Origin: Pseudaminobacter soli (ex Zhang et al. 2022) | GTDB taxonomy: Bacteria > Pseudomonadota > Alphaproteobacteria > Rhizobiales > Rhizobiaceae | Reading direction: 5' to 3' | Length of the DNA stretch: 64,000 nucleotides | NCBI RefSeq assembly: GCF_014595955.1 | Contig: NZ_JABVCF010000018.1 | Location: 1-64,000, forward strand | Shown: positions 1 to 64,000 of the stretch, in pieces | How positions within the stretch are numbered: position 1 is the first letter of the stretch | Layout: each line of letters opens with the position of its first letter | Translations under genes and position numbers: made by a program | Notes under the pieces: generated by a model | Told to the model about the DNA's origin: nothing | Databases searched by the model: none | The model's input: the letters and a program-made list of their open reading frames with translations, nothing else

Positions 1-1865
1 TCCGGCGTCTGGAAGAGCGGCCCGGCGATCACCTCGAAGCCGATGTCGCCGAAGGCCGAGGCGATGACCTTGGCGCCGCGGTCGTGACCGTCCTGGCCAA
101 GCTTAGCGACCAGAAGTCGCGGCGTATCGCCCGATGCGGCGGAAAACTCCTTTAGCCGTGAGACCAGCGTCTCGTATTCCGGCTCGCCCGCATAGGCCCG
201 ACCGTACACATCGCGCACCACCTTCGGCACGGCAGCATGATCGCTGAATGCCTTGCGCATGACATCCGATATCTCGCCCAGCGTAGCACGTGCGCGCGCG
301 GCTTCCACCGCAGCCTCCAGCAGGTTGCCCTTGCCGCTTGCCGCCACATCGCCCAGTGCGGCCAGCGCGGCGTCCACGCGCTTCGGATCGCGCAGACGCT
401 TCGTGGCCTCGATGCGCCTGATCTGCGACAGACGCACCGCCTTGTTGTCGATGTCGAGAATGTCGATTTGCTGCTCGTCTTCGAGCCGGTATTTGTTGAC
501 GCCAACTATGACATCATCGCCCCGGTCGATCGCAGCCTGCCGCTGCGTCGCCGCTTCCTCGATGAGGCGCTTGGGCAGACCATCGTTGACCGCCTTGGTC
601 ATGCCGCCCATCTTCTCGATCTCCTCGATCAGCTTCCAGGCGGCATCGGCGAGGTCGTTGGTCAGGCTCTCGACGTAGTAGGAGCCGGCGAGCGGATCGA
701 CGACCTTGGTGACGCCGGTCTCTTGCTGGAGGATGAGTTGGGTGTTGCGCGCGATGCGGGCAGAGAACTCGGTCGGCAGCGCGATCGCCTCGTCGAAGGA
801 GTTCGTATGCAATGACTGCGTGCCGCCAAGCACGGCCGCGAGCGCCTCATAGGCGGTGCGCACGATGTTGTTATAGGGATCCTGCTCCTGCAAGGACACG
901 CCGGAGGTCTGGCAGTGCGTGCGCAGCATCAGCGAGGAGGCCTTCTTGGGCTCGAACTCCTCCATGATGCGTGTCCACAAGAGGCGCGCCGCGCGCAGCT
1001 TCGCCGCCTCCATGAAGAAGTTCATGCCGATGCAGAAGAAGAAGGAGAGCCTGCCGGCGAAGTCATCGACATTCAGCCCCTTCTTAAGCGCCGCACGGAC
1101 ATATTCGCGCCCGTCGGCCAGCGTGAAGGCGAGTTCCTGCACCAGCGTCGCGCCCGCTTCCTGCATGTGATAGCCGGAGATGGAAATCGAATTGAACTTC
1201 GGCATCTCCTTGGCGGTGAATTCGATGATGTCTGCGACGATCCGCATCGAGGGCTCGGGCGGGTAGATGTAGGTGTTGCGGACCATAAACTCCTTGAGGA
1301 TGTCATTCTGGATGGTACCGGAAAGCTGGCCGCGCGGCACGCCCTGCTCTTCGCCGGCGACGATGAAACTCGCCAGTATGGGGATCACCGCGCCGTTCAT
1401 GGTCATCGACACCGACACTGTGTCCAGTGGGATGCCGTCGAACAGGATCTTCATGTCTTCCACGGAATCGATCGCCACACCGGCCTTGCCGACATCGCCT
1501 TCGACGCGGGGATGGTCGCTGTCGTAGCCTCGGTGGGTGGCGAGGTCGAAGGCGACCGACACGCCCTGCTGGCCGGCGGCGAGCGCCTTTCGATAGAAGG
1601 CGTTCGATTCCTCCGCCGTCGAGAAGCCCGCATATTGCCGAATCGTCCAGGGCCGGCCGGCATACATCGTAGCGCGCGGTCCGCGCAGGAACGGCTTCTC
1701 GCCCGGCAGGCTGTCCAGATGGCTGGCGCCTTCGAGATCCCGAGCGGTGTAGAGCGGTTTGACGTTGATGCCTTCCGGCGTCTTCCAGACGAGGGTATCG
1801 GGCGACGCCTTCAGTTCGTGTTCGGCTAGTTTACGCCAGGAATCGAGCGATGGGTTTGCAGCCAT
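1..1865 (-). CDS. scpA: methylmalonyl-CoA mutase, catalytic subunit (3' end cut by window)
   Basis: Adenosylcobalamin enzyme that interconverts (R)-methylmalonyl-CoA and succinyl-CoA, the last step of propionyl-CoA assimilation in the cytosol. The reading frame opens at the ATG at 1865 (start [15 protein letters not shown]) and runs open for 621 codons off the left edge. Roughly 90 C-terminal residues of the usual ~710 are therefore missing. The translation reaches the C-terminal B12 domain: the DxHxxG motif (DGHDRG), whose His ligates cobalt, is encoded at 75-92 and is followed by the usual [15 protein letters not shown]. The start lies 1 bp beyond the pccA stop, so the gene is the last member of the pccB-pccA-mutase operon and probably translationally coupled. 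The family assignment is firm; only the end is unseen. Confidence 0.95.
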
Positions 1866-1866
1866 G

Positions 1867-3870
1867 CTAGTCGAACTCCATGATCAACTCGTCCACCGCC
1901 AGGCTGGCTCCCGCGCGGGCCGCGATGCGCCGCACCGTGGCGCGGCGCTCGGCGCGAAGCACATTCTCCATCTTCATCGCCTCGACCACGGCCAGCGCCT
2001 GTCCGGCCTCGACCTGGTCGCCTTCCCTTACCGACACCGCGGTGATGACACCGGGCATCGGGCAGAGCAGCGTCTTGGAGGTATCCGGCGGCGCTTTGCG
2101 CGGCATCAGTCTTGCCAACTCGGCCACGCGCGGCGACCGTACGCGGGCGACGATATCCATACCGCGCCAGCGCAGGCGCCACCCTTGGCCGATGGGATTG
2201 ACCTTGATGCCCATGGCCTCGCCATCCACCACGAAGGCAGCATGGGTATGGCCCGGGCGCCATTCGCCCACGACCTGCGCCACCATCCCGTCGTCGAAGC
2301 TGATCAGGAAGCCGGCATCGATCATCTCGCTGCGAAGCGGGAAGGTGAAATCGTCGAGCGTGACCACCCAGTCGCTCCCGACCGGCCGCCGATGGTCGGC
2401 AAGTGTGCCGGAAATCCGCACCGCGCGCCGTTCAACGACGAGATTGATCGCGGCGGCAATCGCCGCAAGCCGGCGAGCCGCGCCCTCGTCGGGTTGAACG
2501 CCGGCAAAGCCGCCGGGAAATTCTTCGGCGATGAAGGCGGTGGTCAGTCGGCCGTCGCGGAAGCGCGCATTGCCCATGACGGCCGACAGGAACGGCAGAT
2601 TGTGGCCTATCCCTTCGACCTCGAAATCGTCGAGCGCGCCTGCCATGGCCTCGATCGCGCGCTGCCGATCCGGCGCCCAGGTGCAGAGCTTGGCGATCAT
2701 CGGATCGTAGTACATCGAGATTTCGCCGCCCTCGAAGACGCCACTGTCGTTGCGCACTACGGTGCCGTCGTCGCGCCTGCCTTCGACCGGCGGGCTATAG
2801 CGCGTGAGCCGGCCGATCGATGGCAGGAAGTTGCGATACGGGTCCTCGGCATAGAGGCGGCTTTCGATGGCCCAGCCGTTCAGTTTCACATCGTCCTGGG
2901 TGATGCGCAGTTTCTCGCCGGCCGCGACGCGGATCATCTCCTCCACCAGGTCGATGCCGGTGATGAGTTCCGTCACCGGGTGCTCGACCTGGAGCCGGGT
3001 GTTCATTTCGAGGAAGTAGAAGTTGCGGTCGCCATCGACGATAAATTCGACCGTGCCGGCGGAGAAATAGCCGACGGCCTTCGCTAAGGCCACGGCCTGC
3101 TCGCCCATCGCCTTTCGCGTGGCGGCGTCGAGGAATGGCGACGGCGCCTCCTCAACGACCTTCTGGTTGCGGCGCTGGATCGAGCATTCACGCTCGCCGA
3201 GATAGATCAGGTTGCCGTGCCGGTCGCCCAGCACCTGGATCTCGATGTGGCGCGGCTGGCTGACGAATTTTTCGATGAAGATGCGGTCGTCGCCGAAGGA
3301 CGATTTCGCCTCGTTCTTCGAGGATTGGAAGCCTTCGCGGGCTTCGGCGTCGTTCCAGGCGATGCGCATGCCCTTACCGCCACCGCCGGCCGAGGCCTTG
3401 ATCATCACCGGATAGCCGATGCCGCAGGCGATGCGGACCGCCTCCTCGGGATTCTCGATCAGGCCCATGTGGCCGGGCACGGTGCTGACGCCGGCGGATG
3501 CCGCGATCTTCTTGGAGGTGATCTTGTCGCCCATGGCCTCGATGGCAACGGGCGGCGGGCCGATGAAGGCGACGCCGGCCGCCCGAAGCGCCTCGGCGAA
3601 ATTCGCGTTCTCCGACAGGAAGCCGTAGCCCGGATGGACCGCATCCGCGCCGGTCGCCTTCACGGCATCGAGGATCTTGCCGATGACGATGTAGGACTGG
3701 CTTGACGGCGCCGGGCCGATATGGACCGCCTCGTCCGCCATCTTCACATGCAGAGCGTCGCGATCGGCGTCGGAATAGACCGCGACGGTGGCGATGCCGA
3801 GTTTCCGGGCGGTCCTGATGACGCGGCAGGCGATCTCGCCGCGATTGGCAATGAGGATTTTCCTGAACAT
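1867..3870 (-). CDS. pccA: propionyl-CoA carboxylase, biotin-carboxylase/BCCP (alpha) subunit
   Basis: Carboxylates biotin with ATP and bicarbonate and carries it for carboxylation of propionyl-CoA to (S)-methylmalonyl-CoA. The 667-residue protein starts with [20 protein letters not shown], the standard opening of biotin carboxylases. I chose the ATG at 3870 over an upstream in-frame ATG for this reason, and an AAGG sits just upstream. The ATP-grasp glycine loop ([12 protein letters not shown]) lies near residue 160 and the carboxylase signature [16 protein letters not shown] near 285. The C-terminal biotinyl domain carries EAMKMEN with the biotinylated Lys at about 633. It lies 8 bp after pccB and 1 bp before the mutase. 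It could be named acetyl/propionyl-CoA carboxylase, but the mutase neighbour and the PccR-type regulator favour propionyl-CoA. Confidence 0.95.
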
Positions 3871-3878
3871 GGCGCCTT

Positions 3879-5410
<1,532 letters not shown>

Positions 5411-5411
<1 letters not shown>

Positions 5412-5545
5412 CAGCGGGCGGCCTTCGCTTCCAACGCCTTCCAGGCCATCGGGAAGACAAGTGCGGCCGACCCCGCCTTCACGACATTGACGAAGATGAA
5501 CGGAGCGTCCGCGCGCCTTTCGGCAATCGCATTGAAAAGGGGCAT
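5411..5545 (-). CDS. 44-residue ORF translationally coupled to pccB
   Basis: Short frame starting at the ATG at 5545 ([20 protein letters not shown]) and ending in a TGA that overlaps the pccB ATG by one base. A GGAGA-type ribosome site lies just upstream of the ATG, whereas pccB has no separate good site of its own. The product would be small and hydrophobic in its middle ([19 protein letters not shown]), with an alanine- and lysine-rich end, and could be one short membrane-associated helix. I do not recognise a family. It may be a leader peptide that couples translation to pccB or a real small subunit. The coupling geometry is seen directly; expression is inferred. Confidence 0.5.
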
Positions 5546-5654
5546 CGTTTTCTCCAGGTCGATTGCGGATGGACGGCAACCGACAGCTAGCCCGGCGCAG
5601 GGAGTGGAGAAAATGGTTGAAGGGGTGAAAAGGCGTAATGTACAAAGTAGCTAA

Positions 5655-5676
5655 TTGCGAATTGCGAATTTGCGAA
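5655..5676 (+). repeat. triple TTGCGAA repeat overlapping the regulator start
   Basis: TTGCGAA occurs three times in 22 bp (5655-5661, 5662-5668, 5670-5676), the last copy ending on the A of the scfR ATG. No Shine-Dalgarno sequence is present in this stretch. ScfR/PccR-type regulators are reported to bind repeated TTTGCAAA-like elements, so this is a plausible autoregulatory operator. It could equally be a slipped simple repeat. Confidence 0.5.
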
Positions 5677-7085
5677 TGGCGCCACCCAAGCTCTATGTCG
5701 GCCGAAAGATCCGGGAACTGCGCGAGGCCAACAACGCCACGCAGAGCGCGTTCGCCGAACGCATCGGCATCTCCACCAGCTATCTCAACCAGATCGAGAA
5801 CAATCAGCGACCGGTCTCGGCCGCGGTGCTGCTGGCGCTAGCGGAAAAGTTCCAGATCGACATCGCCGAGATCTCGAAGGGCGACGGCGACAGGCTGCTG
5901 TCAGCACTGTCGGAAACGCTGAGCGACCCTCTGTTCGAGAGCTATACTCCCAATCTGCAGGAGCTGAAGCTGGTAACGCAGAATGCGCCGGGGCTCGCAC
6001 GGGCGCTGATCTCCTGCCATCAGGCCTACCGTCGCAACAGCGAGCAGCTTGCCAGCCTCGACGACACGATCGGCCGCGCCGCCGTGGCGGAGCCGACACC
6101 CTATGAGGAGGTGCGCGACTTCTTCCACTTCGTCGATAACTACATCCACGAACTGGATGTCGCGGCGGAGCGGCTGTCTGGCGAACTCGGCATCGGCGAA
6201 GCCGAGGCGGGCGCCGCCCTCGCCAACCATCTCGAGAGCCGTCACGGCGTGCGGGTAGCGCGCGCGGGGGCCGACGAGGATATCATCCGCCGCTTCGATG
6301 CCAGGTCGAAACTGCTCTTCCTCAACCCCTATTCGCCCGCCGCCACGCGCAACTTCCAGACCGCCTTCCAGATCGCCGAACTGGAAATGGGCGAGCAGGC
6401 GGCGGCGCTGGCGCGAAAAGCCGAGTTCCGCTCGACGGAAGCGTTCGAGATCTGCAAGATCGGGCTCTACAACTATTTCGCCGGCGCGCTGGTGCTGCCC
6501 TACCAGTTGTTTCTCGCCGCGGCTCAGGGTCTGCGTCACGACATCGAGCTTTTGGCAACACGCTTCGGCGCCAGCCTGGAACAGGTAGCCCACCGCCTCT
6601 CGACGTTGCAGCGGCCGGGACTGAAGGGCGTGCCGGTGTTCTTCGCGCGCATCGACAGGGCGGGCAACATCACCAAGCGTCATAGCGCAGCGAAGCTGCA
6701 ATTCGCCCGTTTCGGCGGAGCATGCCCGCTGTGGAACGTGCACCAGGCATTCGAGATGCCCGGGCGCTTCATCCGCCAACTCGCGGAAACGCCGGATGGT
6801 GTCCGGTATCTCTCAATCGCCACTGAAGTCACCAAGAAAGGTGGCGGTTACCATGCGCCGCACCGCCGTTATGCGATCACGATCGGTTGCGAAATTTCCT
6901 ATGCTAAGGACTTTGTCTATGCTGACGCACTAGACCTGACCAACCGCGCCGCATTTGAGCCGATTGGAATTTCCTGCCGTATTTGCGAGCGCACAAACTG
7001 CCCGCAGCGTGCTGTCCCGCCGCTCAAACGGCGGCTTAGCGTGGATCACAATCTTAGAGCCTCGCTTCCCTATTCGATGATTTAG
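5676..7085 (+). CDS. ScfR/PccR-type short-chain acyl-CoA-responsive regulator
   Basis: Transcriptional regulator of the ScfR family (RamB, MccR, PccR). It has an N-terminal XRE helix-turn-helix at about residues 10-65 ([20 protein letters not shown], then [17 protein letters not shown]), a middle IrrE/ImmA-like domain, and a C-terminal DUF2083 domain ending in the cysteine motif [13 protein letters not shown]. The ImmA-like zinc motif is not seen ([12 protein letters not shown] instead of HExxH), as I would expect for regulators of this type. Family members respond to acetyl- or propionyl-CoA-level esters. The gene is divergent from pccB, so it most likely controls the pcc-mutase operon. The start is uncertain: ATG at 5676 fits the family N-terminus, TTG at 5655 is possible, and neither has a clear ribosome site. 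Confidence 0.92.
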
Positions 7086-7382
7086 TGCCGCGACATCAAA
7101 CGCGAAGCGCTCGTTTGCACTAGGGGGCCATTTCCGAACGCACTGGAGCGATCTGCGCTCGTTTGCTTGTTCCTTCTTTCCCCCAGGCGGCCGGAGAGAT
7201 CGGCCTTGCTGGAGATTCGGGCACGTCTCGACGGCGCGGGGCACGTCTGAAAACCAGCCTCGAGGTGGTCCCCCGACGAAGGGACATTGGCCGCCAACCC
7301 TGCCAGTTCAGATTTTTCCGCGAAGTGCTACTCGAAAAATGAAGCGAGCGACGGCTTGCCTGGCGCTTCCTGGGAGGAACAC
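7086..7382. other. intergenic stretch between scfR and the first TRAP operon
   Basis: About 300 bp with no coding frame I can support. It contains one copy of the shared dyad (7267-7286) and, just before the dctP start, the ribosome site TGGGAGGA. I see no convincing terminator after scfR. Confidence 0.5.
7267..7286 (+). promoter_or_regulatory. shared dyad element, site A
   Basis: GGTCCCC at 7267-7273, a 6-bp spacer, and AGGGACA at 7280-7286. Each arm matches the consensus TGTCCCC/GGGGACA in 6 of 7 bases. It ends 97 bp before the TRAP dctP start. Confidence 0.55.
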
Positions 7383-8531
7383 ATGGCTTCGACAAATCTA
7401 CTCGGACGCATAACCACGACCGTTCTTCTTGGACTTGCGCTTGGCGCGGGCCAGGCTGCGGCGAAGGATCTGCGCTACGCCACAGGCTTTGCGCCCAACT
7501 CGACCGGCGCCAAGGCGCAGGAGGCCTCGGCCGCCTACGGTAAGGAGATCTCGAAGGGCGATCTCAACATCCGTGTCTACCCGCAGTCGCTGCTCAGCTT
7601 CACCGAGATGTCCGGCGGCGTGCGGGACAACATCGCCGAGATGGGCATGGTACTCTTCCCATACTTCCCGGCGGAATTCCCGAACTCGACCATGGTGTCG
7701 GAGATGACCATGCTGTTCTCCCGGCACGATACGGGGGATCGTGGCGGCCTCGCATGGACCGGCGCGCTGATCGAATACATCACCCTGAACTGCCCCGCCT
7801 GCACCGACGAGATGGCGGCGCAGAACCAGGTGTTCACGTCCAGCTCGTCGACTGAATACACAATGATGTGCATGAAGAAGATCGAGACGGCGGCCGACAT
7901 GCAGGGCGTTCGAATCCGGGCGCCGGGCGCGCATTGGACCCGCTGGGCAAATTCGGTTGGCGCGACCTCGGTGTCGGTGCCGCAGAACGAGATCTTCGAA
8001 GGGCTGAGCCAAGGCATTCTGGACTGTTCGCTTTCGGGCACCGCGGAACTGGTGGATCTCAGCCTCGTCGACGCGGTGAAGTACATCATTCACGACGTGC
8101 CGGGCGGCGGCTTCGGCGGCACCGGCCTGATGAACGTCAATCTCGACGTCTGGGCCAGCCTGACGCCAGAACAGCGTACCGAACTTCTGCGCATTGGCGC
8201 GCATGGCTCCGCCTACGGTTCCTGGAACTACCGCACGAACAATCTGGCTGCCCTGGAAGCCGCTCAAAAGAAGGGCATCGAGATTGTCACTCCTTCGGAA
8301 GATTTCCTCAAGGCGACGCGCGAGTTCACGAACGCCGACCTGAAATTGATCGCCAAGACCTATGCCGAGAAATACGGCCTCAAGGACACCGACCAGGCGG
8401 TTCAGAAGATGTCCGAGCTGTTCGAGAAATGGGTCGGCCTCGTCGCCAACGTCGAGAGCGCGGAGGCCTATCAGGAATTGCTCTGGAACGAGGCGTACTC
8501 GAAGATCAACGTCGAGACCTACGGAATGTAG
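7383..8531 (+). CDS. TRAP transporter substrate-binding protein (DctP family)
   Basis: Periplasmic binding protein of a tripartite ATP-independent transporter for organic acids. The 382-residue product has a signal peptide (MASTNLLGRITTTVLLGLAL, cleavage probably after AAA at residue 27). The start at 7383 is chosen because a strong TGGGAGGA site precedes it and the signal peptide begins there, although the frame is open back to 7287. The segment GVRIRAPG contains the Arg that in DctP proteins pairs with the substrate carboxylate. It is divergent in sequence from the three DctP paralogs near 35-39 kb. DctQ and DctM follow, so this is a complete three-part carrier; the ligand is unknown but probably carries a carboxylate. 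Confidence 0.92.
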   Translation: MASTNLLGRITTTVLLGLALGAGQAAAKDLRYATGFAPNSTGAKAQEASAAYGKEISKGDLNIRVYPQSLLSFTEMSGGVRDNIAEMGMVLFPYFPAEFPNSTMVSEMTMLFSRHDTGDRGGLAWTGALIEYITLNCPACTDEMAAQNQVFTSSSSTEYTMMCMKKIETAADMQGVRIRAPGAHWTRWANSVGATSVSVPQNEIFEGLSQGILDCSLSGTAELVDLSLVDAVKYIIHDVPGGGFGGTGLMNVNLDVWASLTPEQRTELLRIGAHGSAYGSWNYRTNNLAALEAAQKKGIEIVTPSEDFLKATREFTNADLKLIAKTYAEKYGLKDTDQAVQKMSELFEKWVGLVANVESAEAYQELLWNEAYSKINVETYGM

Positions 8532-8656
8532 GCCGTCCTTCCCAGGATCGAGGGCGCGGTTGGCCCGTCCCGATCCTACCCAGAAAATCTTCGGGCAGGC
8601 AGGCTGCATGGTGCGGCTACGCCGGTCCCTCGTCGCAGCGAAGTGCGGAGGAGCGC

Positions 8657-9205
8657 ATGTTCGGTCTCGGCAGGCTCATCTCGAGATTGATCGATCTATT
8701 CACCAACCTCGGTGGGATATTCATCATAGTCATGATGATCCACATCACGGTGGACGTCATACTCCGCTATTTCTTCCATTCCGCTGTGGAAGGGACGATC
8801 GAGATTGTCTCCAACTACTACATGATAATCATTGGTTTCCTGTCGCTCTGCTTCACCGAGGAGAAGAACAGGAACATCTCCGTCGAACTCGTGACGGACA
8901 TGATGCCGAAGTGGCTGCAGCGCCATCTCGAGGGCTTCTCCTACCTGTTCGCACTGGTGATCTTCGGCCTTCTCGCCGTGCGCACCTTCATCGAAGCGGG
9001 CAAGAAGCAGGCCGTCGGTGCATTCGTGACGCAAGGCACCTCCGACATCGTCATCTGGCCGGCCTACTACGTCATTCCATTTGGCTGCGTCCTCGTCCTC
9101 ATCGTGGTCGCCTACAAGTTCGCCTGCTACGTCACGGGGTCGGAATCCGGGCTGAACGAGAAGCTGGAAGACGCTGATCCTGCCGCCGAATACGGGATTC
9201 CCTAA
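8657..9205 (+). CDS. TRAP transporter small membrane subunit (DctQ family)
   Basis: Small integral-membrane subunit linking the binding protein to the DctM permease. The 182-residue product shows about four membrane helices, for example IFIIVMMIHITVDVILRYFF, YYMIIIGFLSLCF, FSYLFALVIFGLLAV and VIPFGCVLVLIVVAY. The start ATG at 8657 follows GGAGGAG. A longer open frame extends far upstream in the same phase but overlaps dctP and is not real. The stop overlaps the DctM start (TAATG). Confidence 0.9.
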   Translation: MFGLGRLISRLIDLFTNLGGIFIIVMMIHITVDVILRYFFHSAVEGTIEIVSNYYMIIIGFLSLCFTEEKNRNISVELVTDMMPKWLQRHLEGFSYLFALVIFGLLAVRTFIEAGKKQAVGAFVTQGTSDIVIWPAYYVIPFGCVLVLIVVAYKFACYVTGSESGLNEKLEDADPAAEYGIP

Positions 9206-10515
9206 TGACCGAAATTCAGATCGGCTTTGCCGGCCTAGCGATCCTGTTGCTGCTGCTGGCGATCCGCATTCCCATCGGATTGGCACTGATCGGCGTCTCG
9301 TACTGCGGAATCTGGGCGCTCGTCGGCTGGAACGTCGCGTGGGGCGCGATCGGCATCATTCCCTACCAGTTCTCAGCCAACTGGGTGCTGAGTTCGGTTC
9401 CCATGTTCCTGCTGCTCGGCTTCGTGAGCTATCACGCCCAACTCACGAAAGGTCTGTTCGACGCCGCAAAGGTCTGGCTCTCCGGCCTCCCCGGCGGGCT
9501 GGCCATCTCCGCCGTACTCGGCTCGTCCGCCTTCGCGGCGGTTTGCGGGTCGTCCGTGGCGTGCTCGGCGGCCATGGGGCGCATCGCCGTGCCGGAAATG
9601 ATGCGGGCGCGTTACCATCCCGAACTCGCCACCGGAACGGTCGCCGTCGCCGGAACGATCGGCGCGCTCATTCCGCCATCGATCCTGATGATCCTCTACG
9701 GCGTCATCGCGCGTCAGCCGGTTCCCCAGCTTTTCCTCGGCGGCTTCGCGATCGGCATCCTGTCGGCGATCGCTTACATCGTCGTCGTCTTGGTTCGGGT
9801 GAAGCTCAATCCGGCTCTCGCCCCGCGCGTCGTCCAGCATGTCCCGTTCTCGGAGAAGATGGCCGCGCTGGCGGATACCTGGCCGATCCTTCTCGTGATG
9901 ATCGGTATTTTCGCCGGATTGTTTGGCGGGGTCTTCACGGCGACGGAGGCCGGCGCCGTCGGGGCGTTCCTCGCCTGCGTCGTCGGCGTCGCCAAGCGCG
10001 CCCTGACCTGGCGCCGGTTCAAGGCAGCGGCGATCGAATGCCTCCTGACCACGAGCGCGCTGATCATCATCGGCGTCGGCGCCAGCCTGTTCACGCGGTT
10101 CCTCGCCATCTCCGGCGTCGGCAGCATCATCTCCGACGCCGTGCTCGGCGTGAGCGACAACGAGATGGTCATCATCATGATGATCGTCGCCGTCTATCTT
10201 GTCCTTGGCTGCTTCCTCGAGCCGATCGGCGCGATGCTGCTGACGCTGCCCATAGTCCTGCCGATCGTCTCGGAAGGCGGCCACAGCCTGATCTGGTTCG
10301 GCGTTCTGCTGACCAAGCTGCTCGAGATCGGCATGATCACCCCGCCGATCGGCATGAACGTCTTCGTGATCAAGGGCGTAGTCGGAAATCTCGTCTCGCT
10401 GACGGCCATATTCAGAGGGGTGATGTGGTTCCTCGCCATGGATCTCTTCCTCGTCGTGATCATGGTCCTGTTCCCACAACTCACCCTCGCGGTCCCGCAG
10501 TACTTCCTCAACTGA
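9205..10515 (+). CDS. TRAP transporter large permease (DctM family)
   Basis: Large membrane subunit that carries the sodium-coupled transport path. The 436 residues contain many membrane helices and DctM-typical stretches such as GSSAFAAVCGSSVACSAAMG, GTIGALIPPSILMILYGVI and EIGMITPPIGMNVFVIKGVV. The length is normal. The start codon overlaps the stop of DctQ by one base. The acyl-CoA dehydrogenase gene follows 68 bp later on the same strand, suggesting that transport and the first catabolic steps are co-expressed. Confidence 0.93.
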   Translation: MTEIQIGFAGLAILLLLLAIRIPIGLALIGVSYCGIWALVGWNVAWGAIGIIPYQFSANWVLSSVPMFLLLGFVSYHAQLTKGLFDAAKVWLSGLPGGLAISAVLGSSAFAAVCGSSVACSAAMGRIAVPEMMRARYHPELATGTVAVAGTIGALIPPSILMILYGVIARQPVPQLFLGGFAIGILSAIAYIVVVLVRVKLNPALAPRVVQHVPFSEKMAALADTWPILLVMIGIFAGLFGGVFTATEAGAVGAFLACVVGVAKRALTWRRFKAAAIECLLTTSALIIIGVGASLFTRFLAISGVGSIISDAVLGVSDNEMVIIMMIVAVYLVLGCFLEPIGAMLLTLPIVLPIVSEGGHSLIWFGVLLTKLLEIGMITPPIGMNVFVIKGVVGNLVSLTAIFRGVMWFLAMDLFLVVIMVLFPQLTLAVPQYFLN

Positions 10516-10583
10516 GGCTTCCTCGACCGATCTGGCGCGTCGTTCCGGCAGGACACTCGCGGGCGTTGCCATGGAGAGAACAG

Positions 10584-11789
10584 ATGGATGGACGCCCCTC
10601 CGAACGGGATCTGGCCTTTCAGGCCGAGGTCCGGTCGTTCCTCGCGGAAAAGTTGACGCCCGAGATTCGCGCCTGGGCCGCGCGCCAGACAGGTGTGGCC
10701 GCGGAGCGCAAGCTGGGCGCCTGGTGGCACAGGACGCTGTTCGAGCGGGGCTGGATCGCTCCGGCCTGGCCCGTAGAGCATGGCGGCACGGGGTGGGACG
10801 CCATGCAAAGGCACATATTCGAGGAGGAGTGCGCCAGCGCAAATGCGCCGCAGCTCTTCCTGGCTGGGCTGCAACTATGCGGCCCGGTGATCATGAAATT
10901 TGGTACGCCGCAGCAGAAGGCGTTCTTTCTGCCTAGGATACGTTCCGGAGAACACTACTGGTGCCAGGGCTTCTCCGAGCCTGGTTCGGGGTCCGATCTC
11001 TCGTCGTTGACGACGCGCGCCGTACGCGATGGCGACGACTACGTCGTCACCGGTTCGAAGATCTGGACGACGCACGCGCATAACGCGAACTGGATCTTCA
11101 TGCTGGTTCGCACCTCGACCGAGGGCCGCCAACAGGTAGGCATCAGTTTCCTGCTCTCGCCCATGGACGCACCGGGCATCGAGGTCCGCCCGATCATCTC
11201 CATGTCCGGCGAGCACGAGGTCAATCAGGTCTTCTTCGACGATCTGCGTGTGCCCGTCGCCAACCGGGTCGGCGATGAGAACCAGGGCTGGGCCATCGCC
11301 AAGTACCTGCTCGAGTTCGAACGTGGCGGGAGCTATGCGGCCGTCGCGCGCGCACTTCTGCGCGAAGCGCTCGTCGCTGCACAGACGCCGGACCCAATCG
11401 ACGGCACGCGGCTATGGGACGATCCGGCGTTCCGTCGCCGCTACGCCGAACTGGACATCGAGATCACCGCCCAGAGCTGGACCGAGAAGCGGGTGATATC
11501 CAGCCTGGCGGCCGGCGACAGTGTCGGTGACATGATGGCTTCCATTCTCAAGGTTCGCGGCTCGGAGGTGCAGCAGGCGGCCGGCGAACTGGCCATGCGC
11601 GCTCTTGGCGAACTCGCCATACCAGACCAGCGCCGCGCCCTTTGTCCCGGCAGCCATGCGCCGCCGATCGGCCCAGGCTTCGCGCTCCGACCCACGGCGC
11701 GCTTCCTCAACGACCGGGCGCGCTCGATCTACGGCGGCTCCAACGAAATCCAGCGCAACATCATTGCAAGGTTCGTCGCCAGCGGCTGA
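10584..11789 (+). CDS. acyl-CoA dehydrogenase, large partner (FadE/ChsE-like)
   Basis: FAD enzyme forming the alpha,beta double bond of an acyl-CoA. The 401 residues include the flavin/substrate loop WCQGFSEPGSGSDLSSL, SKIWTTHAHNANWIF, and the C-terminal IYGGSNEIQRNIIARF. The start ATG at 10584 follows GGAGAG and begins MDGRPSERDLAFQ; the frame stays open well upstream but overlaps dctM. A shorter dehydrogenase of the other sequence type (13943-15058) lies in the same operon. The two together look like a heteromeric alpha2beta2 enzyme of the kind used for bulky steroid or terpenoid side chains. That pairing is inference. Confidence 0.9.
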   Translation: MDGRPSERDLAFQAEVRSFLAEKLTPEIRAWAARQTGVAAERKLGAWWHRTLFERGWIAPAWPVEHGGTGWDAMQRHIFEEECASANAPQLFLAGLQLCGPVIMKFGTPQQKAFFLPRIRSGEHYWCQGFSEPGSGSDLSSLTTRAVRDGDDYVVTGSKIWTTHAHNANWIFMLVRTSTEGRQQVGISFLLSPMDAPGIEVRPIISMSGEHEVNQVFFDDLRVPVANRVGDENQGWAIAKYLLEFERGGSYAAVARALLREALVAAQTPDPIDGTRLWDDPAFRRRYAELDIEITAQSWTEKRVISSLAAGDSVGDMMASILKVRGSEVQQAAGELAMRALGELAIPDQRRALCPGSHAPPIGPGFALRPTARFLNDRARSIYGGSNEIQRNIIARFVASG

Positions 11790-11831
11790 GCCGGCGCTCG
11801 GATCGGAGCAATCCAAAGGAAGGGACATTGC

Positions 11832-12287
11832 ATGACACGGGTTTTCGAGAGCCCAAGCGAACTTAAGACAGCGGTCGGCGAGGCGATCGGACCCGGCGAA
11901 TGGCTCACCGTCACGCAGAAGATGATCGACGACTTCGCCGAGGCGACCGGCGACAAGCAGTGGATTCATGTCGATGTGGAGCGAGCCGAGAAGGAAGCCC
12001 CCGGCGGCAAGACGATTGCTCATGGATATCTGACGCTCTCGCTGCTCGGCGTGCTCCAGCCGCCGCTCTACACGGTGAAGGCCTCGCGGATCCTCAACTA
12101 CGGCATAGACAAGCTGCGTTTCCTGAACGCCGTTCCCGTGGGATCGCGCGTTCGATTGATCACCTCGATCAAGTCCGTCGAGGAAGCTTCTGGCGGCCTG
12201 CGGGCAACGGCTGAACTCACCATCGAGATCGAGGGTGAGAAGCGTCCCGCGCTCGTGGCGGACATCATCTTTCTCTACTTCGCGTGA
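11832..12287 (+). CDS. MaoC-family (hot-dog) dehydratase/hydratase
   Basis: Single-domain hot-dog protein of 151 residues, probably an (R)-specific enoyl-CoA hydratase. The hydratase-2 motif is present: DDFAEATGDKQWIHVDVERA (the Asp...His pair) followed by KTIAHGYLTLSLL. An AAGGAAGGGA ribosome site lies just upstream of ATG 11832. It sits between an acyl-CoA dehydrogenase and an acyl-CoA ligase, so it most likely hydrates the enoyl-CoA produced by the dehydrogenase. Confidence 0.9.
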   Translation: MTRVFESPSELKTAVGEAIGPGEWLTVTQKMIDDFAEATGDKQWIHVDVERAEKEAPGGKTIAHGYLTLSLLGVLQPPLYTVKASRILNYGIDKLRFLNAVPVGSRVRLITSIKSVEEASGGLRATAELTIEIEGEKRPALVADIIFLYFA

Positions 12288-12341
12288 GCCCGCAGCGGCG
12301 CGTTGCCGCCATGGATCATGCCTGGCTTCCTGGAGGACAGA

Positions 12342-13940
12342 ATGAGCATTGTGGACGACAGTCCGGAGGAAGAGGCGGCGCGGGCCGGGATCGCCAGCGT
12401 GGCCGACATCGTTCGCTGCCACGCGGGGCGCCGCCCGGCAAAAACCGCCCTGTACTACGAGGATCAGATTCTCAGCTTTGCGGATTGGGACGAGCGCAGC
12501 AGCCGTGTCGCCAACGGCCTGATCGCCGCGGGATGCAAGCCCCGAACCCGCGTCGCCTATCTCGGCAAGAACGATTCGCGTTACTTCGAGGTGCTGATGG
12601 GCTGCGCCAAGTCTAGCATCGTGCTGACCGCAATCAGTTGGCGTCTGGCCCTCCCGGAAATCCAGTACCTGCTCGAAAACTTCGATACCGAGTTCCTTTT
12701 CATCGACAGGGATTTTGCGGAGAAGCTCGAGGAGATCAAGGCAGCGCGGCCAGACTTTCGCGGGATCGTGGTGATGGGCGGCAATGTCCAGGGCGCGGAG
12801 AGTTTCGACGCGTGGCGCGACCGGCAGTCAACCGTCGACCCGAAGCTTCCCGCATCGCCCGACGATGTCGTGTTGCAACTCCACACATCCGGCACAACCG
12901 GACGCCCCAAGGGCGCGATGCTCACCAACGCCAACGTGCTGAATTCGGTGCGGCACACCGAAAGCGGCGAACTGGGCGAATGGAGCACAAGAGATATCGT
13001 GCTGACGCCGCTGCCGCTCTTTCACAGTGGCGGTACCTGCTGGGCGATGTATGCGCCATACGTTGGCGCCGCGAACTACATCACCCGAGAGGCGGGAAGT
13101 CCCTTCATTCTCAAGGCGCTGGCTTCCGCGTCCATCACCAAGGCGGGCTTCGTTCCCGCCGTCATCCAGCAGGTCATCAACGATCCCGCCTTCGATCGCA
13201 GCCATACCAAGTCCCTCCAGATCGTCGGCTATGGCGGCTCGCCAATCACGGTCGACCTGTTGCGACGGGCGGTCAAGGAACTCGGATGCGGCTTCGTCCA
13301 GATGTTCGGCATGACCGAGACGACGACCATGGGGACGACGCTGCTTCCACAAGATCATGATCTCGATCGTCCGGAACTTCTGGCGTCCTGCGGCCGACCG
13401 CTGCACGACATGGAGATCCGCATCGTCGATCCGCTGGGAAATGACCTGCCGCCCGGGGAGAGCGGGGAGATACTGCTGCGCGGCGGCTCGGTGATGAAGG
13501 GCTATTACGGCCGTCCCGAGGCAACCGCCGAAGCGCTGCGCGACGGCTGGTACCATTCGGGCGACGCCGGCTACTTCGATGCCGATGGCTACCTCTACAT
13601 CCGCGACCGCATCAAGGACATGATCATCTCGGGCGGCGAGAACATCTATCCAGCGGAGGTCGAGCAGGCGATCGCGGATCATCCCGCCGTGCTCGAGGTG
13701 GGCGTCGTCGGCGTGCCCTCCGAGAAATGGGGCGAGGAAGTCAAGGCCTTCGTCGCGTTGCGCGCCGGTCAGACCGTCACGCAGGCCGAACTGATAGCCC
13801 ACTGCCGATCGGGGATCGCCTCGTTCAAATGCCCCAAATCCGTCGAGTTCGTCGACGCGCTGCCGCGCAATCCATCGGGCAAGATTTTGAAACGCGAGCT
13901 GCGCGCACCGTTCTGGGGGCAACGAGAGCATACGATCTGA
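12342..13940 (+). CDS. acyl-CoA ligase (AMP-forming, ANL superfamily)
   Basis: Activates a carboxylic acid to its CoA thioester through an acyl-AMP. The 532-residue protein has the P-loop LHTSGTTGRPKGAMLTN (about residues 178-194), the A5 region QMFGMTETT, the hinge region YIRDRIKDMIISGGENIYPA, and the C-terminal catalytic Lys context PRNPSGKILKRELR. The start at 12342 is chosen for the TGGAGGA site 5-6 bp upstream; an in-frame ATG at 12303 lacks one. It ends 2 bp before the next dehydrogenase. A medium- to long-chain or cyclic acid substrate is likely. Confidence 0.92.
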   Translation: MSIVDDSPEEEAARAGIASVADIVRCHAGRRPAKTALYYEDQILSFADWDERSSRVANGLIAAGCKPRTRVAYLGKNDSRYFEVLMGCAKSSIVLTAISWRLALPEIQYLLENFDTEFLFIDRDFAEKLEEIKAARPDFRGIVVMGGNVQGAESFDAWRDRQSTVDPKLPASPDDVVLQLHTSGTTGRPKGAMLTNANVLNSVRHTESGELGEWSTRDIVLTPLPLFHSGGTCWAMYAPYVGAANYITREAGSPFILKALASASITKAGFVPAVIQQVINDPAFDRSHTKSLQIVGYGGSPITVDLLRRAVKELGCGFVQMFGMTETTTMGTTLLPQDHDLDRPELLASCGRPLHDMEIRIVDPLGNDLPPGESGEILLRGGSVMKGYYGRPEATAEALRDGWYHSGDAGYFDADGYLYIRDRIKDMIISGGENIYPAEVEQAIADHPAVLEVGVVGVPSEKWGEEVKAFVALRAGQTVTQAELIAHCRSGIASFKCPKSVEFVDALPRNPSGKILKRELRAPFWGQREHTI

Positions 13941-13942
13941 CG

Positions 13943-15058
13943 ATGGATCTGTCCTTCACGCCTGAGCAGACGATCCTGCGGGACACCCTCTCCAGCTATC
14001 TTGCGCCGCGCCGCCGAGATCTGACCATGGCACCACGGCGTGGCGACGCCTGGCGCGGTTTAGTTGACGATATCGCGCTGCCGTCCACTGCCGTGCCCGC
14101 AGAGTTCGACGGGTATGGCGGCGGTCCTGTCGATGTCATGCTGATCATGGAGGAGCTTGGCAGGGCCCTTGCCGCCGTGCCGTTCATGCACACTGTCTTG
14201 GCGACGACCGCGCTGGCGGCTTCCCCGGACGAACCGGCCGGGAGTCACCTGCGAGCCATCGCGGCCGGCCGCGCGCTGACGGTCCTTGCCCACTCCGAAT
14301 ACGCCACCCGCTTTCGCCTTGAGAGTGTCGGCGCCAGCGCGACGACCGACGGTTCGATCCACCGCATTTCAGGCAGGAAATCCGTTGTATCCTGCGCGCC
14401 GGTAGCCACGCACTATCTGGTGACCGCAAGGACCGCATTCGGTACGCCGTCGCTGTTTCTCGTCGATGCCGCAGCGGCCGGGATAACACGGGAGGACTTC
14501 GACGCGATCGACGGCGAGGCCACGTCCAACATTACGTTTGGCGCCGTCGAAGGGCACCTGATCGGACGCGAGGGTGCCGCCGTGAGGCTACTCGAGCCGG
14601 CCATCGATGCCGCCATCGTTGCGCTCGGCGCGGAAGCGGTAGGCATCATGCGCGAAATGACACGCCAGACGTCGGCATATCTGCGCGAACGCAAGCAGTT
14701 CGGGCAGCCGCTCGTCTCGTTCCAGGCGCTTCAGCATCGTCTGGCGGACATGGCGATCGCGATCGAGCAGTCCGTGTCCATGGTCTACATGGCCACGCTT
14801 GCCCTTCAGGACGGCGAAGCTCGCGAACGGGCGGCCGCAGCAGCGGCCATGAAGATCGCCGTCGACCGCCAACTGCGCTTCGTGAGCCAGCAAGCCGTGC
14901 AACTCCACGGCGGCATGGGCATCACCGACGAGCTCGCGATCGGGCGCTACTTCAAGCGGGCGCTCGTCATCTCGGCAAGCTTCGGCAGCGGGGATGACCA
15001 TTTCCGCCGCTACGACGAGCTTGCCGTCAAGGACAGGACAGGAGCCGACGGGCCGTGA
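13943..15058 (+). CDS. acyl-CoA dehydrogenase, small partner (FadE/ChsE-like)
   Basis: Acyl-CoA dehydrogenase family protein of 371 residues starting MDLSFTPEQTILRDTL at 13943. It has the C-terminal signature QLHGGMGITDELAIGRYFKR and the ERKQFGQPLVSFQALQHRLAD stretch (shown in two parts in this family). The N-terminal flavin loop seen in its partner (FSEPGSGSD) is absent; SEYATRFRLE stands in its place. This subunit asymmetry is typical of heteromeric dehydrogenases in steroid-like pathways. Its stop overlaps the GTG start of the crotonase by 4 bp, giving a tight coupled operon. Confidence 0.88.
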   Translation: MDLSFTPEQTILRDTLSSYLAPRRRDLTMAPRRGDAWRGLVDDIALPSTAVPAEFDGYGGGPVDVMLIMEELGRALAAVPFMHTVLATTALAASPDEPAGSHLRAIAAGRALTVLAHSEYATRFRLESVGASATTDGSIHRISGRKSVVSCAPVATHYLVTARTAFGTPSLFLVDAAAAGITREDFDAIDGEATSNITFGAVEGHLIGREGAAVRLLEPAIDAAIVALGAEAVGIMREMTRQTSAYLRERKQFGQPLVSFQALQHRLADMAIAIEQSVSMVYMATLALQDGEARERAAAAAAMKIAVDRQLRFVSQQAVQLHGGMGITDELAIGRYFKRALVISASFGSGDDHFRRYDELAVKDRTGADGP

Positions 15059-15954
15059 GCTTCGAAAACATCCTCTACTCGGTAGACGACAGGATCGCGA
15101 CGATCGCGCTCAACCGACCCGACAGGCTCAATGCCGTCAGTGAAGCGATGATCGACGAGATCATCGCCGCGCTCGATCGCGCCGACACCGACGACGATGT
15201 CAGGGTGGTCGTCGTTCGGGCCAATGGCAGGCTCTTCTGTGCGGGCGCCGATTTGTCGCAAGGGGCGAGCACGTTCGACTACGACAGCCGCGCGGTTGGC
15301 GGGTCAGACTCGCCGGTCCGCCCCGACGGCAGCGTAGACTATTCGCATGAGAAGGTCCGTGACGGTGCGGGTCGCCTCACGCTTCGGCTCTATCGCGGCC
15401 TCAAACCGGTCATCGGTGCCATCCACGGCGCCGCGGTCGGCGTCGGCATCACCATGACGCTTGCGATGGATGCCCGATTCGCGGCCGCCGATACGCGCTT
15501 CGGCATGGTGTTCACGCGGCGGGGCATCGTGCCGGAGGGCGCCTCGACCTGGTTCCTCCAACGCATTGTCGGCTTGGATCGCGCGCTGGACTGGTGCCTC
15601 ACGGGGCGCATCATTTCTGCAAGCGAAGCGCTGGAGGCTGGCCTCGTGCGTTCCCTGCACACCGCCGACGAGCTTCTTCCGGCCGCTTACGCCTACGCCC
15701 GCGAGATTGCGGTCAACACCGCCCCGGTCTCGGTCGCACTCACGCGGCAGATGCTTTGGCAAATGGCGGGAGCACGGCATCCCATGGAGGCTCATCGGCT
15801 CGACAGCCGCGGCGTCTATGCGCGCGGCCGTTCGGACGATGCCAGGGAAGGAGTCTCGAGTTTCCTGGAGAAGCGGCCGCCCACCTTTCCAAACCGCGTC
15901 TCCCGCGACATGCCGGACTATTTTCCCTGGTGGGATGAACCCGAATATTCCTGA
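15055..15954 (+). CDS. enoyl-CoA hydratase/isomerase (crotonase) family protein
   Basis: Crotonase-fold protein of 299 residues starting with GTG at 15055, overlapping the preceding stop (GTGA). The oxyanion-hole region FCAGADLSQG (near residue 65) and HGAAVGVGITMTLAMDARFA are present. The two catalytic Glu positions of classical crotonase appear replaced, and an acidic residue sits instead in RRGIVPEGASTWFLQRIVG. This arrangement is common in one enoyl-CoA hydratase/isomerase subgroup. An insertion after the oxyanion loop (YDSRAVGGSDSPVRPDGS) may enlarge the pocket. Hydratase and isomerase activities cannot be separated from sequence. Confidence 0.88.
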   Translation: MSFENILYSVDDRIATIALNRPDRLNAVSEAMIDEIIAALDRADTDDDVRVVVVRANGRLFCAGADLSQGASTFDYDSRAVGGSDSPVRPDGSVDYSHEKVRDGAGRLTLRLYRGLKPVIGAIHGAAVGVGITMTLAMDARFAAADTRFGMVFTRRGIVPEGASTWFLQRIVGLDRALDWCLTGRIISASEALEAGLVRSLHTADELLPAAYAYAREIAVNTAPVSVALTRQMLWQMAGARHPMEAHRLDSRGVYARGRSDDAREGVSSFLEKRPPTFPNRVSRDMPDYFPWWDEPEYS

Positions 15955-15968
15955 ACAGGACGGCGATC

Positions 15969-17105
15969 TCACGCCAGTTCTGACGGCAGGCTGGCGAAAC
16001 GCTTCTGATGAAAATCGATGTCGCCGAGCATGGTCTCGACCATCAGCAGCCGCTTGAAATAGTGCCCGACCGCGAGTTCGTCCGTCATGCCGATGCCGCC
16101 GTGCAGTTGGACCGCCGCGCGGCCGACGAAGCGTGCGGAGCGCCCGACCTGCGCCTTTGCGGCCGATGCGGCGCGTGCGCGCTCGACAGGCTCTCCATCC
16201 GAGACACTGGCGGCATAGAGCGTCAGCGCGCGGGCGCATTCCAACTGGACCCGCATGTCCACGATGCGGTGCTGGATCACCTGGAAGTCGCCGATAGGCT
16301 GGCCGAACTGCTTTCTGATCTTGACGTAGGCGAGCGTCTGTTCGCACAGCGCGCCCATAGCGCCGACACCTTCCGCGCAGAGATAGACGAGCGCGCGGTC
16401 GGTGGCAGCTGCGACCGCTGGATAGGCTGCCTCCGGATCCCCCAGCGCCTCCTCGGCGATCACCCGGTCAAATATGATGTCGGCCGCCTGACGGTCGTCG
16501 ACGGTCGTGTAGGGGTGCATGGAGGCACCTTGGCTGGCCGGATCCACGATGAACAGACCAAGCCCCGCCTCCGCTGAGATCTCGCCGGCGGTGCGCGCGA
16601 GCACCATGATCCTGTCGGCTCCCGGAGCGTCGAGAACCAGGATCTTGCGCCCGCTGAGGGCATAGCCGGCTTCGGTCCGCATCGCCCGCGTCTGGATTCT
16701 GCTGAGCTCGAAGCGCGACTCCGCTTCCGCAAAGGCGAAAGCGATCCGCAGTTGCCCGTCGCCGATGGCAGGCAGCATCGCCGATCTCTGCGCCGGCGTG
16801 CCGGCCCGCGCTACCAGGCCGGCCGAAAGGACGATAGCCGAAAGATAGGGTTCCACGACGAGGCGCGACCCGAACGCTTCGCCGATATTGGTCTCTTCGA
16901 GCGCGCCCAGGCCCATGCCGCCGGCTTCCTCCGGCAGGGAAAGGCGGAGCCAGCCCATGGCGGCAAAACTGTCCCAATTCTCAGCCGACTGCGGCGGCCG
17001 ACGCCTGGTGAGCTTTCGCCACTGATCGAAACCGTAATTGCGCTCTAGCCAGCCCGACAGGCTTTCCTTGAGCATCGCCTGTTCGTCGCTGAGGTGAAAA
17101 TCCAT
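15969..17105 (-). CDS. acyl-CoA dehydrogenase, small partner of second pair
   Basis: Acyl-CoA dehydrogenase family protein of 378 residues (MDFHLSDEQAMLKESLSGWL). It has the C-terminal QLHGGIGMTDELAVGHYFKRL and the KIRKQFGQPIGDFQVIQHR stretch, like the protein at 13943, but lacks an obvious N-terminal FSEPGSGSD flavin loop. Its start is 11 bp after the stop of the larger dehydrogenase upstream. The two form the second large/small pair in the window and are convergent with the first pair. A heteromeric enzyme acting on a bulky acyl-CoA is inferred. Confidence 0.88.
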   Translation of the reverse strand: MDFHLSDEQAMLKESLSGWLERNYGFDQWRKLTRRRPPQSAENWDSFAAMGWLRLSLPEEAGGMGLGALEETNIGEAFGSRLVVEPYLSAIVLSAGLVARAGTPAQRSAMLPAIGDGQLRIAFAFAEAESRFELSRIQTRAMRTEAGYALSGRKILVLDAPGADRIMVLARTAGEISAEAGLGLFIVDPASQGASMHPYTTVDDRQAADIIFDRVIAEEALGDPEAAYPAVAAATDRALVYLCAEGVGAMGALCEQTLAYVKIRKQFGQPIGDFQVIQHRIVDMRVQLECARALTLYAASVSDGEPVERARAASAAKAQVGRSARFVGRAAVQLHGGIGMTDELAVGHYFKRLLMVETMLGDIDFHQKRFASLPSELA

Positions 17106-17116
17106 GACCCGTCTCC

Positions 17117-18316
17117 TCAGGCTCCGGCGTAGATCATCTTGGCGAGGATGTTCTGCTGCGTCTCAGTCGATCCGCCATAGATGGTCGCGGCGCGTAGGAA
17201 GAGGAATTCCTCCATCTTGCCCTGGGCTATGTCGGGCGCGGACGGCGAATGGGAGAGACCATCGGGCAGGCTCTCATAGGCGAGTCCGGCGTAGCCCATG
17301 GCCTCGACGGACAGTTCCGTCACCGCCTGGATGATTTGCGATCCGCGCAGCTTCAGGATGCTGGCCGAGAGCATGTTGTCTATGCCCTGGTCCATCTCCC
17401 AGGCGATGCGCAGCCCCATTCGTTCGAGCGCGAGAAGATCGATCTCGATCGCTGCCGCCTTGTCGCGGAACGATGGATCGTCCGCGAGCGTGGCATCACC
17501 AACGGCTGTTGCACGCGCGATCTGGCGCAGGCGCTGCAGGCGGCGCTTCGACCGGGCGATCTCTGCAATGGTAAAGCGCTCGTGCCCCAGCAGGAACTTC
17601 GCATATGTCCAGCCCCTGCCTTCCTCGCCGATGAGGCTGGAACGCGGAACCCGGACATCCTCGAAGAAGGTTTCATTGAGGCTGTGCCCGCGGTCGATCG
17701 AGATGATCGGGCGCACCGTGATGCCGGGCGTATCCATTGGGAAGACCAGCATGGATATACCCTGCTGAGGCTTGACCGTGGGATCGGTGCGCACGAGGCA
17801 GTAGATCATGTTGGAGTTGTGCGCGAGACTGGTCCAGATCTTTTGCCCGTTGATGACGTAGTCGTTGCCGTCGGCGACAGCGCGGGTCTTCAGAGAGGCG
17901 AGGTCCGAGCCCGAACCCGGTTCTGAGAACCCTTGGCACCAGTAGTCCTCGCCCGACAGGATTCGCGGGAGATATTGCGCCTTCTGCTCCTCGCTGCCGA
18001 AGGTGTAGATAACGGGACCGACCATGTTCACGCCCTGCCCGGCCATCAGAGGCAGGGGCGCGTCGGCCATGCACAGCTCTTCGTCGAAGATGTAACGCTG
18101 GAGCGCAGTCCAGCCCGGCCCGCCATACTGCTTCGGCCACGCGGGAGCGGCCCAGCCCTTGGCGTGGAGGATACGCTGCCAGCGCAGCATATCCTCCGGA
18201 TGCAAGTGAAATGATCTCCGCGCCTTTTCGGCGATATCGGCGGGCAGATGCTTGCGGAAGAATGCGCGGACTTCCTCGCGGAATGCCCTGTCCTCGGCGC
18301 TCAGGGAAAGATCCAT
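17117..18316 (-). CDS. acyl-CoA dehydrogenase, large partner of second pair
   Basis: Acyl-CoA dehydrogenase of 399 residues starting MDLSLSAEDRAFREEVRAFF. It contains the flavin/substrate loop WCQGFSEPGSGSDLASLKTR, GQKIWTSLAHNSNMIY and the C-terminal ATIYGGSTETQQNILAKMI. The architecture matches the protein at 10584. It is followed after 11 bp by the smaller partner and preceded by a 17-beta-HSD4-like dehydrogenase, an order typical of steroid- or terpenoid-style beta-oxidation operons. GGAGGCAG lies just upstream of the start. Confidence 0.9.
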   Translation of the reverse strand: MDLSLSAEDRAFREEVRAFFRKHLPADIAEKARRSFHLHPEDMLRWQRILHAKGWAAPAWPKQYGGPGWTALQRYIFDEELCMADAPLPLMAGQGVNMVGPVIYTFGSEEQKAQYLPRILSGEDYWCQGFSEPGSGSDLASLKTRAVADGNDYVINGQKIWTSLAHNSNMIYCLVRTDPTVKPQQGISMLVFPMDTPGITVRPIISIDRGHSLNETFFEDVRVPRSSLIGEEGRGWTYAKFLLGHERFTIAEIARSKRRLQRLRQIARATAVGDATLADDPSFRDKAAAIEIDLLALERMGLRIAWEMDQGIDNMLSASILKLRGSQIIQAVTELSVEAMGYAGLAYESLPDGLSHSPSAPDIAQGKMEEFLFLRAATIYGGSTETQQNILAKMIYAGA

Positions 18317-18343
18317 GACCTGCCTCCCGTCTTAGCAGATTGG

Positions 18344-19264
18344 TCAGGCGGCCGGCTTCGCCAGCATGTCGAGCCGCTCCTGCATCTTGCCCTCGGTGCC
18401 CGGGGTGGTCGGGTCGGCGGTCGACAGGTCGCTGATCCGGTCGAAGGCCCGGTCGAACAGCTCGACCGTTATCGGCTGTGACGGATCGAACTGAACGCCC
18501 TTGGTCTCGAAGAAGTGCAGGCGGCCAAAGCCGCCGGCCGCGGCGGTGATGATGGTCGCGGTCACGTCGCATCGCTCGCTGGCGAGCCAGGCGACGGCCG
18601 GCGAGACGAAGGCCGGATCGAGCTTCTTCATGAAGCTCTCGTCGAGCCCGAGATTGTCGGTCATCCGGGTCAATGCACCGGGCGAGACGGCGTTTACGAG
18701 CACATTGTTCTTGCGCCCCTCGATCGCCAGGCAGTTCATGAGGCCGAGCATACCCGCCTTCGCGGAGCCGTAGTTCGACTGGCCGAAATTGCCGCTGGTT
18801 CCGGCAACCGACGTCGTGAAGACGATGCGCCCGTACTTCTGCTCGCTCATCAGGCCCCAGGCGGCCTTCGTGCAGAAGACGGTGCCCCAGTAGTGGACCT
18901 GGAACACTTCGGCGAAATCCTTCATGTCCGACTTGCCGAAGGACTTGTCGCGAAGGATGCCTGCATTGTTGACCAGTATGTCGATCTTCCCGAACGCGTC
19001 GACGGCCGTCTTGATGATCTTTTCAGCGCCCTCCTGCGTGGACACGCTCTCATAGTTGGGAACTGCCGTGCCGCCCTCCGCCTTGATCTCGGCCACGACC
19101 TTGTCGGCCGCGGCGGAATCGCTGCCGACGCCGGCGGTGCTGCCGCCGAGATCGTTGACCACCACCTTGGCGCCCTGCCTGGCGAGCAGCAGTGCATGCT
19201 GGCGCCCCAATCCGGCGCCAGCGCCGGTAACGACCGCCACCCTTCCGTCAAGTCTCAACGTCAT
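18344..19264 (-). CDS. 17-beta-HSD4/FabG-like 3-hydroxyacyl-CoA dehydrogenase (SDR)
   Basis: Short-chain dehydrogenase of 306 residues, longer than a classical SDR. The NAD-binding TGAGAGLGRQHALLLARQGA is followed by VVNDLGGS, NNAGILRDKSF, and the catalytic Ser with YGSAKAG (Tyr-x3-Lys). The opening and the C-terminal extension resemble the dehydrogenase domain of peroxisomal multifunctional enzyme 2 and of ChsB1-type enzymes, which oxidise 3-hydroxyacyl-CoA in steroid side-chain breakdown. It sits between the dehydrogenase pair and the DUF35/thiolase pair, matching the oxidation step just before carbon-carbon cleavage. Confidence 0.88.
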   Translation of the reverse strand: MTLRLDGRVAVVTGAGAGLGRQHALLLARQGAKVVVNDLGGSTAGVGSDSAAADKVVAEIKAEGGTAVPNYESVSTQEGAEKIIKTAVDAFGKIDILVNNAGILRDKSFGKSDMKDFAEVFQVHYWGTVFCTKAAWGLMSEQKYGRIVFTTSVAGTSGNFGQSNYGSAKAGMLGLMNCLAIEGRKNNVLVNAVSPGALTRMTDNLGLDESFMKKLDPAFVSPAVAWLASERCDVTATIITAAAGGFGRLHFFETKGVQFDPSQPITVELFDRAFDRISDLSTADPTTPGTEGKMQERLDMLAKPAA

Positions 19265-19314
19265 GTCTCGTAGCCTCCAGATTGCGCTTTCATGATTGTC
19301 GGCTTGGGCCGTTC

Positions 19315-19695
19315 TCAGGCCTCACGCGGCCGGAACATGGGCGTGGCTATTCCGTCCACGTCGCGGAAGGTGACCTGCACTTTCTGCTCGACCGCGATCG
19401 CGTCGAGATCGCAGCCGACGATGTTGGTCATCAGACGCGGGCCCTCGTCGAGTTCGACGAGTGCGATAGCGTAGGGATCGCCGCGCCGCATGACGCTGAA
19501 GGAGTAGATGCGCCCTGTTCCCGAACATTCGACCCAGGCGAGCTTGCTGCCGAGGCAGTAGGGGCAGACGACGCGGGGATAGTGGAACGCATCGCCGCAT
19601 TCCTCGCATCTCTGGATCAGCAGCTTTCCACCGGTCGAGCGCCACTGCGGCGCGACATCGCGTTCGGGCGTGATCGTTTCGACAGCCGCGTCCAT
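19315..19695 (-). CDS. DUF35 zinc-ribbon/OB-fold protein, partner of the thiolase-like aldolase
   Basis: DUF35 protein of 126 residues with a rubredoxin-like zinc ribbon (Cys30, Cys33, Cys44, Cys47, spaced C-x2-C-x10-C-x2-C) followed by an OB fold (GTGRIYSFSVMRRGDP). Proteins of this type bind to SCP-x/Ltp2-like thiolases; in steroid catabolism the DUF35 part of ChsH2 is needed for Ltp2 retro-aldolase activity. Its start at 19695 is 2 bp from the stop of the thiolase-like gene, so the two are very likely a complex. The frame is open upstream to 19881, but that part is a shadow of the thiolase gene. Confidence 0.88.
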   Translation of the reverse strand: MDAAVETITPERDVAPQWRSTGGKLLIQRCEECGDAFHYPRVVCPYCLGSKLAWVECSGTGRIYSFSVMRRGDPYAIALVELDEGPRLMTNIVGCDLDAIAVEQKVQVTFRDVDGIATPMFRPREA

Positions 19696-19697
19696 GA

Positions 19698-20867
19698 TCA
19701 GACCCTCTCCAGAATGAGCGTTGCGCTTCCGTGCCGCGTGGGCAGATAGCCCCCCGTTCCGTGTGCGAGCGCCAGATCGCAATTCTTCACCTGAACGGCG
19801 GGATGCGCCTCGCCGCGCAATTGGCGAACGGCCTCTATGACCTTCGTCATGCCGCCGCGATTGGCGGGATGGTTGCTGCAAAGGCCGCCGCCATCCGTGT
19901 TGAAAGGCAGCTTGCCTACGCCGGATATCAGGTTGCCATCCGCGACGAAGCGGCCGCCTTCGCCCTTCTCGCAGAAGCCGAGGTCCTCGAGCGTGATCGC
20001 CACGGTGATGGTGAAGGAATCGTAGATCGAAACGTACTTGATTTCGGATGGCTTCACCCCCGCCTCCGCGAAAGCGGCCGGCCCCGACCAGACACCGCCG
20101 GAGAAGGTGATGTCGTTGCGGCCGCCATTGGGGTGCTTGATCGCCTCGGCGGCGCCCCGCACCTTGACCAGAGGCCGCTTCAGGCTTCTGGCGATCTCTG
20201 GCGAAACCACAATCAGCGCGCCCCCGCCGTCGCTGATGACGCAGCAGTCCAGTCGGTGCAGCGGATCGGAAACCATCGGAGAGTTGATGACGTCTTCGAC
20301 CGTGACGACATCGCGCAGCATGGCGTGCGGGTTGTGCTGCGCGTGGTGGGAGGCTGCCACCTTCACCCAGGCGAGCTGCTCGCTCGTGGTGCCGTACTCA
20401 TACATGTGACGCTTGGCCGACATGCCATAGAGGTTGGCGATCGTATGTCTGAACGGCAACTCGTAGGGCACGTCCGGGCAGATCGGATCATCGAAGAACG
20501 CGCCCTCGCCCTTCGGCCCCCGACCCGTGCGCGGCATGCCGGCAAGCGTTATCAGCGCGACCGAGCATTTGCCGGCTGCGATCGCCTGCGCAGCATGTCC
20601 GACGGCGAGAATATAGGAGGAGCCGCCCGTGTCCGTGTTGTCGACATAGCGGGGGCGGAGGCCGAGATACTCGGCCATATTGAGCCCGCCCATTCCCGGC
20701 GCGTCGCTGGCGCAGAAAAAGCCGTCCACGTCTCTGCTGGTCAGACCCGCATCGGCAAGCGCTCCGGCCGCCATCTCCGCGTGCAACTGCGGTATCGTCT
20801 TGCCGGTCGCCTTGCGCGTCGGATGCTCGAAGGCGCCTGCGATGTATGCCTTGCCGTTGATCGTCAA
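19698..20867 (-). CDS. SCP-x/Ltp2-like thiolase-fold protein, probable retro-aldolase
   Basis: Thiolase-fold protein of 389 residues. The classical nucleophilic Cys is not evident: the equivalent region reads DNTDTGGSSYILAVGHAA. Family hallmarks are YVSIYDSFTITVAITLEDLG, GGLCSNHPANRGG and LALAHGTGGYLPTRHGSATL. Ltp2-type members are aldolases that cleave a beta-hydroxyacyl-CoA at a branched carbon, in complex with a DUF35 protein, and a DUF35 gene follows after 2 bp. I chose the TTG at 20867 as start because GGGGAG lies 7 bp upstream; an in-frame ATG at 20903 would add 12 residues (MIDGRLFRGEQF) with a weaker site. Lipid-transfer thiolase activity is the alternative reading. Confidence 0.85.
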   Translation of the reverse strand: MTINGKAYIAGAFEHPTRKATGKTIPQLHAEMAAGALADAGLTSRDVDGFFCASDAPGMGGLNMAEYLGLRPRYVDNTDTGGSSYILAVGHAAQAIAAGKCSVALITLAGMPRTGRGPKGEGAFFDDPICPDVPYELPFRHTIANLYGMSAKRHMYEYGTTSEQLAWVKVAASHHAQHNPHAMLRDVVTVEDVINSPMVSDPLHRLDCCVISDGGGALIVVSPEIARSLKRPLVKVRGAAEAIKHPNGGRNDITFSGGVWSGPAAFAEAGVKPSEIKYVSIYDSFTITVAITLEDLGFCEKGEGGRFVADGNLISGVGKLPFNTDGGGLCSNHPANRGGMTKVIEAVRQLRGEAHPAVQVKNCDLALAHGTGGYLPTRHGSATLILERV

Positions 20868-21051
20868 AAACTGTTCTCCCCGGAAAAGTCGGCCATCGAT
20901 CACCGCTGGTGACGACGACGTGGCTCAGGACCTTTGGGCCGCATGGATGGGAGGAGGGCGCCGGAGTTCGATCGAGCCGTAGGGATGGCGGAGATCCGCC
21001 GGCCCTTGCTTTGCTCCCGGCAATTGCCTGCCGCCCTGAACGCCGCTTCGG

Positions 21052-21843
21052 TCATATCGCCCTGAAATCCGCCGGACGCTTCTCACGGAATGCGGCGACG
21101 CCCTCGGCGAACTCGGCGCCTTTGCTTGCGATCTGCTGGAGGCGATCCTCGAGCTCCAACTGTTCCTCGAACGAATTGCCACTCGTTTCCCAGTAGAGCC
21201 GGCGGATCTTGGCAAGCGCGGAGACAGGCCCGTCGGCAAGCTGCCTTGCCAATGACAGCGCCTCCGGCATCAGCTGGGCATCATCGAAGACGCGATTGAC
21301 GAGACCCCATTCCAGCGCCTGTTCTGCGGTGATCTTGTTGCCGAGCATCGACATCTCGCGCGCACGCGCAGCGCCGACGAAGCGGGGGAGCAGCCAGCTC
21401 GACCCGCAATCGGGCACCAGCCCGATGCGCCGGAAAGCTTGCAGGAAATAGGCCGAGCGTGCGCATACGATGATGTCGCCCATCATGGCGAGGCTCATGC
21501 CCGCACCGACGGCGGCACCGTTCACCGCCGTCACGATCGGCAACTCGCAATCGCGCAGCAATCTGAGGAGCGGATGGTAGACCCGCTGCAGCACCGAAGC
21601 CGCGCCGTCCGCCGGGACATCGTTGCCGCTGTCCTCCGACAGATCGGCGCCCGAGGAAAACCCCCGTCCGGTGCCCGTGACAACAAGGCAGCGAACACCG
21701 CTTCCCGGCCTGGTCAGTTCAACGAAAGCCTCCTGGAAGACCGCCACGACGCCTGGCGAGACCGCGTTCATCACCTCGGGGCGGTTCAGCGTAAGAACGC
21801 CGATCCCGTCGTGGATCTCGCGGCCCACCCAGTCTTTGCTCAT
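21052..21843 (-). CDS. enoyl-CoA hydratase/isomerase, PaaG-like
   Basis: Crotonase-family protein of 263 residues. The oxyanion motif FSSGADLSED lies near residue 65, followed by NGAAVGAGMSLAMMGDIIV. The active-site acid appears as Asp in RIGLVPDCGSSWLLPRFVG, as in PaaG-type isomerases, and the usual crotonase Glu pair is not conserved. Isomerisation of a double bond or hydration of an unusual enoyl-CoA is therefore plausible. It is divergent from the acyl-CoA ligase at 22001, with one shared dyad element (21896-21915) between them, 53 bp from this start. Confidence 0.88.
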   Translation of the reverse strand: MSKDWVGREIHDGIGVLTLNRPEVMNAVSPGVVAVFQEAFVELTRPGSGVRCLVVTGTGRGFSSGADLSEDSGNDVPADGAASVLQRVYHPLLRLLRDCELPIVTAVNGAAVGAGMSLAMMGDIIVCARSAYFLQAFRRIGLVPDCGSSWLLPRFVGAARAREMSMLGNKITAEQALEWGLVNRVFDDAQLMPEALSLARQLADGPVSALAKIRRLYWETSGNSFEEQLELEDRLQQIASKGAEFAEGVAAFREKRPADFRAI

Positions 21844-21895
21844 CCATCTCCTCCTGCCGGTCGCATCGAGTAAGCTGGCGGCTCATGGCGCCTCA

Positions 21896-21915
21896 CATCC
21901 CCTCTCATAGGGACC
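21896..21915 (-). promoter_or_regulatory. shared dyad element, site B
   Basis: CATCCCC at 21896-21902, a 6-bp spacer, and AGGGACC at 21909-21915. Each arm matches the consensus in 5 of 7 bases. It lies in the divergent region, 53 bp from the crotonase start at 21843 and 86 bp from the GTG at 22001. Confidence 0.45.
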
Positions 21916-22000
21916 GCCAGCCACCATTTTTCCTGCTTTCATGAAGAGAGCGAGAGTGGAGGTCGCGACGGCGGCCTGCGCGACAGGCAGGGAGGCCCGT

Positions 22001-23533
22001 GTGCTCAGAGATGCGATCATCATCGGCGACAGGATGGTCACGCGGGACGAGCTCTTCGAGCAGGGGCTGCGCGCCGCCCGCGGCTTCCATTCTCTCGGAC
22101 TCGGCGAGAACGACGCCGTGGCGATCCTCATGCGCAACGACTTCTCCTTTTTCGAGGCAAGCCGGGGAGCGTCCACGATCGGCGTCTATGCCGTCCCGCT
22201 GAACTGGCACAACAAGAGCGACGAGATCGCCTATGTGCTTGGCGATGCCAAGCCGCGCGTCCTCGTGGCCCATTCCGACGTCTTGCTTGGCGTGGACGAC
22301 GCGATCCCCAACACCATGGAACTGTTCCTCGTGCCGACCGAGGGCAACTCGGCAGAGCAATGCGAAGCGACCGTCAAGGCGCGGCAGCTGTTTCCCGAAG
22401 CGCGCATCTGGGATGAATGGCTGCAGGAGTTTGACCCCTGGACGGAGGCAGCGAAGGCCCCGCGCGGCGCAATTCTCTATACGTCAGGAACCACCGGCCG
22501 CCCGAAGGCCGTGCGAAAGCCTTCCATGACGCCGGAACAGATGGAGCAATTCACGAAGTTCCAGCGGCTGACCTTCGGGATAGGCCCCGGAACGCGGGCG
22601 CTCGTGCTCGGCCCCCTCTATCATGCAATGCCGGACGCAAGCGGAAGGGCTGCTGTCGCCGAGGCGGACATCGCCGTGCTGCAGCCGAAATTCGATGCCG
22701 AAGGCGTGCTCAGGATCATCGATGAACACAAGATCACGCACGTCGCCCTCGTGCCGACGGCCTTCGTCCGGCTCCTGAAGCTGCCGCGCGACGTACGCCA
22801 CCGCTACGACCTGTCATCGCTGAGATCCGTGACGCACACCGGGGGTCCGTGCCCGCCCGAAGTCAAGCGCGAGATGATCGACTGGTGGGGTCCCGTCATC
22901 AACGAGGTTTATGGCGGCACCGAACAGGGCGTGACCTTCTTCTGCCGATCGCCCGACTGGCTGCGCTATCCCGGTACGGTCGGCAAGCCGCTCGATGGAA
23001 CGCGCTATGCAGTCCTCGGCGACGGGCGTACTCCGCTGCCTGCGGGGCAGATCGGCGAGATCTATGCGCGCAATCCCGCCTATGGAGACTTCACCTATGT
23101 CGGCCGCGACCAGCAACGGCGCGAGGTGGAATATGAGGGGCTCATCACGCTTGGCGACATCGGATATGTCAACGAGGAGGGCTTCCTGTTTCTCTGCGAT
23201 CGCAAGAACGACATGGTCATATCGGGTGGCGTGAACATCTATCCGGCCGAGATCGAAGCGGTCCTTCTGATGCATCCGGAAGTCCGGGACTGCGCCGTCT
23301 ATGGCGTGCCCGACGACGATCTCGGCGAAAGCCTCGTCGCGGCCGTCCAACTGCGCGACTGCGCCATTGCCGACGCAGAAGACATCCGAGCCTATCTCAA
23401 GGAGCGGCTCACAAACTACAAGGTCCCGCGCAAGATCGAGTTCCATGGTTCGTTGCCGCGGGAGGACAGCGGAAAACTCCTGAAGCGCAAGCTGCGCGAT
23501 CCTCACTGGAAGGGCCGGCAGCGTGCGATCTGA
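22001..23533 (+). CDS. acyl-CoA ligase (AMP-forming), second copy
   Basis: ANL-superfamily ligase of 510 residues. The P-loop ILYTSGTTGRPKAVRKPS, VYGGTEQGVTFF, the hinge KNDMVISGGVNIYPAEIEAV and the C-terminal REDSGKLLKRKLR with the catalytic Lys are present. The start is uncertain. GTG 22001 has GGAGG 5 bp upstream, while an in-frame ATG at 21941 would add 20 residues without a visible ribosome site; I prefer the GTG. Sequence differs clearly from the ligase at 12342, so they probably activate different intermediates. Nitronate-monooxygenase-like and downstream genes follow on the same strand. Confidence 0.9.
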   Translation: MLRDAIIIGDRMVTRDELFEQGLRAARGFHSLGLGENDAVAILMRNDFSFFEASRGASTIGVYAVPLNWHNKSDEIAYVLGDAKPRVLVAHSDVLLGVDDAIPNTMELFLVPTEGNSAEQCEATVKARQLFPEARIWDEWLQEFDPWTEAAKAPRGAILYTSGTTGRPKAVRKPSMTPEQMEQFTKFQRLTFGIGPGTRALVLGPLYHAMPDASGRAAVAEADIAVLQPKFDAEGVLRIIDEHKITHVALVPTAFVRLLKLPRDVRHRYDLSSLRSVTHTGGPCPPEVKREMIDWWGPVINEVYGGTEQGVTFFCRSPDWLRYPGTVGKPLDGTRYAVLGDGRTPLPAGQIGEIYARNPAYGDFTYVGRDQQRREVEYEGLITLGDIGYVNEEGFLFLCDRKNDMVISGGVNIYPAEIEAVLLMHPEVRDCAVYGVPDDDLGESLVAAVQLRDCAIADAEDIRAYLKERLTNYKVPRKIEFHGSLPREDSGKLLKRKLRDPHWKGRQRAI

Positions 23534-23566
23534 ACCGGAACGACGCTCTGACGGGACGACCAAAGC

Positions 23567-24562
23567 ATGAATTACTGGACTCCTCACGGCAAGCGGCTGG
23601 CGCTCCCTCTGGTTTGTGCGCCGATGTTCATCGTGTCGGGGCCGGAACTGCTGCTGGCGCAGTGCAAGGCAGGCGTTGTCGGCTCGATGCCGGCACTCAA
23701 TGCGCGTACGCCGGAAGTCCTCGACGCGTATCTTTCACGTATCAGGAACGAGCTTGCCGCCTATGATGCGGAGCATCCGGACCTGCCGTCCGCACCCTAT
23801 GCAGTCAATCTCATCGTCCACGGCTCGAACCGGCTTCTCGATGAACAGGTCGCGCTTTGCGTCAGACACGAGGTTCCGGTCATCATTACCTCGCTCGGCG
23901 CGAAGCCCCATGTGAACGACGCGATTCATTCCTATGGCGGCATCGTGCTGCACGACGTCGTCAATCTCGTTCATGCGCGCAAGGCCATCGAACGCGGGGC
24001 CGATGGTCTGATCGCGGTGGCCGCAGGCGCGGGTGGCCATGCGGGTTCGCTGTCGCCCTTCGCGCTTGTCCAGGAAATCCGCGAATGGTGGGCGGGGCCC
24101 CTGCTTCTTTCCGGCGCGATCTCGAGCGGGCACGCGCTACTCGCCGCGCAGGTGATGGGAGCCGACCTCGGCTACTGTGGATCGTGCTTCATCCCGGCGA
24201 CCGAAGCCAATGCGGACGCTGCCTACAAGCAGATGGTGATAGACAGCTCGGCTGCCGACATCGTCTACACCGACAAGGTTTCCGGAACGCCGGCCAACTT
24301 TCTAAGGGCATCGCTGGAGCGGGCAGGCGTCAAATTCGACGGGGAGCGGCCGCAGGCCGACTATGGCGATCTCCTCGGCAACTCCAAGGCCTGGCGCGAC
24401 ATCTGGAGCGCCGGTCACGGCGTAGGCGCGCTGCACCACCAACAAAGCGTCGCCGAGATCGTCGCGGCGTTCACTGCGCAATATCGATTCGGCCTCGCCA
24501 ACACCCGACGATTGCATGAGGTCGTCGAGCGAGAAGGCTATGCCAGCGCAAACACTCAGTGA
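23567..24562 (+). CDS. nitronate monooxygenase/NPD-family flavoprotein
   Basis: TIM-barrel FMN enzyme of 331 residues in the nitronate monooxygenase (2-nitropropane dioxygenase) family. Visible family segments are LALPLVCAPMFIVSGPELL at the N-terminus, the VAAGAGGHAGSLSPFALV flavin phosphate region (GAGGHAG), and GAISSGHALLAAQVMGADL. In acyl-CoA clusters such proteins are often misnamed and may act as enoyl reductases or oxidases rather than on nitronates. It lies 33 bp after the acyl-CoA ligase. The family is secure; the substrate is not. Confidence 0.87.
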   Translation: MNYWTPHGKRLALPLVCAPMFIVSGPELLLAQCKAGVVGSMPALNARTPEVLDAYLSRIRNELAAYDAEHPDLPSAPYAVNLIVHGSNRLLDEQVALCVRHEVPVIITSLGAKPHVNDAIHSYGGIVLHDVVNLVHARKAIERGADGLIAVAAGAGGHAGSLSPFALVQEIREWWAGPLLLSGAISSGHALLAAQVMGADLGYCGSCFIPATEANADAAYKQMVIDSSAADIVYTDKVSGTPANFLRASLERAGVKFDGERPQADYGDLLGNSKAWRDIWSAGHGVGALHHQQSVAEIVAAFTAQYRFGLANTRRLHEVVEREGYASANTQ

Positions 24563-24583
24563 GTCGGAAAGGGGAAAGCGAGC

Positions 24584-24895
24584 GTGCGTTTGACCGAACT
24601 GCGCCAAGTACTGTCCGGCAACAGCTCCTTGCCCACGGAACTCGAGCTGCGGCGACTCTGCCGTCGCGCGACGATCACGATTCCGGATGAACAGAAAGCT
24701 GACGATTTATATCGCGCTCTTTGCTCGGTGCTCCGCGCTGCCGAACTGCTCGAACGTCAGGGGTCGCCTACATACTACCTGCGCAACGCGGCGCTTCATG
24801 TCGTTAAGATCATCGAGGAGGAGCGCCGGTATCCCGCCATTCCAACCCACCGCACCGATCATCGCGATCACGGACAGATGCGCTATCCTTCCTAG
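24584..24895 (+). CDS. hypothetical protein, 103 residues
   Basis: Frame with a GTG start at 24584, 21 bp after the flavoprotein gene and preceded by a GAAAGGGGAAAG purine tract. The middle is rich in amphipathic helix (DDLYRALCSVLRAAELLERQ and RNAALHVVKIIEEERR), which suggests a real folded helical domain. The tail (THRTDHRDHGQMRYPS) is low in complexity. Codon use appears weaker in GC at third positions than the neighbours. I do not recognise a family. A real small gene is likelier than chance, but only moderately. Confidence 0.45.
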   Translation: MRLTELRQVLSGNSSLPTELELRRLCRRATITIPDEQKADDLYRALCSVLRAAELLERQGSPTYYLRNAALHVVKIIEEERRYPAIPTHRTDHRDHGQMRYPS

Positions 24896-25209
24896 ATTGC
24901 GGGTTGCTGACCGGCATTGGCCACCGTGCACAAGGGTGCAGGCTGGAATCGCTTGTTCGCGGAGCTAGACCGTTCTTGTGCTGGCTCGCTGGCGAGCCCG
25001 CTCTTCAACGGCGATCTCCGGGGCAGCGATTATTGGCAAATTCACCCCGCGCGCGAGCAGCCGGTATCCGACCGGATCAGGGCTGAAACAAAACCCCGAC
25101 ACGTCCCTCGCGGCAGGGATACAGGATGCCACGACGCTGCATCACCGTCGCGCCGTTCCATCGCATCAGTCGGGCTTCGCCCGTCGCCCCCGTCATTGGA
25201 AGAAAAGAG
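24896..25209. other. intergenic stretch before the EthD gene
   Basis: About 310 bp without a frame I can support; short open frames here have no homology I recognise. It holds a tight GC hairpin without a T tract (24983-24998, arms GGCTCGC/GCGAGCC) and one copy of the shared dyad (25102-25121). It probably carries a fresh promoter for the genes from 25210 on. Confidence 0.45.
25102..25121 (+). promoter_or_regulatory. shared dyad element, site C
   Basis: CGTCCCT at 25102-25108, a 6-bp spacer, and AGGGATA at 25115-25121. Both arms are identical to those of site J near 47.76 kb. It ends 89 bp before the EthD-protein start. Confidence 0.45.
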
Positions 25210-25596
25210 ATGCTGATCACTCTCGGATTCTACAAGCGCAAGCCCGGTCTCACGCGCGAGGAGTTCTCCCGCCATTGGCGCGAGGTGCACGGCCCGTTGA
25301 TCGCCAACAATCCGGTTCTTTCCAAATACATCAAGCGCTATGTGCAGCATCACATGGCGCCGAGCAGTGGTTGGCCGAATGTCGGCCCGCTCGACTATGA
25401 CGGCTTTTCCGAATCCTGGTTCGAGAGCCTCGAGGCACGCAAGGAGATGCATGCGCTGCCCTATTTCCAGAAGGAGATGATCGAGGACGAGCGCAAGTTC
25501 CTCGACATGGAGGCGACGCGCATCCTGATGTTCGACCACCAGGTCGTGCAGATCGGTAAAGACTATTCGGCCGAGTGGGCGGCAGGCAAGGTCTGA
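25210..25596 (+). CDS. EthD-domain protein (ferredoxin-like alpha/beta barrel)
   Basis: EthD-family protein of 128 residues starting MLITLGFYKRKPGLTREEFS at 25210. It carries the typical FSRHWREVHGPLI stretch near residue 25 and a C-terminal FDHQVVQIGKD. The family contains small dimeric proteins linked to P450-type ether degradation (EthD) and polyketide cyclase-like enzymes; their chemistry is often unknown. The upstream open frame is ignored because AGAAAAGAG directly precedes this ATG and the fold starts here. The stop overlaps the SDR start by one base (TGATG). Confidence 0.85.
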   Translation: MLITLGFYKRKPGLTREEFSRHWREVHGPLIANNPVLSKYIKRYVQHHMAPSSGWPNVGPLDYDGFSESWFESLEARKEMHALPYFQKEMIEDERKFLDMEATRILMFDHQVVQIGKDYSAEWAAGKV

Positions 25597-26393
25597 TGAA
25601 GGGGCTCCGCGGCCGTGCCGCCATCGTCACCGGCGCGGGCCAGGGCATTGGCCGCGCCATCGCCGAAAGGCTGCACCACGAGGGCGCGCTCGTTCTCGCC
25701 GTCGACAGGAATGCAGATACGCTGGCGACGTTATCAGGCGAGCGGATTGCCACGCTAGTGGCCGACGTCACGGCGGACGACGCGCCGTCGGCGATCATCG
25801 ACCGTTGCAAGCGGGAATTCGACTCTGTCGCTGTGCTCGTCAACAATGTCGGGGTCGGCAACGCCCCGCCGGCGCATGAGACGACGGACGAGATCTATGA
25901 CTTCCAGCTCAATGTGAACCTGCGCACGACCTTCCGGCTGTCGCGAGACGTCCTGCCGGAACTGCGCGAGACCAGGGGAGCGATCGTGAACATCGCCTCC
26001 TCGATAGGCCTTTCCGGCTACCGCCGCTGGGCCGCTTACTCGGCAGCCAAGGCCGGCGTGATCGGCCTTACGCGGCACATGGCGGCTGAATACGGGCCGG
26101 CAGGAATCCGCGTGAACGCGGTCGCGCCGGGCATCATCGCCACGCCGCAGACGGAGGGCCGGCTCGCCACGGCCCGGTTCCAGGCCACGATCGTCGGCAC
26201 CATGCCGCTCGGCCATGTCGGCCGGCCGGAGGACATTGCCGCCGCGGTCGCCTTCCTCGCCAGCGACGATGCGGCGTTCGTCAGCGGCCAGGTGCTTGCC
26301 GTCGACGGGGGCCAGACCTCTTCCGTCTTTGTCGCCGAGCATCTGGTTGAAGCGTGGGAGCGGACCGTCGGGTCGCAGGACGGCGCTGCCTGA
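25596..26393 (+). CDS. short-chain dehydrogenase/reductase
   Basis: Classical SDR of 265 residues. The cofactor loop TGAGQGIGRAIAERL, acidic VDRN that favours NAD, NNVGVGN (N-N-x-G), catalytic Ser in SSIGLSG and YSAAKAG (Tyr-x3-Lys), and PGIIATPQTEG are all present. The start overlaps the EthD stop (TGATG), so the pair is translationally coupled. It probably oxidises a secondary alcohol or reduces a ketone on the pathway; the substrate cannot be read from sequence. Confidence 0.88.
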   Translation: MKGLRGRAAIVTGAGQGIGRAIAERLHHEGALVLAVDRNADTLATLSGERIATLVADVTADDAPSAIIDRCKREFDSVAVLVNNVGVGNAPPAHETTDEIYDFQLNVNLRTTFRLSRDVLPELRETRGAIVNIASSIGLSGYRRWAAYSAAKAGVIGLTRHMAAEYGPAGIRVNAVAPGIIATPQTEGRLATARFQATIVGTMPLGHVGRPEDIAAAVAFLASDDAAFVSGQVLAVDGGQTSSVFVAEHLVEAWERTVGSQDGAA

Positions 26394-26462
26394 GCGCCTG
26401 CGAAGGGCGATGCCGATCGGCGCGGGCACGAGAGCGGGATTCTGCAAGGGAGATTTGCATCG

Positions 26463-27227
26463 ATGAGGATCGCATTGGTCACCGGCGGCACGGGTGGGCT
26501 CGGCCTGGCAACGGCGAAAAAATTCGCGGAGGACGGCATGACGGTGATCGTCGCCGACCTGGATGGCGAGGCGTCGCGCAAGGCCGCCGCAGCGCTGCCG
26601 GGCAGCGGACATATCGGCATAGCGCTGGATGTCTCCGATGAACAGGCCGTAATTGCTGCGTTCGAAAAGGTCGAAGCCGAGATTGGTCCCGTCGCCGTGC
26701 TGGCACATTTGGCCGGGGTGCTCGGGGCCGGCGGCACGGCCACCGGCATCGGTCTCGCGGAATCGACGGTGGACGACTGGGATCGGGTGAACCGGATCAA
26801 TGCGCGCGGCACGTTCCTGTGCGTGCGCGAGATGGCGCGGCGCCGTCGCGACCGGCCGGTCGAACACGGTCGCATCATCACGGTCTCTTCGGCAGCCGGC
26901 CAGATGGGCGGCCTGCAGTCGGGCATCGCCTATTCGGCGTCGAAGGCCGCCGTGCTCGGGCTGACTCGCGCTGCCGCCCGCGACCTCGGACCGATCGGCA
27001 TCACCGTCAATGCGATCGCCCCGGGTCCGATCGAGTCGCCCATGCTGGCGCAGGCGACCGGCAAGGCGGCCGACGGGCAGAAATACACCAAGCTCGACGC
27101 CCTGCCGCTCGGGCGCATCGGCCTGCCGGAGGAGATCGCTGCCGCCGCTTCCTATCTCGCGTCGGCCGGCGCCGCCTTCGTCACGGGAACCACCATCGAC
27201 GTCAATGGCGGCCTGCATATGCATTGA
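26463..27227 (+). CDS. short-chain dehydrogenase/reductase (3-oxoacyl reductase-like)
   Basis: SDR of 254 residues. The N-terminal TGGTGGLGLATAKKFAEDG and VADLDG suggest NAD. Further on are SSAAGQMGG with the catalytic Ser, YSASKAA (Tyr-x3-Lys) and NAIAPGPIESPML. It lies 69 bp after the previous SDR on the same strand, with AAGGGAGA just upstream. It is one of three SDRs in the 25.6-29.1 kb stretch, which alternate with two medium-chain oxidoreductases. Confidence 0.88.
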   Translation: MRIALVTGGTGGLGLATAKKFAEDGMTVIVADLDGEASRKAAAALPGSGHIGIALDVSDEQAVIAAFEKVEAEIGPVAVLAHLAGVLGAGGTATGIGLAESTVDDWDRVNRINARGTFLCVREMARRRRDRPVEHGRIITVSSAAGQMGGLQSGIAYSASKAAVLGLTRAAARDLGPIGITVNAIAPGPIESPMLAQATGKAADGQKYTKLDALPLGRIGLPEEIAAAASYLASAGAAFVTGTTIDVNGGLHMH

Positions 27228-27295
27228 CTGCGTGGCGGCCGACTCTGCCGAAGGCCACAACACGCGATGCGGATAGCAATCTCGAGGTACGGACA

Positions 27296-28273
27296 ATGAG
27301 TGCAACCATGCGGGCCGGAGTGGCCACCGAGGCTGGATTGGCCATACGGGAGGTTTCGCGGCCGGTCCCCGGCGACGAGCAAGTGCTGGTCAAGGTGGCC
27401 GCCGCCGGCATGAACCGCGCCGACCTCAATGCCGCCAGGGGTGCGGGCGTCGCGACCAGGGAAGCACTGGGCAAGCCGATCGGCATCGAATGGGCTGGTG
27501 AGATTGTCGAATGCGGCAAGGCGGTGAAGAACCTGCGGGTCGGCGTGCGCGTGATGTGCTCGGGCAGCGGCGGCTATGCCGACTACGCCGTGGCCGACGA
27601 GGGCCGTACGATCAGGCTGGACGGCCTCGACATCGAGCAGGCGGCTGTGCTGCCGCTTGCCCTGATGACGGCGCATGACGCGGTGGTCACGCAAGGACGC
27701 CTGGCCGAAGGCGATGCGGTTCTCGTCCATGGTGCGAGTTCGGCCGTCGGCCTGATGGCGATGCAGATCGCGCGGCTGCGCGGCGCATCCGTCATCGCCG
27801 CCACGTCCGGAGATTCCGCGAAGCGGGACAAGCTGAAGCCGTTCGGCGCAACCTTGCCTCTCGATCCCGCCGATCCCGCATGGCCGGACCTTTTGCTCGC
27901 GGCGACGGGCGACAAGGGCGCGAATGTCGTGGTCGACATGGTTTCCGGTCCGAGCATCAATTCGGTGATGAAGGCCTCGGCCGTGCTCGGCCGCATTGTC
28001 AATGTAGGCCGGTTGGGCGGCACCAAGACCGAGTTTGATTTCGACCTGCATGCGGCGAAGCGGCTCGCCTATGTCGGCGTCACCTTCCGCACGCGCTCGC
28101 TTGCCGAGATCCGCGCCATCCTCGAGCGCATGAAGGCCGATCTCTGGGAGGCGGTATCGGCCGGAAAGCTCGCGCTGCCGATCGACCGCAGCGTCCCGCT
28201 GGCGGAGGCGGTGGACGCCCATGAGCACATGCGCGCCAATCGCCATTTCGGCAAGATCGTGCTGCGTCCCTGA
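27296..28273 (+). CDS. zinc-independent quinone oxidoreductase-type MDR protein
   Basis: Medium-chain dehydrogenase/reductase of 325 residues starting MSATMRAGVATEAGLAI at 27296. The N-terminal GroES-like part contains AAGMNRADLNAARGAG. The Rossmann part has VLVHGASSAVGLMAMQIARLRG (AxxGVG-like) and VVDMVSGPSINSVMKA. No catalytic or structural zinc cysteines are seen, so it resembles the quinone oxidoreductase/enoyl reductase branch using NADPH. The longer in-phase open frame upstream overlaps the SDR gene and is ignored. Confidence 0.87.
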   Translation: MSATMRAGVATEAGLAIREVSRPVPGDEQVLVKVAAAGMNRADLNAARGAGVATREALGKPIGIEWAGEIVECGKAVKNLRVGVRVMCSGSGGYADYAVADEGRTIRLDGLDIEQAAVLPLALMTAHDAVVTQGRLAEGDAVLVHGASSAVGLMAMQIARLRGASVIAATSGDSAKRDKLKPFGATLPLDPADPAWPDLLLAATGDKGANVVVDMVSGPSINSVMKASAVLGRIVNVGRLGGTKTEFDFDLHAAKRLAYVGVTFRTRSLAEIRAILERMKADLWEAVSAGKLALPIDRSVPLAEAVDAHEHMRANRHFGKIVLRP

Positions 28274-28317
28274 CGTGGCCGGCACTGTCAATCAACTCGA
28301 ACAGGACGGAGACTGCG

Positions 28318-29055
28318 ATGCGTTTGGCCGGCAAGGTTGCGATCGTCACGGGGGCGGCCTCCGGGCTAGGCGCCGCGACCGCGAAGCGGTTCATCGAGGA
28401 GGGGGCGAAAGTGTGCGTGGCCGACCTCCTGGAGGAGGAGGGCAGGGCAATCGTGCGCTCGCTCGGCGACGGCGCGATCTTCGGGACGCTGGATGTTACC
28501 GACGAGAAGCAGTGGATGGAAGTTGTCGAGGCGGTCGTCGCCGCTTTCGGGCGTCTCGACATCCTCGTCAACAATGCCGGTACTGGTCCCGGAACGACAG
28601 AGATCTTCGACGACGCCGCCTGGGAGCGGCAGGCCGACATCAACGGTAAGGGCCCGTTCCTCGGCATCAAATCCGTGGTGCCGCATATGCGCGAGAAGGG
28701 CGGGGGAGCGATCGTCAACATCTCCTCCATCTCCGCCAAGGTCGGCATGGGGCTGCATCTGGGCTATGGCGCCTCGAAGGGCGCGGTGCTCGGCATGTCG
28801 AAGACGGCGGCGGTGATGTTTGCGCGCGACAACATTCGTGTGAACGTCGTGATGCCGGGCGTCATGCCGCCGATGCGCAACTCGACGGCGAAGGCCGATC
28901 CGTCCACGCGCCAGCGCATGCTCGACGGCATCCCGATGGGGCGTATCGGCGAGACTGAGGACATCGCGAACGCCGTGCTCTTCCTCGCCTCCGACGAGGC
29001 CAAATACATCACCGGCGTCGAGATCGCGGTCGACGGCGGCTACCTGGCGAGATAG
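28318..29055 (+). CDS. short-chain dehydrogenase/reductase
   Basis: SDR of 245 residues. The sequence shows TGAASGLGAATAKRFIEEG, VADLLEEEG (acidic, NAD-type), NNAGTGPGTTEIF, SSISAKVGMGLHLGYGASKG with Ser and Tyr-x3-Lys, and VVMPGVMPPM where PG normally reads. The C-terminal GVEIAVDGGYLAR is standard. It is followed 5 bp later by the second MDR gene, so these are co-translated. The activity is probably a hydroxy/oxo interconversion in the pathway. Confidence 0.88.
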   Translation: MRLAGKVAIVTGAASGLGAATAKRFIEEGAKVCVADLLEEEGRAIVRSLGDGAIFGTLDVTDEKQWMEVVEAVVAAFGRLDILVNNAGTGPGTTEIFDDAAWERQADINGKGPFLGIKSVVPHMREKGGGAIVNISSISAKVGMGLHLGYGASKGAVLGMSKTAAVMFARDNIRVNVVMPGVMPPMRNSTAKADPSTRQRMLDGIPMGRIGETEDIANAVLFLASDEAKYITGVEIAVDGGYLAR

Positions 29056-29060
29056 CTGCG

Positions 29061-30065
29061 ATGCGGGCATATCAATTGAAGGGCGAAGGCCCGAAGCAAC
29101 TCGAGGCCGTCGAACTGCCCGAGCCGGTACCGGGGCCGGGTGAGGTGCTGGTGCGGATGCGTGCGGCCTCACTCAACTATCGCGACATGCTGGTGGCGGA
29201 CGGCCACTACGGATCAGGTATCCCGGACACTCTGATCCCGCTTTCGGACGGCGCCGGCGAGGTGGTGGCGCTTGGCGACGGCGTCAGCGGCCTCGCGATC
29301 GGCGATCGTGTGGCGGGTGCCTTCTATCCCGACTGGGTCTCTGGACCGATCACCGCGGCGGCTCGCCGGCGCGCGCTCGGCGGCTCGATCGACGGCGTGC
29401 TCGCCGAGTACGTCGTGCTGCCGGCGCATGCGGCGATCCCGGTTCCGGATCATCTGTCCTTCGAGGAGGCGGCAACATTGCCCTGCGCGGCGCTGACCGC
29501 CTGGAACGCGCTTGCTGAAGTCGCCCGCCTGCAGCCCGGCGAGACGGTCGTCCTGCAGGGCAGCGGCGGCGTCTCTGTGATGGCGCTGCAGTTCGCCAGA
29601 ATCATGGGCGCGCGCGTGATCCACACCTCCGGCAGCGCCGAAAAGCGTGTGCGCCTCACCGCTCTCGGCGCCGACCATGTGCTGGATCACGCGGCCGAGC
29701 CGGACTGGGATCGTGCGGTCCTCGACCTCACGGACGGAACGGGCGCCGATCTCGTGGTCGAGGTGGGCGGCCCCGGCACGCTGGAGAAATCGTTCCGCGC
29801 CGTCCGTATCGGCGGCAGGATCGTTTCGATCGGCTTCGTCGCCGGTGGCTCCACGATCGATCCCCGCGCAATCATCAGCCGCTGCATCCGCCTGACCGGC
29901 ATCACCGTCGGCAGTTGCGACATGTTCCGGGCCATGAACCGGGCGATCGGCCAGAACGGCATGCGGCCCGTTATCGGCCGGATCCATACGTTCGACGAGG
30001 CGGCCGAAGCCTATCGGCGCCTGCGTTCCGGCGGACATTTCGGCAAGGTCGTTATTACCATCTGA
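29061..30065 (+). CDS. medium-chain dehydrogenase/reductase (quinone oxidoreductase-like)
   Basis: MDR-family protein of 334 residues. GroES-like N-terminus with VRMRAASLNYRDMLVADGHY, then GAGEVVALGDGVSGLAIGDR, the cofactor region VVLQGSGGVSVMALQFARIMG, and DLVVEVGGPGTLEKSF. As in zinc-free members, the Cys ligands of alcohol dehydrogenases are absent. It is the last gene of the rightward operon and is convergent with the HMG-CoA-lyase-like gene 21 bp away. A NADPH-dependent enone or enoyl reductase role is plausible. Confidence 0.88.
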   Translation: MRAYQLKGEGPKQLEAVELPEPVPGPGEVLVRMRAASLNYRDMLVADGHYGSGIPDTLIPLSDGAGEVVALGDGVSGLAIGDRVAGAFYPDWVSGPITAAARRRALGGSIDGVLAEYVVLPAHAAIPVPDHLSFEEAATLPCAALTAWNALAEVARLQPGETVVLQGSGGVSVMALQFARIMGARVIHTSGSAEKRVRLTALGADHVLDHAAEPDWDRAVLDLTDGTGADLVVEVGGPGTLEKSFRAVRIGGRIVSIGFVAGGSTIDPRAIISRCIRLTGITVGSCDMFRAMNRAIGQNGMRPVIGRIHTFDEAAEAYRRLRSGGHFGKVVITI

Positions 30066-30086
30066 AGTCGCAGCCCGGCTTCCGCG

Positions 30087-31004
30087 CTACCGCGCCGAGG
30101 CGGTCAGCGCCTGACGGACGCGTCCGCCGGGCAGCCCGCCGGGTATGGCGGCGCCGTCGCAGGCAATCGGCACCAGCGCGTCGAGATCGATGCCGGTCGC
30201 GGCCCCCATGCGCCGGAACATCCAGGCAAGGTCCTCGGTCGCGACATTACCGGTCGCGCCAGGCGCAAAGGGGCAGCCGCCGAGCCCTGCGAAGGACGCG
30301 TCGAAGACGCGGATACCCTGCCTCCAGGCGGCATAGACATTCGCCAGGCCCAGCCCGTAGGTGTCATGCGCGTGCAAGGCCCAGCGCCGCACCTGCGGAA
30401 ATCGCGCGAGGCTCGCGGCGAAGAGGCGCTCGACGTGGTCAGGCGAAGCGCGTCCCGTGGTGTCGCAGAGACAGATCTCGGCGTCGGGGCGGACCGGCAC
30501 CAGCGCTTCGAGCAGCGACAGCACGTCGGCTTCCGCCACGCGCCCGTCGAACGGGCAGTCGAAGGAGGTCGCGAGGTTCAGCCGGACGTCTATCCCCGCC
30601 GGCAGGGCGGCGACCAAGCGTCGGTACTCCTCAACGGATTCCAGCGGATGCCGGCGAACGTTGCTGCGGTTGTGCGCTTCCGAAACCGACAGGACGAAGG
30701 CGAGTAAGGTCGCTCCCGCATCGAGCGCGGCGCGACCGTATGTCTCGTTGGGGACCAGCACCTGCGGACGAATGCCGGCGATGGCGCTGCAGGCGCCCAG
30801 CACCTCGGCGGTGTCGCTCAACTGCGGCAGGGCCGCGGCGCTGACGAAAGAGCCGATCTCGATCCGGCCAAGCCCCGTCGCGGCCAGGCGTTCAAGGAAG
30901 GCGATCTTGGTGGCGGTCGGGATAAAAGGCCCGATGCCTTGATAGCCGTCGCGCGGCCCGACTTCGACGATCTCGACATCTCGCGCGGGTGACGAGGCGG
31001 TCAT
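30087..31004 (-). CDS. hydroxymethylglutaryl-CoA lyase family protein
   Basis: TIM-barrel lyase of 305 residues in the HMG-CoA lyase family, cleaving 3-hydroxy-3-methylacyl-CoA (or citramalyl-CoA-like) thioesters by retro-Claisen/aldol chemistry. The N-terminal EVGPRDGYQG keeps the catalytic Arg18 and Asp19 but has Tyr where the family usually has Leu. LCDTTGRASP, LHAHDTYGLGLANV (metal His pair) and the active-site loop GLGGCPFAPGATGNVATEDL with the catalytic Cys are intact. The start ATG overlaps the stop of the CoA transferase (ATGA). Together they look like a module that activates and splits a branched dicarboxylic intermediate. Confidence 0.9.
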   Translation of the reverse strand: MTASSPARDVEIVEVGPRDGYQGIGPFIPTATKIAFLERLAATGLGRIEIGSFVSAAALPQLSDTAEVLGACSAIAGIRPQVLVPNETYGRAALDAGATLLAFVLSVSEAHNRSNVRRHPLESVEEYRRLVAALPAGIDVRLNLATSFDCPFDGRVAEADVLSLLEALVPVRPDAEICLCDTTGRASPDHVERLFAASLARFPQVRRWALHAHDTYGLGLANVYAAWRQGIRVFDASFAGLGGCPFAPGATGNVATEDLAWMFRRMGAATGIDLDALVPIACDGAAIPGGLPGGRVRQALTASAR

Positions 31005-32218
31005 ATCACCCCCTCCCTGCGCAGCATCGCGATTTGCTCGGCCGGCAGGATTTCGCCGAGCACGGCGTCGGTATGCTCGCCGATCGCCGGGCCGGGCCAG
31101 CGGATCGCGCCGGGGTCGTCGGGTATATGCGGCACCACCCCTCCATGCAGGACTTGTCCGAGCAGCCCGTCCTCCACCGTCCGCACCATACCGCGGTGAA
31201 GGAACTGCGGATCGCGCGCGCATTCGGCCGCCGTATAGACCTGCGTGCACGGGATGTCGGCCTCGTTCAGGCGGCGCTCGATGTCGGCGACCGGCAATTG
31301 CCGGGTCCATGTCGAGATGATCGAGTCGAGTTCCTGGACGTTCGCCACGCGCGAACGGTTGTCGGAAAACTTGGGGTCGTCGGGAAGGTCCGGCCGCCCG
31401 ATCAGGGCGCAGAGCCGCGCGAACAGCGGCGTCGAGTTGGCGGCGATCAGGATCCACCGGCCGTCCGCACTTGGATAGGCGCTCGAAGGTGCAGCCGTCG
31501 GGATGCGCGAGCCGGTCGGCTGCCTGATTTTCCCCAGCGCGCCATATTCCGGCAGCATCCCTTCCATCATGCTCAGTACCGTTTCCGTCAGCGCGACGTC
31601 GGCCGTGCGCCCCTTGCGGTCGCCCCCAACCCGGTCGCGCTGCCACACCGCCGAGACAATGCCGAAGGCAGCATAGAGCCCGGCAAGCGAATCGCCGATG
31701 CTGACGCCGACGCGCACCGGCGGCAGATCGGACGTGCCCGGAGCATGATCGCTGAGATGCCGCAGGCCACCGATCGCCTCGCCGATGACGCCGAAGGCGG
31801 CGCGGTCGCGGTAAGGCCCGTCCTGCCCGTAGCCGGAGATGTGCGCGATCACCAGGTCAGGCCGCGCGCGGCGCAGCACCTCGTCGCCGAGCCCGAGCCG
31901 GGCGAGCTGGCCGGGGCGGAAATTCTCCACTACCACGTCCGATTTCTCGACCAGCTTGAGCACGATGTCGGCGGCGCGGGGCTGCTTGAGGTTGAGCGTG
32001 ACGGAGCGCTTGTTGCGGCCATGCATGGACCACCAGAGCGAGTTCCCGTCGATCTGCTCGCCCCACTGCCGCACCGGGTCGCCCTCCGGCGGCTCGATCT
32101 TGATGATGTCGGCGCCGAGATCGCCCAGGATGCGCGTGCAGAAGGGCGCGGCGACGAAATGGCCGATCTCGACGACGCGCAGGCCGGTCAGCGGTCCGTG
32201 CCGGGCAGGTTCGGTCAT
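31001..32218 (-). CDS. class III CoA transferase (CaiB/BaiF family)
   Basis: Transfers CoA between carboxylic acids. The 405-residue protein starts MTEPARHGPLTGLRVVEIGH at 32218 with GAGGACC upstream. Family features are GDLGADIIKIEPPEGDPVRQ, NKRSVTLNLKQPRA, and ISGYGQDGPYRDRAAFGVIG. In many class III enzymes an Asp follows the aromatic residue in this last segment, but here it is Gly (AFG). That change is shared with some subfamilies carrying GEA..GG (here GEAIGGLRH), so the enzyme may be active with a different geometry. The stop overlaps the HMG-CoA-lyase start, so the two are co-translated. Confidence 0.88.
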   Translation of the reverse strand: MTEPARHGPLTGLRVVEIGHFVAAPFCTRILGDLGADIIKIEPPEGDPVRQWGEQIDGNSLWWSMHGRNKRSVTLNLKQPRAADIVLKLVEKSDVVVENFRPGQLARLGLGDEVLRRARPDLVIAHISGYGQDGPYRDRAAFGVIGEAIGGLRHLSDHAPGTSDLPPVRVGVSIGDSLAGLYAAFGIVSAVWQRDRVGGDRKGRTADVALTETVLSMMEGMLPEYGALGKIRQPTGSRIPTAAPSSAYPSADGRWILIAANSTPLFARLCALIGRPDLPDDPKFSDNRSRVANVQELDSIISTWTRQLPVADIERRLNEADIPCTQVYTAAECARDPQFLHRGMVRTVEDGLLGQVLHGGVVPHIPDDPGAIRWPGPAIGEHTDAVLGEILPAEQIAMLRREGVI

Positions 32219-32338
32219 GGCGGTCCTCGGAAGACGACGCTGCTTCGTCCCGCCGGCCTCCGTCAGGGATGCCGCCGATTCGGAGCGAGCCGGGTTTTGC
32301 ATTTACGAAAGAACCTATCTGGGCGAAGCTGGGAGCTA

Positions 32339-32358
32339 TGTCCTCCCTGCCGGGGACA
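32339..32358 (-). promoter_or_regulatory. shared dyad element, site D
   Basis: TGTCCTC at 32339-32345, a 6-bp spacer, and a perfect GGGGACA arm at 32352-32358. It lies between the MFS stop and the CoA transferase start, 121 bp from that start. Confidence 0.55.
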
Positions 32359-32372
32359 GTGACCGGCGGCGG

Positions 32373-33638
32373 CTATGCGGCAGGGGAGCCTGCGAGTGCC
32401 GCGCGCCTTTCCGCCCGACCGAACGACCAGTTGCGCACCGCCAGGTAGGCCGCCAGCATACTGAAGCCGGCGCTGAGGATGACGATCGCAGGCAACAGCC
32501 CGAGCCGGTCGGCGATCACGCCGGTGACGACGATCGGCACCGCAGCACCGAAATAGCCGCTGATATAGAGGCCCGACAGGACCGAGGCACGGATCTCGGA
32601 CGGCGTGATGCGGTTCACCAGTTCCGAGCAGCCCATCCAGGAGAGGCCCTGCGCTGCGCCGGCCATGACGGCGCCGGCGACGAGGCCGGCCGCCGATTTC
32701 CAGACCAGCGTGGCGACGATGAGCAGCAGGCTGGGCGGCACCAGCACCATGCCGATCATGATCGCCCGCCGGTAGGGCATGCCCTTGGTGAAGAGCTGGA
32801 TGACGCCCGCCGTGGTGAGGAACGCGACCACCGTGAGGCCGCCGAGCAGCTTGTTGGTGGCGCCAAGCACGTCGAACACCAGTGCCGGACCGAGCGCCAG
32901 CCACAGGCCGGTATTGGCCCAGCTCAGCGCGCCGGTGACCGATGCGAAGACGAAGCCCGACTGGATCTCGGCAGGAACGCGAAGGCCCTGCGGTGCGAAA
33001 GATGTTTGCCGGAAGCTGCGGCGGCTGCCGGGCAAGACGGTCTCGCGATAGGCGAGAAACAGGCAAAGCGCCGCCGCCAGCCCGCACAACTGCAGGACGA
33101 AGGGGAGGGTCACGACCATGTCGTGGCTGCTACCGAAATGCACGACGAGCGTCGCCACGAGCAGGCCGACCGCCGGAGAGGCCAGCGTCGCGATCGCGCT
33201 GATACGCGAAGCCTCCGAGCGGTCGCTGCGCGGATGGAGCTCGACGATCGCCGCGACGGCCGGGCCGCTCATCAGGCCGATGGCGATTCCGTTGAGCAGG
33301 CGAGCGATGACCAGATAAGCCATGCCGGTCGCCGCCAGATAGGTCAGGCTCGATAGCGCGGTCACCAGAATGCCGATCAGGATCAGCGGCTTGCGGCCGA
33401 GCTGATCGCCGAGGCGGCCGCCGAACAACAGGCCGGCAGTTACGCCGATCGGGTAGCAGGCGAAGATCAGAGTGATCGCCGACGTGCTCAGCCCGAACTC
33501 GACCTGCCACAGCGGATAGAGCGGGGTGGCGAGATGGCTGCCGAGTAGCGTCAGGAAGAGGACGAGCGCCGACGCCGCATATTGCGTCTGCGGCGACAGG
33601 CGCGCCGATGGACCGGTATCCGGACCGCTGGTCAGCAT
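32373..33638 (-). CDS. MFS transporter
   Basis: Major facilitator transporter of 421 residues with about 12 membrane helices. The loop 2-3 motif A reads GGRLGDQLGRKPLI, preceded by FACYPIGVTAGLLF, and a second signature-like segment ARLLNGIAIGLMSGPAVAAI follows helix 4. A strong AAAGGAGG site lies upstream of ATG 33638. It is probably an organic-acid or aromatic-compound importer, or an exporter of toxic intermediates; nothing decides the direction. A shared dyad (site E) lies 54 bp before the start. Confidence 0.9.
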   Translation of the reverse strand: MLTSGPDTGPSARLSPQTQYAASALVLFLTLLGSHLATPLYPLWQVEFGLSTSAITLIFACYPIGVTAGLLFGGRLGDQLGRKPLILIGILVTALSSLTYLAATGMAYLVIARLLNGIAIGLMSGPAVAAIVELHPRSDRSEASRISAIATLASPAVGLLVATLVVHFGSSHDMVVTLPFVLQLCGLAAALCLFLAYRETVLPGSRRSFRQTSFAPQGLRVPAEIQSGFVFASVTGALSWANTGLWLALGPALVFDVLGATNKLLGGLTVVAFLTTAGVIQLFTKGMPYRRAIMIGMVLVPPSLLLIVATLVWKSAAGLVAGAVMAGAAQGLSWMGCSELVNRITPSEIRASVLSGLYISGYFGAAVPIVVTGVIADRLGLLPAIVILSAGFSMLAAYLAVRNWSFGRAERRAALAGSPAA

Positions 33639-33691
33639 CGTGCGCCTCCTTTTGATGCCGCGGTCAGACTAGGCTGTCCAGATCGGGCATC

Positions 33692-33711
33692 TGTCCTGCG
33701 CGGCAGGGACG
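33692..33711 (-). promoter_or_regulatory. shared dyad element, site E
   Basis: TGTCCTG at 33692-33698, a 6-bp spacer, and AGGGACG at 33705-33711, 54 bp from the MFS start. On the minus strand, 20 bp beyond the dyad, comes TAGTCT, a candidate -10 box at the spacing also seen at sites F, H, K and N. Confidence 0.55.
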
Positions 33712-33728
33712 CCGAAGGGGGCAGCGTC

Positions 33729-34349
33729 TCAGCCGCGGCCCTGAATGCGCCCCCGCGCAGTCGCAAGCGCATCGGCGTAGCGCGCGATACGACGGCCGAG
33801 ATAGCGTCCCGCCTCTGCCGTTTCGGCCGGCAGCCCGTCCTTCGAGGCCGTAAAACTCACGCCATAGGGATTGCCGCCCGCCGGCTTGAGCGACGGGTCG
33901 GTGTAGCCCATCGGGACGATGACCGAACCCCAGTGATAGAAGACGGTGGCAAGCGTCAGCAGCGTCGCTTCTTGTCCGCCGTGCGGATTGCCGGCGCCGC
34001 AGAACATGCTCACCGGCTTATCCTGCAGCTTGCCCTGTGCCCACAGCCCGCCGGTCTGGTCGAGGAACTGCTTGAGCTGCGCCGAAGGCAGGCCGAAACG
34101 GGTCGGCGTGCCGAAGACGAAGCCGTCCGCCCATTCGAGGTCGGCGAGCGTGGCCTCTTCCACATGGCTGGTCGCTTCCAGATTTTCGCGCCAGCCGGGG
34201 CGGCTGTCTATGGCGGCATCAGGCGCCAGTTCGCGCACCTTGCGCAGGCGCGTCTCCGCCCCTTCGGCTCGCGCTCCCTCCTCCACGGCCCGGCCAAGCG
34301 CGTAATGGTGGCCGGTGCTGCTGTAGTAGACGATCGCGATTCTTGCCAC
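33729..34349 (-). CDS. wrbA: WrbA-type NAD(P)H:quinone oxidoreductase
   Basis: Flavodoxin-fold FMN protein of 206 residues. The N-terminal ARIAIVYYSSTGHHYALGRA forms the FMN phosphate loop (SSTGHH), GFVFGTPTRFGLPSAQLKQF is the central segment, and MFCGAGNPHGGQEATL follows. I chose GTG 34349 because GGAGGT lies 8 bp upstream and WrbA proteins begin here; an in-frame ATG at 34364 overlaps that ribosome site. It probably reduces quinones formed during P450 or dehydrogenase chemistry. It is divergent from the NTF2-like gene, with shared dyad site F between them 53 bp from this start. Confidence 0.88.
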   Translation of the reverse strand: MARIAIVYYSSTGHHYALGRAVEEGARAEGAETRLRKVRELAPDAAIDSRPGWRENLEATSHVEEATLADLEWADGFVFGTPTRFGLPSAQLKQFLDQTGGLWAQGKLQDKPVSMFCGAGNPHGGQEATLLTLATVFYHWGSVIVPMGYTDPSLKPAGGNPYGVSFTASKDGLPAETAEAGRYLGRRIARYADALATARGRIQGRG

Positions 34350-34401
34350 GCGGCGTACCTCCATTTTCGCGGACAAACGTAAGGGCCGTGACTGCGGTCT
34401 A

Positions 34402-34421
34402 TGCACCTTCGGGCAGGGACA
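34402..34421 (+). promoter_or_regulatory. shared dyad element, site F (divergent promoter)
   Basis: TGCACCT at 34402-34408, a 6-bp spacer, and AGGGACA at 34415-34421. It lies 53 bp from the wrbA GTG and 54 bp from the NTF2-like ATG, almost exactly mid-way, so one site could serve both promoters. Confidence 0.5.
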
Positions 34422-34474
34422 GACGCTCCGGACGATCGACGTCCTGATCGGGGGGCTTCAACAGGACCGGGGAT

Positions 34475-35017
34475 ATGGAACAGCGCCTGCAATCGGAAGT
34501 CGAAAAGCTCCTGATCAAGGAGCAACTGCACGAGCTCGAGATGGCCTACTGCCGCGGCATCGACCGCCGCGATCCCGAGCTCATCCGCTCGATCTTCTTT
34601 CCGGACGCGATCGAGGACCACGGCGACGCCTGGCAAGGAACCGGCTACGAATGGGTCGACTACATCTTCTCCGGCTATCTGCTGCAGTTCGAGGTGACGG
34701 CGCACTACGTGCTCAACGAGTGGTACAAGGTCGAGGGCGAGAGAGCGGAGGGCGAGGTGCACCGCATCTCCTACCATCGCCGGCCCAATGGCGAGGAGGT
34801 CACCGCCGGCTCGCGCACCTTCAATCGTTACGAGTGCCGCGACGGTGTCTGGCGCATCGCCTATCGCGGCGTCACGCGCGATTGGCTGAAAGAGAGCCGC
34901 GCCGCGGCGCCGGACCCCTCGCAGCCAAGGCACATGATCCTGCGCCCGAGCCTGCCCGGCCCTGACGACGTTTCCTACCGTGAGCTGCCGATGTTCGGGC
35001 GGGGGCCGATTTGGTGA
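34475..35017 (+). CDS. NTF2-like/SnoaL-type protein
   Basis: Cone-shaped alpha+beta barrel protein of 180 residues. It has the helical start IKEQLHELEMAYCRGIDRRD, then SIFFPDAIEDHGD and the strand segment GSRTFNRYECRDGVWRIAYR. In catabolic clusters such proteins are ketosteroid-isomerase-like isomerases, hydratases or ring-hydroxylase small-subunit relatives; no activity can be assigned. A tail of about 35 residues beyond the fold (HMILRPSLPGPDD) is unexplained. It is followed by the TRAP binding-protein genes. Confidence 0.83.
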   Translation: MEQRLQSEVEKLLIKEQLHELEMAYCRGIDRRDPELIRSIFFPDAIEDHGDAWQGTGYEWVDYIFSGYLLQFEVTAHYVLNEWYKVEGERAEGEVHRISYHRRPNGEEVTAGSRTFNRYECRDGVWRIAYRGVTRDWLKESRAAAPDPSQPRHMILRPSLPGPDDVSYRELPMFGRGPIW

Positions 35018-35025
35018 ATCCGGCC

Positions 35026-35044
35026 TGTCACCCGGCGGGGGACA
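35026..35044 (+). promoter_or_regulatory. shared dyad element, site G
   Basis: TGTCACC at 35026-35032, a 5-bp spacer, and a perfect GGGGACA arm at 35038-35044, extended on both sides to CTGTC...GACAG. It ends 155 bp before the dctP start at 35199. Confidence 0.6.
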
Positions 35045-35198
35045 GACAAATCCCGCCCGGACGCCATTCTCCCAGCCTCTGACGATCGGAGCCTGCCAAA
35101 TGAGCCAGACCGCGGCATCCAGCCACGCGAGCCGTCGTGAGGGCGCGGCGACGTCTCGCGTGCCGCGCCGGCATTGAGACACGACAGGGAAGCCTGCA

Positions 35199-36221
35199 AT
35201 GATGAAAAGACTGATCTCGTTGGCGGGCGCCTGCGCCATGCTGCTTTCGGGCGGGTCGGCCTTCGCCGACGCGGTGACGATCCGCTATTCCTCCTGGCTA
35301 CCGACGAACCATTGGTACGTTGCGAGCAACATCGTGCCCTATCTCGAAGAAATCGAGACGGTCACCGAGGGCAGGGTGAAGGTAGACATCCTGCCCAAGA
35401 CGGTCGGCACGCCGCAAAGCCAGTTCGACGTCGTCCGAGACGGGCTGGCGGACATGAGTTGGATCGTCGTCGGCTACACGCCCGGCCGTTTTAAGCTTGC
35501 GGAGATGGGGGAACTGCCGCTCACCGGCGATACTACATCGACCGGCCCAGCCTTCCACCGCCTCTACATGAAGCATTTCGCCGACGCCAACGAGTTCGAC
35601 GGCGTGGCGCTTCTGGCGGTTTATACCGGGAGCGCCGGCCATGTCGCGACTCGCGGCAAGAAGGTCCAGGCGGTCGCGGACTTCAAGGGTCTCAAGCTCA
35701 GGAGCGCGTCCAATGCAGCCACCGAGGCGCTCAACCTCCTCGGCGCCGTGCCCATCCTTAAATCGGCTTCCGAGACCTACGAACTTCTGTCGACGGGCGC
35801 CATCGACGGCAGCCTGATGATCCCGGAGACGGTGGTCTCGACTAACGGGATCGATTTCCTGGACAGCTTCACCGTGGTGCCGGACGGACTCTTCAACACG
35901 GTCCACGCGATTGTCGTCAACCAGGACAAGTGGAACGAGATCGCGCCGGAGGATCAGAAGGCGATCCTGGCAATCTCGGGCGAGAAGCTCGCCAAGACCG
36001 TGGGCGAATCCTACGCGCGCGAGAACGCCAAGGCTTTCGAGGCGATGAAGGCGAAGGGCTATGCGATCGACACGCTTAGCCCGGAGGAGGGCGACAGGCT
36101 CAAGACCGCGCTTTCGCCAGTTGAGCAGAAATGGATCGAAGCTGCCAGGCAGAAAGGTATTGCCGACCCTGCCGCCGTGCTTGCAGAGCTTCGCGCCGCA
36201 TCGGCGCGGGCAAATGACTGA
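35199..36221 (+). CDS. TRAP transporter substrate-binding protein (DctP), paralog 1 of 3
   Basis: Periplasmic binding protein of 340 residues with signal peptide MMKRLISLAGACAMLLSGGS, cleaved probably after AFA at residue 23. The mature N-terminus DAVTIRYSSWLPTNHWYV and the stretch GRVKVDILPKTVGTPQSQFD are nearly shared with the proteins at 36276 and 38801. The carboxylate-binding Arg context is FKGLKLRSASN. No DctQM pair is attached directly; the only one in this region lies after the third paralog. It probably delivers a related acid to the same permease. Confidence 0.92.
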   Translation: MMKRLISLAGACAMLLSGGSAFADAVTIRYSSWLPTNHWYVASNIVPYLEEIETVTEGRVKVDILPKTVGTPQSQFDVVRDGLADMSWIVVGYTPGRFKLAEMGELPLTGDTTSTGPAFHRLYMKHFADANEFDGVALLAVYTGSAGHVATRGKKVQAVADFKGLKLRSASNAATEALNLLGAVPILKSASETYELLSTGAIDGSLMIPETVVSTNGIDFLDSFTVVPDGLFNTVHAIVVNQDKWNEIAPEDQKAILAISGEKLAKTVGESYARENAKAFEAMKAKGYAIDTLSPEEGDRLKTALSPVEQKWIEAARQKGIADPAAVLAELRAASARAND

Positions 36222-36275
36222 CCCATCCGGCATCGGGCGGCAATGTGCCGGCCCCAGCAATCAGTGGAGTAACAG

Positions 36276-37313
36276 ATGTTCCTGAAAAGACTTGCCGGTC
36301 TGGGCCTGGCGGCAGCGGTCGCGCTGGGCGCCACGGTTGCCGCAGCGCAAGAGGTCACGCTGCGCTATTCCTCCTGGCTGCCGGTCGGCCACTGGCTGGT
36401 GCAGGAACAGTTCGTCCCCTGGTTCGCCGAGATCGAGAAGGTCACGGAGGGCCGCGTCAAGGTCGAGGTGCTGCCCAAGACGGTTGGAACCGCGCTCAGC
36501 CAGTATGACGTCGTACGCGACGGCCTGGCCGACATGTCCTTTATCATCCCTGCCTACACGCCGGGGCGCTTCCCGCTGATCGAGATGGGCGAGCTGCCGC
36601 TGCTCGGCGACGACGCATCGAAGATGTCGCTCGTCTTCGAGCGCATCTACCGCAAGCACTTCCTTGCGCTGGACGAATTCGAGGGCATCTTCCCGATCAC
36701 CATGTGGAACATCACGGCGGTGCAGCCCTTCAACAACCGGCGTCCGGTCACGAAGATCGAGGATCTGAAGGGCCTCAAGCTACGCAGCCCCAATGGCATC
36801 ATCACCGCAACTCTTACCTCGCTCGGCGGCGTGCCGATCCTGAAATCGTCGATGGAAGCCTTTGAGATGCTGTCGACCGGCGCCATCGACGGCCAGATCA
36901 CGCAGGCGGACACGGTGGTCGTGAACAATGCCACCGGCCTCATGAAATACGCCACAGTGGTCCCCGGCGGCATGGCCAATTCCGCGCACATCATGGCGAT
37001 CAATCCTGACAAATGGGCGGAGATCTCGGAGCAGGATCAAAAGGCGATACTCGCCATAACCGTCGAGAAGCTGGGACATTCCGTGGGTACCGCGTTCCAC
37101 ACCCGCGAGGTCGACGGCATGAAGGTGCTCGGCGACAACAACTACGAGATCGTGATGGCCGACAAGACCTTCGTTGATGGCCTGAAGGAGGTCGTCAGGC
37201 CGATCGAGGAGGACTGGATCAAGCGCGCCAAGGCCAAGGGCGTCGCCGATCCAGCGGCCGTGCTAGCCGAGTTCCGCGCCGAGATAGCCAAGGCCGAGCA
37301 GGTCGGCAACTGA
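36276..37313 (+). CDS. TRAP transporter substrate-binding protein (DctP), paralog 2 of 3
   Basis: Periplasmic binding protein of 345 residues with signal peptide MFLKRLAGLGLAAAVALGAT and cleavage near AAA-Q at residues 24-25. The family-defining segments are VTLRYSSWLPVGHWLVQEQF, GRVKVEVLPKTVGTALSQYD and the Arg context LKGLKLRSPNG. It lies 54 bp after paralog 1. Differences from its neighbours concentrate after the Arg motif (PNGIITATLTSLGG), the region that lines the ligand pocket, so the ligand probably differs. Confidence 0.92.
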   Translation: MFLKRLAGLGLAAAVALGATVAAAQEVTLRYSSWLPVGHWLVQEQFVPWFAEIEKVTEGRVKVEVLPKTVGTALSQYDVVRDGLADMSFIIPAYTPGRFPLIEMGELPLLGDDASKMSLVFERIYRKHFLALDEFEGIFPITMWNITAVQPFNNRRPVTKIEDLKGLKLRSPNGIITATLTSLGGVPILKSSMEAFEMLSTGAIDGQITQADTVVVNNATGLMKYATVVPGGMANSAHIMAINPDKWAEISEQDQKAILAITVEKLGHSVGTAFHTREVDGMKVLGDNNYEIVMADKTFVDGLKEVVRPIEEDWIKRAKAKGVADPAAVLAEFRAEIAKAEQVGN

Positions 37314-37383
37314 GCGGACGGGATCTTTCTGCCCGGTCTGCCGCACTGCCGGCCGGGCATTACGAGAAGGCAGGAGAGAGCCG

Positions 37384-38622
37384 ATGCAGCTAGACAGCGA
37401 AGCCGAAGCCGCGGTCCATGCGGAACCCGTTGCCACGCTGGATCCTCCCGCATTCGACTGGGATCCGTGGGCGATCGAGAATCTCGTCGATCCCTATCCG
37501 ATGCACAAGGCGCTGCGCGACGCCGCCCCGATCGTCTGGCTGTCGAAATACGACATGTACGCGGTCGGCCGGCATGAGGAGTGCAAGACGGTGCTCTCCG
37601 ACTATTCGCGCTTCATGACCAGCGCCGGCACCAGCATGCAGGACATCCGCAAGCCCGGAAAGTTCCGCATCCCGAGCCGGCTGCAGGAGGTCGATCCGCC
37701 AAAGCACACGCAGATCCGCTCAGTGGTGACGCGCGCCATGCCGCCGACGGTGATCCGGCGCATGCGCGACTTCTTCGAGGCGAGAGCTGCGGAAGTCGCC
37801 GGGCGCGTCCTCGCCATGGGCACCTTCGACGCGGTCGATCAGGTCACCGAGCCCTACGTCATCTCCGCCTTTCCCGCGGCGGTCGGCGTCCGTCTCGAGC
37901 GCAAGGCGGCACTGACCATCGCCGAGATGCGCTTCAACCAGAGCTGTCCCCACAACGAGCTCTATCATAAGGCGATGAAGGCGGCCGAGCCCTATCTCCC
38001 TTGGTTCGACGAGGCCTGCCAGCGCCATAACGTAGAGCCGGGGTCGATCGCCGACCTGCTGTTCCAGGCCGAGGAGGCAGGCCAACTCGAGGAGGGCGTC
38101 GCCTCCAACATAACGCGCTCATTCGTCGGGGGCGGAGTCGATTCCACTATCAGCGCCATCGGCCATACGCTCCATCACCTCGCCCGCAACCCGGACCAGT
38201 TCGCGCTGGTGAAGGCGGACCTGAAGAAGGTGCGCCCAGCCTTCGAGGAGGGCATCCGCATGGACACGCCCTTCCAGTTCACCTGGCGCACGACGATCCG
38301 CGACACCCATCTGGGCGACTACCGGCTGGCGGGTGACACCAAGGTCACCGTGTTGCTCGGTGCGGCCAACCGCGATCCGCGGCGCTGGGATGATCCCGAG
38401 CGCTACGACATCTCGCGCGAGACGGTCGGCAACTATCTCGGCTTCGGTGTCGCCGACCACAATTGCGTGGGCCAGATGATCGCCCGGCTCGAGGCCGACG
38501 CGATCCTGACCGCGCTGGCGCGCGGCGCCAGGTCGATCGAACTCGCGGACGAGCCGGTCTACCGCCCCGTCAACCAGATGCGGATGCTCGGCAGGCTGCC
38601 GCTACGGATCGTCCCGGAATGA
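37384..38622 (+). CDS. cytochrome P450, CYP199-like
   Basis: Class I bacterial P450 of 412 residues. The heme-thiolate Cys is residue 361 in LGFGVADHNCVGQMIARLEA, the K-helix ExxR is EGIR, and the I-helix reads GGGVDSTISAIGHTL, so the conserved Thr after the acidic residue is Ser. The start region (IENLVDPYPMHKALRDAAPI, DMYAVGRHEE) and the stretch TPFQFTWRTT resemble CYP199 enzymes, which oxidise para-substituted benzoates. It lies between two TRAP binding-protein genes, linking uptake with oxidation. Electrons would come from the ferredoxin at 43535 and reductase at 47851. A GC-rich inverted repeat (37330-37359) precedes the gene. Confidence 0.92.
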   Translation: MQLDSEAEAAVHAEPVATLDPPAFDWDPWAIENLVDPYPMHKALRDAAPIVWLSKYDMYAVGRHEECKTVLSDYSRFMTSAGTSMQDIRKPGKFRIPSRLQEVDPPKHTQIRSVVTRAMPPTVIRRMRDFFEARAAEVAGRVLAMGTFDAVDQVTEPYVISAFPAAVGVRLERKAALTIAEMRFNQSCPHNELYHKAMKAAEPYLPWFDEACQRHNVEPGSIADLLFQAEEAGQLEEGVASNITRSFVGGGVDSTISAIGHTLHHLARNPDQFALVKADLKKVRPAFEEGIRMDTPFQFTWRTTIRDTHLGDYRLAGDTKVTVLLGAANRDPRRWDDPERYDISRETVGNYLGFGVADHNCVGQMIARLEADAILTALARGARSIELADEPVYRPVNQMRMLGRLPLRIVPE

Positions 38623-38675
38623 CCGCGCGGACGGGCGACGGCTGCGCCCGACCGGCCTGACGCGCCGGGCGGCGC

Positions 38676-38695
38676 TGTCCCCGATGCGAGTGACA
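38676..38695 (+). promoter_or_regulatory. shared dyad element, site H
   Basis: A perfect TGTCCCC arm at 38676-38682, a 6-bp spacer, and AGTGACA at 38689-38695, extended to CTGTC...GACAG. It ends 105 bp before the dctP start; TAGAAT begins 20 bp after the dyad as a candidate -10 box. Confidence 0.6.
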
Positions 38696-38800
38696 GTGCC
38701 GGGATGGCGACCGGGTAGAATCGACCGCCTGGGACAAGAGACGGCCGCGAGGGGAGCGCCGTCCGCGGATGCCCGAATGCATCGTAGAGGGAGGATGATC

Positions 38801-39841
38801 GTGTTCACGAGAAGACTCTGGGGCCTCGCGACTCTGGCCGTGGCGGCTCTTTCGGCGACCGTCGCCTGGGCCGAGGCCGTGACGTTGCGCTACTCGTCCT
38901 GGCTGCCGCTGCAGCACCACATGAACGAGAAGGCGATGTATCCGTGGTTCGCCGAGATCGAGGAGGTGACCGCGGGCCGCGTCAAGGTCGAGGTCCTGCC
39001 GAAGGTGGTCGGCACCCCGCAAAGCCAGTTCGACGTCGTCCGTGACGGGCTGGCCGACATCTCCTTCATCGTCGCCGGCTACACGCCCGGCCGCTTCCCG
39101 CTGGCCGAAATGGGGGAATTGTCCTTCATCGGCAGCGACCCCCGCGTCTTCGCGCCGGCCTTCAATCGCATCTATCGCAAACATATGGAGCCGTTGAACG
39201 AGTTCGACGGCGTCAAGCTGCTGACCATCTTCAGCAACGCCCCAGGCAACGTCTTCACGACGACAAAGGCGGTGCGCTCGGTCGCCGACATGAAGGGGCT
39301 CAAGCTGCGCAGCACCGGGCCCTATACGACCGACCTGCTCAACCGCGTCGGCGCCATCCCGATACTGAAATCGTCGACCGAAGCATTCGAGATGCTGTCG
39401 ACCGGCGCTATCGACGGCAGCCTCGGGCAGCGGGAGACCATCGCCAACTTCAAGATGACCGAGTTGATGGGGCACGGCACGCTGATCCCCGGCGGCCTGT
39501 TCAGCGCAGCGCTCGGCGTCATCGTCAATCCCGATGCCTGGGAGAGGATCGCGCCGGAAGACCGCGCGGCCATCGAGACGATATCGCACGAGAAGCTGGC
39601 GGCGCTCGGCGGGGCTACCTACTACGAAGCCGACCGGCAAGCCGAAGCGGCCATGAGGGTGGTCGAAACGCTGAAGCTCGAAACCGCGGATCCCGACTTC
39701 GTCGCCGAGCTCAGGCAGGCGGTCGCGCCGCTCGAGGCCGCCTGGGCGGAACGCGCCAAGGCCAAGGGCCTAGCCGATCCGCTCGCCGTGCTGGAAGAGC
39801 TGCGCAGCGAAGTCGCGGCCCAGGAAGCGCAAGCCAAGTAG
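38801..39841 (+). CDS. TRAP transporter substrate-binding protein (DctP), paralog 3 of 3
   Basis: Periplasmic binding protein of 346 residues. I chose GTG 38801 because GGGAGG lies 6 bp upstream and the signal peptide then reads MFTRRLWGLATLAVAALSAT with cleavage after AWA (residue 24). An in-frame ATG at 38795 abuts the ribosome site. The mature part opens EAVTLRYSSWLPLQHHMNEK, shares GRVKVEVLPKVVGTPQSQFD with paralog 1, and has the Arg context MKGLKLRSTGP. DctQ and DctM follow at 23 and 51 bp, making this the paralog with its own membrane parts. Confidence 0.92.
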   Translation: MFTRRLWGLATLAVAALSATVAWAEAVTLRYSSWLPLQHHMNEKAMYPWFAEIEEVTAGRVKVEVLPKVVGTPQSQFDVVRDGLADISFIVAGYTPGRFPLAEMGELSFIGSDPRVFAPAFNRIYRKHMEPLNEFDGVKLLTIFSNAPGNVFTTTKAVRSVADMKGLKLRSTGPYTTDLLNRVGAIPILKSSTEAFEMLSTGAIDGSLGQRETIANFKMTELMGHGTLIPGGLFSAALGVIVNPDAWERIAPEDRAAIETISHEKLAALGGATYYEADRQAEAAMRVVETLKLETADPDFVAELRQAVAPLEAAWAERAKAKGLADPLAVLEELRSEVAAQEAQAK

Positions 39842-39864
39842 CCCCGGAAAGGAAGCCATCACCC

Positions 39865-40392
39865 ATGCTGAAATGGATGGATCGTCTGACCGGCCTGATT
39901 GGCTCGGCCCTGCTCTTTCTGCTGATGATCATCACCTTCATCGACGTGTGCGGAAGAAACCTCTTCAACCATCCGCTCACCGGCGCCTCCGAGATCACTG
40001 AGATCCTTCTCGCCTGCATCATCTTCCTGATGCTTCCGGGGGTGGCGATGAAGCAACTCCACATCGTCATCGATCTGATCGACATTGTTTCCACCCGCGC
40101 CATGCGCATAGCGGAGGAGATCTTCTCCGCGGTCGCCAGTTGCTCCATGTTCGGCCTCATCGGCTGGCAGCTCTGGGCGCTGGGCGACAAGGCCGTCGGC
40201 TATGGCGACGCGACGCCGTCGCTTCAACTGCCGCTGGCGCCCGTCTTCTACTTCATCGCGGTGCTTTCCTTCGTCAACGCCATCGTCTTCCTGATCGCGC
40301 TCCCGCGCGCCGTAGGAACGCCCGCGGCGGCATCCAAGAGCGACAGCCCCGAGACGGTCGCCGCCCCCGAGAAGCTGCACTTGCCTGTATAG
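39865..40392 (+). CDS. TRAP transporter small membrane subunit (DctQ family)
   Basis: Membrane protein of 175 residues with about four helices (IGSALLFLLMIITFIDVCGR, EILLACIIFLMLPGVAM, SCSMFGLIGWQLWALG, VFYFIAVLSFVNAIVFLIAL), the normal DctQ size and layout. It lies 23 bp after the third dctP and 51 bp before dctM. The C-terminal tail (TPAAASKSDSPETVAAPEKL) is low-complexity and probably cytosolic. Confidence 0.9.
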   Translation: MLKWMDRLTGLIGSALLFLLMIITFIDVCGRNLFNHPLTGASEITEILLACIIFLMLPGVAMKQLHIVIDLIDIVSTRAMRIAEEIFSAVASCSMFGLIGWQLWALGDKAVGYGDATPSLQLPLAPVFYFIAVLSFVNAIVFLIALPRAVGTPAAASKSDSPETVAAPEKLHLPV

Positions 40393-40443
40393 CGTCCGCG
40401 CGCGACGGACCCGTCACCCACTCGCCCGAGAAGGATTGATCCC

Positions 40444-41739
40444 ATGGTCGCCGCCGGCGCTGGCTTTCTCCTGTCATTCGTCCTCATCTTCCTGCGCGTT
40501 CCGATTGCGGTGGCGCTCGGCATAACCGGCTTCGTCGGCTTCGGCATGCTGATCGGCTGGAAGCAGTCGTCGATCATGCTGGCGCTGACCACCCGCGACG
40601 CGGCGATGTCCTACTCGATGTGCGTCATCCCGCTGTTCATCCTGATGGGCAATTTCATCGCCGGCACGGGCGTGTCGCGCGAGCTCTACAAGGCCGCGCA
40701 GGCCTTCCTCGGCGGAAGACGAGGCGGCCTTGCGAGCGCAACGGTGTGGTCCTGCGGCGGCTTCGCCATGGTGTGCGGGTCGAGCGTCGCCACCGTGGTG
40801 ACCATGGGCAAGGTGGCGCTGCCGTCGATGCGCTCGTTCCAGTACAAGGACAGCCTGAGCGCGGCCACCATTGCCGCGGGCGCGACGCTCGGCATCATCA
40901 TCCCGCCGAGCGTGCTCCTGGTGATCTACGGGATCATGACCGAGACTCATATCGGCAAGCTCTACGCCGCGGCGCTCGTTCCCGGCGCGCTTGGCATCCT
41001 CGGCTATGTCGCGGCGGTCAAATGGACGGTCTGGCGCGATCCGGCGTCGGCTCCGAGCGCCGTGAAGTCGTCGCGGCAGGAGCGCTACGAGGCGCTCCTC
41101 AGCGTCTGGCCGGTGGCCCTGCTGTTCGCCCTGGTGCTCGGCGGCATCTACAGCGGCATCTTCACGGCGACCGAGGCGGCGGGCATTGGCGCGTTTGGCG
41201 CCTTCTGCCTCGCGCTCGCCCGCCGCCGTCTGACCAAGCAAGTGCTCTACGACATCCTGCTCGACAGCGCCCAGTCCACCGCCGTGATTTTCGGCCTGAT
41301 GATCGGCGCGCTGATCTTCACGGAGTTCCTCAATTACACCGGTGCGCACACTGCGCTTCTGTCGTTCGTGCAGGATTCCGGCTTTTCGCCGTTCATGGTG
41401 ATCATCGTCATCTGCGTCATCTACATCATCCTCGGCGCGCTCATGGAGGAGCTGTCCATGATGCTGCTGACGGTGCCGCTGTTCTTCCCGATCGTCACCG
41501 GCCTCGGCTACGATCCAGTCTGGTTCGGGGTCCTGGTGATCGTGCTATGCGAACTGGGCATGATCGCGCCGCCAGTCGGCGTGAACCTGTTCGTGGTCAG
41601 GTCGTTCGCCCCCGACATCCCGATCACTACGGTGGTGCGCGGCATCGGCCCGTTCGTGGCGGCCGACATCATCCGCGTCTTCGTCATCGCGTCGTTTCCG
41701 ATCCTGTCGCTCTACCTTCCGGCCCTGTTCTTCGACTGA
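40444..41739 (+). CDS. TRAP transporter large permease (DctM family)
   Basis: Permease of 431 residues with many membrane helices. Family stretches include GGFAMVCGSSVATVVTMGKV, AAGATLGIIIPPSVLLVIYG and CELGMIAPPVGVNLFVVRSF. It is only generally similar to the DctM at 9205, so the two TRAP systems are not recent duplicates. It is the last gene of the 34.4-41.7 kb operon, and a strong terminator hairpin follows 25 bp after the stop. Confidence 0.93.
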   Translation: MVAAGAGFLLSFVLIFLRVPIAVALGITGFVGFGMLIGWKQSSIMLALTTRDAAMSYSMCVIPLFILMGNFIAGTGVSRELYKAAQAFLGGRRGGLASATVWSCGGFAMVCGSSVATVVTMGKVALPSMRSFQYKDSLSAATIAAGATLGIIIPPSVLLVIYGIMTETHIGKLYAAALVPGALGILGYVAAVKWTVWRDPASAPSAVKSSRQERYEALLSVWPVALLFALVLGGIYSGIFTATEAAGIGAFGAFCLALARRRLTKQVLYDILLDSAQSTAVIFGLMIGALIFTEFLNYTGAHTALLSFVQDSGFSPFMVIIVICVIYIILGALMEELSMMLLTVPLFFPIVTGLGYDPVWFGVLVIVLCELGMIAPPVGVNLFVVRSFAPDIPITTVVRGIGPFVAADIIRVFVIASFPILSLYLPALFFD

Positions 41740-41764
41740 TCGGGGCATCCAAAGCCAATCGGGA

Positions 41765-41793
41765 AAACGGGCGCTCCGCGCCCGTTTCTTGTT
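41765..41793 (+). terminator. rho-independent terminator after the TRAP operon
   Basis: Perfect 10-bp stem AAACGGGCGC (41765-41774) and GCGCCCGTTT (41778-41787) with a 3-base loop, followed by CTTGTTT. It lies 25 bp after the DctM stop on the plus strand. Confidence 0.8.
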
Positions 41794-42101
41794 TAACCGC
41801 AGGATTTGAGCGGCCCCTATCCTCAACGGACGCTGCCCAAGCGGCGCAGAGGTGTCGCCGTCAGGCGGAGCATCCGACGCTCTCACTTTTTGCTGCCGAG
41901 ATAAGCGAAATCTCTGGCGGGTAGGCCGCGGAGATCTCTTGAGGCGCTGCGCCGCCCGAATGCGAACGTGTGCCCTTATCAGGGGGCGATACAGACCTTT
42001 TCAATACATTGCCTAGCCTCCCTCGGTGTTCTGTGCGCCAGCTTTGAGATGTGCGCGCACCGCCCCGCATGATCGGAAGACGACCGCCTCCATGTCGGCA
42101 C
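41794..42101. other. intergenic stretch between two convergent terminators
   Basis: About 300 bp between the TRAP-operon terminator and the luxR-type terminator. I see no supportable gene, only short frames of odd composition. It holds an orphan copy of the shared dyad (41969-41988). It may be the remains of a lost gene and promoter. Confidence 0.4.
41969..41988. promoter_or_regulatory. shared dyad element, orphan site P
   Basis: TGTGCCC at 41969-41975, a 6-bp spacer, and GGGGGCG at 41982-41988. Neighbouring genes both end toward it, so no start lies nearby. It is either a chance match or the relic of a removed promoter. Confidence 0.3.
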
Positions 42102-42128
42102 AAAAAAAGACCCGCATCGAAGCGGGTC
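42102..42128 (-). terminator. rho-independent terminator after the LuxR-type gene
   Basis: On the minus strand, GACCCGC and GCGGGTC arms (42122-42128 and 42109-42115) enclose a 6-base loop and are followed by seven T (42108-42102). It lies about 43 bp past the stop of the regulator gene. Confidence 0.82.
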
Positions 42129-42170
42129 AGGCAGGGGAGGAGGCTTGATTGCTACTGTGGCGGCCGCCTG

Positions 42171-42980
42171 TCAGTTCAGGGTGGCGGCGGCTTCGGGCTC
42201 GCTGCGCGTCGCGCTCCACAGCGCCAGATACCAGATCAGCAACTCGCGCTGGCTGCCGATCCCGAGCCTCAGATAGGCTCGCTTGCGATAGGTCATCACG
42301 CTCTCCTTGCCGATGCCGAGATCGAGCGCGATGCCGTAGGAGGAAAGCCCGTAGAGGATGCGCGCGCAAACCTCGCCTTCGCGCCGCGACAGATCGGTCG
42401 CCGACAGCACACATTCCTCGATCTCCGGCAGCGAACTGAGGGCCGGCGTGAGGTTGGGCTTGTTGGCGACCAAGTCATTGTGCTTGGCGATCGCGGAAAC
42501 GAGTATTCCGGCGGTGCGCCGCAGCAACTCGATGTCCATGTCCTGCGCCGGATCGTGCTGCGCCGGGCGAACGATGCTCAGGCAGTAGGCGGCGTCGGCC
42601 TTGCGCGTCGCGACGAGGATACGCTGCCGGCGCCCGGCGGCGAATCCACAGGCGCGTGCCCCGGCTTCCGGGATGCCTGCGATTTCGATGCGCACCGCAT
42701 CAACGGCAACCATGCTGAGCTGGCGCTTTATCTCGTAGGCCGAGAGATCCGGCCCGGCAGGTGCCGCTTCGAGGTTGGCGCAGACGAGCAGGGACAGTTC
42801 CCCGCCACGGAGCTGGTAAGCCGCGCAATGGTCGGCCCCGACGACGGCGGCGGCGAAGGACAGCACGCGTTCGGCGAAATCATGGGCGCCGATCGACTCC
42901 ACGATGGCCGAGAGCGCGGAACCGTCCTGAAGCACAGGGCGGTCCGTCGGCGCATGCGCGGCATTCAGCGTGATTGTCAT
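42171..42980 (-). CDS. LuxR-family transcriptional regulator
   Basis: Regulator of 269 residues with a C-terminal GerE/LuxR helix-turn-helix at about 195-255 (LSRREGEVCARILYGLSSYG and GIGKESVMTYRKRAYLRL). The N-terminal ~180 residues form an unrecognised sensor-like domain, possibly GAF-related, with Cys and aromatic residues around DHCAAYQLRGGELSLLVCAN. GGGAGGAG precedes ATG 42980. It is the only intact regulator inside the accessory region and is therefore the leading candidate to bind the shared TGTCCCC-N6-GGGGACA dyads. LuxR-type dimers bind dyads of about 20 bp, but this link is inference. Its own promoter carries a different dyad (43017-43047). Confidence 0.9.
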   Translation of the reverse strand: MTITLNAAHAPTDRPVLQDGSALSAIVESIGAHDFAERVLSFAAAVVGADHCAAYQLRGGELSLLVCANLEAAPAGPDLSAYEIKRQLSMVAVDAVRIEIAGIPEAGARACGFAAGRRQRILVATRKADAAYCLSIVRPAQHDPAQDMDIELLRRTAGILVSAIAKHNDLVANKPNLTPALSSLPEIEECVLSATDLSRREGEVCARILYGLSSYGIALDLGIGKESVMTYRKRAYLRLGIGSQRELLIWYLALWSATRSEPEAAATLN

Positions 42981-43016
42981 TAACTCCTCCCTGACAATGC
43001 AACTGGCAACACGATA

Positions 43017-43047
43017 ATTTCATTCTGAAAATATTTCAATACGAAAT
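43017..43047 (-). promoter_or_regulatory. AT-rich 31-bp dyad upstream of the LuxR-type gene
   Basis: Imperfect inverted repeat centred on 43032. The outer arms are ATTTC (43017-43021) and GAAAT (43043-43047), the inner arms TGAAA (43026-43030) and TTTCA (43034-43038), with 11 of 15 positions paired. It lies 37 bp upstream of the start. On the minus strand TTGAAA and TATCGT, 17 bp apart, could be the -35 and -10 boxes and overlap this dyad, so autoregulation or control by another factor is plausible. Confidence 0.5.
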
Positions 43048-43119
43048 CAATGTTGCAATGCACGCCAGTTATGTAATTGAAAATGCTTATATAAATGGCT
43101 GTCACACATAGTGAACATT

Positions 43120-43279
43120 TTAGCTCAGGTTTTGTATTTTGCTCCGCACCGTGTTTTTCGGGATCCGAAGTATTTCGGCCGCTCCCCGCAGCCCCGAGCA
43201 GCCGGCCGTCGGTCGGCAACTGCGCATGCCGCCGACCCGTTTTCGCAAGGAGTCGCCGCAGCAATCTGGGGTCATTCAT
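43120..43279 (-). pseudogene. frameshifted C-terminal end of a Fis-type (HTH_8) regulator
   Basis: On the minus strand one frame ends with AAEILRIPKNTVRSKIQNLS and a TAA at 43120-43122. This is a clear match in style to the recognition half of the HTH_8/Fis helix-turn-helix found at the end of sigma-54-type activators. The first helix of such a domain (RLLRRLLAKTG) lies just upstream in a different frame (about 43235-43267). No continuous frame joins the two parts and no upstream domain remains. I read this as the decayed tail of a lost regulator. The AT-rich end of the fragment grades into the luxR-type promoter region. Confidence 0.5.
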
Positions 43280-43534
43280 CGGAATGGAGCGAGGGGCTCG
43301 ATAGCGCTCGAGCGGGGCGAACTCGCGCGCCGCAACGAATCTTGGGAATCCGGATCAGGCTCGGGTCGTCTCCGTCTCGGATCGCCCCTATTGCCCGAAC
43401 TCGTTTAGCCCTCCTCCCCAATTGGCCGACGTACACGCCGTCGGCCAAACAAGCTCGCGCGGCTTGCCAGCTCAGGGTGGAGAGAGGGCCGGACTTTACG
43501 GCCCTTGTCGTTGTCTTCGGATTGCGCCGCAGCT

Positions 43535-43858
43535 TCAAAGCTGCGGGTCGGCGATGCGCACGGTAAGCCCGTCCATCTCTTCGGTCACTACGAGCTGGCA
43601 GCTCAGGCGGCTGCACGGAGACCGTCCCATCGCCGTGAAGTCGAGCATCTGGTCTTCGTTCGGCTGGACCGGCGGCATCCTGTCCAGATAGCCGTCCTCC
43701 ACCAGCACATGGCAGGTGGCGCATGTCAGCCCGCCGCCGCAGTCGCCGACGATCCCGTCTATGCCATGCGCCGTCGCCGCACGCATGAGGCTGGTGCCGA
43801 CGGGGATGTCGAGCTCGATCCGGGATTCGTCGGGGTTGATGAAAGTGACTTTGGGCAT
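43535..43858 (-). CDS. [2Fe-2S] ferredoxin, putidaredoxin-like P450 partner
   Basis: Electron carrier of 107 residues. Cys40, Cys46, Cys49 and Cys87 form the C-x5-C-x2-C-x37-C cluster ligands, the spacing of putidaredoxin (39, 45, 48, 86) and of the CYP199 partner palustrisredoxin. The segment GDCGGGLTCATCHVLVE is typical of this class. It lies 20 bp after a P450 gene and is the only ferredoxin in the window, so it probably serves all six P450s, with the reductase at 47851 as its donor. Confidence 0.95.
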   Translation of the reverse strand: MPKVTFINPDESRIELDIPVGTSLMRAATAHGIDGIVGDCGGGLTCATCHVLVEDGYLDRMPPVQPNEDQMLDFTAMGRSPCSRLSCQLVVTEEMDGLTVRIADPQL

Positions 43859-43878
43859 CGGCAGAACCTCGTTTGCTG

Positions 43879-45093
43879 TCAGGCGGCGCGGACGAGCCGC
43901 AGCGGAAGGCGCTCAAGCGTCCGCAATGTATTGACGAGCCTGTACTCCGGCGTGCCGGCAGACTCGATTCTCTCGACGCGCCGCAACAGCGCTCCGAGAA
44001 TGCATTCGGCTTCGAGCCGCGCGATCATCTGGCCGATGCAGATGTGGTGCCCGACGCCTAGCGCTAGATGAATGCCTGCGGTCTCGCGGTCGACGTCGAA
44101 GCGCTCGGGGTCCGCGAACTTGCGGGCGTCACGGTTGGCGGATCCGAGAAAGTTGGCGATCTTGGTGTCGTCTTGGAGACGCAGGCCGGACAGGACCTGT
44201 CCACCCTTGGTCGTCCGGAACATGACTTGCGAGGGCGATTGAAGTCGGATCGCCTCGTCGAAGGCGCCTCGCACCTTCGACGGATCGGCCTTCACCTTCG
44301 CCCATTCGCCGGGGTTGCTCGCCAGCAGGTTGAGCGTGTGGCCAATGCCGGCGATGGTGGTGTCGACACCGGCGCGCAGGAAGGATCGTACCTGCACGCC
44401 CGCTGTGCCCTTCTCGAAATCGCCGGCATCTTCAGCCTGGTAGATCTTCTCGCCGAAACCGCCGGGCAGCATGCTCTCGCGCTGAAAGCTGTGCTGGTAC
44501 TGATCAAGGATCGGCGAGACTCGGTCGAGGGACTTCTTCAAAAGTTCGTTGTTCGGGCCGATCTGGTTGAAGTTCATCTCGCCGATGGCGACGAAATTCT
44601 CGCGCGGCATGTCGACGCCGAGTACGTCGGGAAAGACCTTAAGCACGAAGGCTTCGACGAGTTCGCGTACCGCCTCGATCTCACCCTTGGCGACGGCGCG
44701 CTCCGCCACCGTCTCGGCTTCCGCGGCGAAGTGCTCGCGCCACTGCCGGATCACCAGCGGCGAGAGGACCTTGGTCAGGGCGCCGCGGATTTTCGTATGC
44801 CGCGGCGGGTCGACTTCGGTGATCGGGCTCGGCGTGCGCCAGGCGCCCGGCTTGCGGATGTCCGACATGCCGATGCCGCCTTCCGAGGTGAAGCGTACAT
44901 AGTCGCTCATGACGGTCCGCACTTCCTCGTAGCGGCCGACGGCATAGATGCCGTATTTCGGGATGAACACGACCGGCGCGGTCTCTCGCAGCCTTTCGTG
45001 GAAGGGATAGGGGTTCTCGATGTTCTCGTCCGAGAACGGATCGACGTCGAGGACCGGAGGTTCGGGTAACCGTTCAAAGGCGGCGTTCGTCAT
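43879..45093 (-). CDS. cytochrome P450, CYP199-like
   Basis: P450 of 404 residues. Heme Cys is residue 352 (GVGHHICIGQMIARLEAE), the K-helix is EAIR, and the I-helix is RAGVDTTIAGIGHTLN with the normal Asp-Thr pair. The N-terminal DPFSDENIENPYPFHERLRE and KYGIYAVGRYEEV are CYP199-like. It is third in a row of three P450 genes, with the ferredoxin 20 bp downstream. The heme loop begins LALGVGHH rather than with the usual Phe (FGxGxH), a conservative change at the Cys-ligand loop. Confidence 0.93.
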   Translation of the reverse strand: MTNAAFERLPEPPVLDVDPFSDENIENPYPFHERLRETAPVVFIPKYGIYAVGRYEEVRTVMSDYVRFTSEGGIGMSDIRKPGAWRTPSPITEVDPPRHTKIRGALTKVLSPLVIRQWREHFAAEAETVAERAVAKGEIEAVRELVEAFVLKVFPDVLGVDMPRENFVAIGEMNFNQIGPNNELLKKSLDRVSPILDQYQHSFQRESMLPGGFGEKIYQAEDAGDFEKGTAGVQVRSFLRAGVDTTIAGIGHTLNLLASNPGEWAKVKADPSKVRGAFDEAIRLQSPSQVMFRTTKGGQVLSGLRLQDDTKIANFLGSANRDARKFADPERFDVDRETAGIHLALGVGHHICIGQMIARLEAECILGALLRRVERIESAGTPEYRLVNTLRTLERLPLRLVRAA

Positions 45094-45126
45094 TCTTGGT
45101 GGTTCCTACGGCGAACTGCACGGTGC

Positions 45127-46359
45127 TCAGGCACGGGTCACGCGCAGAGGCAGTTCCTTCAGGGTGCGCAAGGTGTTGATGATCCGGTAGGACGGCTCGC
45201 CGGCGATCTCGATGGTCGCGGTCCGCCGCGCCAGCGCCGATAGGATGACTTCCGCCTCGAGCCGGGCGATCATCTGGCCGATGCAGATATGAGCACCGCT
45301 GCCGAAGGCGAGGTGGATGCCGGCTGCGCCGCGGCGGATGTCGTAGCTGTCGGGATGGTCCCAGCGCCTGGGGTCGCGGTTGGCGGCGCCCATGAAGATG
45401 GCGACCTTCCTGTCGGCATCGAGCCGTACGCCGCCCAGAACCGTTTCGCGCACGACTGTACGGAACTGCGTCTGCGACGGCGCTTCGTGGCGGATAGCTT
45501 CTTCGAAGGCGCCGCGCACGAGCGCTGGTTCGGTGCGGATGGCGTCCCACTGTTCGGGGCTGCGCGCCAGTTGGTTCAGCGCGAAGCCGATACCGGCGAT
45601 GGTGGTGTCCATGCCGCCGCGGATGAAGGAGCGCACCAATCCAGGCGCGCTGTCAGCCGGCAGTTCGCTGGCATCCTGCGCCAGATAGATCTGCTCGCCG
45701 AAGCCTCCCGGCCGCATGCTCTCTCGCTGGAAGCTCTTTTGATACCATTCCAGGATCGGTTCCACTTTCCTCAGCGAACGCTGGAAGATCTCGTTGTTCG
45801 GACCTATGGCGTTGAAGTTCATGTCACCGATGGCGACCGCGTTCTCGTGCGGAATGTCGACGCCGATGGCATTCGGGAAGACGGTGAGCACGAAACCTTC
45901 GGCGATCTCTTTGACGGCGTCGAAGGTGCCGAGGTCGAGAATGCGCTCGACGATCCGCTCTGCTTCGACTTCGAAATCAGCGCGCCACTTGCGGATGACG
46001 AAGGGCGAGATGATGCGGGTGAGCACGGCCCTCAGCTTCGTGTGCTCGGGCGGGTCGGTTTCCAACAGCGGGCTGCGCGGCCGCCAAGCGCCGGGCTTGC
46101 GCAGGTCGTACATCCCCGTGCCGGCGCTTGCCATGAACCGCTCATCGTCGGAAAGCACAGTCTTGGCTTCTTCGTGCCGTCCGACCGCATAGATTCCGTA
46201 CGGCCTCAGCAACACCACCGCGCCGGTCTCGCGCAATGCGGCGTGGAATGGATAGGGATCGGCAAGCACCGTCTCGGTGAAAGGATCGATGTCCAGGACC
46301 GGGGCTTCGATCCCGTCCTTGCCTGCCTGCGCCGTGGCTTGTGTGGCTTCGCGCAGCAT
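45127..46359 (-). CDS. cytochrome P450, CYP199-like
   Basis: P450 of 410 residues. Heme Cys is residue 359 (AFGSGAHICIGQMIARLEAE), the K-helix is EAIR followed by HEAPSQTQFRTV, and the I-helix is RGGMDTTIAGIGFALN. DPFTETVLADPYPFHAALRE and YGIYAVGRHEEAK match the same subfamily as its neighbours. The start at 46359 is 5 bp past the previous P450 stop, with no strong ribosome site of its own, so translational coupling is likely. Residues near the SPxQ/APSQ segment, which line the substrate pocket in CYP199A, differ between the paralogs, suggesting different substrates. Confidence 0.93.
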   Translation of the reverse strand: MLREATQATAQAGKDGIEAPVLDIDPFTETVLADPYPFHAALRETGAVVLLRPYGIYAVGRHEEAKTVLSDDERFMASAGTGMYDLRKPGAWRPRSPLLETDPPEHTKLRAVLTRIISPFVIRKWRADFEVEAERIVERILDLGTFDAVKEIAEGFVLTVFPNAIGVDIPHENAVAIGDMNFNAIGPNNEIFQRSLRKVEPILEWYQKSFQRESMRPGGFGEQIYLAQDASELPADSAPGLVRSFIRGGMDTTIAGIGFALNQLARSPEQWDAIRTEPALVRGAFEEAIRHEAPSQTQFRTVVRETVLGGVRLDADRKVAIFMGAANRDPRRWDHPDSYDIRRGAAGIHLAFGSGAHICIGQMIARLEAEVILSALARRTATIEIAGEPSYRIINTLRTLKELPLRVTRA

Positions 46360-46364
46360 GGCGG

Positions 46365-47579
46365 TTACGTCACGACGGCGCGCAGCGGCAGGTAATCGAG
46401 CGTGCGCATCTGGTTGATCGGTCGGTAGCGTGGCTCGCCGGCCGGCTCCAGCACCTCAAATCGTGTCACCAGCGCCTTCAGAATCGCCTCGGCCTCGAGC
46501 CGCGCGATCATCTGGCCGATGCAGATATGCGCGCCGGTACCGAAACCGAGATGGATGCCGGTGGTATCGCGCGTGACATCGAACCTGTCCGGATCCTCCC
46601 ATTTGCGCGGATCGCGGTTGGCAGAGCCTAGAAACACGCCGACCTTGGTGTCAGGCCGAAGGCGTAGGCCGGAGAGTTCAACGGGGCCGGTGGTCGTGCG
46701 ATAGGTCACCTGGAAGGGCGATTCCAGCCGCACTGCCTCTTCGAAGGCGGCCCGCACCTTGCTCGGATCGGACTTTACGATCGCCCATTGGTCGGGGTTC
46801 TGCGCCAGCTTGTTTAGCGTATGGCCGATGCCGGTAATGGTGGAATCGGTGCCGCCGCCGACGAACGAGCGCACCATGTTGGAGGCGATTCCTTCCTCGA
46901 ACTCGCCGCGATCTTCGGCGTCGAACAGCATCTCGGCAATCGAACCCGGTGTGACGCCTTCGCGCCGTACGCTGTTCTCGAACCATTCGAGATAGGGCTT
47001 CGCCCGTTCCATCGCGCGGTGGTAGAGCTCGTTGGGCGGGCCGCTCTGGTTGAAGCGCATCTCGCCGATGGCGAGGATTTCCTTGCGCGGCAGCTTCACG
47101 CCGACGGCTTCCGGAAAGACCTTCAGCACGAAGGCTTCCGCCACATCCTCGACGCCGTCGAACTCGCCTTTCGCGACCAGATCCTCCACCAGCCGCTTCG
47201 CCTCGGTCTCGAAATGCTCCCGCCAGCGCCGGATCACGATCGGCGACAGGTATTTCGTCAGGGTGGCGCGGATGGCGGTGTGGCCGGGCGGGTCGTTTTC
47301 AAGCAGGCGATTGGGGATGCGGAAGTCGCCGGGCTTGCGGATGTCCTGGATGCCGATCCCGCCGCGCGCGGTGAAGCGAGAATGATCGTTCAGCACGATC
47401 GTCGCCTCGGCGTGGCGGCCGACGGCATAGACGCCGTAGCGCTCGATGAAGGCGGCCGGGCCGGCCTCGCGCAGCCGCTCGTGGAAAGGATAGGGATCGC
47501 GCAGGACCTCGAGCGAATAGGGATCGACGTGGAGAACCGGCGCATCGGCCGTCTCCGTGCTCAGCGCTGCTTCACTCAT
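46365..47579 (-). CDS. cytochrome P450, CYP199-like
   Basis: P450 of 404 residues, first gene of the leftward P450-P450-P450-ferredoxin operon. Heme Cys is residue 353 (GFGTGAHICIGQMIARLEAE), the K-helix is EAVR with ESPFQVTYRTT, and the I-helix is VGGGTDSTITGIGHTLN, again with Ser in place of the usual Thr, as in the P450 at 37384. It opens with DPYSLEVLRDPYPFHERLRE. Two shared dyad elements (sites I and J) lie in the divergent region between this gene and the ferredoxin reductase. Confidence 0.93.
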   Translation of the reverse strand: MSEAALSTETADAPVLHVDPYSLEVLRDPYPFHERLREAGPAAFIERYGVYAVGRHAEATIVLNDHSRFTARGGIGIQDIRKPGDFRIPNRLLENDPPGHTAIRATLTKYLSPIVIRRWREHFETEAKRLVEDLVAKGEFDGVEDVAEAFVLKVFPEAVGVKLPRKEILAIGEMRFNQSGPPNELYHRAMERAKPYLEWFENSVRREGVTPGSIAEMLFDAEDRGEFEEGIASNMVRSFVGGGTDSTITGIGHTLNKLAQNPDQWAIVKSDPSKVRAAFEEAVRLESPFQVTYRTTTGPVELSGLRLRPDTKVGVFLGSANRDPRKWEDPDRFDVTRDTTGIHLGFGTGAHICIGQMIARLEAEAILKALVTRFEVLEPAGEPRYRPINQMRTLDYLPLRAVVT

Positions 47580-47726
47580 GCTCGACTATCAGCCTCAAAC
47601 CAATCGCTCTGGCATTGTCTTGCCCGCCCACCCCAGGGGGCAGGCCACCCCCGCAAAGCATGGCCGCGGCGGTTCGTACAAAGTCCTATGATCGGCGTTA
47701 GAAGACCACCCGACATGCACCTTATC

Positions 47727-47746
47727 TGTCCCCCTTCCTGGGGAAA
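47727..47746. promoter_or_regulatory. shared dyad element, site I
   Basis: A perfect TGTCCCC arm at 47727-47733, a 6-bp spacer, and GGGGAAA at 47740-47746, in the region between the P450 operon (start 47579) and the ferredoxin reductase (start 47851). Confidence 0.6.
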
Positions 47747-47752
47747 GCTCCG

Positions 47753-47772
47753 CGTCCCTTGACGGAGGGATA
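47753..47772. promoter_or_regulatory. shared dyad element, site J
   Basis: CGTCCCT at 47753-47759, a 6-bp spacer, and AGGGATA at 47766-47772, only 6 bp after site I. The arms are identical to site C. A tandem arrangement of two sites occurs only here, at the redox-partner promoter. Confidence 0.5.
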
Positions 47773-47850
47773 CGCGTCCTTTCGCCGCAAGCCGATCATC
47801 TGCAGGTATCAGGGCGGAGGCTGGGCCGACGCCAACGAACGAAGGATGAC

Positions 47851-49077
47851 ATGCTGAACGCGATCGTGATCGTCGGCGCAGGCCAAGCCGGGTTCCAGAC
47901 TGCCGCCTCCCTGCGCCAGGACGGGTTTGCCGGATCGATCACGCTTGTCGGTGACGAGGCCGGCATGCCTTACCAGCGGCCGCCGCTGTCCAAGGCCTAT
48001 CTGCTCGGCAAGACCGATGCGCCCGGCCTGCTTTTCCGTCCGGAGAAATTCTTCGCCGATCATCGGATCGACCTCGTCAACAGCGCGGCGACCGCGCTCG
48101 ATCGTACCAACCGGCGTGTGAGCCTCGCCGACGGCAACGCTCTTCCCTATGACCACCTCGTGCTGGCCACCGGGGCGCACAATCGCTCGCTGCCAGTGCC
48201 GGGGGCGGAACTGGACGGCGTCTTCGGCCTCAAGAATCTCGGCGACGCCGATGCGCTGGCCACGCGACTGGGCGAGATCGAGAACGTCGTCGTGATCGGC
48301 GCCGGCTTCATCGGGCTGGAGTTCGCGGCCGTGGCGCGCGCCAACGGCAAGAACGTGCATGTCGTGGAGTTGGCCGACCGGCCCATGGCGCGCGCCGTAT
48401 CGAAGGAGATGGCGGAGTTCTTCGCCGACGCCCATCGCGATTGGGGGGTGATGCTCGACTTCGGCCAGGGCCTGTCGCGCATCGACGGTGAGCGGGGTAG
48501 GGTGACTGCTGTCGAACTGACCAATGGGCGCAGACTTCCCGCCGATCTCGTCGTGTTCGGCATCGGTGTGCTGCCCAACGCGCAACTCGCCTGCGAGGCC
48601 GGCCTCGATATTGAAAACGGCATCAAGGTCGATTCCTACTTGCTGACGTCGGATCCGGCGATCTCGGCAATCGGCGACTGCGCGATGTTTCCGAGCCAGC
48701 ACGCCGGCAGCTTCATCCGGCTGGAGTCGGTGCAGAACGCCGCCGATCAGGGGCGTGCCGTGGCCGCCCGGCTGGTCGGCAAGGGCGCGCCTTATGCCGC
48801 GGTGCCGTGGTTCTGGACCGATCAGGGTGACCTCAAGTTGCAGATGGTGGGGCTCTCGGCCGGGCACGATGCGACCGTGCGCCTCGGCGATCCCGCGACC
48901 CGCAGCTTCTCGATCCTGCTATTCCACAGGGGCAGGCTGATCGCCGTCGAATCGGTGAACCGTCCGGGGGATTTCATGGCGGCGCGCAAGATTCTTTCCA
49001 GCCGCGCCACGCCGCGCTGGGAGGAGGCTGCGTCGGACGGCTTTGACCTGCGCGCCTGGGAGGCGGCCAACCGCTGA
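47851..49077 (+). CDS. NADH:ferredoxin reductase (putidaredoxin/rhodocoxin reductase-like)
   Basis: FAD flavoprotein of 408 residues passing electrons from NAD(P)H to the [2Fe-2S] ferredoxin. The N-terminal FAD loop reads IVIVGAGQAGFQTAASLRQ and is followed by MPYQRPPLSKAYLLG, a hallmark of the putidaredoxin reductase family. VVVIGAGFIGLEFAAVARAN is the NADH Rossmann motif and AISAIGDCAMFPS the second FAD motif. It is divergent from the P450-ferredoxin operon, completing a class I P450 electron chain. NTF2-like and NIPSNAP genes follow on the same strand. Confidence 0.94.
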   Translation: MLNAIVIVGAGQAGFQTAASLRQDGFAGSITLVGDEAGMPYQRPPLSKAYLLGKTDAPGLLFRPEKFFADHRIDLVNSAATALDRTNRRVSLADGNALPYDHLVLATGAHNRSLPVPGAELDGVFGLKNLGDADALATRLGEIENVVVIGAGFIGLEFAAVARANGKNVHVVELADRPMARAVSKEMAEFFADAHRDWGVMLDFGQGLSRIDGERGRVTAVELTNGRRLPADLVVFGIGVLPNAQLACEAGLDIENGIKVDSYLLTSDPAISAIGDCAMFPSQHAGSFIRLESVQNAADQGRAVAARLVGKGAPYAAVPWFWTDQGDLKLQMVGLSAGHDATVRLGDPATRSFSILLFHRGRLIAVESVNRPGDFMAARKILSSRATPRWEEAASDGFDLRAWEAANR

Positions 49078-49112
49078 TCGGGCGCCACGCGAATTTCACA
49101 AGGGAAGGAAGG

Positions 49113-50057
49113 ATGACACGCGCCGACCAGATCGCGCCGAGAGACGCCAACGAACGCACCGTGCTCGGCTTCTACACCAACCTGATGAAGAAGGACCTCG
49201 ACGCCTTCGCCGAGCTGTGGGCGGAGGATGCGGTGCAGGACATGCCGTTCGCGGCCGGCGTGGCGGTGCTGGAGTCCGCCTGGCACGGCAAGGAGAAGCT
49301 CCTGTCGTACTACAGGAAATCGATCCCCAACCGCCGCGACCACGTCTTCGAGATCGAGAAGCTGCACCGCACAACCGATCCGGACGTCATCGTCGTCGAG
49401 GCCGCTGGCCGCAGCACGATCGGCGAGACCGGCCGGCTGTACGATCAGCGCTACGTCTTCACCTTCCGCTTGCGCGACGGCAAGATCGTGCTCAACCGCG
49501 AGCACTTCAACCCGATCATATGGCAGCGGGCGTTCGCCGGCTCCGACGTCACCGCCAATCCCAATCCGTCGGCTGCGCGATCGGCCACCGGGCCCGGCAC
49601 GCCCGTCGACGCGTTTCAGCCGAAGACGCCGCAGGAGACGGTGGCGATCGATTTCTACCGCCTGCTGATGAAGCGCGACTTCGACGCCTGGGGCGCGCTT
49701 TTTACCGAGGACGCCACGCAGTTCAATCCGTTCATGCCGGCAAAGGAGGGGCTCAGGCAGACCTTCGAGGGCCGCGACTACATCGTCCACCACTACAGGA
49801 CTGTGCTGGAAAAGCGCCGTGGCCCGGTCTTCACCATCTACGACCTGCACCAATCCACGGACCCCGACGTGGTCATCGTGGAAGCGGGCGGGCGCAGCGA
49901 GGTTCCGGAGACCGGCAGGGTGTACGACCAGCGCTACGTGATGATCGTCAATCTGCGTGGCGGAAAAATCGCCTGGACGCGCGAATACTTCAATCCGCTG
50001 GTCTTCCAGAACGCTTTCGATGGCTTTCTGGTGGGCGAGGGGGCGGTGCCGAATTGA
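49113..50057 (+). CDS. tandem NTF2-like (SnoaL) domain protein
   Basis: 314 residues made of two NTF2-like domains, about 15-135 and 165-300, joined by a linker rich in small residues (NPNPSAARSATGPGTPVDAF). The halves are clearly duplicated: each has ...FY..LMK.D.DA....F.EDA, then YDQRYV and an end block (REHFNPIIWQRAF in the first, REYFNPLVFQNAF in the second). Most relatives are single-domain, so this is a duplicated and fused form. It lies 35 bp after the ferredoxin reductase. An isomerase, hydratase or binding role is possible, but no activity can be named. Confidence 0.85.
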   Translation: MTRADQIAPRDANERTVLGFYTNLMKKDLDAFAELWAEDAVQDMPFAAGVAVLESAWHGKEKLLSYYRKSIPNRRDHVFEIEKLHRTTDPDVIVVEAAGRSTIGETGRLYDQRYVFTFRLRDGKIVLNREHFNPIIWQRAFAGSDVTANPNPSAARSATGPGTPVDAFQPKTPQETVAIDFYRLLMKRDFDAWGALFTEDATQFNPFMPAKEGLRQTFEGRDYIVHHYRTVLEKRRGPVFTIYDLHQSTDPDVVIVEAGGRSEVPETGRVYDQRYVMIVNLRGGKIAWTREYFNPLVFQNAFDGFLVGEGAVPN

Positions 50058-50087
50058 CGCCGTGACGGCAACATAGATACCGGGCTC

Positions 50088-50840
50088 ATGTTCGAATTCC
50101 GCTTCTACTCCGTAACGCCTGGGCGCATGGCTTCCGAGCTTGCGCTGGTGCATGACATGGGTTTTGCTGGCGCGCCGGAGGAGCCGGGCGGGCCGCCGGC
50201 GCACGCCGAGTCGCTCTGGGACCGCTACGGCGTCCATCGCCCGCTAGGCTCCTGGGCGGTGCTCAGCGGCCGCCAGGCGCCGGGCTTCCTCTACATCATC
50301 CGCTGGAACAGCATGAAGGAGCGCGACGAGCGCTTTCCGCGCTTCTGGACCGACCCGTTCTGGCGGGCCCGCCGCGCCGAGCTCACCGACGGCCAGCCGC
50401 TGGTCGACAGCATCGAGACCTGGCTGCTGGAGCCTTCCACCGCATGGCGCAAGGCCGGTGCGGATCCCGTCCCCGGCCCGGTGGGCGGCGTGCATGAACT
50501 GCGTATTCAGAACGTGCTCAACGGGTCGCAGGCCGAGGCGGGGGACAGCCTCGGCAGCGTCGACCTGCCGGCGCTGCGCGAACTTGGCGCCAGGCTCCTC
50601 GGCCTCTTCGAGGTGACGATCGGGCCGGAGCGGCCGCGCTTCGTCACCCTTCTCGCCTGGCCCGATCTGGCCTCGCAGCAGCGTGCCTGGTTCGAGATGG
50701 ACCGGCATCCCGCCGTGCGGGCGCGGCGCGAGGCGGAGCGCCAGCGCCACGGGCGCAACCTGTTCGGCTCGCCCGATGCCTATCTTCTGGGGCCCATCTC
50801 CTGGAACCTGCCGCAAGCCAATCTCGGAGTAACGCCATGA
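50088..50840 (+). CDS. NIPSNAP-family protein, copy 1
   Basis: 250 residues with two ferredoxin-like (dimeric alpha-beta barrel) halves. Visible features are MFEFRFYSVTPGRMASELAL, FLYIIRWNSMKERDERFPRF, then VGGVHELRIQNVL opening the second half and LLAWPDLASQQRAWFEM. NIPSNAP proteins in bacteria accompany aromatic and isoprenoid catabolism, but their chemistry is not known. The stop overlaps the next start by 4 bp, and the neighbour is a paralog, so a heteromer is plausible. Confidence 0.82.
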   Translation: MFEFRFYSVTPGRMASELALVHDMGFAGAPEEPGGPPAHAESLWDRYGVHRPLGSWAVLSGRQAPGFLYIIRWNSMKERDERFPRFWTDPFWRARRAELTDGQPLVDSIETWLLEPSTAWRKAGADPVPGPVGGVHELRIQNVLNGSQAEAGDSLGSVDLPALRELGARLLGLFEVTIGPERPRFVTLLAWPDLASQQRAWFEMDRHPAVRARREAERQRHGRNLFGSPDAYLLGPISWNLPQANLGVTP

Positions 50841-51580
50841 CTCGGCTCGCTCCGCCGCTCACGATCGACAGCTACTACGAGTTGCGCCTCTATCAGATGG
50901 TTCCCGGGCGGATGCCGGATTTCCATCGGCTGATGGGCGAGGACGTTCCGCCGCTGTTCGCCCGCAACGGCATCCCGGCCCCACTCGCCTTCTGGGAAGG
51001 CTATGCGGGTCCACTGTCGCCGCTCTACTGCTACATCCTGCATTGGCGCGACCTCGACGACCGGATGAACGCCTGGGAGCGCTTCTATGCTGATCCCGAG
51101 TGGGTTGCGAAGATGGGCGCCAACTATGGCGGGCAGCAACGCGTCGAGCGCTCGCACGTCTTCATCCTGCGCCCATCGCCGGTGTGGGAGCGGTTCCGCG
51201 AGGCTGGCAGCCAGGAGCCGGTCGGCGGTGTCCACGAACTGCGCTTCCACGACGTGCTCAACCAGGATCCCAATCTCGCGCACCAGTCACTGGCCGATCA
51301 CGATCTTCCGTTCCTGCGGGCGAGGGGAGCCCGCGTGCTCGGCGTCTTCGCGACATGGTTCGGCACGCGTATGAACCAGGCCGTGACCCTGCTTGCCTGG
51401 CCCGACGCGGAAAGCTGCCGGCAGGCCAGTTTCGCCCACCAGATTGATCCCGGCCTGCTTGCCGTCCGCGACGAGGAGCGGCGGCGCTACGGCCGGCCGC
51501 TGCTGCGCGGCACCGACATCCACATCCTGCAGCCGATCGGATACGGAATCGCGCGGCCCAATCTGGCGGCTCGGGGTTGA
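50837..51580 (+). CDS. NIPSNAP-family protein, copy 2
   Basis: 247 residues, paralogous to the preceding protein. It has YYELRLYQMVPGRMPDFHRL, YCYILHWRDLDDRMNAWERF, VGGVHELRFHDVLNQ and LLAWPDAESCRQASF in the same order. The start ATG overlaps the previous stop (ATGA), giving equal expression. It is the end of the reductase operon and is convergent with the NTF2-like gene at 51635; two hairpins (51593-51607 and 51626-51646) lie between. Confidence 0.82.
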   Translation: MTRLAPPLTIDSYYELRLYQMVPGRMPDFHRLMGEDVPPLFARNGIPAPLAFWEGYAGPLSPLYCYILHWRDLDDRMNAWERFYADPEWVAKMGANYGGQQRVERSHVFILRPSPVWERFREAGSQEPVGGVHELRFHDVLNQDPNLAHQSLADHDLPFLRARGARVLGVFATWFGTRMNQAVTLLAWPDAESCRQASFAHQIDPGLLAVRDEERRRYGRPLLRGTDIHILQPIGYGIARPNLAARG

Positions 51581-51592
51581 GAAGATCATATC

Positions 51593-51646
51593 GGGCCTCG
51601 AAGGCCCCACGATCAACCGCAAATACTGCCGGAATCAATCCGGCAG
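51593..51646. terminator. paired hairpins between convergent genes
   Basis: GGGCCT/AGGCCC (51593-51607, loop 3) and CTGCCGGA/TCCGGCAG (51626-51646, loop 5). The second overlaps the end of the NTF2-like gene. There is no long T tract, so termination strength is uncertain. Confidence 0.4.
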
Positions 51647-52087
51647 AACGCGCACGCTGACGCTCCTGAAGCGCCAACCCTGCGGAGTGCGCGCGAAGCG
51701 GAAACTATAGGCGCCGCACATCGCGATCTTGCCCGGCCCGTCGCGCCAGTCGGTGATCAGCGCACGGCAGCGGCCATGCGCGTCGTCCGGCCCATCACCC
51801 GGCTCGATCAGGACATCCGTCATCTGGTGGCGGAACTTGCGGTCGAAGCGTTTGATGATCGAATTCTCGATCATCTGCTTGATCTGCTCATGGCCGGTCA
51901 TGGTCTCGGCCGGCAGGCCCGACCCGCCTTGCGCGGCGGGTGGCGAGTTCTCGCGCGTCCAGGTGCCCTCCGTGAGAAAGAGCGCGGCGAAGCCGTCGAG
52001 ATCGCCGGCATCGGCGCGATGGACATAGCGCGCCAGCAGGTTGCGCATTGCGAGTTCGTCGGCGACCGGAACGGCATCGTCCTGCAT
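51635..52087 (-). CDS. NTF2-like/SnoaL_4-type protein
   Basis: 150 residues in the NTF2-like fold. It has the helical start ADELAMRNLLARYVHRADAG, the substrate-pocket segment FAALFLTEGTWTREN and the C-terminal strand GAYSFRFARTPQGWRFRSVS. It lies 23 bp after an SDR gene, and the pair probably forms one transcript from the divergent promoter with site K. A small isomerase or hydratase on the pathway is possible; the function is unassigned. Confidence 0.82.
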   Translation of the reverse strand: MQDDAVPVADELAMRNLLARYVHRADAGDLDGFAALFLTEGTWTRENSPPAAQGGSGLPAETMTGHEQIKQMIENSIIKRFDRKFRHQMTDVLIEPGDGPDDAHGRCRALITDWRDGPGKIAMCGAYSFRFARTPQGWRFRSVSVRVLPD

Positions 52088-52110
52088 TTGCGCTCTCCTT
52101 CCCGATCCGC

Positions 52111-52935
52111 TTATTCGCTGTAGACGCCGGCTTCGAGCAGCTTCTTCGACGAATAGTCGCCGCCCTGCTTCTTAGTGAAGAAGCCGGAGGTCAGGCCGCC
52201 GTCGATCGGCAGGACGGCGCCTGTGACGAAGGAGGCGGCGTCGGACAGGAGCATCAGCGCCACGCTCGCCATTTCCTCTGCCATACCCATGCGGCCGAGC
52301 GGCGTGCGGTCCACGACGGCGTCGATGAAGGCCGGCGGCATGTTGCGACGCAAGAGCGGCGTGTCGACGAAGCCGGGCGCGATGCAATTGACGCGCACGC
52401 CGTGCCGACCCCACTCGATCGCGAGGTTCTTCGCCAGGCCGCTGACGCCGTGCTTCGACGAGACGTAGTGCAGTCGGCCGGCATGGCCGCCCAGCCCGTC
52501 CACCGAGCCGATGACGACGATCGAGCCCTTGCCGCGCTCGACCATGCGGCCGCCGAACTCGCGGCAGGTGAGGAACAGCCCCTTCAGGTTGATCTCAAGG
52601 ACGTCCTCGAAATCCGCTTCCGGCAGGATTTCCGCAGGCGCGGTGCGAGAAATCCCGGCACAGGCGAACAGGCCGTCGACCGGGCCGAGTTCCCTCTCGA
52701 AATGATCGGCGGCCCGCTTCGTCGCGGCGGCGTCGCGCACGTCCATCGCGAAGCCGGCCGCCTTAACGCCGCGGCTGCGGAGTTCGTCGAGCACGGGCGC
52801 GATGTCCGCATCGCGCAGGTCGACGATCGCGACATGGGCGCCGTCTCCCGCGAGCGCGATCGCCGCAGCGCGGCCGATACCCGACGCGCCGCCGGTGATG
52901 CAGACGACGCGGTCCTTGAGACCGTAGTTCTTCAT
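52111..52935 (-). CDS. short-chain dehydrogenase/reductase
   Basis: SDR of 274 residues starting MKNYGLKDRVVCITGGASGI at 52935, chosen because GAGAGG lies just upstream (an in-frame ATG at 52953 does not have one). VDLRDADI suggests NAD, CAGISRT replaces NNAG, and YVSSKHG gives Tyr-x3-Lys. The catalytic Ser is in IGSVDGLG. A tail of about 25 residues after the usual VLPIDGGLTSGFF is unusual. It is divergent from the DUF3237 gene, with the perfect palindrome of site K between. Confidence 0.88.
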   Translation of the reverse strand: MKNYGLKDRVVCITGGASGIGRAAAIALAGDGAHVAIVDLRDADIAPVLDELRSRGVKAAGFAMDVRDAAATKRAADHFERELGPVDGLFACAGISRTAPAEILPEADFEDVLEINLKGLFLTCREFGGRMVERGKGSIVVIGSVDGLGGHAGRLHYVSSKHGVSGLAKNLAIEWGRHGVRVNCIAPGFVDTPLLRRNMPPAFIDAVVDRTPLGRMGMAEEMASVALMLLSDAASFVTGAVLPIDGGLTSGFFTKKQGGDYSSKKLLEAGVYSE

Positions 52936-53029
52936 CGAAGCCTCTCGTCGCAAATGGTCGGCGTGCGGGCCGGCTTACACGGACTGCCAGCGCGGCGTCC
53001 GTCAGCTTAGGCCGGACCGTTCCGCCATC

Positions 53030-53049
53030 TGTCCCCGATATCGGGGACC
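53030..53049. promoter_or_regulatory. shared dyad element, site K (best palindrome)
   Basis: TGTCCCC at 53030-53036, spacer GATATC, GGGGACC at 53043-53049. The inner 18 bp (53031-53048) are a perfect palindrome. It lies 55 bp before the DUF3237 start and 95 bp before the SDR start. On the minus strand TAAGCT begins 20 bp beyond the dyad. Confidence 0.7.
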
Positions 53050-53103
53050 GCCTTCCGTGGGCGGTCCAGTCGATGGTGGTGCGGCAACAGGAGGGGAGAA
53101 GGT

Positions 53104-53568
53104 ATGGTAGAGATCCGTCTGAAGCCGCTGTTCACGATGCAGGCCGACACGGCCAACGGCGCGACCCATGTCGGGCCCGTGCCCATCGGCTATCAACGGC
53201 GCGTTGTCTTCGTCACCGGCGGCCGTTTCGAAGGCGAGCGTCTGAGCGGCAGGGTCCTGCCGGGGGGCGGCGACTTCCTGATGATGCGCCCGGACGGGGG
53301 TATGCATCTGGACGTGCGGCTGGTCCTCGAGACCGATGCCGGTGAGTTGATATACATGACCTATGTCGGGCGCCGGCACGGTCCGCCCGAGGTGATGGAG
53401 CGTTACAGGAACTCCGAGGCAGTCGCCTATGGCGAGGACTATTTCCGCACGATCGTTCAGTTTGAGACGGCGGCGCCGCGCCTGATGTGGCTGAATGGCA
53501 TACTGGCCGTCGGCGCCGGCTACCGCACCGTGGAAGGCGCCGTCTACGAGATCTTCGAGATCGAATAG
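53104..53568 (+). CDS. DUF3237-family protein
   Basis: 154 residues of the DUF3237 family, a small beta-rich fold often found with aromatic and aryl-carbon catabolism. Typical segments are GYQRRVVFVTGGRFEGERLS, GGGDFLMMRPDGGMHLDVRL and EDYFRTIVQFETAAPRLMWL followed by NGILAVGAG. GGAGGGGAGAAGG precedes ATG 53104. No enzymatic function is established for most of the family. It is single, divergent from the SDR operon and under the best copy of the shared dyad. Confidence 0.85.
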   Translation: MVEIRLKPLFTMQADTANGATHVGPVPIGYQRRVVFVTGGRFEGERLSGRVLPGGGDFLMMRPDGGMHLDVRLVLETDAGELIYMTYVGRRHGPPEVMERYRNSEAVAYGEDYFRTIVQFETAAPRLMWLNGILAVGAGYRTVEGAVYEIFEIE

Positions 53569-53573
53569 AGCAA

Positions 53574-53654
53574 TTCCGGCAAAAGTGCGCAGCGGGATTG
53601 CGAAAACAAGGAGATAGGGCAGTTCCGTTGGTTCGGAGAAATACGGAAATGCCC
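53574..53654. repeat. rhizobial-type intergenic palindromic element
   Basis: About 80 bp between the convergent DUF3237 and Fe-dehydrogenase genes. It opens GAGCAATTCCGGCAAAAGTG and contains AACAAGGAGATAGGGC, wording I associate with a repeat scattered through Mesorhizobium-like genomes. Its right part folds: GGGCAGTTCCG (53617-53627) pairs with CGGAAATGCCC (53644-53654) at 10 of 11 positions. The family assignment is from memory and needs a genome search. Confidence 0.5.
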
Positions 53655-53662
53655 CATCGCTG

Positions 53663-54805
53663 CTACCAGGCGGATTGCAGGATTCGCATCATGTCCGCCT
53701 TCGTGGGGATCGGGCGCGCATTGGCTTTCACGCGTGGATTGGCAAGTGCCGCATCGGCGATCGCGTCGAGCTGTCCCTCCTGCACGCCGGCGTCGTGCAG
53801 CCGCGACGGCAGGCCGAGTTCGGCGACGAGCGCCGCCACGATCTCGGTGAGCGGCACGTCGGGCTGGCCCATCGCTTCGGCGAGCGCCGCCTGCCGGTCG
53901 GCGTTGATCTCCGCATTGTAGCGCAGGACATGCGGCAGCATGATGCAGGAGGTCACGCCGTGGCTCATTCCGGTGACGCCGCTCAGTCCATGGCCGATGC
54001 CATGGCTGGCGCCGTGGCTGATGCCGATTGTTGCCCCCTGGATCGACATCCAGGCGCCGATCTGGCAGTCGAGCCGCGCCGCCAGATCACCCGGCTCGGC
54101 TTTCGTCCGCGGCAGCGCCCGCGCCAGTACCCGTGCCGCATAAAGCGCGGTCGCGTCGGCATAGGGCGCGCGGACGGGAGAGCACCAGGTCTCGACCGCA
54201 TGGTCGAGCGCACGCAGCCCGGTGCTGAACCAGAGTGCGTCGGGCGTGGCCATGGTCGCCTCCGGGTCGAGGACGACCGCGTCGGCGGCGAGGTCGGGAT
54301 GATGGAAGGCGTCCTTGACGCCCGTGCGCTCGTCGGTGATGCCGGCATACTGGGTGTATTCGGCGGCCGAGAGCGTCGTCGGGATCGAGACCAGATAGGG
54401 TCGGGGCGAGGCCGCCGTTGTCGACAGCTTCAGCCGGTCGAGATCGGCGGTGTCGCCGACATTGTTGGTGAGACAGATGCGGGCCGCCTTTACCGTCTCC
54501 ACCACCGATCCGCCGCCGAGAGCGACCACGGCCTCGATGCCGCGGCTGCGCAGCGCATCGGCGACACGGACGACGTCGGCGCGTGGCGAGTTGGCGGCAA
54601 GGCCCTCAAGGCGCCTCACGCAGGTGTCGCCGAGTTCGGCCGCCACCTTGTCCGCCAGCCCGCCGCGCTTAGCGAGGGACGAATTGGTGACCAGCACGGC
54701 CTGCGTGACCCAGAAATCTTTGAGGAACTGCGTCAGCGCCGTGCTGGTCGACTGGCCATAGACGACGATCTGGCGGGAAGGAGGCTGGAAGCGTCCCATC
54801 TGCAT
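53663..54805 (-). CDS. iron-containing alcohol dehydrogenase (group III; maleylacetate reductase-like)
   Basis: 380 residues of the Fe-ADH family. The NAD(P) motif is ALGGGSVVETVKAARI. Metal-ligand candidates are Asp in VVLDPEATMATP and His residues in LDHAVETWCSP and SHGASHGIGHGLSGVTGMSH. The overall pattern and length fit maleylacetate reductases as well as general alcohol dehydrogenases. No ring-cleavage dioxygenase lies in this window, which argues weakly against a maleylacetate role. It is downstream of a P450 gene by 46 bp and may oxidise the alcohol the P450 makes. Confidence 0.87.
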   Translation of the reverse strand: MQMGRFQPPSRQIVVYGQSTSTALTQFLKDFWVTQAVLVTNSSLAKRGGLADKVAAELGDTCVRRLEGLAANSPRADVVRVADALRSRGIEAVVALGGGSVVETVKAARICLTNNVGDTADLDRLKLSTTAASPRPYLVSIPTTLSAAEYTQYAGITDERTGVKDAFHHPDLAADAVVLDPEATMATPDALWFSTGLRALDHAVETWCSPVRAPYADATALYAARVLARALPRTKAEPGDLAARLDCQIGAWMSIQGATIGISHGASHGIGHGLSGVTGMSHGVTSCIMLPHVLRYNAEINADRQAALAEAMGQPDVPLTEIVAALVAELGLPSRLHDAGVQEGQLDAIADAALANPRVKANARPIPTKADMMRILQSAW

Positions 54806-54851
54806 CGGGTCCTGTTCCTTTTCTTTGAACCGGCGCGGCCGGCAGTGCGGA

Positions 54852-56120
54852 TCAACCGTCGAAGTCGACCCACAGCGATTGCGGCGCCCGGAAGGCGAAA
54901 GCCGGGGCGTAGCGGACGGGCAGGTCGCCGGCCCGCCGCATGCCCGGGAAGCGCCGAGTCAATTCCTCCAGCATCACCCTGATCTCCAGACGGGCAAGAG
55001 GCGCGCCCAGGCACACGTGGATACCGTTGCCGAAGGTCACGTGCCTGCGGCTGTTTGGCCGTGTCAGGTCGAGACGGTCGGCGTCGGCAAACTGCTCGTC
55101 GTCGCGGTTGGCGGAGGTGAAGGAGATCATGACGTTCGAGCCGGCGGGAATGGTCGTCCCGCCGATCGTCACGTCGCATGTGGTGCGACGGCGCCAGTTC
55201 ACGACGGCGCCGAACAGCCGCAGGCCCTCCTCGACGGCGTTCGGGATCAGGCCCGGATCGGCGCGGATCGCCTCCCATTGGCGGGGATCGGCAAGCAGCG
55301 CGTCGATCGTGTTGGTCGCCTGGCTGGTCGTCGTCTCATGCCCGGCGAACAGCAGCCCGAAGGTGGCCGAGTTGATCTCGTTGATCGTCAGCGCGGCGTC
55401 GTCGCCACCGCGCAGCCGCAGAAGTTCGCTGGCGAAATCGTCCCGCGGTTCCCGGATGCGCCGCGCGACGAGGTCGACGCAGTAGTGCCAGAATTTCAGC
55501 AGGTTTCGCGCGGCGTCGATCTGCTGCTCGTGCGTCGGGCGCGAGAAGCTCAGGAGCAGGCGGTTGGTCGACCACGCCTTGACCTGCTGCGCGTCCTCCT
55601 CGGGAATGCCGAGCAGCCTGAAGATCACCTTGGCCGGAAGCTCGTGGGTGAACTCCTTCAGGAGGTCGACGCGTCCGCGTCCCCGCAGGCGCTCGAGATC
55701 CGCGACCACCAGCCGGCGTATGTCGTCCTCCATGCTCGCGAAGCGCTTCATGTTGAGGACTTGCGCGGCGAGATTGCGGATTCGCGTATGGCGCGGCGGA
55801 TCGCAGTTGACCTGGATGCCCTCCAGCGAATAGCCGCCCTCGCCGAGGATATTCAAAGCCTCCTGCGGCACGGGCGAAATCGGCGTGTTGGCGTTCGCGG
55901 CCGAGAAGCGCTCCGGGTCGCGCAGGATGGCAAGCACGTCGGCGTAGCGCGTCACCACCCAGTGATCGATGTCGGGGCTGTAGAAGACCGGTTCTTCGGC
56001 GCGCGCCAGGGCCAGCGTCGCGTGCATCTCCGCATGATCGAACGGCTTGTAGCGGTGGCCGACGCTGCCCAGCGGGCAGGTCGCGGCCGGAATGTCCCAT
56101 ACTTTGGCGAGATCGCTCAT
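54852..56120 (-). CDS. cytochrome P450 (non-CYP199 type)
   Basis: P450 of 422 residues. Heme Cys is residue 370 (FGNGIHVCLGAPLARLE), the K-helix is EGLR, and the I-helix is LLFAGHETTTSQATN with the normal Glu-Thr pair. It is clearly different in type from the four CYP199-like proteins and is paralogous to the P450 at 57245. I prefer the ATG at 56120 (MSDLAKVWDIP), which matches the MSD start of that paralog; an ATG at 56147 would add nine residues. It lies 46 bp before the Fe-dehydrogenase and has site L 57 bp upstream. Confidence 0.92.
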   Translation of the reverse strand: MSDLAKVWDIPAATCPLGSVGHRYKPFDHAEMHATLALARAEEPVFYSPDIDHWVVTRYADVLAILRDPERFSAANANTPISPVPQEALNILGEGGYSLEGIQVNCDPPRHTRIRNLAAQVLNMKRFASMEDDIRRLVVADLERLRGRGRVDLLKEFTHELPAKVIFRLLGIPEEDAQQVKAWSTNRLLLSFSRPTHEQQIDAARNLLKFWHYCVDLVARRIREPRDDFASELLRLRGGDDAALTINEINSATFGLLFAGHETTTSQATNTIDALLADPRQWEAIRADPGLIPNAVEEGLRLFGAVVNWRRRTTCDVTIGGTTIPAGSNVMISFTSANRDDEQFADADRLDLTRPNSRRHVTFGNGIHVCLGAPLARLEIRVMLEELTRRFPGMRRAGDLPVRYAPAFAFRAPQSLWVDFDG

Positions 56121-56176
56121 GACTGTGCGGATATCCTCTCCGGCCATCGTGTTACGCCCGCCGGCCCCCGCAGGTC

Positions 56177-56195
56177 TGTCACCTCGGGAGGGACC
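56177..56195 (-). promoter_or_regulatory. shared dyad element, site L
   Basis: TGTCACC at 56177-56183, a 5-bp spacer, and AGGGACC at 56189-56195, 57 bp upstream of the P450 start at 56120. Confidence 0.5.
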
Positions 56196-56198
56196 GAT

Positions 56199-57182
56199 TC
56201 ACCGCGGCCCCTCGAGCATCGCCAGAAAGTCGAGGATCAGCCTGGACGTCTCCTCCGGCGCCTCCTGCTGCACCCAGTGGCCGACGCCATCGAGGAAATG
56301 CACGCCGCGCACGTCGGCGAGGCGCGGCACCGGGTCGGCATAGCGGTCGAAGCCGGGGATCATGTAGCGCGTCGGCTCCAGCACGCCGCCGATGAACAGC
56401 GAAGGCTGCTCGATGCGTGCATCCGCATGCGGCCGCATCAGAGTCCAGTCGAGATCGATGCAGCGGTATCGGTTGAGCGGGCCGCGCAGGCCGCTGCGCC
56501 GGAAGCTCTCGGCATAGAAGCGCACGTCCTCGCGACTGAGCCACGGCGGCAGGTCGTCCGGGTCGGGCAAGCCGTCGAGCAGCCGGGTGGTTCCCGCCGG
56601 GCGGACGAGGACGTTGTCGGTGAGCGATCCCTGCCCGGACAGGCTGCGGAAGAAGACGCGGATGAACCGTTCGAGATCCGGCTCGAACTCGGCCTCGGCG
56701 ACGCCTTCCGGCTGGAAGTAGGCCTGGTAGAAGACACGCTCGCCATAGAGGCGCGGCCAGGCGTCCGACGGTTTTTGCGGCGGATGGTTGGCGGCCGGAA
56801 CCGAGACGGTGACCATACCGCGCACCCTGGCGGGATGCAGCAGCGCCGCCGCCTGCACCTGCACCGCGCCCCAGTCATGGCCGACGAGCACGGCGCCTTC
56901 GGGGGCGAGTGCCTCAATGACAGCCGCGATGTCGCCGGCGAGCTCGACGATGGAATAGGCCTCGACCGGGCGGGGCTTGCCGGAGGCGCCGTAGCCGCGC
57001 ACTTCGAGCGCGGCGGCCCGGAAGCCCGCCGCCGCGACGGTCTCGATCTGGTGCCGCCACGAATACCAGGATTCCGGAAAGCCGTGCACGAACAGCAAGA
57101 GCGGCCCGGCGCCGGCAAGGGCGACATTCAGCCGGACGCCGTCCTTTCCGGCGATCGTGCGGAATTCCAGCGCTGCGTTCAT
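56199..57182 (-). CDS. alpha/beta hydrolase, epoxide hydrolase-like
   Basis: 327 residues. HGFPES (34-39) forms the oxyanion hole, GHDWGA places the nucleophile Asp103, and the late segment FLDGVGHWVQQEAP places the catalytic His302; a further acid lies in the PGFDRYADP segment. Use of Asp rather than Ser as nucleophile and the HGFPES/GHDWG pair are epoxide hydrolase and haloalkane dehalogenase features. It lies between two P450 genes, so it may open an epoxide made by one of them. Its stop is immediately followed by site L, the presumed promoter of the next P450. Confidence 0.88.
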   Translation of the reverse strand: MNAALEFRTIAGKDGVRLNVALAGAGPLLLFVHGFPESWYSWRHQIETVAAAGFRAAALEVRGYGASGKPRPVEAYSIVELAGDIAAVIEALAPEGAVLVGHDWGAVQVQAAALLHPARVRGMVTVSVPAANHPPQKPSDAWPRLYGERVFYQAYFQPEGVAEAEFEPDLERFIRVFFRSLSGQGSLTDNVLVRPAGTTRLLDGLPDPDDLPPWLSREDVRFYAESFRRSGLRGPLNRYRCIDLDWTLMRPHADARIEQPSLFIGGVLEPTRYMIPGFDRYADPVPRLADVRGVHFLDGVGHWVQQEAPEETSRLILDFLAMLEGPR

Positions 57183-57194
57183 GCCAAGTCCCCG

Positions 57195-57232
57195 CGATCA
57201 CCGTCGTTGCTCATTGCGGGCGATCACCGTCG
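57195..57232. repeat. 12-bp direct repeat between hydrolase and P450 genes
   Basis: CGATCACCGTCG occurs at 57195-57206 and again at 57221-57232, 14 bp apart. The 62-bp gap between the P450 stop (57245) and hydrolase start (57182) consists largely of this pair. It could be a slippage duplication or a tandem binding site. Confidence 0.5.
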
Positions 57233-57244
57233 CCGCTAAGGCTG

Positions 57245-58504
57245 TCAGCGCAATTCGACCGGCAGCGACCGCGGCGCGCGGAACACATAGGTGTAGGCGT
57301 GCTCGACCTTCGCATTCTCGGCGAGCCGGACATTGGGGAAGCGTCTGGTGAACTCCTCCAGCACGATCTTCATCTCCAGTCGGGCGAGCGGCGCGCCGAG
57401 GCAGACATGCTTGCCGTTGCCCATCGTCAGGTGCTTGCGCGCGTTCTTGCGCCGCACGTCGAAGCGCTCCGGCTCCTCGAAATGCTTCTCGTCGCGGTTG
57501 GCCGAGCCGAAGGACAGGATGATGTTGCCGCCGGCCGGGATGGTGACCCCGCCGATCTCGATGGCGGTCTTAGCGCGGCGGCGCCATCCGATGACCGCGC
57601 CGCAATAGCGGAACGTTTCCTCGACCGCGAAGGGGATCAGCGAGGTGTCGGCGCAGATCGCCTCCCAGTTGTCGCGATAGGTCAGCAACGCGCGGAAAGC
57701 GTTGGTGAGTTGGCTGGTGGTCGTCTCGTGGCCGGCGAAGACCAGGCCGTAGACGACGGTCGTCAGTTCGTTGAGCGTCAGGATCGAATCGTCGCCGTTG
57801 CGCACCCTGAGCAGGCCGCTGACGACGTCGTCGCCGGGGCTTTCCATCCTCTTGCGCACCAGGTCGACGCAATATTGCCAATAGGCGACCATATCCCTCG
57901 CGCCGGCGATCTGCTGCTCGTAGGTCGACGGGCTGAAATTGAGGATGGTGCGGGTTCCCGACCAAGCCTTGACCTTGTCCATATCCTCCTGCGGTATGCC
58001 CAAGAGCAGGAACAGGACCTGCGCCGGCAATTCATAGGTGAGATCCGCTAGCAGGTCGGCGCTTTGCCGGCCCTCCAGTCGGTCGAGCGCCTTCGTCACG
58101 AGATCCCGAATGGCCGGCTCCATCGCCGTGAAGGTCCTGATGTTCAGGAGTTGGGCCGAGGCGTTGCGCACGCGCGTATGGCGTTCGCCATCGCAGTTCG
58201 ACTGCACCTTCTCGGCCGTGAAGTTGCCGGCCTTCATAATGTCGATGGCGTCCTGATGGACGGGCGAGGCCGAGTCGCTGGTGTTCTCGGAGGAGATGCG
58301 GTCGTGGTCGTGCAGAATCGCCATCGCGTCGTCATAGCGGGTGACGATCCAGTAGCCGGTCTCGGGCGAGTAGAAGACCGGCTCGTCCCGACGGGCCTGC
58401 GCCAACTCGGCGTACATAGTTTCGTGATAGTAGGGGCTGGGGCGATTTCCCATGCCGTGCACGGGACAACTGCCGCGCGAGGTGGTGCCGGCGACGTCGC
58501 TCAT
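57245..58504 (-). CDS. cytochrome P450 (non-CYP199 type), paralog of 54852-56120
   Basis: P450 of 419 residues. Heme Cys is residue 368 (MGNGKHVCLGAPLARLE), the K-helix is ETFR, and the I-helix is LVFAGHETTTSQLTN. The start ATG at 58504 (MSDVAGTTSRGSCPVHG) has a strong GGGAGGA site, so the upstream open frame to 58564 is ignored. Shared segments with the other P450 of this type (EPVFYSP, VTRYAD/VTRYDD, GHETTTSQ, SANRDE/SANRDD) show recent duplication. The epoxide-hydrolase-like gene follows 62 bp downstream. Confidence 0.93.
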   Translation of the reverse strand: MSDVAGTTSRGSCPVHGMGNRPSPYYHETMYAELAQARRDEPVFYSPETGYWIVTRYDDAMAILHDHDRISSENTSDSASPVHQDAIDIMKAGNFTAEKVQSNCDGERHTRVRNASAQLLNIRTFTAMEPAIRDLVTKALDRLEGRQSADLLADLTYELPAQVLFLLLGIPQEDMDKVKAWSGTRTILNFSPSTYEQQIAGARDMVAYWQYCVDLVRKRMESPGDDVVSGLLRVRNGDDSILTLNELTTVVYGLVFAGHETTTSQLTNAFRALLTYRDNWEAICADTSLIPFAVEETFRYCGAVIGWRRRAKTAIEIGGVTIPAGGNIILSFGSANRDEKHFEEPERFDVRRKNARKHLTMGNGKHVCLGAPLARLEMKIVLEEFTRRFPNVRLAENAKVEHAYTYVFRAPRSLPVELR

Positions 58505-58558
58505 TGCCAATCCTCCCAGATCAGGTCCCCCATTCTCCGCGAGGCGGTTCCGCCGGGA

Positions 58559-58578
58559 TGTCACCCCCGGCGGGTACC
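58559..58578 (-). promoter_or_regulatory. shared dyad element, site M
   Basis: TGTCACC at 58559-58565, a 6-bp spacer, and GGGTACC at 58572-58578, directly abutting the stop of the upstream SDR. It lies 55 bp before the P450 start at 58504. Confidence 0.5.
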
Positions 58579-59349
58579 TCAGTTCGGCGAGAAGCCGGAA
58601 TAGAGCGCCATCTGGCCGCCGTCATTGTTCATGATCAGGCCGGTGACGTAGGAGGCCTCCCCGGACGCGAGGAACAGCATGGCGTCCGCCTGCTCCTCCG
58701 GCTTGCCGATGCGGCCCATCGGTATGCGGCGGCGGCGCTCGACGAACCGGTTGGCGTCCAGCGTCTCCATCTGCTTGATCATGTTGGTTTCCGTCAGTCC
58801 GGGGCAGAGGCAGTTGACCCGGATACCGTACTGCGCCCATTCGACGGCCAGTGCCTTTGTCAGCCCGGTGACCCCGTGCTTTGAGGCGATGTAGCCGACG
58901 TCTCCCGGAAAGGCGGCGAAGCCGGCATTGGAGGAGACGTTGACGATGGCGCCGCTGCGGTTGGGGATCATCGTCAGCGTGGCGGCCGCGCGAGACCAGT
59001 AGAATGGCGCATCGAGATTGATCGCCATCGTCCGCCGCCACACCGCATAGTCGGTCGCCGGCTGGATGGTCGACACGCCGGCATTGTTGACAAGCACGTC
59101 GACGCGGCCGAGCCGGTCGACCACCTCACGGATGCTCGCCTCCGCCACGGCTTCGTCGGCGACGTCCCCGGCGATCGCTACGGCATTGCCTCCGGCTTCC
59201 CGGATCGAGCCGACGGCGGCCTCGAGGCTTTCCGGCTTCAGGTCATTGAGAGCGACGGTCGCCCCCTCGGCGGCGAACTTGCGTGCCGCGGCCAGGCCCA
59301 TGCCCGAGGCGGCGCCGGTGATGACGACGATCTTGTCCTTGAACCGCAT
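58579..59349 (-). CDS. short-chain dehydrogenase/reductase, tandem copy 1
   Basis: SDR of 256 residues starting MRFKDKIVVITGAASGMGLA at 59349. LNDLKPES favours NAD, NNAGVSTIQPATDY, SSNAGFAAFPGDVGYIASKH (Ser, Tyr-x3-Lys) and CLCPGLTETNMIKQMETLDA follow. It is 11 bp after its paralog and shares its full layout, including the unusual RFVERRRRIPMGRIGKPEEQ block. The frame remains open upstream but overlaps the paralog. Probably oxidises a product of the neighbouring P450s. Confidence 0.9.
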   Translation of the reverse strand: MRFKDKIVVITGAASGMGLAAARKFAAEGATVALNDLKPESLEAAVGSIREAGGNAVAIAGDVADEAVAEASIREVVDRLGRVDVLVNNAGVSTIQPATDYAVWRRTMAINLDAPFYWSRAAATLTMIPNRSGAIVNVSSNAGFAAFPGDVGYIASKHGVTGLTKALAVEWAQYGIRVNCLCPGLTETNMIKQMETLDANRFVERRRRIPMGRIGKPEEQADAMLFLASGEASYVTGLIMNNDGGQMALYSGFSPN

Positions 59350-59360
59350 GGTTGCCTTCC

Positions 59361-60131
59361 TCAGCCCGGAGACCAGCCGGAGGACAGCGCGATCTGCCCG
59401 CCGTCGACGTTGAGCGTCGCCCCGGTGATGTAGGAGGCGTCGTTCGAGGCGAGGAAGGCCATGGCCTTCGCCATCTCCTCCGGCTGTGCGGCCCGCTGCA
59501 TGGGGATGCGCCGGCGCCGCTCGGCGAAGCGGTTCGGGTCGATCGCCTCCATTTCCTTGATGATCTGCGTGTCGGTGAAGCCGGGGCATACGCAGTTCAC
59601 GCGGATGTTGTACTTCGCCCATTCGACCGCGAGCGACCGGGTCAGCCCGAGCACCCCGGCCTTGGCGGCGATGTAGCCGACGTCGCCGGGATAGGCGACC
59701 AGCCCCGCCAGTGACGAGATGTTGACGATGGCGCCGGCTTTGTTCGGGATCATGCTCTGCGCGGCCGCGGCCTGCGACCAGTAGAAGGGAGCGTTGAGGT
59801 CGACGCCGATGATTCTGTCCCACTCGGTGTAGGTTTCGGCCGGCTGGATCGTGGCAATCCCGGCATTGTTCACGAGGACGTCGATGCGGCCGTGCCGCTT
59901 GACGGTTTCTGCCACGCAGGCGTGCGCCACCTCCTTGCTGGCGACGTCTCCCGGGATCGACAAAGCGCTGCCACCCGCGGCCCTGATGGCGGCGACGGTC
60001 CGCTCTGCCGTCTCTGCCTTGACGTCGTTTACGGCGACGATGGCGCCTTCGGCGGCGAACAGTTTCGACGCGGCGAGCCCCATGCCGGAGCCGCCGCCGG
60101 TTATAACGACCACTTTATCCTTGAAGCGCAT
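59361..60131 (-). CDS. short-chain dehydrogenase/reductase, tandem copy 2
   Basis: SDR of 256 residues starting MRFKDKVVVITGGGSGMGLA at 60131. It has NDVKAETA, NNAGIATIQPAETYTEWDR, SSLAGLVAYPGDVGYIAAKA (Ser, Tyr-x3-Lys) and CVCPGFTDTQIIKEMEAIDP. Nearly every block has its match in the downstream SDR, so this is a tandem duplication with the same length. Site N lies 61 bp before the start. GGGAGGATT precedes the ATG. Confidence 0.9.
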   Translation of the reverse strand: MRFKDKVVVITGGGSGMGLAASKLFAAEGAIVAVNDVKAETAERTVAAIRAAGGSALSIPGDVASKEVAHACVAETVKRHGRIDVLVNNAGIATIQPAETYTEWDRIIGVDLNAPFYWSQAAAAQSMIPNKAGAIVNISSLAGLVAYPGDVGYIAAKAGVLGLTRSLAVEWAKYNIRVNCVCPGFTDTQIIKEMEAIDPNRFAERRRRIPMQRAAQPEEMAKAMAFLASNDASYITGATLNVDGGQIALSSGWSPG

Positions 60132-60191
60132 GCCGCTCAGAATCCTCCCGTGAAAATCTGCACGAGAGTTAACAGCGGGACGGTCCGCGTC

Positions 60192-60210
60192 TGTAACCCG
60201 CCGAGGGACA
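60192..60210 (-). promoter_or_regulatory. shared dyad element, site N
   Basis: TGTAACC at 60192-60198, a 5-bp spacer, and AGGGACA at 60204-60210, 61 bp upstream of the SDR start. On the minus strand TAACTC begins 20 bp past the dyad, the same phase as at sites E, F, H and K. Confidence 0.5.
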
Positions 60211-60240
60211 AGGACACTGCGCCGCCCGCAAACGCCAGCG

Positions 60241-60274
60241 AAAAACGAAACCGCCGCCCTTTTGGGGCGGCGGT
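60241..60274 (-). terminator. rho-independent terminator after the ABC binding-protein gene
   Basis: On the minus strand ACCGCCGCCC and GGGCGGCGGT arms (60274-60265 and 60259-60250) enclose a 5-base loop and run into TTTCGTTTTT. It lies about 28 bp past the stop of the binding-protein gene, separating it from the SDR operon. Confidence 0.82.
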
Positions 60275-60301
60275 GGTTCTCGATCGGACCGCAAGGCCGG
60301 G

Positions 60302-61438
60302 TCAGGGTGCCAGTTCGAACTTGCCGTCCTTGACTGTGATCACGGCCGCGCCGTAGCTCGGGTTTCGCTTGTCGTCCAGCGTCCAGACATGGGTACCGAG
60401 CACTGTCGGCTGGTCGCGCAGCTTGCCGAGCGCATCCTTCACCTTGTCGCGATCGGGGCCGGGTCCCGCGTCCTTGATCGCCTGCACTGCGAGGGATGCC
60501 AGCGCATAGCCCATTGCCGCCCAATTGTCGGGGCTCGCGCCATAGGCTTCTGTGTAGGCCCTCACGAAATCCTGGTTGATCGGGGTGGGATCGCCGACGA
60601 AATAGTCGGCGACGACATAAGCGCCTTCCGACGCGCCACCGGCGGTGGTTATGAAGGATTCCGAGCCGAAGGTCGACGGCCCGAGGAACAGCACTTCCGG
60701 CGGCACGCCGCCCTGGCGTGCCTGCAGCAGCACGTTGGACCCGACTTCCGCCGGCGCGGCGACGAAGAAGGCGTTGATGTCCTGGCTGGCGAGCTTGGTC
60801 GCCAGCGCCAGGAAGTCGGTGTCGGACGACAGGATGCCTTCCTCCGACACGATCTCGACGCCTTCCTCCACGAGCAGCTTCTTGAAGGCGTCCTTCTGGC
60901 CGACGAAGCCGTCATTGGCGCGATCGAATACTAGGCTGACCTTCTTCACGCCCAGCTTCTCGGCGGCGTATTTGCTCAGGTGGCCCATGATGTCCATGCC
61001 GACCTGCTGGACCTTGTAGGAATAAGGCCCAGCGTCGAGGATCGCCGTGGACGAGCCGATGGCGAACAGCGGCACCTTCTGGTCGTTGGCGACCGGCGCG
61101 CCACCGGTTGCCTCGAGGCTGGTGGTCGGCCCGAGGATCATCAGCACATTGTCACTTTGTGCGAACTTGCTGACCAGCGTGATGGTCTGTGCCTTGTCGC
61201 CGGCCGAGTCCGCCTCGACCACTTCGAGCTTCAGATCGCCAAGCGCGCCGGACGTGTTCGCCTGCTCGATGGCAAGCTTCATGCCGTTCTGGATCGGCAC
61301 GCCGCCGAAGGCATAGGGGCCGGTCAGCGCGTTCATCACGCCGATCTTGGCGGTTTCGGCCCAACTCGGCGCGGCCGTCGACGCGCTCGCCAGCAGGATC
61401 GCGCTGCCGGCCATCAGAATTCTGCGGGTAAGCTTCAT
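60302..61438 (-). CDS. ABC transporter substrate-binding protein (branched-chain amino-acid/aromatic-acid type)
   Basis: Periplasmic binding protein of 378 residues with signal peptide MKLTRRILMAGSAILLASAS, cleavage near SWA at residue 27. The start at 61438 is preceded by GGGAGGA. ETAKIGVMNALTGPYAFGGV and IQNGMKLAIEQANTSG are the usual Leu/Ile/Val-binding-protein opening; the two-lobe fold follows. Homologs in catabolic clusters often bind aromatic acids rather than amino acids. The ATPase and permease genes (livF, livG, livM) lie just upstream, separated by a hydratase remnant. Confidence 0.92.
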   Translation of the reverse strand: MKLTRRILMAGSAILLASASTAAPSWAETAKIGVMNALTGPYAFGGVPIQNGMKLAIEQANTSGALGDLKLEVVEADSAGDKAQTITLVSKFAQSDNVLMILGPTTSLEATGGAPVANDQKVPLFAIGSSTAILDAGPYSYKVQQVGMDIMGHLSKYAAEKLGVKKVSLVFDRANDGFVGQKDAFKKLLVEEGVEIVSEEGILSSDTDFLALATKLASQDINAFFVAAPAEVGSNVLLQARQGGVPPEVLFLGPSTFGSESFITTAGGASEGAYVVADYFVGDPTPINQDFVRAYTEAYGASPDNWAAMGYALASLAVQAIKDAGPGPDRDKVKDALGKLRDQPTVLGTHVWTLDDKRNPSYGAAVITVKDGKFELAP

Positions 61439-61593
61439 CGTATTCCTCCCTGTCCAAGCGAGGCGTCGGGCGTGGTCAGGTATTCTCCCTGCTCCGGCGA
61501 CGCTCGTTGCGTTCGAGCGCATCCCTCGACTCCGGCGACATTTCTGGGTTCGCCGGAATTCAGTGCATCTATCCGCCGGTCGGAATTTCGGTC

Positions 61594-61613
61594 TGTCCCT
61601 TCGGCCGGGGGCG
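61594..61613 (-). promoter_or_regulatory. shared dyad element, site O
   Basis: TGTCCCT at 61594-61600, a 6-bp spacer, and GGGGGCG at 61607-61613. The right arm is weak. It lies between the hydratase remnant and the binding-protein gene, 156 bp from that start. Confidence 0.4.
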
Positions 61614-61628
61614 GATCGAACGCGTGCT

Positions 61629-61772
61629 TCAGGCGAAACGAACACTCGCCACGCCCAGCGTTCCGTAATCGGCCATCACCTTGTCTCCTGGCCGCACTGG
61701 AGCGGCGAGAGGCAAGTGCCCCTGGTGCCAGAAGCGGCGCGCAGCGCGTTCCAGTCGAGGGGCCTCGCTCAC
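61629..61772 (-). pseudogene. internally deleted 2-keto-4-pentenoate hydratase (MhpD/FAH family) remnant
   Basis: A 47-codon frame on the minus strand, starting with a GTG that overlaps the livF stop (GTGA) and ending TGA at 61629. Its end, PVRPGDKVMADYGTLGVASV followed by RFA, matches the C-terminus of 2-oxopent-4-enoate hydratases. Its opening MSEAPRLERAARRF resembles their N-terminal helix. A full protein has about 260 residues, so about 200 central residues are gone, apparently in frame. I read this as a decayed gene rather than a working small protein. Confidence 0.55.
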
Positions 61773-62488
61773 GCGTCCACTTTCGCCCGGCCGAAATAGT
61801 GGTCGGCCACGACGGGATCGCCGGCGAGGGCCGTGGCCGCGCCCTTGTGGACGATGCGGCCCTGCTCGATGATTGCCGCGTTATGCGCGGTCTCGAGCGC
61901 GAGCTTGGCGTTCTGCTCGACGAGGAGGATGGTGAGACCGTCCTTGTTCAGCCGCACGAGCGCGTCGAACACTTCGCGGATGATGACCGGGGCGAGGCCC
62001 AGGCTCGGCTCGTCGAGCAGCAGCACGCGCGGCCGGCCCATCAGCGCGCGGCCGATCGCTAGCATCTGCTGCTGTCCGCCCGACAGCAGCCCGGCAGGCT
62101 GGTTGCGCCGCTCGGCCAGGATGGGAAACAGCGAATGCACCTGGTCGAGATCGGCGGAAGAGGTGCCGCGAATGCCGGCGGCCTGTCGGCCGAGCTCGAG
62201 GTTCTCCGCCACCGTCAGCGGCGCGATGACGCGGCGCCCTTCAGGCACCTGGATCAGGCCGGCGCGCGCCACCTTGTGCGCGGGACGCCCGGAGATCGTT
62301 TCGCCCTCGAGTCTGATCTCGCCCTCGGCAAGCGGGACGAGGCCGCTGGCGGCGTTGAGCAGCGTCGACTTGCCGGCGCCGTTGGGTCCGATCAGGGCGA
62401 AGATCTCACCCGGCGCCACCGAGAGGGTGACGCCGCGCAGCGCACGGATGCCGCTATAGGAAACAGAAACGTTCTGGATCGTCAGCAC
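61769..62488 (-). CDS. livF: ABC transporter ATP-binding protein LivF
   Basis: ATPase of 239 residues of a branched-chain-amino-acid-type importer. Walker A is GPNGAGKST, the signature LSGGQQQMLAIGRALMGRP, Walker B VLLLDEPSLGLAP, and the switch His lies after LLVEQNAKLALE. The LivF size and LLVEQN motif separate it from LivG. It is 3 bp after livG; its stop overlaps the GTG of the hydratase remnant. Confidence 0.95.
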   Translation of the reverse strand: MLTIQNVSVSYSGIRALRGVTLSVAPGEIFALIGPNGAGKSTLLNAASGLVPLAEGEIRLEGETISGRPAHKVARAGLIQVPEGRRVIAPLTVAENLELGRQAAGIRGTSSADLDQVHSLFPILAERRNQPAGLLSGGQQQMLAIGRALMGRPRVLLLDEPSLGLAPVIIREVFDALVRLNKDGLTILLVEQNAKLALETAHNAAIIEQGRIVHKGAATALAGDPVVADHYFGRAKVDA

Positions 62489-62491
62489 GGC

Positions 62492-63247
62492 TCAGCTTCC
62501 CAAATAGGCTTCGATGACGCGCGGATTGCTGGCGACCTCGTCTGGCGTCCCTTCCGCGATAAGGCGGCCGAAGGCGAGCACATAGATATGCTCGCACAGC
62601 GACATCACGAAGCGCATGTTGTGCTCGATGAGCAGGATCGCCACGCCCTGCCGCGCCACGTCGCGGAAGATGTCGGCGAGGCTGTAGGCCTCCGCGTCGT
62701 TCATGCCGGCCACCGGCTCGTCGAGCAGCAGCACCGATGGCTCCATCGCCAGGGCGCGCATCATCTCGATGCGGCGCTGGTGGCCGTAGGACAGGCTGCC
62801 CGCCGGGTGGCGCGCCAGCGCCGTCATGCCGAACCGGTCTAGCAGCGCATAGGCCTTGCGCTCGAATTCCCTGCGCTCGTGATGGGCCGCGGGGAGGCCG
62901 AGCATGTTGGCGAGCGTGCCCGCCTTCTCGTGCCGATGGAAGCCGGCTACGACATTGTCCAGCACGGTCGCGTCGCCGATCAGCCGGATGTTCTGGAAGG
63001 TGCGCGCCACGCCCGCCCGCGCCAGCGTGGGCGCGTCGGCTTCGGTCATGTCGTCGTCGCCGACCAGGATGCGGCCGTTGCCCACCTTGAGCAGGCCGGT
63101 GATCAGGTTGACGACGGTGGTCTTGCCGGCGCCGTTCGGGCCGATCAGGCCGGTGATCCTGCCGGCCGGAGCCTGCAGGCTGAGGCCGTCGACGGCTGGC
63201 AGGCCGCCGAAGCTGCGGGCAATGTTGTCAAGAGTGAGCGCCTTCAT
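62492..63247 (-). CDS. livG: ABC transporter ATP-binding protein LivG
   Basis: ATPase of 251 residues. Walker A is GPNGAGKTT, the signature region reads GSLSYGHQRRIEMMRALAME (LSYG in place of LSGG, as in many LivG proteins), Walker B is VLLLDEPVAGMN, and LLIEHNMRFVMSLC follows. The C-terminal extension FGRLIAEGTPDEVASNPRVI with EAYLG is LivG-typical. The start overlaps the livM stop by 4 bp (ATGA). Confidence 0.95.
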   Translation of the reverse strand: MKALTLDNIARSFGGLPAVDGLSLQAPAGRITGLIGPNGAGKTTVVNLITGLLKVGNGRILVGDDDMTEADAPTLARAGVARTFQNIRLIGDATVLDNVVAGFHRHEKAGTLANMLGLPAAHHERREFERKAYALLDRFGMTALARHPAGSLSYGHQRRIEMMRALAMEPSVLLLDEPVAGMNDAEAYSLADIFRDVARQGVAILLIEHNMRFVMSLCEHIYVLAFGRLIAEGTPDEVASNPRVIEAYLGS

Positions 63248-64000
63248 GCCGTCACCGTACCGGTTTTCGCCTTGGCTGCCGCGATCCGGCGCCGGCGAAG
63301 CGCAGCAAGCGTCGTATCGGCGACGCCGCGCGGCAGGAACACGATGGAGACCATGAGCAGGGCGCCCTGGACCACCATCCGGTATTCCTGGAAGCCGCGC
63401 AGGATCTCGGGCAGCACCGTCAGGATCACCGCTCCCACCAGCGGACCCCAGATCGACACCCGGCCGCCCAGCACCACCATGGCCAGCACCATAACCAGCA
63501 TGTTGAAGCCGTATTCGTTGGGCGTGATCGAATAGCTGTTGTAGGCGTGCAGGCCGCCGGCAAGGCCGGCGATCGCGCCGGAGAGGATGAAGGCGATCAT
63601 GTGGTGCTTCGGCACGGAGATGCCGAGCGATACGGCGACGGTTTCGTCCTCGCGGATGATGTCGAAGGCCCGGCCGATGCTGGACGTGCCGATGACGGCG
63701 AGGAAATACCCGACCGCGAGCACGGCGACGATCATGCCGAACAGGCCGACCGTCTTCGGGATGCTGTTGATGCCGAGCGCGCCGTCGGTGACCTCGACCC
63801 AGTTGAGCGTGATCGACAGCACGATCTGCACCAGCGCCAGCGTGGCGAGCGCCTGGAAGACGCCTCGCAGCCGGGCGAGCGGGATCGCTACCAGCGCGCC
63901 GGCGAGCGTGCCGATGCCGAGCGAGGCGACCAATCCCAGCCAGGCGGGCATGGCGAGCTTGGTCGCCAGGACCGCTGCGGCATAGGCGCCGAGTGCGGCG
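63244..64000 (-). CDS. livM: ABC transporter permease LivM (5' end cut by window)
   Basis: Inner-membrane permease. The frame is open to the right edge, so the N-terminus is missing; a Met at 63951 is internal, because ALGAYAAAVLATKLAMPAWL, the conserved LivM segment, runs through it. Membrane helices and the conserved cytoplasmic loop SIGRAFDIIREDETVAVSLG with GISVPKHHMIAFILSG are visible, then GGRVSIWGPLVGAVILTVLP near the end. livG and livF follow, so the operon reads right to left. Confidence 0.9.
   Translation of the reverse strand, partial: AALGAYAAAVLATKLAMPAWLGLVASLGIGTLAGALVAIPLARLRGVFQALATLALVQIVLSITLNWVEVTDGALGINSIPKTVGLFGMIVAVLAVGYFLAVIGTSSIGRAFDIIREDETVAVSLGISVPKHHMIAFILSGAIAGLAGGLHAYNSYSITPNEYGFNMLVMVLAMVVLGGRVSIWGPLVGAVILTVLPEILRGFQEYRMVVQGALLMVSIVFLPRGVADTTLAALRRRRIAAAKAKTGTVTA

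Follow-up and report, generated by a model that had tools for sequence, protein, structure and literature searches.

The dyads that precede the accessory operons of this P450/TRAP catabolic island are predicted operators of a LuxR-family protein encoded within the island. This protein would be a pathway-specific activator of a kind that does not respond to acyl-homoserine lactones (AHLs), and would switch on the island. Judging from sequence comparison and a predicted structure, we give this reading a probability of about 0.8; binding, activation, inducer and substrate are what we infer. The dyad itself is real. One regulon spanning the accessory operons, as proposed in an earlier note on this DNA, is strongly supported by shuffled controls, conservation at orthologous genes, concentration of the sites on contig C10 and the constant spacing between dyad and -10-like hexamer.

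Dyad sequence and arrangement

The window (the whole stretch analysed, 64,000 bases) was scanned for TGTCCC/GGGACA arms with at least 10 of 12 matches and spacers of 2 to 14. Twelve sites were found at spacer 8 and 0 to 5 at every other spacer. The core of the dyad is TGTCCC-N8-GGGACA (20 bp), with a shorter 19-bp form containing N7. Eight of the 12 spacer-8 sites were intergenic, although intergenic DNA makes up only 7,122 of the window's 64,000 bases; density in coding DNA is not equal. Another two of the 12 (38676 and 61594) fall where an ORF call runs too far at its 5' end. The stretch 1-7223, which holds pccA, pccB and scfR, was free of sites with at least 9/12 matches at spacer 7 or 8, in agreement with the earlier observation that no dyad precedes pccB or scfR.

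All 16 sequences listed in the earlier note are present at the positions given there (Table 1). Its two spacer classes of 6 and 5, counted with 7-base arms, were also recovered, in 13 and 3 sites rather than 12 and 4; 58559 suits spacer 6 better than 5. The outer c and g of its consensus are hardly conserved. The exact sequence TGTCNCC-N6-GGGGACA had zero matches in the whole genome, and a search of the same genome with a sequence model built from the dyad gave no match at E ≤10, which is uninformative because so short a model lacks power in 6 Mb.

Table 1. Dyads in the window and the candidate regulator gene. Matches are out of 12 arm bases; ranks refer to the N8 matrix unless N7 is given; strands of genes are in brackets; offsets are in bp past the dyad.
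Feature	Positions	Matches; rank	Context	-10-like hexamer	Counterparts in relatives
Dyad (N8)	7267..7286	11/12; 4	before DctP1-DctM1-acyl-CoA dehydrogenase-MaoC-AMP ligase-ECH run (+)	look-alike at best; composite (dyad + N21 + hexamer) with 2 mismatches	before M. ephedrae orthologue
Dyad	21896..21915	9/12; 11	between divergent ECH (-) and AMP-ligase (+) genes	look-alike at best	M. ephedrae (9/12), M. zhangyense (10/12)
Dyad	25102..25121	10/12; 9	before EthD/SDR/ADH run (+); EthD start downstream of ORF call by alignment	look-alike at best	three relatives, 10-11/12
Dyad	32339..32358	11/12; 5	before CoA-transferase III gene (-)	TAGGTT at 21	dyad and -10 in two; third has dyad without strict -10
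Dyad	33692..33711	10/12; 14	before MFS gene (-)	TAGTCT at 20	one of three, M. ephedrae only
Dyad	34402..34421	10/12; 7	between FMN reductase (-) and SnoaL-like gene (+)	TACGTT at 20, FMN reductase side	three, with -10 at 20-21
19-bp dyad	35026..35044	11/12 at spacer 7; N7 rank 1	before DctP2-DctP3-P450 (+)	CATTCT at 20, look-alike	M. ephedrae, M. zhangyense
Dyad	38676..38695	11/12; 2	before DctP4-DctQ-DctM2 (+)	TAGAAT at 20	L018, M. zhangyense, Rhizobiaceae MAG
Dyad	47727..47746	11/12; 3	divergent region, P450/ferredoxin (-) and ferredoxin reductase (+)	look-alike at best	seven aligned loci (see text)
Second dyad	47753..47772	10/12; 10	same region as 47727, closer to ferredoxin reductase (+)	look-alike at best	M. 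ephedrae, M. zhangyense; missing from Rhizobiaceae MAG
Dyad	53030..53049	11/12; 1	between SDR (-) and DUF3237 (+)	TAAGCT at 20 toward SDR	L020, L021, L024, L026, with TANNNT at 20-21 on SDR side
19-bp dyad	56177..56195	10/12 at spacer 7; N7 rank 3	before P450-FeADH (-)	look-alike at best	two of three
Dyad	58559..58578	9/12; 6	before P450 57245-58564 (-)	look-alike at best	M. ephedrae and MAG (9/12); none in M. zhangyense
19-bp dyad	60192..60210	10/12 at spacer 7; N7 rank 2	before SDR gene 59361-60131 (-)	TAACTC at 20, look-alike	before orthologue in three
Dyad	61594..61613	10/12; 8	before ABC substrate-binding protein gene (-)	look-alike at best	M. ephedrae, M. zhangyense; not in MAG
Orphan	41969..41988	9/12; 22	between convergent DctM2 and luxR, upstream of no gene
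Candidate regulator P0001	42171..42980		LuxR family, 269 aa, (-), C-terminal GerE HTH

Contig C10 (95,270 bp) contained 20 spacer-8 sites, whereas 100 Markov-1 shuffles averaged 3.7 and never exceeded 8. We also ran a weight-matrix scan against shuffled controls, using a matrix of 49 sites from the loci L019-L028 alone and leaving out the window sequence and the 90%-identical M. ephedrae locus. Scores of 12 or more were reached at nine window positions, whereas 20 shuffles averaged 0.5 such positions and never had more than 2. Matrix and window are not entirely independent, since the matrix includes some orthologues of window sites. The top 11 of 63,981 positions were all previously listed sites, and the three 19-bp sites were the best three positions in the N7 ranking. 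The relatives' matrix thus upheld the 15 upstream sites and not the orphan at 41969, which is probably a chance match outside the regulon.

Conservation, promoter geometry and extent of the regulon

Relatives from Mesorhizobium, Rhizobiaceae and the Roseobacter group have dyads ahead of the orthologous genes, so the absence of conservation that would have counted against the regulon was not observed. When the intergenic regions of orthologous operons were aligned, conservation was highest in the columns of the dyad arms, and TCCCC-N5-GGGGGACA at 47727 was without change in seven aligned loci, the window counted. Across L018-L028 (215,986 bp), sites with at least 11/12 matches numbered 28 at spacer 8, 9 at spacer 7 and never more than 2 at the remaining spacers from 0 to 20.

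A -10-like TANNNT began 20-21 bp past the dyad in 27 of 177 dyad flanks (5 on C10, 22 from other loci), against a background of 0.6 per offset. Offset 20 accounted for 13 and offset 21 for 14 (Poisson 7e-14 and 3e-15); no other of 75 offsets had more than 3, and seven control spacers gave no TANNNT peak. The dyad centre would therefore lie near -42.5 to -43.5. This position fits class II LuxR-type activation, with transcription starts predicted from the -10 spacing. Strict TANNNT at 20-21 bp was seen at just 5 of the 15 supported window sites.

The regulon reaches beyond the roughly 54 kb suggested earlier, with dyads going on for about 18 kb past the window. Genome-wide, the composite of dyad, N20 or N21 and TANNNT with up to 2 mismatches had 12 matches, 8 of them on C10, which represents 1.6% of 6,106,750 bp; reversed-pattern controls gave 2 and 3. 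The dyads are largely confined to this island. A genome-wide regulon was considered and is unsupported: outside C10 there are 11 dyads with no more than 1 mismatch, 2 of them on contig C49, and the other 9, which were examined, all lacked TANNNT at 17-24 bp.

The candidate regulator P0001

No regulator was proposed in the earlier note. The most likely one on present evidence is the island's own LuxR/GerE protein, as an activator. P0001 belongs to the LuxR (GerE) superfamily through its C-terminal helix-turn-helix (PF00196 at 197-249, 31.6 bits against a cut-off of 23.5, Pfam E 1.3e-07), with the recognition helix ..KESVMTYRKRAY... Its AlphaFold2 model (mean pLDDT 77.9) has an N domain of mixed alpha/beta, sensor-like fold, and the best PDB structure matches were LuxR-type receptors, the predicted fold being similar to TraR, RhlR, SdiA and QscR; PDB sequences gave no match at E ≤0.01. 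Although the overall fold resembles these receptors, P0001 was not assigned to the AHL-responsive quorum-sensing group, and Pfam searches as permissive as E 10 detected no autoinducer-binding domain either in P0001 or in three homologues. No receiver domain was matched in these four proteins either, which places P0001 outside the NarL/FixJ response regulators. Identity to P0001 was 24-43% in the N-terminal part (88.5% for L018) and 72-100% in the HTH. No dyad was found upstream of luxR itself in any of four species. A second LuxR homologue of the genome lies on C6; its helix is of the HR type, and its 20-kb stretch is free of such dyads.

The lux box is a dyad of about 20 bp with a 6-8-6 layout, centred near -42.5 in class II activation. 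P0001 and the dyads resemble the LuxR/TraR/LasR-type activators in GerE HTH, predicted fold, dyad layout and inferred centre. They differ in lacking the autoinducer-binding Pfam domain, in the arms, which are not lux-box arms, and in the target, here a catabolic island. TeiR/TesR of Comamonas testosteroni is a LuxR-type positive regulator of a catabolic pathway whose activation appears to require a pathway metabolite (PMC6895838, PMC8700777), a role like the one predicted for P0001; the accessible parts of these papers describe no TeiR/TesR operator. EGO55_13855 and Saro_3594, LuxR-family proteins proposed as activators of progesterone (pdc) genes, similarly lie beside oxygenase genes in Alphaproteobacteria; unlike for the dyad here, no binding site is given in the accessible text (PMC12239570). 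Among the papers retrieved, as far as their accessible text goes, none was recognisable as describing a TGTCCC-N8-GGGACA operator.

Recognition-helix classes, alternatives and proposed mechanism

When 385 genomes of the class were searched with the LuxR profile at E 1e-30, the genome that holds the window was the only one found, and a looser profile was therefore used. We compared 52 loci, the window excluded. The composite occurred in 21 of 30 loci with a TYR[KR]R helix and in none of 22 others (Fisher 8e-08), or in 12 of 19 against 0 of 22 (6e-06) after removal of L018-L028, which had been found partly through a helix peptide pattern; dyads alone (11/12) occurred in 20/30 against 3/22, and in 10/19 against 3/22 (0.017) after the same removal; these Fisher values overstate significance because other-helix loci are more distant, a few are short (L112 3.8 kb, L114 6.3 kb, L118 10 kb), L060 encodes helices of the two types and some loci nearly duplicate one another. 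Ascertainment likewise contributes to the invariance of GKESVMTY in L018-L028, as this peptide served as search pattern. Seven of the 30 TYR[KR]R loci had neither an 11/12 dyad nor the composite (L019, L056, L078, L109, L119, L123 and L131), and three other-helix loci had one 11/12 dyad each (L062, L076 and L081). The 22 other-helix loci, all without a composite, led us to reject the idea that the dyad accompanies every LuxR homologue.

These data bear on whether the dyads are read by a different regulator, be it ScfR (5655-7085) or, for example, a protein of GntR, TetR or IclR type, with LuxR a mere neighbour. Dimeric repressors too use dyads of such size, ScfR is encoded beside the island, the regulator scan covered 58 window and 20 further C10 products, and LuxR is present in all 21 compared loci by construction, because they were collected by LuxR homology. 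However, ScfR and LuxR were the only regulators among the products scanned, no other gene family was common to the 21 loci (the SDR superfamily came next, with 16), and the dyads follow the LuxR recognition-helix class; we consider a different reader quite unlikely. It is also unlikely that the LuxR protein reads the dyads mainly as a repressor released by inducer. Repressor operators usually overlap the -10 or the start, whereas the dyads lie upstream of the -10-like hexamer at a constant 20-21 bp, an activator position. The accessible part of one paper reports a LuxR-type repressor for Comamonas steroid catabolism, and also provides an example of a repressor operator with such an overlap (PMC8700777). 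Chance matches picked by eye from GC-rich DNA would account for 41969, and 9/12 matches are common; for the dyads as a whole this explanation is extremely improbable, being contradicted by shuffles, control spacers, the other-species matrix, conservation and the -10 peak.

In the favoured activator mechanism, a LuxR dimer would bind TGTCCC-N8-GGGACA (19-20 bp, 6-8-6 or 6-7-6), whose centre would lie about 42.5-43.5 bp ahead of the transcription start so that the dyad overlaps the -35 position, and would recruit sigma-70 RNA polymerase (class II activation). The N-terminal domain, not recognisably of acyl-homoserine-lactone type, probably senses a pathway substrate or intermediate. Some 75 kb of genes, for TRAP/ABC/MFS uptake, P450s, ferredoxins and acyl-CoA enzymes, would thereby come under a single substrate-induced switch. 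A single dyad between divergent genes may serve both directions; 47727 and 47753 are two dyads within one divergent promoter region.

A large uncharacterised catabolic island thereby gains a candidate regulator, operator code and promoter geometry, from which regulon membership, operon starts and likely co-inducible genes can be predicted. The regulator/promoter pair could become an inducible sensor once the ligand is known. Through the same code, this assignment also covers islands of Mesorhizobium, the Roseobacter group and sphingomonads, as well as one or more beta-proteobacterial plasmids, a natural data set of a LuxR-type activator holding its DNA code while the sensor domain diverges. 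We lean towards the joint view that non-AHL LuxR-type regulators with a TYR[KR]R helix form a subfamily, found across Alphaproteobacteria and in one or more betaproteobacteria (Variovorax). Its members would differ in sensor domain and in the pathway under control but would share a single operator code (TGTCCC-N7/8-GGGACA, placed 20-21 bp ahead of the -10). If so, regulons of many uncharacterised catabolic islands would be readable from their DNA alone. Dyads were found beside distant LuxR homologues in other gene neighbourhoods, in Sphingobium pTK2, Variovorax and the G019, G132, G160 and G227 loci, and the Bradyrhizobium CB82 plasmid, which encodes a distant LuxR homologue, carries two 12/12 dyads.

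The dyad in the window and its relatives

All 16 dyad sequences quoted in the earlier note were found in the window. Their best shared form was a pair of 6-base arms, TGTCCC and GGGACA, with a spacer of 8 bp, at which 12 window positions matched at least 10 of the 12 arm bases; every other spacer from 2 to 14 gave 0 to 5. Eight of these 12 sites were intergenic, with intergenic DNA making up 11% of the window, and two more fell where over-long ORFs begin. The whole contig (C10) held 20 dyads, against a mean of 3.7 and a maximum of 8 in 100 shuffles.

A weight matrix made from 49 sites of loci L019–L028 only was used to scan 63,981 window positions. Ranks 1 to 11 all fell on sites of the earlier note; 15 of its 16 copies were supported by the matrix, and the orphan fell within noise. 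Because the matrix includes some orthologues of window sites, the scan measures conservation as much as it provides an independent check.

The relatives' loci were retrieved through P0001, the LuxR-family protein of the window. Pooling these 11 loci gave 28 matches of at least 11/12 with the 8-bp spacer and 9 with the 7-bp spacer; no other spacer in the range 0 to 20 gave more than 2. The earlier note had proposed one regulon, and in agreement with this, dyads precede the same genes in relatives, also where gene order is altered: P450/ferredoxin reductase, SDR/DUF3237, SnoaL/FMN reductase, DctP2, DctP4, CoA-transferase and EthD. The arms are the best-conserved columns of the aligned intergenic DNA, and site-specific deviations, such as GGTGCA before FMN reductase, are also kept. 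At a cut-off of 9/12, weak by itself (the majority matched 10 to 12), counterparts were present for 15/15 supported sites in M. ephedrae, 12/14 with an orthologue in M. zhangyense and 9/13 in a Rhizobiaceae MAG.

Dyads and other features of the window and contig C10 (yes, counterpart present; no, missing; n.o., no orthologue)
Position	TANNNT at 20–21 bp	M. zhangyense	MAG	Remark
7267		n.o.	n.o.	
21896		yes	n.o.	
25102		yes	yes	
32339	+	yes	yes	
33692	+	no	no	matrix rank 14
34402	+	yes	yes	
35026		yes	yes	a best 19-bp matrix match; MAG counterpart precedes SDR gene
38676	+	yes	yes	
47727		yes	yes	
47753		yes	no	
53030	+	yes	yes	
56177		yes	no	a best 19-bp matrix match
58559		no	yes	
60192		yes	yes	a best 19-bp matrix match
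61594		yes	no	
41969				orphan; matrix rank 22
56093	offset 19			intragenic, wrong orientation
82441				last dyad of C10 64001–84000; counterparts ahead of orthologues in relatives
5655–7085				ScfR
42171–42980 (-)				P0001, GerE protein
30361–30942 (+)				no Pfam match; 51–56% identical counterparts in sphingomonad/Sulfitobacter loci L023, L027, L028

Promoter geometry and extent of the proposed regulon

We searched 177 flanks of spacer-8 dyads (at least 10/12; C10, L019–L028, L054, L055, L058–L061) for the -10-like hexamer TANNNT. It occurred 13 times at offset 20, 14 times at offset 21 and at most 3 times at other offsets from 0 to 74 (background 0.58 per offset; Poisson 7e-14 and 3e-15), and seven other-spacer controls lacked the peak. 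Five of the 27 flanks belong to C10, all directed at a gene start. The remaining ten supported window sites lacked a strict TANNNT at 20–21 bp and had look-alikes only, for example CATTCT and TAACTC. If the hexamer is the -10 element, the dyad centre lies at about -42.5 to -43.5, which is the class II position of LuxR-type activators.

At L129 11855, L130 11919, L110 9623, L055 17841 and L024 6755, a single dyad has TANNNT 20–21 bp away on both sides, an arrangement in which one operator could serve two divergent promoters. The L129 and L130 dyads have very short LuxR-type proteins (107-aa open frames) nearby.

The 6.1-Mb genome contained 17 dyads with at most one mismatch (reversed-pattern control 4), six of them on C10. 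Dyad plus hexamer at 20 or 21 bp, with at most two mismatches, gave 6 + 6 matches (controls 2 and 3), and C10, 1.6% of the genome, holds 8 of these 12. The hexamer was absent at that distance from 9 examined dyads of the 11 outside C10. This distribution suggests that the dyad set is a local regulon, specific to one pathway. It runs on beyond the window: on C10 64001–84000, eight dyads at spacer 8 (10/12 or better) and two at spacer 7 are surrounded by further P450, DctP, EthD, NIPSNAP and MFS genes.

The candidate regulator

A Pfam scan of 58 window gene products found ScfR and P0001 as sole regulators, and none was found among 20 further C10 products. Since LuxR homology was used to gather the 21 compared loci, all of them contain LuxR by construction; no other gene family was shared by all, SDRs coming next with up to 16. 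Two loci (L056, L057) lacked a spacer-8 dyad of 10/12. At the search threshold used, L022 has TRAP genes alone in common with the P450/TRAP island, and the LuxR gene surroundings in pTK2, Variovorax and Bradyrhizobium CB82 differ from it; dyads nevertheless lie near the LuxR gene in all four.

Among 52 LuxR loci outside the window (L018–L028, L054–L062, L075–L082, L108–L131), dyad plus -10 at 20/21 bp occurred in 21/30 loci whose recognition helix reads TYR[KR]R versus 0/22 with other helices; counting dyads of 11/12 or better irrespective of the hexamer gave 20/30 versus 3/22. Without L018–L028 the counts were 12/19 versus 0/22 and 10/19 versus 3/22; p-values for helix class are indicative only, since loci are interrelated, other-helix homologues are more distant and some loci are short. 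No strong dyad was found near the TYRKR homologues of L056, L119 and L123. The genome's own second LuxR homologue (L126, contig C6) has an HR-type helix, and its 20-kb stretch lacks a spacer-8 10/12 dyad.

Identity to P0001 is 72–100% in the HTH and 24–43% in the N-terminal part (88.5% in M. ephedrae), a sequence pattern as expected if DNA specificity was kept and sensing diverged. GKESVMTY was used as a search pattern, so its invariance in L018–L028 is partly ascertained. The AlphaFold2 model of P0001 (12 sequences; mean pLDDT 77.9, pTM 0.55) has a sensor-type alpha/beta domain at the N-terminus and a confidently predicted HTH. The top Foldseek PDB matches were LuxR-type quorum-sensing proteins (2q0o, RhlR, SdiA, TraR) with low overall TM (0.3–0.4); the VqsR ligand-binding domain gave a TMt of 0.52. 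Pfam found no autoinducer-binding domain in P0001.

Proposed mechanism and substrate

Most likely, an inducer-bound LuxR-type dimer would bind the dyad, overlap the -35 region and recruit sigma-70 polymerase. No dyad was found upstream of luxR itself in four species; the promoter that feeds the switch is therefore probably a separate one. On the Bradyrhizobium sp. CB82 plasmid (L080 9877, 10754), perfect 12/12 dyads flank a LuxR gene whose product is about 25% identical to that of the window; one is directly upstream of luxR, where autoregulation is possible, and the other precedes a P450 gene.

TeiR and TesR are described as LuxR-type activators of catabolism (PMC6895838 and PMC8700777), and LuxR genes adjoin progesterone genes in Caenibius and Novosphingobium (PMC12239570). 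In searches of open-licence literature, where subscription papers are mostly missing, we recognised no published account of this operator.

The P450s, ferredoxin, TRAP/ABC/MFS uptake, acyl-CoA enzymes and adjoining propionyl-CoA carboxylase suggest, as an inference only, that the substrate may be a polycyclic terpenoid- or steroid-like compound. The island encodes six or more TRAP binding proteins of the DctP type (7287–41739 and C10 67576–69925), as against two large permeases in the window.
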